Positions 1-41,136 of a stretch of 41,136 bases of DNA are shown piece after piece; within the stretch, counting starts at the first letter, position 1, and each line of letters begins with the position of its first letter. The position numbers and the translations under genes are program-made. Under the pieces are notes generated by a model. It ran no database searches, was not told where the DNA came from, and saw nothing but the letters and a program-made list of their open reading frames with translations. Source of the stretch: Scenedesmus sp. ARA3 (taxonomy: Eukaryota; Chlorophyta; Chlorophyceae; Sphaeropleales; Scenedesmaceae); the NCBI GenBank assembly GCA_004335835.1, contig RWJK01001589.1, forward strand, positions 32,894 through 74,029, read 5' to 3'.

Positions 1-110
1 CCAGCCAAGCATTTGCCGTTGCATGGTTTGTGAACGTATGTCAGCCGCTCACGACCACGAATCTGCTGCATGCCGCCCTGTTGCATGCTTTTGTCACTAA
101 ACTTGCGCAG

Positions 111-386
111 GCCGTGCCGCCCAACGAGCGCCGCAAGAAGATCATCAAGTGGGCCATCGGAGGTGCAGCAGGCATTGGCATCGTGGCGGGCGTGGCCGCA
201 GCGCTGACTTTCGGTGACCTGGCATCCACAATGGCAAACATGCCGGTGGGCGATGCCATGGCTGGCATTGGGGGCGACCTGGGCACCTTTTTTGAGGGGC
301 TTGGAGGTGCCATGGACTGCTGCGGCGGCAATTGTGACTGCTGCGGGGACTGCGGGGATGCCTGCAACGTGTGCGTGACCTGCTGA
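111..386 (+). CDS. C-terminal exon of an unidentified membrane protein with a Cys-rich tail (partial)
   Basis: The exon is taken from after a CAG acceptor at 108-110 and runs open to TGA at 384-386; the gene begins outside the window. The 91 encoded residues start with a basic stretch (NERRKKIIK), followed by one hydrophobic, Gly/Ala-rich segment of about 22 residues that looks like a membrane helix. A Gly/Met-rich linker and a tail with ten cysteines in the last 24 residues follow, including two CC pairs and CxxCC/CxxC spacings. An in-frame ATG at 30 would extend the reading upstream, but the sequence there has no protein character and ends in a good acceptor, so it is read as intron. The tail could bind metal, be acylated or form disulfides; no family was recognised. 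The region around the stop codon is duplicated 98 bp downstream. Confidence 0.5.
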   Translation, partial: AVPPNERRKKIIKWAIGGAAGIGIVAGVAAALTFGDLASTMANMPVGDAMAGIGGDLGTFFEGLGGAMDCCGGNCDCCGDCGDACNVCVTC

Positions 387-510
387 GGTGGTTGGGAGTG
401 TTAGGGCGTGACGAAAGGCTATGGAGCTGGTATGCATGCTGCTTTGGGCAGTGCTTGCGCATGCTACGTGTGCGTGACCTGCTGAGCTGGTCGGGGGTGC
501 TATGGCGTGC
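364..510 (+). repeat. 98-bp tandem duplication spanning a stop codon
   Basis: The segment ACGTGTGCGTGACCTGCTGA around the stop codon of the first gene (367-386) recurs at 465-484, 98 bp downstream. About 25 further bases of flank remain similar. The second copy would again encode VCVTC followed by a stop. It lies in the putative 3' UTR and is the first of the window's echo duplications. Confidence 0.8.
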
Positions 511-954
511 TTGCTGGTGGTCGGTTGGTGGGCAGTGGGCGATGGTGTGGCTGCTGAGGCTTCAAAGCTGGCATGCTTTGCCTGTGTCATGCAAGTATGG
601 AGCTCTTGATTTAATTTGTGGCATTATCATGCAGTGGGTTGTACCTTGGGGCGTGCTTGGTGCTTCTGCTGTGTGAGGGTGCCTTGGGTGGCAGTGCCTT
701 CATGCATGTGCACAATGTGTACAAGTGGAGGGACTCTGGAGGTCAGCAGAAAGGGGTTCTATTGTTTGTGGTTGCAGCGGCATGCAGCCTGCGTTCGGGT
801 TCCGTTTTGTTGCAACCGGGTTTCTGATGTGGCGGAGTTGTTGCTGCAAGCAAGCTGGGCTGGCATGGAATGCTCTGTCGCAGGACTTCTCAGTTGCAGG
901 ACTGGGTGCTGCATGAGCAGCTGCCAGCATGTCGGATGTGTCTTCTTGCTGAGT

Positions 955-1048
955 TGTAGGGTTGCTGCATCTTGCAGCAGACTTGTGTGTAGGGCTGCTG
1001 CACCTTGCAGCAGACTGCAGCCTTGTAGGGCTGCTGCATCTTGCAGTA
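955..1048. repeat. Three-copy minisatellite, about 33-36 bp period
   Basis: Copies begin at 955, 988 and 1024. Each carries TGTAGGG(T/C)TGCTGCA followed by (T/C)CTTGCAG, and the last copy is truncated. It lies in the gene-free region and has no evident function. Confidence 0.8.
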
Positions 1049-2431
1049 TTCGGGAAACCAGAGCTAGGCGGAGGTGGCTCAGGTTGCACGCCAGCTGCCA
1101 GGATGCACGGGATTGCCTCAGTGTCTGCCAACCCTGCAGCTTGGTTGATTTGGACATGCCGCACAGTGCCGCAAGGGGAATGGGAGTTTGAGTTGCTTGG
1201 ATCAGCATCCCCTGTCGCAAGGCACAGCTGTGAAAGCATGGGTATAGCAGCTGCGGCTGAGGATGCAGAGGTGGTGGTGCGGAGGATGGCAACTGATGAC
1301 TGGGCAACCATCTGAAGTACTGCCTGGTTTGTTTGTGGTGGAGCAGCACTTGTTGGACCTGCTCGTGCAAGGATTGGCAGGTGGACTGTTTTCTAAGTAA
1401 GCCAAAGAGGAAGTGCAGGTGATTGCTGATTACCTGTGTCTGCAGAGATGTGTTTGCTGCTGCCCTTGCAATGCTGCACGCAATGTGCCTGGGTGTGATT
1501 GCAGCCGCAGGTGGGCAGCATGTGGCCAGGCAAGCCCTGGCAGCAGCATTATCTGTGCGAGGCTTGCTAGGGATGATGGCAGCAGGCGTTACTTTGTGGC
1601 TTTGCTGATATGTTGACTACGCTCGTTGTAGGAGCTTGCCATCATCATCGTTCAAATCGAGCATGCACGTATCCGTCTGTACATGGAATGGTGTTTGGCA
1701 GTACCATGGTTCATGTGCATGCTGGCTACGGGTGTCTATTGGCAGGTGCACCAGGCAGAAGTGAGCCATGTCTTGCATGACTTTGGCTGCATTTGTGAAA
1801 GCCACATCAGCGGTCGGCTGCATCCATGGGGTGCACTCTGCCAGTGCTGCTGAGCTTGCTGTTGAGGCTTTCAAGGGGTCTGATGCAGGTGCTATCACTT
1901 GCAGGATCGTGGTGCGCCTGGCGGCAATGGTGCACTCCTGCAGCTGACAGAGCGTTGCTCCGTGCTTTCCGCAGGACGCAGAGTTTATGGCAACTTGTTT
2001 TGTGCATCGTCAGCGGCTGCCTTAACACCCCACATGACATACCTGGGTGCATACATAGGCGTGAGTGCTGCGTATCACACACAATGTGCACGGACTGTGT
2101 TGAGTTTCGCATGCTGCTGCCTAGTACGAAACGTGCTTAGCAGGCTGCAGGTGCCGCTTGACATGCACGGTTTCCAGATGCAACATGAGGATTAGGGTGG
2201 GGGGTACTTGTTTGTCGGCTGTGACTGCCATATGGATGCGCACTCGAACTGAAACAGGCATGTGTCTGCTGCCTGGCAGCCTGCTTGATGCATGTGCCGA
2301 TTGTTGCCTTGGGCGGGCGCTACTAGCCACACGATGTTGGTGCTGGATGCCCTGCACATCCTTGCGATAACCTCTACACACAGTTGTTGCTTGAGCCATG
2401 CATGCATGTACACTGTCTTGTGCGAGCCGTG

Positions 2432-2467
2432 CATGCATGTGTAGCATGGGCATGCTACACATGCATG
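2432..2467. repeat. Perfect 17-bp inverted repeat with 2-nt spacer
   Basis: CATGCATGTGTAGCATG at 2432-2448 and its exact reverse complement at 2451-2467 are separated by GG. Pairing extends outward with one bulged base. It could form a hairpin in RNA or a cruciform in DNA. Confidence 0.9.
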
Positions 2468-3156
2468 GCACACTACAATTTCAGCTGCATGCAAGGTATG
2501 TGAGTTGTGTCTGCTTGCTTGTCGTGGTGTTGCTGTTGGCGACTGGAACAGCCATGTAGCATTGTATCCCTCATCTGCTTCTTATAGTAGCTGATGCGGA
2601 TGACCTTGCCTGCACAGCACAGCACGTTGAAGACATTGCATAGCCTGTTTTGCATGCAGCCTGCGTCAGCTGCATGGTGTGCATCTTTTGTTTTGCAGCT
2701 CTGTGGCGGCGCAGTATGAGGCGATTGAGTGGTGCGGCTGCATGCATTACTCAAGGAGCCTCATAAGCTGACTAGCTGGCTCGTGGTGTGCGGCGCTGGC
2801 AGCTGCATTTGTCTGACTGCAGAGGGGGCAATAGTAATGACCACTCTGCTGTTCATGTGCTGTGGAAGAGGGCTGTTTATTCATTGCGGTCAGTGGCCGC
2901 TAACGGAATGGACAAGCTGGTAACACGGTATCACACTGATGTTGGGGTTGTTGCGTTTTGCTGTGAGTTATGCGTGCAATATTGCCAGGGGGATTGTGGT
3001 GGCGTGATGCGGCTCATGTGGTGGCGTGACTCATGCCATCTGCAAGTCACCAAGCGGCTGTGCATGTTATTCAAGGCTTGTGCAGGCGCTGTTTGGTGTG
3101 CCCATGGTGGTATCATGAAGGACATCGTTTGGTGTTTCCAGCCCAGAGCAGCACAG

Positions 3157-3241
3157 CAGCATTGCTTGAAGGTGCGCAGCTGTGCATGACCAGCGTCCTT
3201 TGGGATCCTGGCTTCGTCTAGAATTTGTCATTTTACAGCAT
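3157..3241 (+). repeat. Dispersed repeat, copy 1
   Basis: About 85 bp starting CAGCATTGCTTGAAGGTGCG align without large gaps to 17021-17105, just downstream of the Myb gene's stop codon. I estimate roughly 80% identity by eye. No coding capacity or terminal repeats were seen; it may be a fragment of a mobile element. Confidence 0.75.
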
Positions 3242-3868
3242 AGGGTGGTGTGATGTACACATGTGTGCAGGTGCAGGTGACGGCACTTCAGCAGCACATT
3301 GATTGTACTGGCACCTTTGCCGTGGAACCCATCCAGTTGCTACACCAAAACTGCATGCTTGTCACTGTTGCTTCGTTTCAACTTGAAGCAACGATTAAGG
3401 AGGTTAGTTGGTTTTGCGTCGCATCATTCATCAGTTAATGAATGACTGCTGCAGTCTGGCTGTCTTACTAGCAGTGGATTGTTGTCGTGGAGGCTGTGCC
3501 ACCAAAACGTTTGGCTGACATGCTGCCCACTGTCATGCTCTTGTGAGCCCACTTGGTCCTGTTTTGGCACTGAAACGCTGTGCAATGTGCACCGCCAACT
3601 CTTACTACTGCAATTACTACTGCAACTCTTGATACCAACCAGGATCATGGCACTACGCAATGGTACTGTTACTCAGGGTGTTACGTCTGGTGTGTTAGGT
3701 CACACTGTGACATTTGCAGTTGCCCATGGCTCATCCCCACATCTAAGCGCACGCAACGACTATTGAAATACCTGCCTTAGCCTTTTGCCGAAGCACACCA
3801 TAGCTGCAGGGCTCAGTAGGAGCTGCACCACCTTCCCACCTTTCCACACCCTCCAGGCAACTCAGAAA

Positions 3869-6800
3869 ATGAAGGCCCTAATTCTTGTTGGTGGATATGG
3901 AACACGCCTGAGGCCACTCACGGTATTCATAAAGCTAGGCGCACGCAGCAGCACCCGGCACCCTTACTAGCCAGGCGTGGCACTCAACGAACGCCTATCT
4001 GCTTGCAGCTGACCGTTCCTAAGCCTTTGGTGGACTTTTGCAACAAACCAATGATATGCCACCAAATAGAGGTGGGGTTGCAGGATTGATTCGGCAAGGT
4101 GCCTACGCCTAACGTCCGCGTAGTGGCTCCCTATGCTGCAGCCTATGCCAGCCTCATTGAACATATTGCAAACGTTTATTTTCCTCGTACGCACCTGCCT
4201 CGCTGTGCGATACGGGTGCTGTACCAACCTCACTCTGCAACCCCCACCTCAACCCCCTTGCTGCTGCTTTGCTGGCAGGCGCTCAAGGCAGCTGGTGTGA
4301 CAGAGGTCATCCTGGCCATCAACTACCAGCCAGAGGTAAACCCAAAGTCTCAGCAATTGGTGTGCCTGCCCTCTCTGCCCTCATTTTGCTGCTAGCTCTG
4401 CACTCAAATGGTGCCACCTGGTGCCCATAGCAACTGCTTCTCCCAGCAAGGCACCATCGTCCTACGTTCAGCGCCTGTGGTTTGCCAGTAGCAGCATCAG
4501 ATGTTTCAGTCCTTTAAGCTGCCTAGTTGCCATTGCAGCCTCCAGCACAGCGCTTAGCGGCCAGCTGTGGTGGTGTTTTTGCTGAAGTTGGGGTTGTGGT
4601 TGCTTCCTGCAGGTTATGATGGGCTTCATTAAGGAGTGGGGAGAAAGGCTTGGAGTGAAAATCACCTGCTCACAGGTAAGTGCAAGCATGGTGATGGGCA
4701 GCATGCACCCAAACGTGCTTCCTGCAAGCACTTGCTGGCAGTACACAGCTGCCAGCCGCTTGCTGCCTCGCAACATGCCGTACGATGCCTTGTCCGGACA
4801 CCCAGGCCACACACCCCGCTCTTGAAGAGGTGCAAACACCCGCAGCTGCCAACACGCGCGCTGACAGCCCATCATTCAACTGTTGCTTGCAGGAAAATGA
4901 GCCGATGGGCACGGCCGGCCCGCTAGCGCTGGCGCGCCACCTGCTGGACGACGGCTCCGGCAAGCCCTTCTTCGTGCTCAACAGTGACGTGGTTTGCCCT
5001 TACCCCATGAAGGACATGCTGGACTTCCACCTGGCACGCGAGGCGGAGGCCACCATCCTGGTTACCAAGGTGCGGTGAAAAGCTAACGCAATGCTTGCTT
5101 CCTGCAGAGTGTGCTGCAGGGAATCTGGCACATTGCAGAGGCCTTGTATGCAGTAACAGCCAATGTAGTGGATGCAAGCGCCAATGATGGAGGCACATTG
5201 GTTGTGGCTGTGCATGTGACTGGAGGGGCGCAGCTGCTGGGGCGGCTCTATGCCATGTTACCGCTGTCCGCAGAACTGCTGCTGCCAGATGTGCCAGCTG
5301 TGCTCTGCTGCCAGTTGAACCAGCAACATAGTGTAGCTGCGTTGGAGGCCACAACGTCGTGGTTGTTTGTATGCAGGTGGATGATCCCTCCAAGTACGGC
5401 GTGGTTGTGATTGACGAGTACGGGCAGGTGCAGCGCTTTGTGGAGAAGCCCAAGGTGCGCCGCCATGTGCTGCTGTCGGCCGCAAGCAGGCGTGAGCCTA
5501 GCAGCAGCACCCGCTACAGCATGCACGAGCAACAGCAGCGTTACACTGGCGGCCCTTGTGTATCATGTGAAGCAGTAAGCAGCCACAGCATGAATATGTT
5601 GCATCAGTGCATGTGTTGTTGTGTTATCGCTTGCAGGAGTTTGTTGGCGACAAGATCAACGCAGGCATCTACGTGCTGGCGCCCTCAGTGCTGGACCGCA
5701 TCGAGCTGCGGCCGACCAGCATTGAGCGCGAGGTGTTCCCGCACGTGGCAGCAGACAAGAAGCTCTTCGCCTTCACGCTGCCAGGCTACTGGATGGTGAG
5801 AGCATGACCCATGGATGTTTGCTGTCTTTATATAAGAAGCAGACACATGGCCAGGTGCTATGTATGTGGAAAAGTAGCAAGACCGCAACTGCAGATGTGG
5901 CACTGTTTATGTAACTGCTGACACGGCTGTTCACTGTGAACACGCTGCCAATTTCGTGTGTAACTGCTTGTTTTTGTTCTGCAATTGTCCTGACGCACCG
6001 CTGCAACTGCTCCTGGCTGCTTGTTCTTGCTGCTAGGACGTGGGCCAGCCGAAGGACTACCTCAAGGGTGAGGCCTTTTCTTCTGGCAGTTTCCAGAGTA
6101 GTTGCAATAATCATGCGCAGCATGGATTGCAACAAGTGGGTGCCAATGCACACAAAGCTGGCTGCATTGCAGCTGCCTGGCAGCTGCAGGCCAAGGTTAG
6201 CACTGCATGTGCAGCTGCTGTAAGCCATTTGGATTGCTTCAGCCCACAGTCTAGGAGCACTGCCTGCACAGCAGCCAAACCTAAGCGCACGGCCCTGCAC
6301 ATCAGCGCCTCAACCATTTTCTGTGGCCACGCTGTGCAGGCCTGACGCTGCACTTGGACAACCTGCGCATCCACAGCCGTGCAGCACTGGCCAGCGGGCC
6401 GGACTACACGGGCAACGTGCTGGTGGCACCCAGCGCGACCATTGGCAGCGGCTGCCTCATAGGTGGGCATGCAGCAGAGCTGGTCACTGGAAAGTGCTGC
6501 TGTTTCTGCGGTGCTGCCCAAGCAGCTCTTATCTACTCTATCTATGTGTACAGCATTTGGAGATGTCGTGCCTGGAATGCTTGCAGCAGCTGATGTGTGC
6601 AGGAGGGCTGGCCGCTGCTTGGTGCGACTGTGTTTGCCCGTCTGCTGCCGCTGCTGCGTGCAGGCCCGGACGTCAGCATCGGCGAGGGTTGCGTGATCGG
6701 CAACGGCGTGCGCCTGAGCAACTGCGTGGTGATGAAGGGCGTGAAGGTCAAGGACCACAGCAAGGTGCGGCAACTGCTGTGGCGCCTGTTGGCTGCGTGC

Positions 6801-7433
6801 TGTACATGACTGTAGACAAAGGCCTGGTGGGAGGGGCTTGTGCACAGCATCTCAGAGGTCAATGACATTAGTTTTTTTGTGACAAGGAGGATGTATGATC
6901 AGCAGGAGGCTGCAGGTGCTGACTGCCGTGGCATATAAAGGTAGGTTGCAAGTACAAACGGTACTGGTTTGCTGCTGTTGCCATGTGGTGCTGCAGGTTG
7001 ACAAGAGCATCATCGGCTGGGACAGCACCATCGGGGCGTGGAGCCGGCTGGAGAACCACTGCGTGCTGGGAGAGGATGTGCAGGTCAAGGTGAGGGCCCT
7101 TTGCTGCTGTTTGAACAGTGCTAGTGTCGCAGCCTTGTTGGCATCCTGTTCTGCTGGAGCTCTGCTTCCAGACCATAGGACCCCGTAGGTGCCTCAAGTG
7201 GTGGGGTCTGCTGATTATTCTTGGGCATCTGACAAGCAGCACTAAAGGTTTGCAGTATATTATGGCACATTCATATTTTGTTTTCCCTGACTGTCCAGCA
7301 AGTGTGTGACTTGTGCTTGCTGCTGTCTCTGCTGTGGCACTGCCTGCAGGACGAGCTGTACCTAAACGGCGCGGTTGTGCTGCCGCACAAAGAGATCAAG
7401 GAGGCAGTGCCGTCACCAAATATCATCCTGTAG
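3869..7433 (+). CDS. GMPP: GDP-mannose pyrophosphorylase (mannose-1-phosphate guanylyltransferase)
   Basis: This enzyme makes GDP-mannose from mannose-1-phosphate and GTP in the cytosol, feeding ascorbate synthesis, protein glycosylation and wall polysaccharides. Exons: 3869-3922, 4009-4071, 4279-4335, 4613-4675, 4893-5069, 5377-5454, 5637-5795, 6037-6067, 6340-6462, 6664-6764, 6997-7089, 7350-7433. All introns are GT-AG and the frame closes to 360 aa, the usual length for the beta-type enzyme. The nucleotidyltransferase domain has GGYGTRLRP (8-16), LNSD (108-111), EKPK (161-164) and NAGIY (172-176). The C-terminal third is a left-handed beta-helix of hexapeptide repeats (about 255-340). Pro22 and Pro89, which are altered in the Arabidopsis vtc1-1 and cyt1-1 mutants, are conserved at identical numbering. 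ATG 3869 is chosen because the catalytic loop follows at once. No echo copies were seen in its introns. Confidence 0.97.
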
Positions 7434-7934
7434 ATATCGCAGTTTGAGCTATCGTATTTGCAGCTTTGCATATGTACTGGCTGTGTGGGAGCGTTTGGTG
7501 GAGCAGTGCTGCAGGAGTTTGCTGTTGGCAGCTGTTGCGTTTGCCAGTGACACACCAGCCGCAGAGGCTGGGTGGTACGGGTATGTTTTGGGACAGCAGA
7601 TAACGGGTAGTGCCTGCGAAAGCAATCAAGCTGTGTCTGGTCATGCGCAATCAACCGTGAGCACTTCGCTTGGCACTTCCTCCACAGACGGGGCAGCCAG
7701 GTTGCTTCCAAGAATTGCCGTTTGAAGTGAAAGAGTTCAAATAGAATATCTTACCAGGCCGAACGCATGGAGTTCGTGTAACTACTGTGTGACCGAAAGT
7801 ACCCAGTGAGTTATTCCTGAAGTCTTCTGGGCCTGGGCAATGCCGCGATCAAGTACGCCTTGATCGTGCATGTCAGTCAATAAGAAGGAATGTTTGTGTT
7901 AACTTTCTCTTGAGACGATGGCTGTAGAAGCCCA
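7434..7934. other. 3' UTR of GMPP and short spacer to next gene
   Basis: No coding signal is seen. The segment holds the likely GMPP 3' UTR with its TGTAA signal and then about 150 bp before the next start codon, so the two + strand genes are closely packed. Confidence 0.7.
7777..7781 (+). promoter_or_regulatory. TGTAA poly(A) signal for GMPP
   Basis: TGTAA is the usual chlorophycean polyadenylation signal. This one lies about 345 nt after the GMPP stop, and cleavage would be expected 10-20 nt beyond it. Confidence 0.65.
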
Positions 7935-9596
7935 ATGCGTTGCGTGGCGGGCCAGCGTGGCGTGATCGTTCTTGCATTCTGGATTTGCTTCTTACTTTGT
8001 GCCCCAAGCACAGGAACACTAGCACTAGGCTACAGGAGTGGGAGATATAGCTGCTGCACTGGCTGCACTTCCTGCTCCTGCACCAGTCGCGGGGGCAGCT
8101 ATGGGAGTGCAGCGCCAGGAACCAACTGTAATGCTTGTGCATCTGGACCTGGTCAAAACTTTCTGCTCCAAGGGAGTGCATGCGGTGAGTTCCCGTTGGT
8201 CGCGTGGCGTCACCATCACGCTCTGCGTGTAAGCACCCTACAGCCACATGTACACACTCCATTCTTACCTCATCTTGATTCTCACGTGCTGTTTCAGTTG
8301 GGTGCAGCCTTATCGATCTGGGGGTACCCCGGCATCCGTTCAGGCTGCTGCACTGCACTCAGCATTTCACAATGTTGCATCAGGGCACAGTTGAGTGATA
8401 GACACAGTCCTGGATCATTTGACTGCAACATATGCAGCGTCTGGGGCTGCTGGTGCCGCAGGGCAGCTTCTGCATCCCACACTGCACACACACATGCACA
8501 TGTGACTCATCAACTGCTGCTCCTGCTTCATGCTGCTATTGCCGATTGCAGTCTGCAGGCCAGGCCATGGCAAGGTACGGCAGCAGGCACCAGCAAACAA
8601 CGGCTTTTATGGCTGTTCGTATGTGAGGCGGCCAGGCCATGCTGGCTACTGGGGTGGCTCAGGTGCTGGCTACATCGGCAGCAGGCACCTCCTGCAAGCA
8701 GGGGCTCCTGCAAGCGCACCAGCAGCTGCAACAGCAGCAGCAGCAGAGGCGCCGCCCTCAGCCCCAGCACTATATGATGCCAGCTCAGCTGAAGGAGCAG
8801 CTTCACCAAGCAGTGAGCAGCAGCCAGCTGGCATTGACAGCAGCAGCAGCAGCAGCAGTGAGGCAGCGCTCAACTCTACAGATGCAGCTGCAGCAGCAGC
8901 CACTGCAGAGCTGCAGGTGCCAGCCCCTAGCAGCGACGACAACAGCAGCTCCACCTTACCTAGCAGCCCAGCAGCAGCACCACCTGCAGCAGCAGGGAAC
9001 CGCACACCAGAGCTGGAAGCGCGAGTCGCTGCACTGCAGCAGGCAGCTGCCGAGCAAGCCAAAGCACGTGCTGCAAGCGATGCTGCAAAGCAGCAGGCAG
9101 CAGCAGGTGTGCGGGGACAGGCACGCGAAGCAGCCTTGCAGGACATCGCAGCACGCCATAATGCAACCATTGCAAAGGCGCGTGAGGCAGCAGCAGCGGC
9201 AAAGGACGCACAACAGGCAGCTGCCGACGCTGTAGTTGTTGCAAGCAACAACGCAACGCGCTTGAAGGCCAAAGCACTTGCAGGAATGGCAACCAAGGCA
9301 GCCGAAGACAAGCAGCTGCTGGCTGACAAAATGGAAAAGGCGGTTGCAGCAGCACAGCAGCGCATAACAGAAAATAGAGCGAAGCGCAAGGCAGCGCTTG
9401 AAAAGCGCTTCAAGGCGCAGCTCACCAGGGTCTCTGCAAGGTTGACAGCGCGCAACACGCGTGTGCGCAAGGCTGCGGCACTGCGCGGCAGCAGCAGCAG
9501 CAGCAGGGCAAGTGCTGCTGCGCAGGACTTTGGAGTTGTGAGTTCTGCAGCTGGGCAGCAGGCAGCTGACCCCAACACCCAGCAGCTGCTGGCACT

Positions 9597-9633
<37 letters not shown>

Positions 9634-12600
9634 GCCGCTGCCAGCAGATCGAGGCGCAGCAGTGGCACGGCTAGAGCCACCGGCACTGCACTGGTGAATG
9701 GTCCTAGGGTTTCAGCAGGGTTCAAGGCCTCAAGCGGCATGATTGTTGATCCAAAGGTGGCAGCAGAGCGTGAGAGAGCAAGAGCAGCATTGATTAGCAG
9801 GCAGTCCAGTAAGCCAGCAAGGCCAGGACTGCAGCACTTGACGGTCGCGCCAGGAGGGCAGCAAACCATTGATGCCAGCACGGCGGCAGCAGCTGCAGCA
9901 GCAGTGGCGCCTACAGCATTGCCGGTGGTGCCTGCCACGAGCAGCTCAGCTGCTGCTGGTGCTGGTGCTGCTGCTGCTGCTGCTGGCTTTTGGCCCAGTG
10001 CAGGCAGCGGCGGCAGCAGCAGCAGCAGCGGCGCCGGCAGCGGCAGCAGCAACAGCAAGCTCAACCAGCTGCTGCTGCCCAAGCCAGACAGCAAAAGACA
10101 GCAGGGCGGAAGCAGCGTTGGCTCCTGGCCAACTGGCGGCAGCAGCGCCGGCGGCGGCGGCAGCAGCAACAGCAATCTCAACCAGTTGAAGCCAGGTTCT
10201 GGCAATGCCGCCCAGTTGAATCCAAAGTCAAGCAACAAAAGAGGGCAGGGCGGCGGCAATGCCGGCTTTTGGCCGATTGGCAGCAGCAGCAGCGGCGGCA
10301 GCAGCGGCGGCCGCAAGTCGCTGCCATCTGCCAGCACTGGTCACTCGGGGCTGTGGCCGCGCCCTAGCTCTGGCGGCAGCAGCAGCAGCAGCAGCGATGA
10401 CGGCGGCGACAGCAATGGCGGCTATGGCGACAATGTCAATGATTGGGGTGTGGATAATTATGATAACTACTGGGGAAGCGACTGCGATGATGAAGGCACA
10501 TGTTATTACTTAACCAACTCGCCGCCGACATGCGGTACATGCGGCAGCAACTTTGTGTGGGTATGGGTGCCGTGCGCGCCCTGCCCGCCTGGCTTTGTGT
10601 CACCGGGGGGCGACCCGAATGTCGCAACGTGCATTCCGTGCCCCTTTGGGACCGTGCCCAATAACGGTCAGACTGAGTGCGGTGAGTGCAACGGGACATT
10701 GCAGCTTGCATGGTATGCCACTTGAATGTCAGATTGAGATCTTGGGCTGTTGCAGCTTGCTTGTTGTCCTACCTAGCTTCAACATTGGTGTCTTCAGCTA
10801 GGTATGAAGCCACGTTGCGTATAGAACTTTCCGTATGCATCATGCAAGCCCATGGCCTTGTATTTCACCTGACATATTGCTCACCTTGCACATATCTCTG
10901 CTACATTGGCACCACATTCCTACCGGCTACCCTGCTACACATCCTGCTCACTTGCCTTCCCAACGCCTGCTGCTCCTCTTCTGCTACAGTTGCTGACCCA
11001 AACGGCGGCGGCGGCAACAATGGCGGCGGCGGCCTCCCTTACATGTCGCCGCGCCCCCGGCCCCGCCANNNNNNNNNNNNNNNNNNNNNNNNNNNNNNNN
11101 NNNNNNNNNNNNNNNNCCCAACCCCTCCCCCTCCCCACCATCTCCCTCACCCTCCCCACCTCGCCCCAGCCCCTCGCCGGGACCCAACCAGCCTGTTGCG
11201 GCGCGAAATGTGAAGGTGTTCACGTCCGCGCCCAACCCGGTGTGGGTGGACTTCCTGGTGACGGGCAGCGCCAAGCCGCTGACAGTGAGCATCGTGAAGG
11301 GCACAGGGCCTAAGCACGGCACCCTAGGCGCAATCGACCAGAAGGTGCGGCGGGTGGGGTTTGCGGCGTGTTGTGGTGGTGTGATGTGGAAAGTTAATGC
11401 AGGGCGATTGCAGAGATAGTGCAGTATAGTGTGTGATGTTTTGTTGTGAGACCCCGACTTGAGTGAGGAATGATGGCAACCTGTGACAGAACAGAGGGTG
11501 TAGGGCGACAGGCTCGGGAATTGTGGCTTGTGTTGCTTGTGTGCATGCAATGCCTAAGTGCGCCACTACAACCAGCTTACACCTTGCTACTTGCTACATT
11601 GCGCCATTTTCGCAGGTGCGCAGCGTGGAGTACACGCCGGCGAAGCGCTATTGTGCCATGGACGGCACCCCCGACACCTTCCAGTACACGGTCACAGACG
11701 CAGCAGGCAACAGTGCCAGCGCTACTGCAGCTGTCGTGGTGGACTGCCCGGACGCGGTCTTCACTGAGGACCAATTCATCACGAGTGAGGTCGGCATCCC
11801 AGTCGAAATCACTACGCCGGTTGGCGGGGGCGTAGCACCCTACAAGTTTGAGATCACGGGGCCACCAAACGACGGCAAAGTGGTTGCAATCATTGCTGGA
11901 GAGGGCGACGTAACCTTCACGTACCGGCCAAACGCCACGTATTGCAGCCAGGACGAGTTCGGGGACTCGTTCGTGTTCGACGTCACGGAGCAGTACGGCA
12001 CCGTTGCGAGCGGCACGATCGACATCACCATCTTGTGCCCGCCGGGGCCGGTCCCGGGTGCGCCGGAGCTGATCTTCAACATGACGCCAGGGACCTCATT
12101 GCCGATTGATCTTGGGGTGAGCGTTGTTGTCGAGTTGCCAAGTTGGCGCTATTGTATTATCAGCCGTTCACATGGGTTGTCTGGGTTGTAGCAGAGGCGG
12201 CATGTGAAAGGTATGATGCACTTAGCTTGCATGTTGGAGGTTTGTCGATATGGCGGCTTGCTTGACTGCCTGTCTGTTGGTGTGCGCGATATGCTTGGTT
12301 GCCCATCCGCTGCATGCACGCTTGCATGCTTTGCCTATTTATTGCGATCACGGCATGACTTGCTGCACACAAACGATCAGCAGCTATTGTTCTCAACAAA
12401 CACTCACACCAGCTACACCCGTCATTCACATGCGCACACGCGCCGTTTCGCGCTGCCGTCTGCCCGCGCAGGTCACGGGCGTTGGCCCCTTCACATTCGA
12501 GATGCTCTCCCCGCCGCTCAACGGCCAGCTCACCAACATCACCTCCGACGGCCTCACCACCTTCACACCAGACCCCACCTACTGCAGCATGTTCAACTAC

Positions 12601-13947
12601 TACGATGGCTTCTACTATACGGTCTACGACAAGTACGGCCAGTTTGCGGACGGTGCGGTCACACTCAATGTAGTGTGCCCAGACCCACCCACCGCGGACT
12701 CGCAGAACTTCGAGACCCCTGCGCAGACCCCCCTGGAGCAACACCTGATCGTCAACAGTACGGCGCAGCTCTTCTTTGACATCAGCCTGTACCCAAGTCA
12801 CGGCACCGTGGACGGCGTGGATGACAAACGCGTCTCGCTGTACACACCAGACTTCGACTGGTGCAGCTTGCAGGACGCGCTCGACAATTGGGGCTTTGAC
12901 GTGACAGACCTGTTTGGCCAGTTCACGTTTGCGCTCGTCTTCATCAAGGTGACGTGCCCCGCGGCGCCCAAGCCGCTGGACCAGGTCATCAAGATGCCCG
13001 CGCAGCTTGGGCTCGTGATCAACATCACGCTGCTCATCCCGACCGGTGCAACGCCGTTCTACATCGAGACCTCAATTGATCCCATGAACGCATTCCTGGG
13101 GCCGATCTTGACCAACGACTCGGATCCACGCGTGGCAACCACCACCTTCACGCCCTTTGATGGCTTCTGCAACTACGAGGACGTCGCGGATCCATTCAAT
13201 TGGATCGTGTACGATCCTTTTGGCCAGGCAGGGGAAGCCACGTGCGCAGTCATCTTACGATGCCCGGAAGCCCCGACTGCACGAGATCAAACTGTGCAGC
13301 TGAATGTGGGCGAGAAGGAGAAGTTCATCAAGCTGCAGGTCACGGGGTCGCCACCGCTCGACTACCTGATCTATGCTCCCCCAGGCAACGGCCAGCTCAC
13401 AAAGCCCACCATCGACAACACCGTGATCTACACCCCCAACTGGAACTTCTGTTCCGTAGAGGGGTTTCTAGACACGGTGTTCTACATGGTGAGCGATGCT
13501 TTCGGCGCCGCAGCCGACGGCAGCCTCGCGATCAACGTGTTGTGCCCGTCACCGCCCACTGCGGACGACGCGTATTATGCCATCACGGTGAACACACCGA
13601 GCCTGGAAATCAAGCCGGTGTACGGCCCGCCGGGCGGCAACCTCACGGTGAGCGTCAGCGACCCGCCAGGTTTTGGCACTGTCGTGTATGACAAAGCGCG
13701 GGATGTGTTCACATACACGCCGACGAACGGCAGGTGCCCGGCCGGCAAGACCGACGACTTTGTGTTTGCGGTTGATGATATATATGGGCAGCAGACCGCG
13801 TTTGGCACGGTGACGATTGAGTGCCTGCGGACTCGCCGCAGGGGCAGGTTGTTGCTGGAGGGGTGGGGGCGTATGCTGGCCCTGCCTGGCAGGGCAGGTG
13901 GTCGTGGTGGTGATGCGGTTCGCGCTGCTAGCTTGAGCTTTCGCTAG
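7935..13947 (+). CDS. Large modular secreted wall/matrix protein with seven Ig/cadherin-like repeats
   Basis: Exons: 7935-8184, 8552-10681, 10990-11344 (interrupted by N), 11616-12116, 12472-13947; about 1,570 aa plus the gap. Order of parts: signal peptide (VIVLAFWICFLLC core); Cys-rich module completed across intron 1 as ACVCRPGHG; Ala/Ser-rich stretch; Ala-rich basic coiled coil (about 9000-9480); 12-Gln run; Gly/Ser region with Trp-Pro repeats; a CxPCPPGF...CIPCPFGT module like GCC2/GCC3 (10530-10680); Ser-Pro spacer; then seven repeats of about 90-100 aa (11210-13840). Each repeat has YTP..(Y/F)C, a D.F...V.D.YG core and a closing (V/L).CP, so two Cys recur per repeat. The fold resembles bacterial-type Ig/cadherin tandem repeats. 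The last 40 residues are basic and unlike a repeat. No catalytic domain is seen; a structural or adhesive wall role is inferred. Exon 1 is the least certain part. Confidence 0.78.
9598..9633 (+). repeat. CAG repeat encoding 12 glutamines
   Basis: Twelve consecutive Gln codons, eleven CAG and one CAA near the 3' end, lie in exon 2 of the modular secreted protein. The tract is probably length-polymorphic. Confidence 0.9.
9981..10362 (+). repeat. Degenerate Trp-Pro repeat in a Gly/Ser-rich domain
   Basis: Four units in the second exon of the secreted protein are headed by GFWP, GSWP, GFWP and GLWP. The first two are about 45 residues and share Ser/Gly blocks, NS(K/N)LNQL and a K..(K/R)..QGG segment before the next WP. 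The later units are shorter and more diverged. Confidence 0.75.
11069..11116. other. Assembly gap (48 N) in the Ser-Pro spacer
   Basis: The frame entering the gap (codons at 10992+3k) differs from the frame leaving it (codons at 11117+3k, encoding NPSPSPP...). The true missing length must therefore be one more than a multiple of three, and 48 is not the real size. The flanks suggest the missing part is more Pro/Ser repeat. Confidence 0.9.
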
Positions 13948-16900
13948 CAGGGGGCTGGCTGGCCTTGCTTGTCGTGCATATGTGTGCATGCAGTGCATGT
14001 GTGAAGGTGGATGTTGAGTGGTGCTCAAGTGCGGGTACATGGTGGGCTGCCTTGGGTATGCCACGGCCCAGGTGTGCAATCAGGTGCTGCCAGTTGGTGG
14101 CGGCCCGAGCATTGCAGGTGGTGGTTGCATGCGAGGCATTGCAGGGTGAGGATACCTTTTGAAGCGAGCATTGATTGCTGTGTATTAAAGTCACCACACA
14201 GCCGCTTCCTACAGTTGTACTGTGATTGTTTTGTGAAGCGGCTTGGTCAGCTCGATATGCTGGCTGTCACACTCGCACCTGGTGCAGTATGCCATACTAC
14301 GGTGTGTCCTGATAGCAGAGGATAGTATGATTTGGCACATGCCATGTTGCATATTTTTGTCAAGGCACTTGATCATCCATTGGACTCGCCGGTTGCGCTG
14401 ACAGCACGCGTTGCCATGCACTACTCAGCTGGTTGGAGACAGCAAATGCTGACTTGATTGCTGGAAGCAGATGGTGCTGCTACAGCAGGTGCACCTGCTA
14501 ACAACGTGGTTATGCTGATTCAGCAGTTCATTTTTTGCAAGTGCTACAGTTACCACAGGCCTAGACAAATACAAAGGTTTGCATTATGTGCATTGCCTGG
14601 GTCAACTCAGTCGTTGCAAGGCACACTATATGCGCGCTGCCATGCACAGCAGTGTACCGTATGGCCTAAGGACACATGCTGTTTGTGCTGAGCCCAACCG
14701 GGGCTTTGACATGTCATGTCAGCGCATGCTAACGCTGGCTGTGCTATGCTTTTTATATATGTACGTACACATGTGTGTGTTTGAGTTTGGTATTATCTAT
14801 AAAGCCAAGGCTGTACATGCATGAGTGTATGCCGTTGTCACATTGCACAATGCTGGCATGAAGCCCTGGCGTATGATGCTTGCAGGTTATGCTGTGCAGC
14901 TGATGTGGATGATATTGCCTTTATGCTTCACCCTGGTTTATGTGAGGCAGCTACGAGTTACACTTTGGTAGGTTGTGCGCTGTCCATACGACACAACATG
15001 CTTAGATCTATGCCCAGATCGTTGCAGTAGCGCACGTACTGCTGCTGCTGTTGCTATTGTGGCTATGCGACTGAACATCTGTTGCTGCTTGTGGGTTGCC
15101 CTGCTGCAGCGGCTGCAAACACAGCTGTTTGCAAACCTATTTTTGAAGTGACATTTTGATTGACGTGTTTTAGCTCACCCAGCATTGTCAAAGCAGCTCA
15201 GTGTGTGGGGATGGTACCATATGGTGTGTTGGGTTGGTACCATCCGGTGGCTTGCACCAACATTATGGGTCATGCAGCAGTGCCTGGGGTGAACCCCAAC
15301 GTTCTTTTGTGCAGCTGTGGCAGTGTTGTATCTGTGCATGGTCGCCTGCAGAGTTACATGGCTGTAGAGTTCGCTGCCAAACAGGCAACTGGAGCCTCAG
15401 TGTGTGCTTTGCTTGGCAGGATGCTGCTCCAGCTGCATGGTGCAGCATTTGGCAGCTGCCAAGCTGACCGCAAATCCTTTGGGTTATAATCAGCCAAAGC
15501 GCAGCATGTTACCCGTGGTGAACATCACTGTTGCTTGGGCCTTGTGCTGGTTTGCAACTTGCAATACAATTGAAATGTATTCATGCATCTGGGCATGTTG
15601 ACTGCTAAGCTGCGCTGCTAGCACTGGCAGTGCACTGTGCTTTGAAACTATGTGTTCCTGACCGTGCACGGTGCTGTGCGTGTGAGTGACCTTGCTACCT
15701 GTGCCGTTGCGTCCTGCAGAGCTGTGCCTCTCTTTTGCATGCCATCATTGGCATCATGCCGAACCAGCTGGCTCGCATGCCTGCAGCACTAGCCGGTCGG
15801 CCATCTGTTGGCTCTGGTGTGACAAGACCCTCCTCTTGCTGTTGGTGCTGCACTGACGCACTGGTGTATTGCTACCGTGTGATAGCTGTGCAATGTTGCT
15901 GCAAGGCGCCCTGCGCCTGTGAGCAGGCGGCGCTAGGATAGACAAGTAGCCTCGTCCCAACTGCCCATCCTCGGTAAATTGTAAACATATGTCAATGTTA
16001 CAGGTCACCACATGACAAGAGCTTCGTGGTCAATTAACTGGGGAGGGTGGCAACAGACAGCTGCAGAGATCAACCAAGTAAACGCACTGTGCAAGAAACA
16101 GTCGGTCAGACCACTTCATCATCACCATCATCATTAACGAAGTGCAAGTCAGACTGCTAGCTGCAGCTGCTGTCAACCACAGAGCAGTAGCGCACTCGCA
16201 GCCGCGCTGCGTTCGCAGCTGCGCTGCATTTACCAACATGCTGCTGCACTCTTGCATTGCCGCAACCGTCACGGTACTGGGCAGGCGTCAGCAGCCACGG
16301 CACTAACACCGCAGATCTGTCTAGACCAATCTGAGTTCAAAGAAAAAGGCAACCCAGGCAAGCCAGTACGCTTGACTTTGCCTCAGGCTGGTGTATGCAA
16401 TATCTTAGGGCAGACAACCTGGTGCATCCACGACCAACCCCATTCAACACGCAGCGCAACTTGGGCTCTGCAGCAGTGCAAACGCAAGTGTGCAGCGCTG
16501 CTGCTGGCACTTGCTGGTGCAGCATGGCATGCAGAAAGCTGTGCTGTCCCACCATTGGCTGGAGGACTAGCTTCAGCACAGACCAAACTTGCAGGGGACA
16601 GAAAGCATGCTGATGCGGTCAGCCTTGAGGAACAGCATTGATGAGCATCCAATGCTTCAAGCAGCCGCAACAATTGACGCTAAGCATGGCAGCGCTGCGT
16701 GCTGCATGCTGTGCAGAGAGAGTGCCACAGCGTGCAGTGCGAGTCACCAGCTGCGTGTTTTATCATACACACTTGCATGCAACGCCCAGTCCCTGCACTA
16801 TGGCATACCCTCCCACAAACTTCCAGCGCTGCCGCCGCTGCCACCATGGGTGTTGCCAGCAGCTGCTACCGCCTGTGTGCAGCTGAACTGCACCTGGTGC

Positions 16901-16975
16901 TGGTACTGCAAATTACACCTTGCTGGCGCCGAGGGTGACACCTTGTTGGTACTGCCAGCCAACACCTGGCAAGTC

Positions 16976-16980
16976 TTACA
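16976..16980 (-). promoter_or_regulatory. TGTAA poly(A) signal for the Myb gene
   Basis: TTACA on the + strand reads TGTAA on the - strand, about 130 nt after the Myb gene's stop codon. A second candidate lies at 16913-16917. Confidence 0.5.
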
Positions 16981-17020
16981 CCGGCAGACTTGGGCGGGGG
17001 TCTACTGGTCCAGCATTGCT

Positions 17021-17105
17021 TGAAGGTGCGCAGCTATGCATTTACCACGGTCCCTTGGGACCCTGGAGCCATATAATTTCGTCCTTTTACACATGTGCTG
17101 GCGGC
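17021..17105 (+). repeat. Dispersed repeat, copy 2
   Basis: Partner of 3157-3241. It ends about 5 bp before the Myb gene's stop codon, so it would be transcribed antisense in that gene's 3' UTR. This copy contains a near-palindrome, GGTCCCTTGGGACC. Confidence 0.75.
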
Positions 17106-17110
17106 GCCGC

Positions 17111-20100
17111 TTACACCTTGATGTTTTCCTGCTCGATCAGCGCGCGCACGCGGTCCTTGAGCTGCCAGGGCAGCGTGAGGCCGCGCTCGGGCCTGCCCTG
17201 GATGATGGTGAGGCACAGGTTGCGGAACTTGTCCTTGCACTGCATGTTGTTCTTGCTGGCCAGGCGCGGGTCCTGCAGGAAAGACAGCAGTAACATAGCA
17301 CAGCACATCGTTAGGATAAGAACTCCTCAAAGCCAAAGTTTGACGCATGCACTATCCCATCATGTTGTTCTTGCTGGCCAGGCGCGGGTCCTGCAGGCAG
17401 TGCACAACAACAGCAGCCAAGAGGGTATCACCCGGAGCGAAGCATGTCATTCAGCGCCAGTGGACTGCGTGCAAGCGCTCATGTGCCGGTCAGGCATGGG
17501 TCTTGCAGGCAGCGCAACAACACGGCGGCCAGTACAACACAACAATGTCTCCCTGAAAAAACAAAACACTTTCTCCCTGGAACAAACACATACATACATG
17601 CTGCCTCACCATGACGCTGGTGCGCCACGCGGACATCCCGTACTGCTCCCCACTCCCGACCAGCAGACACAACACCCACACCTTGATAGATGAACAACCA
17701 CATAACACAAAACCAAACATGCAAGCCATCCACCCACCATGACAATCGTGCGCCACGCGGACAGCCCATACTTCTCCACGCCCTCGATCAGCGCCTCGAT
17801 CTGCTCCGTGGTCCAGCGCGTCTTGCGGGATGGCGTGCGCGCGCCGCCCGTGGCGCTGGTGTAGGCGGCGCTGGCCAGCGCCTCGTCCACCATGGGCACG
17901 TGCTCCAGGTCCTCGGGGATCTGTGCAGAGCGCATTAACACAGAGATATGTTGTTGAGGATGAGCGCAATGTGCATGTGGACACAGTCTGTTGTGAGAAC
18001 ACAGTTGTGGTGTGTTGTTGGTTAATCAGCGCCTCATCCACCATGGGCACGTGCTCCAGGTCCTCGGGTATCTGCGGAGTGCATGTGGATACAGTTTTGG
18101 TTGAGATCACGGTTGCAAGTTTTGTGTGAAGTGATTAGCGCCTCGTCCACCATGGGCACGTGCTCCAGGTCCTCGGGAATGTGCAGTGCATAAGTATCGA
18201 AGAGCAGATTCAGATTGTTGCTGACAAGATAGGTATGCAGGGTGCTTCATCCAGTCTGCAAAACATGCGGTTGAGTTGGTTCGCACCTTCTCCAGATCCT
18301 GCAGACTGCATGGATACCGTGCCTGAGTATAACGTTGCATGATGCAATGCCCCTACTGTCGAAACCAGCAGCGCATGCAGCTGCTGTTTGGGCTGCAGTG
18401 AAACCAGAGCGCTGCCGTACTATGATGTACCAGCTGCACGTGTGTCATGTGTGTATGTTTGAGACCAGTCAACTTTTGGGGCTCACCATAATGCGCAGGA
18501 TGATGGAGCTGTTGTTGCCCACGTTGTAATGGGCCAGCGGCATTGCACTGCCGTCGTCCTTGGCATCAGCCATCTCCTCGCCAGTCTCAGTGAGCAGCGT
18601 CTGCAGCAGCAGCAGCAGCAGCAGGTCACCATACGTTCAGCAACATGCAGCGCAGGACACGCGACAACAGTGGCTCCACAGGCATGATCAGCAACTGCTA
18701 CTGCACAATGCAGCAGCGCCACGCGCACGTGACCCAAACATGCTACAGCATGCGCACCGGCAGCAGTAGCAGCCCACCCTCCCTGTCAAGAGCACGCTGT
18801 TGCTGTGCATAGCCAGCTGCTACAACCTCGACCGCAATAATGTCAGCCGCCTCCCCTACCTGCAGTGCTGGCAGCAGCTTGTTGTGTGCCTGGTACTGGA
18901 ACAGGCGCTTCAGCATCATCACGTCACCATTCATGGGCACCTCCACAATGCCAGTCCTGCAGGAATGCGGCGACAGCAGCAGCAGCAGCACTGTCAGCTA
19001 CGGCAGCAGCAGCGGCACCACCGTCAGCTATGACAGCAGCAGATCCAGCTGCGGTAACAGTCGAGGCATGACCAATTGCTGTGCACTCCTGCCGCATGTG
19101 CGTGCTGTTGTCCCCTGCAGCAGACAACCATTTGAACGAAATGCAGCAACATACGGCATAGCCCGCTCGGTGTTACACGCTGCTGACCATACAGGTAGGC
19201 GCCACCAGCTGCCAAAAACATATCTGCTGATGCTAGAACCAAAACAGCCATAGCGGCCGCACCTCTCAGTGAGCTCGATGTCCTGCAGCTCAGGAGGCAG
19301 GTCCAGCGTGAACTGAATGGTGGCCAGGTGCCCGGAGCGCTTGGCTGCAGCCAGCGCCTGGTAGTCTGCCTTGCGCACGGTCTCCACCTGCTGCCGCTGC
19401 AGCTCGGCTGCGGTTGAGGATGTAAGCGACGGTGTGTTATGTGGAGCAGACCGCAGCAGCGCAGGCGGCAGCGACAGCAGCAGGGCGTCAGGCAGGGGGC
19501 GCCATCAGGCAGGGGGCCCAGGGGATGCTGAAAACAATCGGGATATCTGCAGCCCGGCGCACCCCTTCAGACAGCAACATAGATGAATCGAAAGGCCCTA
19601 CCATCTGCTCAGATGTGTGTGCTTCGAAGTAGCTGCCATACGGACCACACCAATACAGCCACTCATATCAAGCATGCTTGGCCTTCCCTGCAACCAGCCA
19701 TCAGCCCTCCTCCACATGCCTGCCTGCCTGCCAAGCAGCCAGTGCACCCCGTGTGTGTGTGTGGGTGTGTGAGCTCACATGAATAGTACTCGCCCAGCTC
19801 ATCTGGCGCGCCAACCTGGTGCGCAGCAAACATCTGCGCGTCGTGCGCCGCCTGCAGCTGCAGCGCGTCCGGCATCAGGTGCACCTGCTGCCCATTTGCG
19901 TCCACCAGCTGCTGCACAGTGAGCCCCTGGATGTTCAGGCTTCCTGCAACTGCAGCAGCCATGGCAGCCGGGTCCAGCTGCATACCTGCAGTCAGCGCTG
20001 CTGACACCGGCACTGCTCCTGCAAGCGCTGCAGCTGAGGCAGCATCCAGCTGCCCTCCAGCAGCTGCTGCAGCCAGCTGCGCCTGCACCGCCTGCAGCTG

Positions 20101-20469
20101 CAGCTCGTGCTGCTGCGCTGCGTGCTGCGCCGCCTCTGCGTTGATCTGCGCTATCTGCGCGGCTGTTGCTGCAGCTTGTGCGACCGCTGCTGCCTGCATG
20201 TCGGCTTCGTTGCCCTGCGGCTGCAGGTGCTCTAGGCCTTGCACCTGCAGGCCTGCTGACACTGCAGCAGCAGCTGCTGCTGCTGCAGCGGCTTCCGCGC
20301 CAGCATCGTGCGCCCCAAGGCCTGCTGCATGTAGGTCTTGGTGAAGTTGACCCTGCTGGTCATCTGCTTGGGGCGCTGCGACAGTACCGTCCATTGGAAG
20401 CTGTCCAACTGCTATGTGCTGCGCTGTGAACTGGTCGTCACTGCTTCGACAGACACCAATTGCGTTCAT
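17111..20469 (-). CDS. Single-Myb (telobox-type) DNA-binding protein
   Basis: Exons in gene order: 20469-19779, 19407-19263, 18956-18860, 18600-18487, 17920-17738, 17272-17111. All are GT-AG and the frame closes to 463 aa. Residues 1-230 are rich in Ala, Gln and hydrophobics, like an activation or oligomerisation region. A conserved-looking middle (232-349) includes TIQFTLDLPPELQDIEL. The Myb/SANT domain is at about 381-430: RWTTEQIEALIEGVEKYG, SAWRTIV, then KNNMQCKDKFRNL, which corresponds to the telobox VDLKDKWRN motif of plant TRF-like proteins. The intron between the last two exons splits the domain before helix 3. A nuclear role in binding telomere-like repeats or promoters is inferred from the family. 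ATG 20469 is the first Met in the frame near the exon start; an upstream exon is possible. Three exon ends have echo copies in its introns. Confidence 0.87.
17361..17390 (-). repeat. Echo of the Myb last-exon acceptor end, copy 1
   Basis: The first 30 nt of the last exon (DPRLASKNNM) are repeated without mismatch, preceded by CTGCAG. After 30 nt the sequence diverges and meets an in-frame TAG (MMG then stop). It lies 118 bp upstream of the true exon in gene orientation. Confidence 0.9.
17483..17502 (-). repeat. Echo of the Myb last-exon acceptor end, decayed copy 2
   Basis: About 20 nt resemble the exon start with four or five mismatches, and the acceptor AG has become AA. It lies 112 bp from copy 1, consistent with an older duplicate. 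Confidence 0.55.
17610..17649 (-). repeat. Echo of the Myb fifth-exon donor end
   Basis: About 40 nt repeat the 3' end of the exon that encodes YGLSAWRTIVM, here reading QYGMSAWRTSVM, and a GTGAGG donor is retained. It lies 128 bp downstream of the true donor. Upstream of it the frame is no longer Myb-like and no matching acceptor is evident. Confidence 0.85.
18028..18071 (-). repeat. Echo of the Myb fifth-exon acceptor end, copy 1
   Basis: The first 44 nt of the exon (IPEDLEHVPMVDEAL) are repeated with two mismatches, and a CCGCAG acceptor is kept. It lies 151 bp upstream of the true exon start. Confidence 0.9.
18137..18180 (-). repeat. Echo of the Myb fifth-exon acceptor end, copy 2
   Basis: The same 44 nt occur with one mismatch, but the acceptor reads CAC instead of CAG, so splicing here should fail. 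It lies 109 bp from copy 1. Confidence 0.9.
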
Positions 20470-21892
20470 TTGCGACCAAAATGAGTTGCGCGCATAGCAG
20501 CACAGCAGCAGCACAACAGCAGCACAGGGCATGGGTGAGCACACAACAGGTGCAGCATGCTTTGTGATGATGATGGTGCTGGCAAAACATGTAGCATGCC
20601 GACAGGGCTGCCATCAGCACACACACAGCTGAGCTGCTGAAGCTGTTGCGCTGTGAACACAACGTCAATGCATGATCTTGACCAGCAGTCTTGCACCTGT
20701 GGCTGTCAGTGACCATCAAGTCAACAACTCACAAAGCCCAGACTGCAGCAAACCCCACACACACCTGTGACCAAACTCGCCTTCCTGCCTTGGTCGCTTT
20801 GCCTCCCTCCCATGCTCGTCCAGTGATGCATCCATGTATCGTAACTTGCCTTTCCTCGATCAAGGATGGCTACGATCTTCAGCCCTGGGCAGGGTCCAAC
20901 ACACACAGCAACAGCTGCTCGCTGACTAGCTCAAGTTGTCGCACCCCATCAACCACAGCGTTTGCTAGAACATAATCACGAAGTCTGTTTGAGATCGCTT
21001 ACAGCACAGCACAGGAACAGGGTCTTCCCTGGTTGTGGACAGACAGCGCTCCGTTTGCGACGCATGCAAGCTGCTCATGCACGACCTTCTACGGCACGGA
21101 GCAGCAGGCCACCTTCGCACATACCCCATTTCAAACCTGCCCTGGGCCCTGAGGTTTCCCCTACGCCCTTGCGACCTAGAGGTTCCCTGGCGGGGTGCAG
21201 CACCACCAAGCCGTGCATGGTCCCAGCGCCCCGTCTAGAGCCCCGTGCTCACCGAAACTGTGTTAGGTTGCTTGTGAGGCTCCTTGCCGGGTGATGTGCT
21301 GACAGCGGCTGTCCTCCCGTGTGGTGCACGGGTGGCGTATCTGCGCACTTTGCTGCTCCTGATTGCTTGATAAACTTGTTGCTGTAATTTTGCATTGGCT
21401 TCCATGGGCGTTTAACTCTTGGGCATGAGCTTTTAACAACCTTGTCACAAGTGTCAAAGCCTCGGCCTCACAAAGCCGCTCGTGTTGGTTCGTTGTGCTT
21501 ACAGTGTTCTTCCAACTCTAACTCGAAAGTCCGGGCAACTGGCCAGACGAATGTATGTGCACAGTGCTGCCAAAGATGTACACATTGCGCTGCAGTGCTT
21601 CTGCTGCAGTACAGACAGTGCACAGTGAAGCCTGCTGAATGCCTGAAAATCGTAACAACGTTGAACTATTGTGTATTCAAGCCCTGTTTGTTGCTGGACT
21701 GACGAAAGGGCTCCGTGTTGCAAGTGAAGGGTGTTGTTGCTTGATGACATCGTCAACTTGACATGGCATTGCATGCCTGGCATATGGGTGTTGCACATGG
21801 GCCGATCACCTGCAGCACAGCTGAACAGCCCTGCCTTGGTCTAGCAATGCTCAAGCAGTAGCAGCCGCAGCCAGCAAACAGACTAGTCGACA
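20470..21892. other. Divergent intergenic region between the Myb and cyclic-nucleotide genes
   Basis: About 1.4 kb between two start codons on opposite strands should hold both promoters and 5' UTRs. No convincing exon is seen. A weak resemblance between TTCACAGCGCAACAGC (near 20650, - strand) and the start of the Myb first exon may be another echo or chance. Confidence 0.55.
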
Positions 21893-24800
21893 ATGGCGCC
21901 GCAAGACCCAGCAACCAGCAGGCGTCCAGCTGCGCTGCAAGTCTCTGCTGACACTTTGGCACCATCACCCGAGCTGCTGACTAGCACAGCAACAGCTGCT
22001 GCCATGACATTCGATGATGAGGCAAGTGTTTGGCATGGTCCATGTGGCTTGCAAGTCTTCAGCAGCTCTGTCACATGCTGCAAGCTGCCAGGGCATGTAA
22101 AGCAAGGGCCACAGCCAGCAGTTCTGCCTGAGTTAGTTCACACTGCAGAAATGACAACCGCAGGACAGCACTGCTGTTGACTGCCTGCTTCTCAGCAACT
22201 GCAAGTGTTTGAGGCTGGCGTTGCCGTGCAGCATGCTGCTCCCAACCCATACGTGGCTGCATCTGCCCTGTACTGCCCTGTACCGCCTTTCCTGCAAGCG
22301 CAGCCAGCATCAGCTGCCTTACAGACAGGGTTTGCAGCGCTTGCTGCAGCCATGCCACACCTCATCAACAGCTGCAGCAGCCCATGGGACAGCAACAGCA
22401 GCTCACCCAACGGCAGGTGGCAGCGTGCTGCAGCCAAGACGCGTGCTGCCAGCAGTGCTGCAGAGATGACTGCAGCAGCGCGGCTCAAAGTGCTGCAGAA
22501 GACGCCTTTGCCAATGGTTATTGCACGCATGAAGGTAGGCATCATCATGCTGCAGACACGGCGAGCTTGCGACAACGGGTTTGGCTTGCAGGACGAGCGC
22601 GATGCGCAGCAGCTGCTGTTAGTGACAGCTGCATGGGCTGCCCTTGCACAATGGAGCACGACTCAGTTTTAGAACAGGTAGTGCAGTGTGATGTTGGGGC
22701 AGCACCACCGTTGACAACAGCAGCCGCAGCAATTCACATGCTTACTGCTGGTACAGCTGTCTTGAAGCCAAGCCCGAATAAAAGGGCCTGCATCACACTG
22801 TCCTTGCTGTGCAACAGGTACTGTTGGAGCGGCTGCACACCACTGAGTATGAAAGTGGCCCTGCAGCAGCAGCAGCAGCAGCCACAACAGCTGGCACAGC
22901 AGCAGCAAGCCTCAACCAGCAACAGGCTCGTCCGCTCAGTCCTCACAGTACTCAGCGCCAGTCAACACCACAGTCAGCAGGACGCCGATCAAGCAGCTGT
23001 TCTGCAGCCGGGGTGCGGCCCCTGAGCTGCAGCACGCCACCCAGAACCCCAGATAGCGCTAAACCTCCAGGGTCTAGGGCTCAGGGCAGGCGCAGCATCT
23101 CTGAGCCCAGCATGGGAGGGGGCATTGACAGCAGCGGCAAGCTGTCGGCGCAGACAATAGTGCAGGAGCTGGAGGTTATCTTTGGGTGAGAGCCAGAGAC
23201 AGAAATTGCAAGTTTGACTCCTTGTAATCTTGACTTTCAGCGCAGCCTGTAGGTTATGCAGCTGGGCTGTCAGCCACGCTGTCGAACGCCATCTGCTGCT
23301 TTGCTGGCTGCAGCAGGGCCAGCTAGCCTACAGGACACTGCAGCGCACTGTGCCGGTTGCAGCAAAGTTTCTCAGTGCAACAGCAGGAGAAGCATCAGCT
23401 GTGGCAATATACTCATAGGAGACATTTTCACACACATAACATGCAGAATCCAGGCATGCAGAACGAGTCAGCAGGGCGCAGTCCTACCACTGGTAACCTG
23501 ACAGTACTGTTGGTGAGTACTCTGCTGTGGTCAGCATTTGGAGATGGTTTCTGCTGTGCCTGCAGGTTTGTCAGTGAGTTCCTTGCCAAGGTTCCTGCAG
23601 AGACCCGGGTGGCGCTGGCAGCAGTGGCGCGGCTGGAGAGCTACAAGAAAGACCAGGCAGGTGCTGCGTGCTGAACATCAAATCAGTGCTGCGCTGGCGC
23701 CACTTCTGGCTCTTGCAGCCACCAGTGACGATAGTGAAACAATTATGCTGACAGAGCACCCCAAACATGCATAAATCAGCAGTCGCAGCAGTCTCTTAGC
23801 ATCCTTCAATAGTCAGCCTGCAGTGCAAGCTGTTGTAGCAAATTGCAGACAGTAGTGCTCCTGCGCTGGCTTGCATGCTGCTGCAGCTCATCTACGACAT
23901 CGGTCAGCAGGCCAGCAACTTCTACATCATCCTGTCTGGCCGCATTGACATATGGAGCCACCCGCCAGGCAGCAGCAGGTGGGCTGCGCTGCATACCACG
24001 ACAGTGCGCCTCTGCCGCCCTCATAGAACGTAGCACGTGTCATTCTTCTTCATTGCGCTGCAACGCATCAGCTGCACAAACGCACACCTGCCTGCCCTTT
24101 TGCAGGGCAGAGTCATGGCATGTGGCACTCGCAGCTCTAACTGCATACATCTGTCTGCTGTGCTTGAGCGCAGGCCCAAGTCCATCGTTAGTGTGCTGCG
24201 CAAGGGCGACACCTTTGGTGACCAGGCCATTATCAACCAGGCACGGCACAGCACAGCAGCATCGCCGGGGTCAAACGCAAGCCTGCTGGTGGTGTCACAG
24301 GAGGTGCGCCGCTGCAGGGTTTGGTCTGGACTGGTGCCGGTGCTGCATAGCTATGCTGCATAGTATGTAGGCTGCATATTGTAGCAATGCCGTGTCATCG
24401 AGATGGTGTGCCAGGCATGTACTTGCGACGCGTTCATCAACCGTATGCACAGGGATACTCAGGCGCCCTGCTTCATATGTATGCCTGCAGGATTTCCTGC
24501 AAGTGTTTGGGCCGTACTTTCAAGATGTTGCCACCACACGCACACATTTTCTTACTTCAAGTGTGGCACCACTCAAGACAGCCCAGCATGCAGAGGTAAG
24601 CACAACTCTGCTGCTGTTCGACATTATTGCCAATGCATGTGTATGCTGTTCCTGCATACCTGTGCCAGCCCGTTGAATGGGAGCATTGCAGCGTTGATCC
24701 GCGCAAACAGATGGCAACACAACAAAGCATGGCGGCGCTTGTCAGCAGCTGTTGTGAGTGCTGATGGCATGCTGCACCTGACACACAGCAAGAGGGCCAA

Positions 24801-27112
24801 TTTGTGATTGCAGTCGATATACGTCGGTGTCTAGTCGTGAATCCTGGAGCCGTGGCGCCTCTGTGCTGTGTGTGCAGGTGGCGCGGCTGTGCTCTGCCAT
24901 GGTGAGCAGCAAGCCGCCGCCAGGCAAGGAGTTTGACCTGCAGCAGGAGCAGGTCTTCTTCATAAAGGTGGGAGCCGCCAAGCACATGCCTGTTGAATGT
25001 CACAGTTAATCCATGGATGGCTGTGGTCACAGTGCATACTGGGCACTCGGTCAGGTCCTGGATGCCCTTCAGGGCTGCTCCTTGCGGAACTATCTGCATG
25101 GCCTGGCACATGCTGTACATATGCATCCGTTGACCACAGTACTGTGGTCTAGTGCATTTGGAGCTCAGCAGCCAGCAGTAGCAGCGTAGCACGTAACAGA
25201 GACGCCCGGGCTGTACACCGTTGCCGTTTTTTCAGGCTTTGCAGCTGCTGCAGCTGTAAAGGGAAAGCTTGTGTCAGCTGACACACAGCGCTGCGGACGA
25301 CCTCAGGATTTGCTGGCACCCATTGGCTGTTGCAGGCACGCTGCATGCACGTCTGCCCCATGTGCATGTACTGGTTGCTTCAAGCCACTCTGCGTGTAGC
25401 TGAAGTAAGACGCTGCTGCTGCTGCTGCCGTGCTTGCAGGAGGGTGCCTTTGAGCTGCAGCTATTCGACCTGGCAGCGCAGCGCGCAGCAGACGCAGCGT
25501 TCGCAACAGCCGTAGCAGCCTCATCAGCCAGTGCAGCCGCCAATGAACTCACTCCAGCGCGCCGCAACCCTAGCGCTACCGGCGCTCCTGCTGCAGCTGC
25601 CAGCTGCGCTACAACACAGCCAGCTACTAGTGCTCTTCCAGATGGGGACGGCCTGCTCGACGCTGCTGCAGCAGCAGCAGGCTTTGCGGCAGCAGCTGGG
25701 CCAGGGCTGGGTGGCTTGCCTGCGCTGGCGCAGCACGGCGTGCTGGCTAGTGTGCGTGTGAAGGATGGGCGGGCGCTGGGCACGCTAGGCTACGAGCGGG
25801 AGCTGCGGCGGCAGCGGCACGCAAGTGTACCCAGGCGGGTGAGTGGAAGTGACAATGGGCGGCTGTGGTGTGGCTTTGTAAGATGCATTGCTATGAGCGG
25901 GAGCTGCGGCGGCAGCGGCACGCAAGTGTACCCAGGCGTGTAAGTGGAAGTGACAATGCGGCTGTGGTTTGGCTTTGCAAGATGCATTGCTATGAGCGGG
26001 AGCTGCGGCGGCAGTGCCACGCAAGTGTTCCCAGGCGGGTGAGTGGAAGTAACAATGGGCGGCTGTGGTGGATTTGTAAGATGCATCGCTCTAAGCGGGA
26101 GCTGCGGCGGCAGCGGCACGCGAGCGTTCCCGGGCAGGGGAGTGGCTTGGGTAGCTCCTGACATCGGGCATGGTGGTATCAGGATGGCAGGGTGTGGGTG
26201 TGATGCTTGGACACAAGTATGATGCCGCCGCTACTGCTGTTGCTGGTGCTGGTGATGATTGCTGCTGCTTGCTGCAGGCGGTGGCTATGCTGGGCCCTGG
26301 CAGTTGGTTTGGTGGTGGCAGCACCATCTACGGCTCGGGGCAGCTGCTGCTGGCGCTGCGCGTGGTAGCAAGAGGTGCTGGCCCAGCCTGCACGGCAGCT
26401 GATCCCCAGCTGCACGTAACAATGTACATTTTTGCCTGCTGTGAACACGGCTTAGTAGTTTGCAGTGTGGCGAACCAGCTGCACAGCAGTTTGTGGATGT
26501 GGGTGCCAGCTTGCTGTGCTGCTGTTGAGCCCAACCTGCAGCCTTAGCAGGGCATGAAAGCACGTGTGTGTAACTGCCTGCAGCTGATAGTATTCTCATT
26601 GTGCTGTGCTGTGCAGGCAGCGGCTGCGAGCTGATCCACCTGCCATTGGACGGCATCGCGCAGCAGGGAGGCGAGGGCCTCATTGGGTGAGGCGCTGATA
26701 CACGCTGCTGCAGCTACTGTCCACCAGATTTTGCACTGCGGTCACCACCAGCAGATGTTGCACATGCTCTGCACACTGCACACATCTTGGCCAGACAGCG
26801 TTTATATGCGCGTTTTGAGATTCGGTAGGCTATATCTGTGTCGATTCTTTGGCCGCTTTGTTGTGTGCGGGCCTATGGCTCCCACCTGCTTGAGCATGAG
26901 CTGCCTGCAGCACCGCTTTCTGTTTTTTGATTGCAGGCGGCTGCGTGATGATGCAGCGTTCAGCCTGACGTACCACCTGGGGCGCCTGGGGCTGCTGCCA
27001 CCTGGCGCCTCTGTAGGCCACCCTCAAGCCGCACTACTGTCGGCAGCAGCAGGAGCAGCACACACAGCAGCGCACACAGCAGCAGAGCTGTACGGACCGA
27101 CACATGGTCCAG

Positions 27113-27148
<36 letters not shown>

Positions 27149-28711
27149 GTGCTGGGGTGCAGATTGCCCTGGCAGCGCCACTGCTGGGCACCTGGGGAGG
27201 TGGCAGCACCAGCAGCTCGATGCCAGCCACCCCTAAGCTGCATGCAGCACTGCGGGATGCTGCTGAGCCTGCAGCAGCAGCTGCAGGAGTGGGGCCGCCA
27301 GTTGCTGCTGCTGCTGCTGCATGTGGTAGGATCAGCGTAACATCTGCGCTGACGTCCTGTGCCAGCAGCAGCGCTGTTGCGTCCGGGGTGCTCAGAAGCA
27401 CAGCAGCCAGTGCAGCAGCCGTCAGCAGTGATTGCGATGCTGCTGCAGCAGCTGCTGCTGCTGCTGGCGGTACGCTGCGCAGGCACGGCAGGCAGCGGCA
27501 GAAGCATGTGCATGTTGCAGGCAGCGGCGTCTACAGCCCTGCCACAATGGCTGCGCTGCAGCATGTCAGCAGCCTGCAGGCGCAGGCCTCAACAGCACGT
27601 AACAGCAGCAGCAAGGGTGCAGCTGGCGATGATGCTGCAGGAAGACCAGCAGCAGCAACAGCAGGGTGCAGCAGCAGCAGCAGCAGTAGGCCAGCAAGTC
27701 CCAGGCAAGGAGGTAGCAGCAGCAGCAGACTAGCCAGCAGTAGCAACCCCAGGGCGTCCGTCAGATGCAGCAGCATCCTCGCTAGCCCAGCAGATGCAGC
27801 AAGTACTACAGCAACAGCTGCCACTGCCGCAGGTGGTCCAAACCCCAGCAAAGGTGCTAGCCCCTGCAGTGGTGCCGTGACTGCTGCGGAGCGCTACTGG
27901 GCGCTGCCTGGGCATGCCAGCTCGGGTGCAGCAGCAGGGCTGTCGCCGCTGCTGTCCAGCCTGTTCACAGGTGAGCGGCCTGCCTGCAATGGTCTGATGC
28001 CAGACCTGAGCTGCCTCTGCTGCTAGCTCGGTGCAGGCAGTCAACCAGGGTTTGCTGAGCATGTACTTAGGTAGCTTGCATGTAGGTGCAACATGTGGTG
28101 AAGTGGATGTGGGGCGATGGCTCAGGTTCCATTACTGGGCTGCAACGACCAAGCTGACCTTGGATGCTGCAGAAGCTCGTCAACCAACTATGTCCAAGGT
28201 TGCCCTGCCGACGTCGTCGTCTGCTGCTGCTGCTGCTGCTGCTGCTGCAGACGGCCTGCAGCCGCTGGTGCATGAGATAGATGGCCTGCTTGACAGAGCG
28301 CAAGCGCGCGGCCGGCCGGCATCAGCAGCAGCTCGCCTGCAGCAGCAGCCTGCAGCAGGATGCGGCCCCAGCGCAGCTGGCAGCGGCAAATCTAGCTGGG
28401 GCAGCCCTCAGATGAGTGGCAACAGCAGGCCGCAGAGCGCAGCAGCAGCAGCAGCAGCAGCAGGTGGAGGACTCCGTGCCTGGCAGCTTGCACAGCAGCA
28501 GCAGCAGCAGCAAGGAGGTACGAAAGGTGGCATTGGCTGCGGCTGCGGCGGCATTGCAGATGTGCCGGCTGATGTGCTGCAGCACAAGCCCTACAGCAGC
28601 TTGCTGGCTGCCACTGTGATGTGGCAGCGCAGCAGCGACGTGAGTTTGCGGCTGCCGCTGCGGCAGTGCCTGACGACAGCTGAGATTGAAAAGGGAGGCC
28701 GGCTGGTATGA
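21893..28711 (+). CDS. Protein with two cyclic-nucleotide-binding-type domains
   Basis: Exons: 21893-22021, 22196-22534, 22592-22677, 22818-23185, 23566-23656, 23887-23978, 24174-24303, 24491-24595, 24878-24967, 25440-25838, 26278-26374, 26617-26686, 26937-27970, 28173-28711; about 1,189 aa. Domain 1 (exons 5-8) has YKKDQLIYDIGQQASNFYIILSGRIDIW and the cassette FGDQAIINQARHSTAA, whose Arg is the phosphate contact expected of cAMP/cGMP binders. Domain 2 (exons 9-12) has GKEFDLQQEQVFFIKEG, a long Ala-rich insertion, then GPGSWFGGGSTIYGSG without that Arg, so it probably does not bind. The C-terminal 500 residues are low-complexity Ala/Ser/Gln. No kinase, channel or transporter domain is seen; a regulatory or scaffold role is inferred. 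Exons 1 and 5 use GC donors; exon 3 needs a frameshift (22667-22670). The 3' end is less certain because an alternative donor exists just before the stop codon. Confidence 0.82.
22667..22670 (+). other. Apparent 1-nt frameshift in a T run
   Basis: Exon 3 reads well as ...AALAQWSTTQF and then hits TAG at 22670-22672. One more T in the TTTT run would make the exon end in phase 0 at the strong AG|GTAGTG donor and join to VLLERLHTTEYESG. Sequencing or assembly error is the simplest reading; a real null allele is the alternative. Confidence 0.65.
25794..26135 (+). repeat. Four-copy, about 100-bp echo of a donor-end exon segment
   Basis: Units start at 25794, 25895, 25994 and 26093 with GAGCGGGAGCTGCGGCGGCA (AAGCGGG in the last). 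Unit 1 is the true 3' end of exon 10 of the cyclic-nucleotide gene with donor GTGAGT at 25839. Unit 2 carries GTAAGT at 25939 and unit 3 GTGAGT at 26039; unit 4 has lost the donor. Here exon and intron parts are both still similar, so this array looks the youngest. Confidence 0.95.
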
Positions 28712-29532
28712 GTGAAATGCGAAGATTATGTACCTCAAGTGCCATGCAGAGGGTTTGCTGCTATGCATGTAGTGGAGTGCTGCTGAAGCCCAACGGCTTT
28801 CATGGTGCTCTGCAGCAGCTGGTGCTCAGCTTGCCCAACTCCGCACGTTTGGACAGAAGGCAGCAGGGTTGAGTCATGTAACAGTTCCTGGTACATGGAC
28901 CCTGCATAGCATCACTGCGATGTGTGTTACACCTTAAAGCTCAAAGCACCACGCTACGTCGGGGTTTGACGGTATCTCCAAGTGTGCGACAAAAAGTTGA
29001 CTTCTACTACAGCCTCAGCTGCGGCGCTCACTTCTGTCGTCCGGCCCGGCAGCGGAGGCCTGCAAGAAGCCAACGTTTGCGGAGTAGTGGAGTTCACATA
29101 AGTTTCAGCGTTCGTTAGTTCGGCGGCAGGCAGGAGAAGGGAGCACCGCAGTGGAAGCAGCAGCAACATCAGTGAGTACAGGTTGCTGGACGCCTCGGTT
29201 CGGCCATGCAAGCACAACAACTCGTACAGACGAATACAAACATGAATGAACTAAGCTTGCATGCTCCTGGTACAGCGTGCTTCTGCTGTTCTGAAGCGCC
29301 ACCCCTGCACTCCTTCCACATGCAATCACCTCAATCATGCTGCTGCTTGCAAACACCTGCCCTGTGTGCAGCCGCAGGCACGCATTGCTCTCACACACTT
29401 GGCAGCGGCAGCACCTGCCGCAAGCCCACATCCAGCAGCGGCAGCAGCAGCCAGCAGTGAGCAGCTCTGCTGCTGGCACAGCCAGGCGTTGAAGCAGCAG
29501 CAGCAGCAGCACCAGCAGCAGTAGCAGCAGCC
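28712..29532. other. 3' UTR of the cyclic-nucleotide gene and DPH3 promoter region
   Basis: No additional gene is supported. A TGTAA signal lies at 28877. Sequence just upstream of 29533 is a CAG-rich, probably transcribed leader ending AGCAGCC before the DPH3 start codon. Confidence 0.6.
28877..28881 (+). promoter_or_regulatory. TGTAA poly(A) signal
   Basis: About 165 nt after the stop codon of the cyclic-nucleotide-binding gene. Its position supports ending the CDS at 28711 rather than splicing to a later exon. Confidence 0.6.
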
Positions 29533-30311
29533 ATGTCGTATGACGAGGTGGAGATTGAGGACATGAAGTGGGACGAGCAGCTGCAGGCATACACCTACTC
29601 CTGCCCCTGCGGCGATGTGTTCCAAATCACGCTGGTGAGTGCAGCACAGCAGCCTTCTTAGTTGCTGATTTGCTGTGGACGGCAGACTCGGCAATGTCGC
29701 AGACGTACAGCAAATGTCAAGCTTGATGCTGCTGTTTCTTTGTGTGGGTGGGATGTGTGATGTGTTGCAGGATGGGCGACGGGCTGATGTTTATACCTGT
29801 TTTGCTGTTCTGCTGTCCTGCAGGAGCAACTGAAGGCTGGGGAGGAGATTGCTCGCTGCCCCAGCTGCTCCCTGTACATTACTGTCATCTATGATCAGGT
29901 GGGCTGCACAGCATGCAGGGGTGATGCGAGCTGATGCAGCATGTGAACCAGCTTGCAGCAGCTGCGGCTGCAGGAAGATGGAGCAGCTCCTGCAGCATGC
30001 GTGCATGGCAACACAGCTGGCACCACTGGTGGCACGTGTGTGGTGGCACGTGGTACGTGTGTGGTTAGCCTCGTCTGTTGCATAGGCAGCATAGGCAGCA
30101 AAGCATGGCTGGCATATCAGCAGCTGCCAGTTTGTTCACAATCCCCTGGGGCTGGCCGGCACGCTACTCGCGTGCTGCCACAGACTTGAACTGCTGCTGC
30201 TGAAGTGCTGCTGCTACTGCTGCTGCTGCCTGCTTGTAGGATGACTTTTTGGACGCAGAGCCCCCGAGCGGTGCAGGCCAAGCGCAGCCGTCAGAGGTTG
30301 TTGTGCACTGA
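29533..30311 (+). CDS. DPH3: Diphthamide biosynthesis protein 3 (CSL zinc finger)
   Basis: Three GT-AG exons (29533-29634, 29824-29898, 30240-30311) give 82 aa, the usual length of the family. The start MSYDEVEIEDMKWDE is the family's hallmark N-terminus. Metal ligands are Cys24, Cys26, Cys46 and Cys49 in SCPCGD and CPSCSL. DPH3/KTI11 is an iron-binding electron donor for the first step of diphthamide formation on elongation factor 2 (with DPH1-DPH2). In yeast it also partners KTI13 in Elongator-dependent tRNA wobble-uridine modification. It acts in the cytosol. After the conserved YDQDDFLD the last 19 residues are Gly/Ala/Gln/Ser-rich and not conserved, which is normal. No echo copies are present in its introns. 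Confidence 0.97.
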
Positions 30312-31525
30312 GCCAACAGCTCTGTATCAGGATGGACTGGAGAGCACTTGCGCCCCTTGGGGTCTGGCTGGGCAGGTGCATGGCACAGCACCACGCCATG
30401 CTGCGAGGAGGGTGCCACTTGCGCGTCGCTTGCGCGACGCTTGCGCAGGTTGCGTGTCGCTTGGTAGGTTGAAGGAAACAGCATGAGGGTGTTTGCTGAG
30501 TGCCTCGTAGATGCTATCAGCGTGCCAGAGCTGTGCAGGCAGCAGGTGGTAGCTGTCTTACTGTGCAGCACAGGCCAAGCAAACGAGGCAGGCCCACATA
30601 TGTAGTTCCCAGCAGCCATGCACATGTAATCAGTAACCCATCAATCCGCTGATATGAAGGTGTCGCACCTTGGGGCAGGAGACATTTGTCAGATGGCTTG
30701 TGGCTGGCAGATGCCAGCGGAGAGCTGTGGCACATGCCTCAGCTGCAGCAGCTGCAGTCAGCCGCACTGCCAGCTATGTCATCACACGTCTCAGCTTCGG
30801 CTTCCATTGGCTTCTATCAACAGCACACGCAGCAGCAGTAGCAGCAGCAGCAGCCGGGGCATATGTGTCGTCCGCCTGCTTGCTCATAATTTCAGTCCAA
30901 CTGTGTGTTGGCGACTGCCTGTCTGGTAGTGCTGTCAGTGCTGCGATGCACTAGACAGAGCCGCACTGGCATCGCATGGTGCACCAGCACAGCTGTGTTG
31001 CAGGTTATCACATGGTTGCTAGGTGGTGGTAACTCAACTACATGTGTGTGGAGAGCGCCGCGTGCGAGCATCCAAAAGCTGGGATACTGCTAAATTCAAA
31101 AACAGCAAGTGGTCAGGCTGGTGTGCAGGTGCCTGGCCTGGTGGGCGTGTTTTCATCCAGCTGATGGATTGCAGGGCACAATCTGGCATCTCAAAAGAAT
31201 TTTGAAAGTAACAGTTGAGCCTTTGAATGAGCAGGGCGCAGTTGGCGAGGCCATTACTAGTTCTGCGTGGTAGTGTCAACAGCACTGTTGCCCGCCCACC
31301 ACAGGACAAACGAGCAGGAAGCAATCGCTGCTGATACATAAACTGATCATAACCTTCAGACTCACTGGATCATGATGGCTGCCGTTTTAAAAACTGCCAG
31401 AACCTGAGCCTGAGCACTACTAGCGCGCCTCAACCTCAGCTCGAACTTGAGCTCTGCACCGGCCACTCCTTCCTACCTTTGGACGCTGCCAGGGGTCCCT
31501 CCTTTATATTTATCAATTGACCACC
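30312..31525. other. 3' UTR of DPH3 and upstream region of the next gene
   Basis: No gene is supported. It contains a TGTAA signal at 30625, short tandem words CGTCGCTTGCGCGACGCTTG near 30424-30460, and the promoter and leader of the flavoprotein gene. A TTTATATTTAT stretch at 31503 sits too close to the start codon to be a normal TATA box. Confidence 0.6.
30625..30629 (+). promoter_or_regulatory. TGTAA poly(A) signal for DPH3
   Basis: First TGTAA after the DPH3 stop codon, about 315 nt downstream. Confidence 0.55.
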
Positions 31526-34500
31526 ATGGCGCCCGTCGCAGAGAACGTGCAGAAGGTGCTCGAGTCAGTGAAGGAGAACAAGACCACGGTCGCAGCTGTG
31601 GGTCTGGGCGGTCTGGCAGTTGCAGGAGCAGCGCTTTACATCAGGCGTCGCCAGCTGACTCCCCCAGCAGTGGGCAAGTACCCAGTAGGGACTCTGCCAG
31701 CTGATGCATATGACGCCGTGATCGTGGGCGCTGGGCCTTCTGGATCGGTGTGCGCCTTCTATTCTGCCAAGGCTGGTGCCAAGGTGGCCCTGCTGGACAA
31801 GGCTACGTTCCCCAGGGGTGCGTTGATGTTAGCCTTAGTGCCCGCCAGCGCACCAGCAACGCAAATAGGACGCCACGCTCCATGAACGCAGCTGATTTAG
31901 TATATAGACACTTAGTTCAAGCAAATTGAATGATCAGCTGGGTCGTACGCAGTGTGTTCGCGGATGGGTGACTGACTGCTCTGACAGTTCCTACTGCTGG
32001 TGACTAGCAGACTGCTGTGCAGTTCATCTGTGCAACTGCAGCCGGCACTCTCAGCAGAGTTCTTGTTACAGGTATCTGTGCGTATTCTGACATCTTTCTT
32101 TGTGCTGCCCCTGCAGACAAGTACTGCGGTGATGCTGTGTGCACTCCTGCCATCAGGTGAGCTGCTGGCCAGCTTGCAAGAACACAGAAGTACAAGTGTG
32201 GCAGCAACTGCATCCTGCAACGGAACCAAGAGCAATGCAGAATGCAGCGTACTGCCGTGAAGGAGTAAGCCAGTACGTCTGGCGGCACCCCTGAAATCCT
32301 GCTTGAACCTGCTTTCTGCTCACACCTGGTGTTGCCTGGCGAACAGTCATGTGCAGCTGCAGTTGCTTGCTCAATGCTGTTGATAGGCGCATCTGCAAAT
32401 CAAACAGGCGCCTGACGGGCTTTCAGCCTGCACTCATTGCATGATGCTCACTGCATGATGCTCAAACGTGATCAGCGTCAGCAGTCGTTGCGCAAGGATA
32501 CGGAACACAGAGCAACTCTGCCTGCTCCACACTGTGACTGTGGAGACTCATTTCAACCCACGTACTGTACACACCTGCAGCTCAATCATGCTTTGCTGCT
32601 GCTGCTGCTGCTGCTGCTCTGACCAGGATCCTGGAGGACATGGGTGTGCTGAAGGAGCTGATGGACAACAACGAGGCACACTTTGCAGATGCAGGTGCGG
32701 CGCCACTGAAACTGTTGTTGGTACTTGCAGCTGATCGCGTCTATGCATGCGCGCTGCAGCTTAACTGCTGAGCTTTGCAGCTCAAGCATTGCAGCACAGG
32801 TCTACTTGCTGCAGGTGCAGCTGCGCAGCACATTCTGTGACTGCCGCGCTTGCAACTGCACAACAGCATCAGTAGGAGCAGCAGGCGCACACATCACTCT
32901 GCACAGGGCGCCAGCTGGCGAAAGTGTGCAACTAGGACACGCGCGATGAAAGGCAGCAGATGGGCAGACAAGCAGACGGACGGGCAGACAGACAGACAGA
33001 TAGACAGGCAGACAGACAGACAGACAGTCAGACAGGCGCTCATGCATGCCTCATAACGATGCAACCATCTGCAGGCGGCTTTGTGTCGCCCATGGGCATC
33101 AGCTACGTGGGCGCCAGCTAAGCAAAATGTTACAGTACTGCTCCCTTCTCACTAATCGTTTTGTCTGATCCCACTGTTGTCTGCAGGCGGCTTTGTGTCG
33201 CCCATGGGCATCAGCTATATGGGCGCCAGCAAGACCAACTGACGCTTTACAGAACTTGGTTTTGAAGCATTCGTGTGTTTTCATTGTTTGCCGCAGGCGG
33301 CTTTGTGTCGCCCATGGGCATCAGCTACGTGGGTGCCAGCAAGGAGAAGCTGGGCGAGGCTGCCTGCTGCGCGGTGAAGCGCATCAACCTGGACAACAGG
33401 ATCGCCAAGAAGGCCAAGCAGGCCGGCGCAGACCTCAAGGAGGGCTTCGAGGTGGGTTGTGTTATGCTACTTTGCACTGTTACATTGTTACAGCCAGATG
33501 TTGGCATGTCGCTCAGCAGCGGTGTTCAGTTTGCGTCCTGAAGTCAGGCACAGCATGCCGTCTCAGGAGCAACAGCATGCATGGCTGCTGCCTGCCATCC
33601 TCCGCATTGGTGCAAGCACACACAACCCAGCCAAACACCAGCAGCCTCACCACTCCTCCTGCTGTTCTTCGTGCTTCACCGCAGGTGACTGGCGCCACCT
33701 TTGACAAGGAGGCGGGCCTGTAAACAGTCATGCAACAGCAGCATCATCAGCAACATTGGTTCGACTCTGTGTCCTCTGTATCCTGCTGCAGGTGACTGGC
33801 GCCACTTTTGACAAGGAGGCGGGCCTGTGGACCGTCACCGCAGCCTCAGGCGCCACCGTGCGCGGCCGCATGCTGGTGTGCGCTGACGGCGCCACCAGCC
33901 AGCTGGCCACCAAGCTGGGCTACTGCACAGGTGGGCGGTGTGCAGTGTGCGATGAGATGGTGGTGGTGGTGTAGTGGCGGGCCCTGGGCGTGTGAGGGCG
34001 TGCTGGCTGGTTTGGCATGCTGCAGCTGCTGCCAGTTGTAAACAATTGCGCTGCTTTGCGTATTCTGTTCCATGCAAGCGCTGCTCTGTGCTGCAGCAGG
34101 TTGTATCAACGGCCCCAGCTGGGTGACACTTACCACTGTCGTTGCTGCTGCTGTGCTGCTGCTGCTGCTGCTGTGCGCAGAGGCTCCCCGTGGCGTGTGC
34201 AGCCGCGCCTTTGTTGAGGGCGGCACCCACAACGCCAACTTTGACGGCGTGTGCTTCTACCCCAAGTGGAGCCTGCCCGGCTACGCCGCGCTGTTCAAGT
34301 GAGGCACTGCTGCTGCTGCTGCTGCTATTATCAATTGCTGTTGTGCGCTCGGCTATGTGTGCTGATGCTGTTGCGTGCACACAGGCAGATGCTGTGCGGA
34401 CGCTTTGTTGCATGAGCAGCAGCAGCAGCAACCGCAGCAGTTGTTTGTTACTGTTGGTGTGCCCGCAGCTCGCCCAGCTTCACCTTGCACCTTGATTTTG

Positions 34501-36396
34501 TCCTGGCAGGCACCCCAATGACGAGCTCAATCACTGCTACTACCTCTTCCCCTGCCATCTTAGCGCGAGCAGCCCAGCAGCAGCTGTTGCTGGTATTGGC
34601 ACTTGCTGACAACACTTTCCTTGTCATTCTTCTCTTCCTGTCTGCGGTGTCCAGGCACCCCAACGACGAGCTCAACTACTGCTACTACCTCATCCCCTGC
34701 GGCAAGGCCGGCTACTGCGGCGACGTCACCGAGGCTGACCTGGCGCGCCTGCACAACGACGCCATCACCAAGGTGCGGATGAAGTGCTGTTTGTACAGTG
34801 AGATTCCAGCTGCGATGCTTCAATTGTGTTGCTTCCGGAGGTTGGTGGTTGTGGAGCTGTGCATGTCCCATCCAGCTGCTTGGCATGACAGTATGTCGAT
34901 TTTGAGATTGGTGCTGGGTGCTGATCGCTCGTTTCTCTTCCCTTGCAGGACCCCTTCATCAGCGCCGCGCTGGGCCCCAACGCCAAGCTGGAGCGCATGC
35001 GCGCCGCCAGCCTGCGCCTGGGCGGCCAGGGCCTGGCCACCACGCACGACGACCACCTCATGATCATCGGCGACGCTGCGGGGCACATCGACCCGCTCAC
35101 AGGTGCGGCAAGGACAAATGTTATGTCACAATTTGCTTTTGCATCAGGCCCAGCTGTTGTGATGACTACCTGATCATCAAAAACTACGCAGCAGGCAACA
35201 TCGACCCGCTCACAGGTGCCGCGGGGTGCCGAGGCACAGCGCATGTACTACAAGATACACCCCTAGCTGTTGCCGGATTTGCAGCATCTGCAAAGCTACA
35301 AGGGCCTTGCCGTCAGCTGCCCAGCTTGGCAGCATGCACCTGTGCTCCGGGTGGTCCCCTTTTACATGACATTTGATTGGCTGGGTGGGAGGTGCATGCT
35401 GTCAGCCTGGCTGATGCCTCTGCTGCTGCTGCTGCTGCTACATGTTTTCTTCCAATCTTTTCAGGCGAGGGCATCCACACTGCCATGATGGGCGGCCAGG
35501 CAGCAGCAGACACGCTGCTGGACATGCGCTCCACCGGCGACTTCAGCAAGGCCTCCACTGCAGTGTACCAGCGCCGCTGGATGGCCCAGTACGGCCACGA
35601 CTTCGGCCTCAGCACAAAGTTCGCGGAGCTCATCTACAGGTGGGTGCTGCGTTGTTTTTGTGTTGTTGTTTGTAAGCTTCATGTTGTTTCTGGGCACTGG
35701 TTTTGAGGAGGGGGAAGATGTGTGTGAGTTGCAGGCAGGTAATGCTGTCACGTTGCCATGTGACGCCTGCCGTGCAAGGGTACCCCATCATGGTAGATGC
35801 CACGGCCAGCAAAGTGCAGGTGGTGCCTTTGTGATGCATGTGACACTGTCATATGTGAAACACCCTCTGCAGGTACCCTGTCATCGTGGCTCCATTGCCA
35901 GCGAGGTGCACCCCATCACGTGCCTCCATATGTCATCACAAATGTAACACACTCCTCTAACACCATTACAACAACTTCATGCCGCAGGTACCCCATCATC
36001 ATGGACGCCATGGCCAGCGAGGTGCAGCGCAAGGGTGACGCTTTCATGTCCAAGTGGGCAGAGATCATGACCAACATGCAGCCCAAGACCTACTTCTTCA
36101 GGCCAGACGTGGCAGCGCAGGTGGGCAAGAACAGCTGTATATCCAGTAATTGAAGTCGCAGCAGCAGTTTGCTCAGCGGGCAACAGCCTGTCAGCCATCT
36201 GTGCAGAGACTCCAAAGGTTCTGACAGGCGGCAGTCTGCTGGCAGTTTTGGTCTGATGATCCATCATGTTACTGACTCCGCTTCTGCCGCTGCTGCTGTT
36301 TGATTCTGTGCGCTGCAGCTGGGCTTTGCCATTGTGCGTGAGGTGTTTGAGCAGAAGGTGCTGGGCAAGGCAGACAAGTACCAGCTCAAGGCATAA
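31526..36396 (+). CDS. Geranylgeranyl-reductase-family FAD-dependent oxidoreductase
   Basis: Exons: 31526-31817, 32117-32156, 32627-32694, 33297-33451, 33792-33930, 34181-34298, 34655-34772, 34949-35102, 35465-35639, 35988-36120, 36319-36396. Frame closes to 489 aa. The FAD dinucleotide motif VIVGAGPSGS is at 65-74, followed by DKATFPRDKYCGDAVCTPA (91-109), which matches the substrate-side KxCGDxV region of this family. The second FAD motif GDAAGHIDPLTGEGIHTAM is at 351-369. Such enzymes reduce isoprenoid chains; the exact substrate is not predictable here. It is not the canonical chlorophyll enzyme CHLP, which has KPCGGAIP at this site. A hydrophobic segment at about 23-38 followed by RRR suggests an N-terminal membrane anchor rather than a typical transit peptide. 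Five of its exon junctions have echo copies in adjacent introns. Confidence 0.93.
32964..33035 (+). repeat. GACA/CAGA microsatellite in an intron
   Basis: Imperfect (GACA)n tract, mostly CAGACAGA, in intron 3 of the flavoprotein gene and about 40 bp upstream of the first echo of exon 4. Confidence 0.9.
33075..33118 (+). repeat. Echo of flavoprotein exon 4 acceptor end, copy 1
   Basis: The first 44 nt of exon 4 (GFVSPMGISYVGAS) are repeated with one mismatch behind a CTGCAG acceptor. An in-frame TAA follows at once. The true exon starts at 33297; copies 1 and 2 are 112 bp apart. Confidence 0.95.
33187..33233 (+). repeat. Echo of flavoprotein exon 4 acceptor end, copy 2
   Basis: 47 nt with three mismatches lie behind CTGCAG and read GFVSPMGISYMGASK, followed by TN and a stop. 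It is 110 bp upstream of the true exon. Confidence 0.95.
33685..33720 (+). repeat. Echo of flavoprotein exon 5 acceptor end
   Basis: 36 nt (VTGATFDKEAGL) with one mismatch follow a CGCAG acceptor. The next codon, TGG in the true exon, is TAA here. It is 107 bp upstream of the true start at 33792. Confidence 0.95.
34510..34555 (+). repeat. Echo of flavoprotein exon 7 acceptor end
   Basis: 46 nt with four mismatches (HPNDELNHCYYLFPC) follow GGCAG. The frame continues to a stop near 34609 without a convincing donor. It is 145 bp upstream of the true start at 34655. Confidence 0.93.
35161..35214 (+). repeat. Echo of flavoprotein exon 8 donor end
   Basis: The segment reads DDYLIIKNYAAGNIDPLTG, against DDHLMIIGDAAGHIDPLTG at the exon end. 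The last 19 nt are identical and a GTGCCG donor follows. It lies 112 bp downstream of the true donor, the mirror arrangement of the acceptor echoes. Confidence 0.9.
35780..35817 (+). repeat. Echo of flavoprotein exon 10 acceptor end, copy 1
   Basis: TACCCCATCATGGTAGATGC and following bases resemble the start of exon 10 (YPIIMDAMASEVQ), here YPIMVDATASKVQ. The acceptor is weak (GCAAGG). Confidence 0.85.
35873..35910 (+). repeat. Echo of flavoprotein exon 10 acceptor end, copy 2
   Basis: A 38-nt copy with one deleted base and several substitutions lies behind a good CTGCAG acceptor. Spacings are 93 bp from copy 1 and 115 bp to the true exon at 35988. Confidence 0.88.
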
Positions 36397-37637
36397 ACCA
36401 TAAACCATGAGCCCTTGTCAGTCAGCTCAGGGCTTAGCGCTTTTGGCTCAAGCAGGTTGAGTCTACAGTTGCCTTTGCAGCAGCGAGTGGCTGCTGCTGG
36501 ATTGAGCGGGGCATTGCGCAGCAGCTTGCGGCGCTTGCATCATGTACAGGCTGCTGCAGTAGCAGCGAACACACGGGATGCAATGCAACAAGCTGCAGCT
36601 TGTGAGCAAGAGCACAACACAAAGCAGCGAGGCTTTGGTTTTCATGACATGCCATCTGTGCATGTGTGTTGCGAGAGCCTGCTAGGCTGTCAGTACTAGC
36701 CTACTGGCCAATCCAGCCTGCGTAGCAGTCACTGCTAGAATAGTATTCTGAGTGCTGTGTTATCTTTGTGGTGTGGTTTGAGTGGGACTGTGTGAGGAAG
36801 GAGCGAGGCTTGCAGCGCCTTGTGTGGCTTCAGGGACAGTCAATCTTTCTGTCAGCAGGCTGTTGTTAGCACGTTGTCAGGCAGTGTGTTGCTGCTGACA
36901 CGGTGTGCACAAGAGACCGAGTGATTCTCTTCTGGAAGTCCGTGTGTGAGTGCTCCCTCAGCAATCAGCAATGAGTCAACATGGCCGCATCACAGCACGT
37001 GCGACTGCAGCTGCAAAGCTGCAACACATTTACTGGGTATGCCTGAGCATGCCAGCATCGCTCGCTGTGCGCGCATGCTATGCTGCATGTCAGCACTTCA
37101 TGTCGAGAGAGGTCTGTTAGGGCAAGATATCGCCCTAGAGCAAGTCACTTGCCCCTCTTTCAGCTCACATATCATGACAGGTTAGTTCAAAATGGTTTGA
37201 CAGCAGCTCTGGTTCTAGCTGCTGCATGGATGCGGTGGCACATTGCTGATGCAATTCGCAGCATGTCATCACCTGTGTCTCTGTCACCAGCTGTCACGCA
37301 CTGAGGCTTGTGATGACAGCAGAAAATCCTACCCCACACGCGGTAACAGCAACGTTGCTCCTGCGCACTGTCAATATTTTCCCCGTGGTACTGCAATGGT
37401 CGGCCTTGACGGCGTAACTGGCCACTGTGCGGATGGTGCATCCTGTTGAGCAATCTGCTGCCGTACCCTTAAACCCTCGAGTATGCTGCCTGCTCTCAGT
37501 CCACATGCTGCAAGACAACCGAAGCTTTGAAAGTGTGCATAGTAAGGATGGCTTAGAGCTGTAATAGCACGTGGGCCTCCGCATGTAGTCAGCAGCTGTA
37601 GCATAATCGCAGTTACCTGCACGGGCTGCCTGACAGC
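36397..37637. other. Intergenic stretch without a recognised gene
   Basis: It contains the 3' UTR of the flavoprotein gene and the promoter/leader of the bestrophin gene. I saw no exon-like sequence, no TGTAA and no clear repeat. Confidence 0.6.
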
Positions 37638-40515
37638 ATGCAAACCACCTCGACGTACAGGACCAGAAACCATAATGTGCTTACATACAGTGCACGGCAA
37701 TTTGCTCGGCCCATGCAGGGCAGGGCACGGAGGCAGGTCATCGCAGCTGCACGGGACAGTGTTCAGCAGAACACAGGGCCTTTCCACGCAGGCCACGACA
37801 GCCATCCGACATACAGGGATATAGAAAAGGAGAGGGGCAGGCAGTTTCGGCGCTCGGTAAGGGCGTGGTACTGGTGGCAGTACAAGTCCAGCAGGCCGAG
37901 CAGCAGTGCGCACTGCATGCAGAGCACATCTGTATGCACAGCAGTAGAACGGCAGCAGCTGCAGCCTGGCCTCTGTGTCCTGCACATCAGCAGTTCCCTC
38001 AGCAAGTTCAAAGTACTATTGTTGTTTATTGCTCTTTCCCTTCAAAGCTCTGTTCGTAACTGTCATCTGCGTCACCATGTGACACACCACCACGCCTCAC
38101 TCCTGCTCAACGGCAGTCACACAACTCAGCACAACCTCACATCCCACTGTGTTCACACCATCCTTCTACGTCCTGCATGCAGCACTTTGACCATGACGAG
38201 TGGGCGCGCCACCGCTGCACCAACCGCTACTGGCGCCACCTCAAGACAGGCCTGCTCACCAGCCGCATTGTGAAGGGCCTTGCAGGACCACTCAACTACG
38301 TTGGCGCCATTGCCTTTGCAGTCAGCAGCTATGAGTGGGTGCTGGCACATGGCATGCTGCATGATGTGGGGCTGTGGCACTGGCCAAGCGTGTCAGTCAG
38401 CATTGTGGGCCCCTTCAGCCTGTCCACGTTTGCGCTGTCGCTGCTGCTGGTGTTCCGCACAAACGGCTCGTACCAGCGGTGAGCAGGAATTGCAGCTGTG
38501 AGTTTGAGTTCGTCCGAAAACTGCCAGCTTGAAGCAATGTGCAAACTATCTGCATGCAGACTTGCATCAAGGTGCTTGCAAGCGCAACATGCAGCGGCAG
38601 CAGCGACCTCACAATCAGCTGCATCACCGTTTTGGTTGCCAGCTGTGTAGCTCACACATATACTTTGGCAGCACTACCACAGCAGCACACAGCATGCGCT
38701 GCAATGCTAGACAAGCTTCGTGTTTGCAACACCTCCCTGCAGGTGGAACGAGGCGCGCCGCCTGTGGGGCCTGTGCACCAACCGCAGCCGTGATATCGCG
38801 CGCCAGGCGCTGCTGTGGATGCCGCCCGACAATGACGCCGCGCTGGCGGCTGCAGCGTGCCGCTGGGCTGCTGCGTTCCCGCTGGTGCTGATGTGCTCGC
38901 TGCGGGAGGACCACATCCTGGAGAAGGTGCTCCCGGTGAGTGGAGGAGGGGGGCGGGCCGTTGTGCAAAGTGTTACAGGGCTGTTGTGCATGCAGAAACA
39001 TGCTGCCAGCCCCTGGAGGAGGTGCTGCCGGTGAGGCCCGGGAGGCGGGGAGGCTGTTAGTTGAGGTTGTTGTGCAAGCTCGCAAGTTTCATGCAGATTA
39101 TGTGGCTGCAGGGACCAGTGCAGTGCAGTGCAGCCCCTGACTACTGGGCTGAGCCGTGTCACGACATGCTGGCCCAGCTGCAGCAGTGCAGAGGCAGCTC
39201 GGAGCAGGAGCAATACAGCGCACGGGTACCTGCCTAGGAACAGTGGTGACATATGAGCCAAGCTGCTGCTTGCTGTGCACTGCCCTGCAGGGTGTGCTGC
39301 TGCCGGAGGAGCTGGAGTTTGTGCTGCAGCAGCGCCACGCGGGCACTGCTGTGCTGCAGGCGCTGGGCGAGTGCGTGCAGGCGTCACACATGCAGCCCAT
39401 GCAGAAGATGCGGCTGGACGAGAACATCACAGTGATGCAGGTGAGGGGCTGAATAGCCGAGGATTGGTGGCGGCAGCGGCAGCAGCACCTGTATACATGT
39501 TACATTTGGAACACCAGACAACCTACAGCTGCACGTGTATTTTGACGTCATTACCAACGATGATGGTGCCGCACAGGGTGTGCCACCCCTCTCTTCAACC
39601 TGCCCTGCAACCCCCTCGCTTGCCTGCAGGATGTGATGGGCGGCTGCGAGCGCATCTTCCGCACGCCCATCCCGCTGTCGTACACGCGCCACACCAGCCG
39701 CTTCCTGGTGTGCTGGCTCACGCTGCTGCCCTTCTGCGTGGCAGACGCCTTCGGATGGCTCACAGTGCCCATCTCCATAGGGCTGGCCTTCTTCCTCTTT
39801 GGCATAGAGGTGCGGATTAGCTGCTGGCGTACACAACAAAAGCGAGCAGAGTGGTTGTGCTGGTTGGCTAGCAGCACCCTGCGCTCACAAAGGCAGTGGA
39901 GTGCCTCGCTTGGACTCTTCGATGACTGGGTGTGGGCAGCTAGCAGCAGCACATTTGGGACGCAGAGCACACATGCAGGCATGCCTTGTCAATTATGCTG
40001 CGGTGTCGCGCTGCACATCCGTGCCTGACTGCCCATCCCGCTATGCTTGCTTGCAGGAGATTGGCGTGCAGATTGAGGAGCCCTTCGGCATCCTGGCCCT
40101 GGAGGTCTTCTGCGACAACATCTGCAAGAACATCCAGCAGGCACAGGCAGCAGCAGCACCGCTGAAGCAGGCGGCACAAGGCCACCTGAGTGCAGCGCAA
40201 GTGCTGCTGCCGCTGCCGCTGCCAGCGGCAGCAGCTGGCATTGGCTTTGTTGCTGGGCACAGCTTTGGTAACCAAATGCAGCAGACCAGCAACGTGCTGG
40301 GTGCTGCTTCAAGCACTGCACATAGCAGCAGCAGCAGCAGTGACTATGGCAGCAGCGGCGAATATCTTATGCCCCCTGGCTTCCTGCACCTCCCACTGCC
40401 GGATGCAGCTGACACATGCAGCCGCATCACTGGCGCTGATGAGCAGGCGCTGCAGCTGTATGTTGGCAGCACAGTAGCAGCCCCTGACTTTGAAGACGAG
40501 GGCTTCACTATGTGA
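37638..40515 (+). CDS. Bestrophin-like anion channel
   Basis: Exons: 37638-37856, 38183-38478, 38743-38935, 39291-39440, 39630-39809, 40057-40515; frame closes to 498 aa. Residues 1-73 are basic and Ser/Thr/Arg-rich, like a plastid transit peptide. Family motifs follow: HFDHDEWARHR (74-84), membrane segments around 105-160, FRTNGSYQRWNEARRLWG (about 163-180), NRSRDIARQ, IPLSYTRHTSRFL with two membrane segments (about 300-345), and GIEEIGVQIEEPFGILAL. The last 115 residues are low-complexity Ala/Gln/Ser. Plant and algal members sit in thylakoid membranes and conduct chloride or bicarbonate; Chlamydomonas BST1-3 serve the carbon-concentrating mechanism. Which ion this one carries cannot be told from sequence. 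The exon 3 donor end has a short echo copy downstream. Confidence 0.94.
39013..39030 (+). repeat. Echo of bestrophin exon 3 donor end
   Basis: CTGGAGGAGGTGCTGCCG followed by GTGAGG matches the exon end CTGGAGAAGGTGCTCCCG plus GTGAGT (38918-38935) at 16 of 18 positions. It is 95 bp downstream, and the following intron sequence is also loosely similar. Confidence 0.85.
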
Positions 40516-41136
40516 TGCTGTAGGCCCATGGGCAGCTGTAGCCTGCTTCAGCCTGCTGCTGAGGTGGAGATCCGTCTCCTGCTGCGACCTGCAAAGATTC
40601 AGGACAGTTTGGCAGCTGGTTCTGTGATCTGTCTTTTGAGGGTGGCGCAAGCGGCTTGTACCTATGCCACGGACTTCAGCTTGGGGTAGCATGTCAGGAA
40701 CAACCACCTTGAGCAACTCTGCTTTGAGCCAAACCAATACAATAATCTACGTTGGCACTACACTGGTTTCCCTGCACAGGTGTGTGCTGTGTTGGTGTGC
40801 AGGCATGCTGAACACAGCAGCTGTCTGGTGTTTACTAAAAACAGACTGACTGGTGCTGTGAGATTTCATTCGCCAATCCAATTGTATGATGGCACTTGCC
40901 TGTTGGATAGCTACACCTGCATGCATCCTCGTCAGGCCTCCGATAATGTGCTACAGCAATGCTGCAGTGAGACCGCCTTCAAGATGCAAGTTGCATGCCT
41001 TAATTGATGTGCTGACACCCCAGGTGTTGGAAATCCATTTTGGCAGTTTGGACATGATGACACATCCTGATCAACATTTTGAAGTCTGTCGCGTGTTCCC
41101 TCTTTTGTCCTTTGCACTTGCTGTGCGTGCAGGCCA
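40516..41136. other. 3' flank of the bestrophin gene
   Basis: No further gene is recognised to the window's end, and no TGTAA signal was seen. Confidence 0.6.

Follow-up and report, generated by a model that had tools for sequence, protein, structure and literature searches.

Why do introns of a green alga carry spare copies of the exon ends that they adjoin? The window considered here (the whole analyzed stretch of 41,136 nucleotides, from Scenedesmus sp. ARA3) contains nine splice junctions at which a short exon end recurs nearby (i.e., an echo) and one repeat around a stop codon. These were matched gene by gene to an original prediction of ten junctions in four genes plus the stop-codon region. 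The remaining junction, in a gene with a bestrophin domain match, was borderline: the donor at 38935 has a possible echo at 39008..39030 (+ strand; spacing, 95), and the score of the 38935/39030 pair (16.0) equaled the best of 200 shuffles. The observation that spare exon ends lie in introns was thus confirmed.

Echoed junctions in the window

Five of the nine junctions belong to a flavoprotein gene (geranylgeranyl-reductase-like; 31526..36396, + strand) with 11 exons encoding 489 amino acids, an open spliced frame, and GT-AG introns. The start of exon 33297-33451 has two acceptor-type copies that keep the AG, one at 33075..33118 (spacing, 222), followed by TAA, and one at 33187..33233 (spacing, 110), with a TGA soon after. 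Acceptor-type copies were also found for the starts of exons 33792-33930 (33685..33721; spacing, 107) and 34655-34772 (34510..34555; spacing, 145). The start of exon 35988-36120 is echoed twice within 35780..35908, once 208 nt upstream and once about 115 nt upstream; the nearer copy was detected only with gaps. The end of exon 34949-35102 has a donor-type copy (35161..35215; spacing, 113) that keeps the GT. All of these copies are on the + strand. By our reading, the donor copy appears to have lost the GD of a GDAAG stretch, which is retained in a relative. The relative's protein (95% identical, full length, and gap-free; FAD_binding_3 match) agrees with the exon version at each of the five echoed junctions and lacks any echo segment.

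Three further junctions lie on the − strand in a gene assigned on the basis of a Myb domain match (Pfam). The acceptor at 17920, of exon 17738-17920, has two copies in 18027..18184 (spacings, 151 and 260), and the donor end of the same exon, at 17738, has one (17607..17649; spacing, 128). The acceptor at 17272, of exon 17117-17272, has a copy of 37 identical nt (17361..17397; spacing, 118). The periods of the Myb array are uneven (151/109).

The ninth junction, a donor at 25838 (+ strand) in a cyclic-nucleotide gene (cNMP_binding domain match, Pfam), has three tandem extra copies (25890..26145; spacings, 101, 99, and 99). The intron part of the first copy is still alignable, and the array is young. 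This donor was present in our first gene model and absent from the retrained one. The stop-codon repeat (363-410/462-509, + strand; spacing, 99) involves no splice junction; its two copies run across the stop codon at which an open frame terminates and into the following DNA. Duplication therefore extends beyond splice junctions, and nonexonic arrays partly share the same spacing.

Tandem duplication and exon-end copies in the sampled genome

We sampled 236.5 kb of the 87-Mb genome (24 stretches were fetched, of which two were all N and were dropped). After complexity filtering, 154 direct repeats were detected at distances of 40 to 400 nt, compared with 0 at 1000 to 1360 nt and 2 inverted repeats. 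The filter matters for these counts, as unfiltered low-complexity matches were common at all distances. In 207.8 kb, filtered direct repeats numbered 78 at 40 to 400 nt and 0 at each of 400 to 760, 1000 to 1360, and 3000 to 3360 nt. The repeats formed 72 clusters, unevenly distributed over the 236.5 kb at a density of about 300 per Mb, with units mostly of 100 to 160 bp in 2 to 5 copies and a second class near 220 to 260 bp. Several arrays had near-constant periods (112/110, 112/115/113/109, and 101/99/99), and repeat scans confirmed the adjacent, head-to-tail, direct orientation of copies. Among 18 rows with spacings of >180 nt, a middle copy was detected in 11 (p ≤ 0.043; two of them did not exceed the best null score) and was not found in 7, five of which were units of 230 to 251 nt.

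The arrays appear to be local. A genome search with 40 of 82 candidates scored recovered the locus itself and its echoes; the matches elsewhere were short and fell almost entirely on CTG-repeat stretches of the query. For two tested arrays, including the cyclic-nucleotide one, no copies were found elsewhere in the genome by separate searches, which skip simple repeats. We therefore rejected a dispersed element as the source.

Gene models were produced by our own small HMM, first trained on the flavoprotein gene and later retrained, and some junctions are consequently false. Low-complexity exon ends were dropped before counting, leaving 158 of 224 acceptors and 158 of 223 donors with the first model and 185 of 262 and 181 of 261, respectively, with the retrained model. 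An exon-end copy was present on the intron side at 47 of 366 predicted junctions (25/185 acceptors and 22/181 donors) and on the wrong side at 6 (3 and 3), while random loci carried such a copy in 0 of 316 cases. The pattern thus recurs across the sampled genome. The regular polarity first noted in the window was also reproduced, although it adds no evidence, because any tandem duplication that spans a junction necessarily places its spare copy on the intron side. Echo density was uneven (0 in 63 junctions for L009, L011, L014, L015, and L025; 9 in 18 for L016). The splice dinucleotides were often kept, as in the original description (AG, 21/25; GT, 15/22). The sampled genome holds very many short, local, direct tandem duplications, and where one of these straddles a junction, the intron retains a spare exon end while the exon beside the coding body stays intact.

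Identity at the splice junction

Identity between the copies falls at the splice junction, in agreement with the original description of exonic parts more alike than intronic flanks. Exon-side copies were found 47 times and intron-side copies 10 times; since pairs were detected via the exon part, this sample is tilted toward conserved exon parts. The further claim that most flanks no longer align held for the adjacent 25 nt compared without gaps (34 of 47 flanks were not above the control's 95th percentile) but not for gapped alignments of whole spacers, which detected residual homology in 30 of the 47 pairs (p ≤ 0.05) and none in 17. Whole units were thus probably duplicated in those 30 pairs, and we rejected the idea, drawn from a 40-nt global comparison, that the flanks were never duplicated.

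Flank decay was not tied to divergence of the exon part: Ks was 0.216 in pairs with flank homology and 0.183 in pairs without (i.e., no lower where homology remained). Overall, echo copies had a Ka of 0.061 and a Ks of 0.191. The ratio of 0.32 (95% interval, 0.24 to 0.44) is lower than the 0.5 expected for an unconstrained copy but higher than the low values expected when both copies are constrained, and may reflect a degree of constraint or the presence of truly coding copies. In L008, three copies had one difference each in an exon part of about 30 nt, while their spacers were 70 to 82% alike over the aligned part, with 4 to 6 gaps (unrelated spacers, 71%); one spacer pair scored 20.5 versus an unrelated mean of −5.6 (standard deviation, 6.3).

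The reading that we prefer, and to which we give an even chance, is that local tandem duplication is frequent, that it is tolerated wherever the spare copy is spliced out, and that exon-anchored gene conversion acts on the copies. Copies would persist because splicing normally removes them, and most would be untranslated. With less certainty, occasional conversion from the exon may keep the exonic part similar, and the intronic part of both copies may drift until it is too diverged for conversion, which would produce the step. The junction step, the 47-to-10 asymmetry, the independence of Ks from flank homology, and the L008 copies point to conversion. No conversion tract was directly seen in the compared copies. 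The tracts would also have to be very short, at about 45 nt, which speaks against conversion. Further points against the preferred reading are the L008 spacer pair that scores well above unrelated ones, the uneven Myb periods, the detection of pairs via their exon part, and the Ka/Ks ratio below 0.5. In a bolder reading, exon ends would be copied or repaired separately from introns: homogenization of the spare copies' exonic part with the exon would end at the splice junction, for example through spliced RNA/cDNA-templated repair or exon-anchored gene conversion, and a genome full of tandem duplications would then keep fresh exon ends in aging introns. We put this forward only tentatively and consider it rather unlikely.

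A serious rival, with a substantial although minority chance of being correct, is plain neutral decay following the same duplications: selection holds the exon copy, the echo drifts, and introns accumulate substitutions and indels so quickly that recognizable similarity is left only in the exon part. The 36 of 47 intact dinucleotides are about what a free copy with the observed Ka and Ks would keep. Among copies not predicted as exons, 71 of 142 differences were synonymous, which is not clearly above the neutral ceiling of 0.437 (p = 0.08), and in-frame stops occurred at chance frequency. PMC8226300 reports rapid loss of intron alignability (44.1% of intronic bases align between Chlamydomonas reinhardtii and C. 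incerta, at a synonymous divergence of about 37%), and part of the step may thus be plain decay. However, simulation at a divergence of 0.2 predicted that 13 to 26% of flanks would be nonhomologous, or 49% if the indel rate was set very high, compared with the 34 of 47 observed, and the loss of flanks is unlinked to Ks. Exon-part alignments contained 4 gaps in 33 pairs, in a search that favors ungapped matches, which weakens fast indels alone as an explanation of the flanks.

It is improbable that the copies are selected decoy or alternative exons, retained because their use in splicing controls the gene or yields isoforms. Echo splice sites do score above background (acceptors, 3.7; donors, 2.2 [median, 4.6]; background, 0.6 and 0.8), below real sites (5.4 and 5.3), and Ka/Ks is below 0.5. 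Our gene finder also called 17 of the 47 copies exons, with 67 of 110 differences synonymous, an excess that is partly circular because these copies were chosen by coding likeness. Against this, the relative's flavoprotein has no echo segments, and one flavoprotein copy apparently lacks the GD. Read as a xylose isomerase, L024 can be aligned with a solved enzyme with no insertion at the two echoed junctions covered by the query, and repeats within the barrel would probably disrupt its fold; the raw prediction, repeats included, matched no Pfam family, and this identity comes from the solved-enzyme alignment. In-frame stops were present in 14 of 25 acceptor spacers versus 13 on average in the two alternative frames, so that the poison-exon design in the original prediction was abandoned.

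Most improbable is an assembly artefact in which two divergent haplotypes were joined end to end, which like exons with unlike introns and 48 N in the window might suggest; we rejected it given that a genome search placed the flavoprotein gene at a single locus with no second haplotype found, that arrays have three to five copies of fairly steady period, and that some copies carry a stop or a broken motif.

Implications and comparison with known systems

Provided that the sample is representative, roughly one in eight predicted junctions bears a spare exon end, usually with splice letters, some 90 to 330 bases away. Such ends are a natural experiment on how the splicing machinery distinguishes true sites from spare ones; they also steadily supply material from which new splice sites could arise and offer a way to ask whether exons are homogenized apart from introns. 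The calling of spare ends as exons by our gene finder is also a warning for annotation. We found no report of this pattern in a green alga by title or opening of the abstract in the open-licence PMC literature.

Introners, as described in PMC9860276, likewise involve mass intron change, with green algae among the hosts, but have genome-wide copies, some with 3- to 9-bp target-site duplications. The two tested algal arrays were found only at their own locus, in contrast to the like intron sequence at many unrelated places that defines introners. In intron gain by tandem duplication (reviewed in PMC3443670), a short in-gene duplication also supplies extra splice sites, whereas the algal copies lie inside existing introns. 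Its AGGT-type signature (intron flanks repeated at intron length) was seen at a score of ≥18 in 2 of 351 introns, both CAG rich (null, 19/1053), and the suggested link to intron gain is therefore unsupported. Tandem exon duplication with mutually exclusive splicing (e.g., U2AF1, as presented in PMC5224494) shares adjacent homologous exon copies with splice sites, but there whole exons are used in isoforms, while the algal copies are mostly partial exon ends known from sequence. The likeness to a known single-event case is that the tandem unit spans an exon edge and splice signals are inherited. That one event gave a new intron and a piece of exon, whereas the alga has 72 clusters in the sampled sequence and, in its flavoprotein gene, no change of the protein.

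Echoes in the window

The genome that holds the window comprises 87.27 Mb in 1,567 contigs; the G+C content of the window is 57%. In the flavoprotein gene, 11 exons separated by GT-AG introns can be joined into a single open frame of 489 amino acids. The gene occupies a single locus in the genome, its closest match overall is 95% identical, full length, and gapless, and its nearest named protein matches are from green algae. Pfam domains confirmed the gene names Myb, cyclic-nucleotide, and bestrophin assigned in the original prediction. Trinucleotide runs are frequent in the window, and a CTG repeat stretch within a flavoprotein intron (34136-34181) matches the genome at dozens of sites.

Exon-end copies adjoining exons (echoes) were 22 to 100 nt long in the window, with a spacing of mostly 99 to 151 nt. 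Five of the 20 flavoprotein junctions were echoed, as were, clearly, three Myb junctions and one cyclic-nucleotide junction; the bestrophin junction echo was borderline. A stop-codon region was duplicated in the same way, and a splice site is thus not required for duplication. Outside confident exons, a unit of ~33 to 36 nt occurs in three copies (954-1046).

Junctions and repeats in sampled loci

Using exon-end 40-mers as queries (low-complexity ones excluded), we detected copies upstream of 25 of 185 acceptors (downstream, 3) and downstream of 22 of 181 donors (upstream, 3), versus 0 of 316 random loci in the first set. The predicted regular polarity held in that copies lie on the intron side, but it follows from tandem duplication itself. 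Intron 40-mers had upstream copies in 27/1,500 (nonexonic) and 34/1,500 (exonic) cases, a count that excludes L007, a sampled stretch with a nonexonic array (L007:4667-5005) whose unit of ~33 to 35 nt is unlike the 100- to 160-nt units.

After removal of low-complexity matches, the first 207.8 kb yielded 78 repeat matches at 40 to 400 nt versus none in three control distance ranges, and 236.5 kb yielded 154 versus none at 1,000 to 1,360 nt. These 236.5 kb contained 2 inverted matches and 72 clusters (304 per Mb), distributed unevenly among loci. In the first 207.8 kb, 40 of 63 clusters touched predicted exons, which represent 26% of the sequence. Five 10-kb stretches with predicted genes (L009, L011, L014, L015, and L025) lacked an echo at every one of their 63 junctions, and either the duplication process or gene calling is therefore uneven across the genome.

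In a xylose-isomerase-like gene (L024:4385-6750, minus strand), several junctions have open-frame spare exon ends, which our gene finder called as exons. The predicted exons repeat protein segments; with the repeats omitted, the protein aligns with solved xylose isomerases, and the query spans two echoed junctions with no insertion at either. By our reading, one exon start of a ResB-like gene (L008) has four spare copies. A DNA methylase gene (L027) also has spare copies. The tandem array at L016:7302-7856 (period, 155) is a young example of the duplication process, its intron and exon parts both still being ~96% identical. A WD40-like exon end at L016:6665-6969 is present in two copies differing by a one-base indel, possibly a homopolymer sequencing error.

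Unit size and divergence of the copies

The nearest-copy spacing of exon-touching pairs was 100 to 160 nt in 40 of 62, 220 to 260 nt in 13, and 160 to 220 nt in 2; pairs without exons peaked at 60 to 80 and 90 to 130 nt. A middle copy was found in 11 of 18 rows spaced >180 nt (two of the 11 were weak). At three junctions the best match of the intron flank lay at roughly double the spacing of the exon part (L005, 113/235; L008, 124/228; L023, 115/233), as expected from later duplication of dimers.

Ungapped echo/exon agreement was 0.82 to 0.93 over the first 30 nt of the exon side. Within the intron, beyond the splice consensus, it was 0.52 to 0.56 at 6 to 15 nt and 0.26 to 0.39 farther for acceptor echoes, and 0.43 at 5 to 9 nt and 0.19 to 0.36 farther for donor echoes; unrelated junctions agreed at about 0.26 to 0.32. 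Across 366 junctions, copies were found for 47 exon-side and 10 intron-side 40-mers, 5 at the same spacing. Remnant homology across whole spacers in 30 of 47 pairs suggests that the duplication usually took in the entire unit.

Two readings of this divergence were compared, namely, exon-anchored gene conversion and plain neutral decay of tandem copies. Flanks were unrecognized in 34 of 47 pairs, versus 13 to 26% in simulations at a divergence of 0.2 (49% with a very high indel rate). Between echo and exon, Ks was 0.191 and Ka was 0.061 (Ka/Ks, 0.32 [0.24 to 0.44]); by our reckoning, a ratio of 0.5 is expected when the exon is constrained and its echo is free, and a far lower one when two constrained exons are compared. 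Ks was not lower when flank homology was present (0.216, 13 pairs) than when it was absent (0.183, 34 pairs). Against conversion count the known quick loss of alignability of green-algal introns (PMC8226300) and the detection of pairs through their own exon part; for these reasons we give exon-anchored conversion a narrow preference over neutral decay.

Splicing and known duplications

The splice dinucleotide was intact in 21 of 25 acceptor and 15 of 22 donor echoes. Because echo sites score on average above background, though below real sites, they would probably compete with real splice sites. The suggestion that echoes act as poison exons was not borne out, in-frame stops occurring at chance level, and that of intron gain by tandem duplication fared no better, with no AGGT intron-gain sign among 351 introns.

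A term search of the main text of a Sphaeropleales comparative genome paper (PMC12571836) returned no word starting with "intron" or "tandem," and no report of junction-spanning duplications at such density was found among the titles and abstract openings listed by searches of an open-access library. Tandem genomic duplication counts among the accepted ways in which introns are gained (PMC3443670), and one paper describes a single case in which a duplication spans the boundary of an intron and an exon (PMC4974935).
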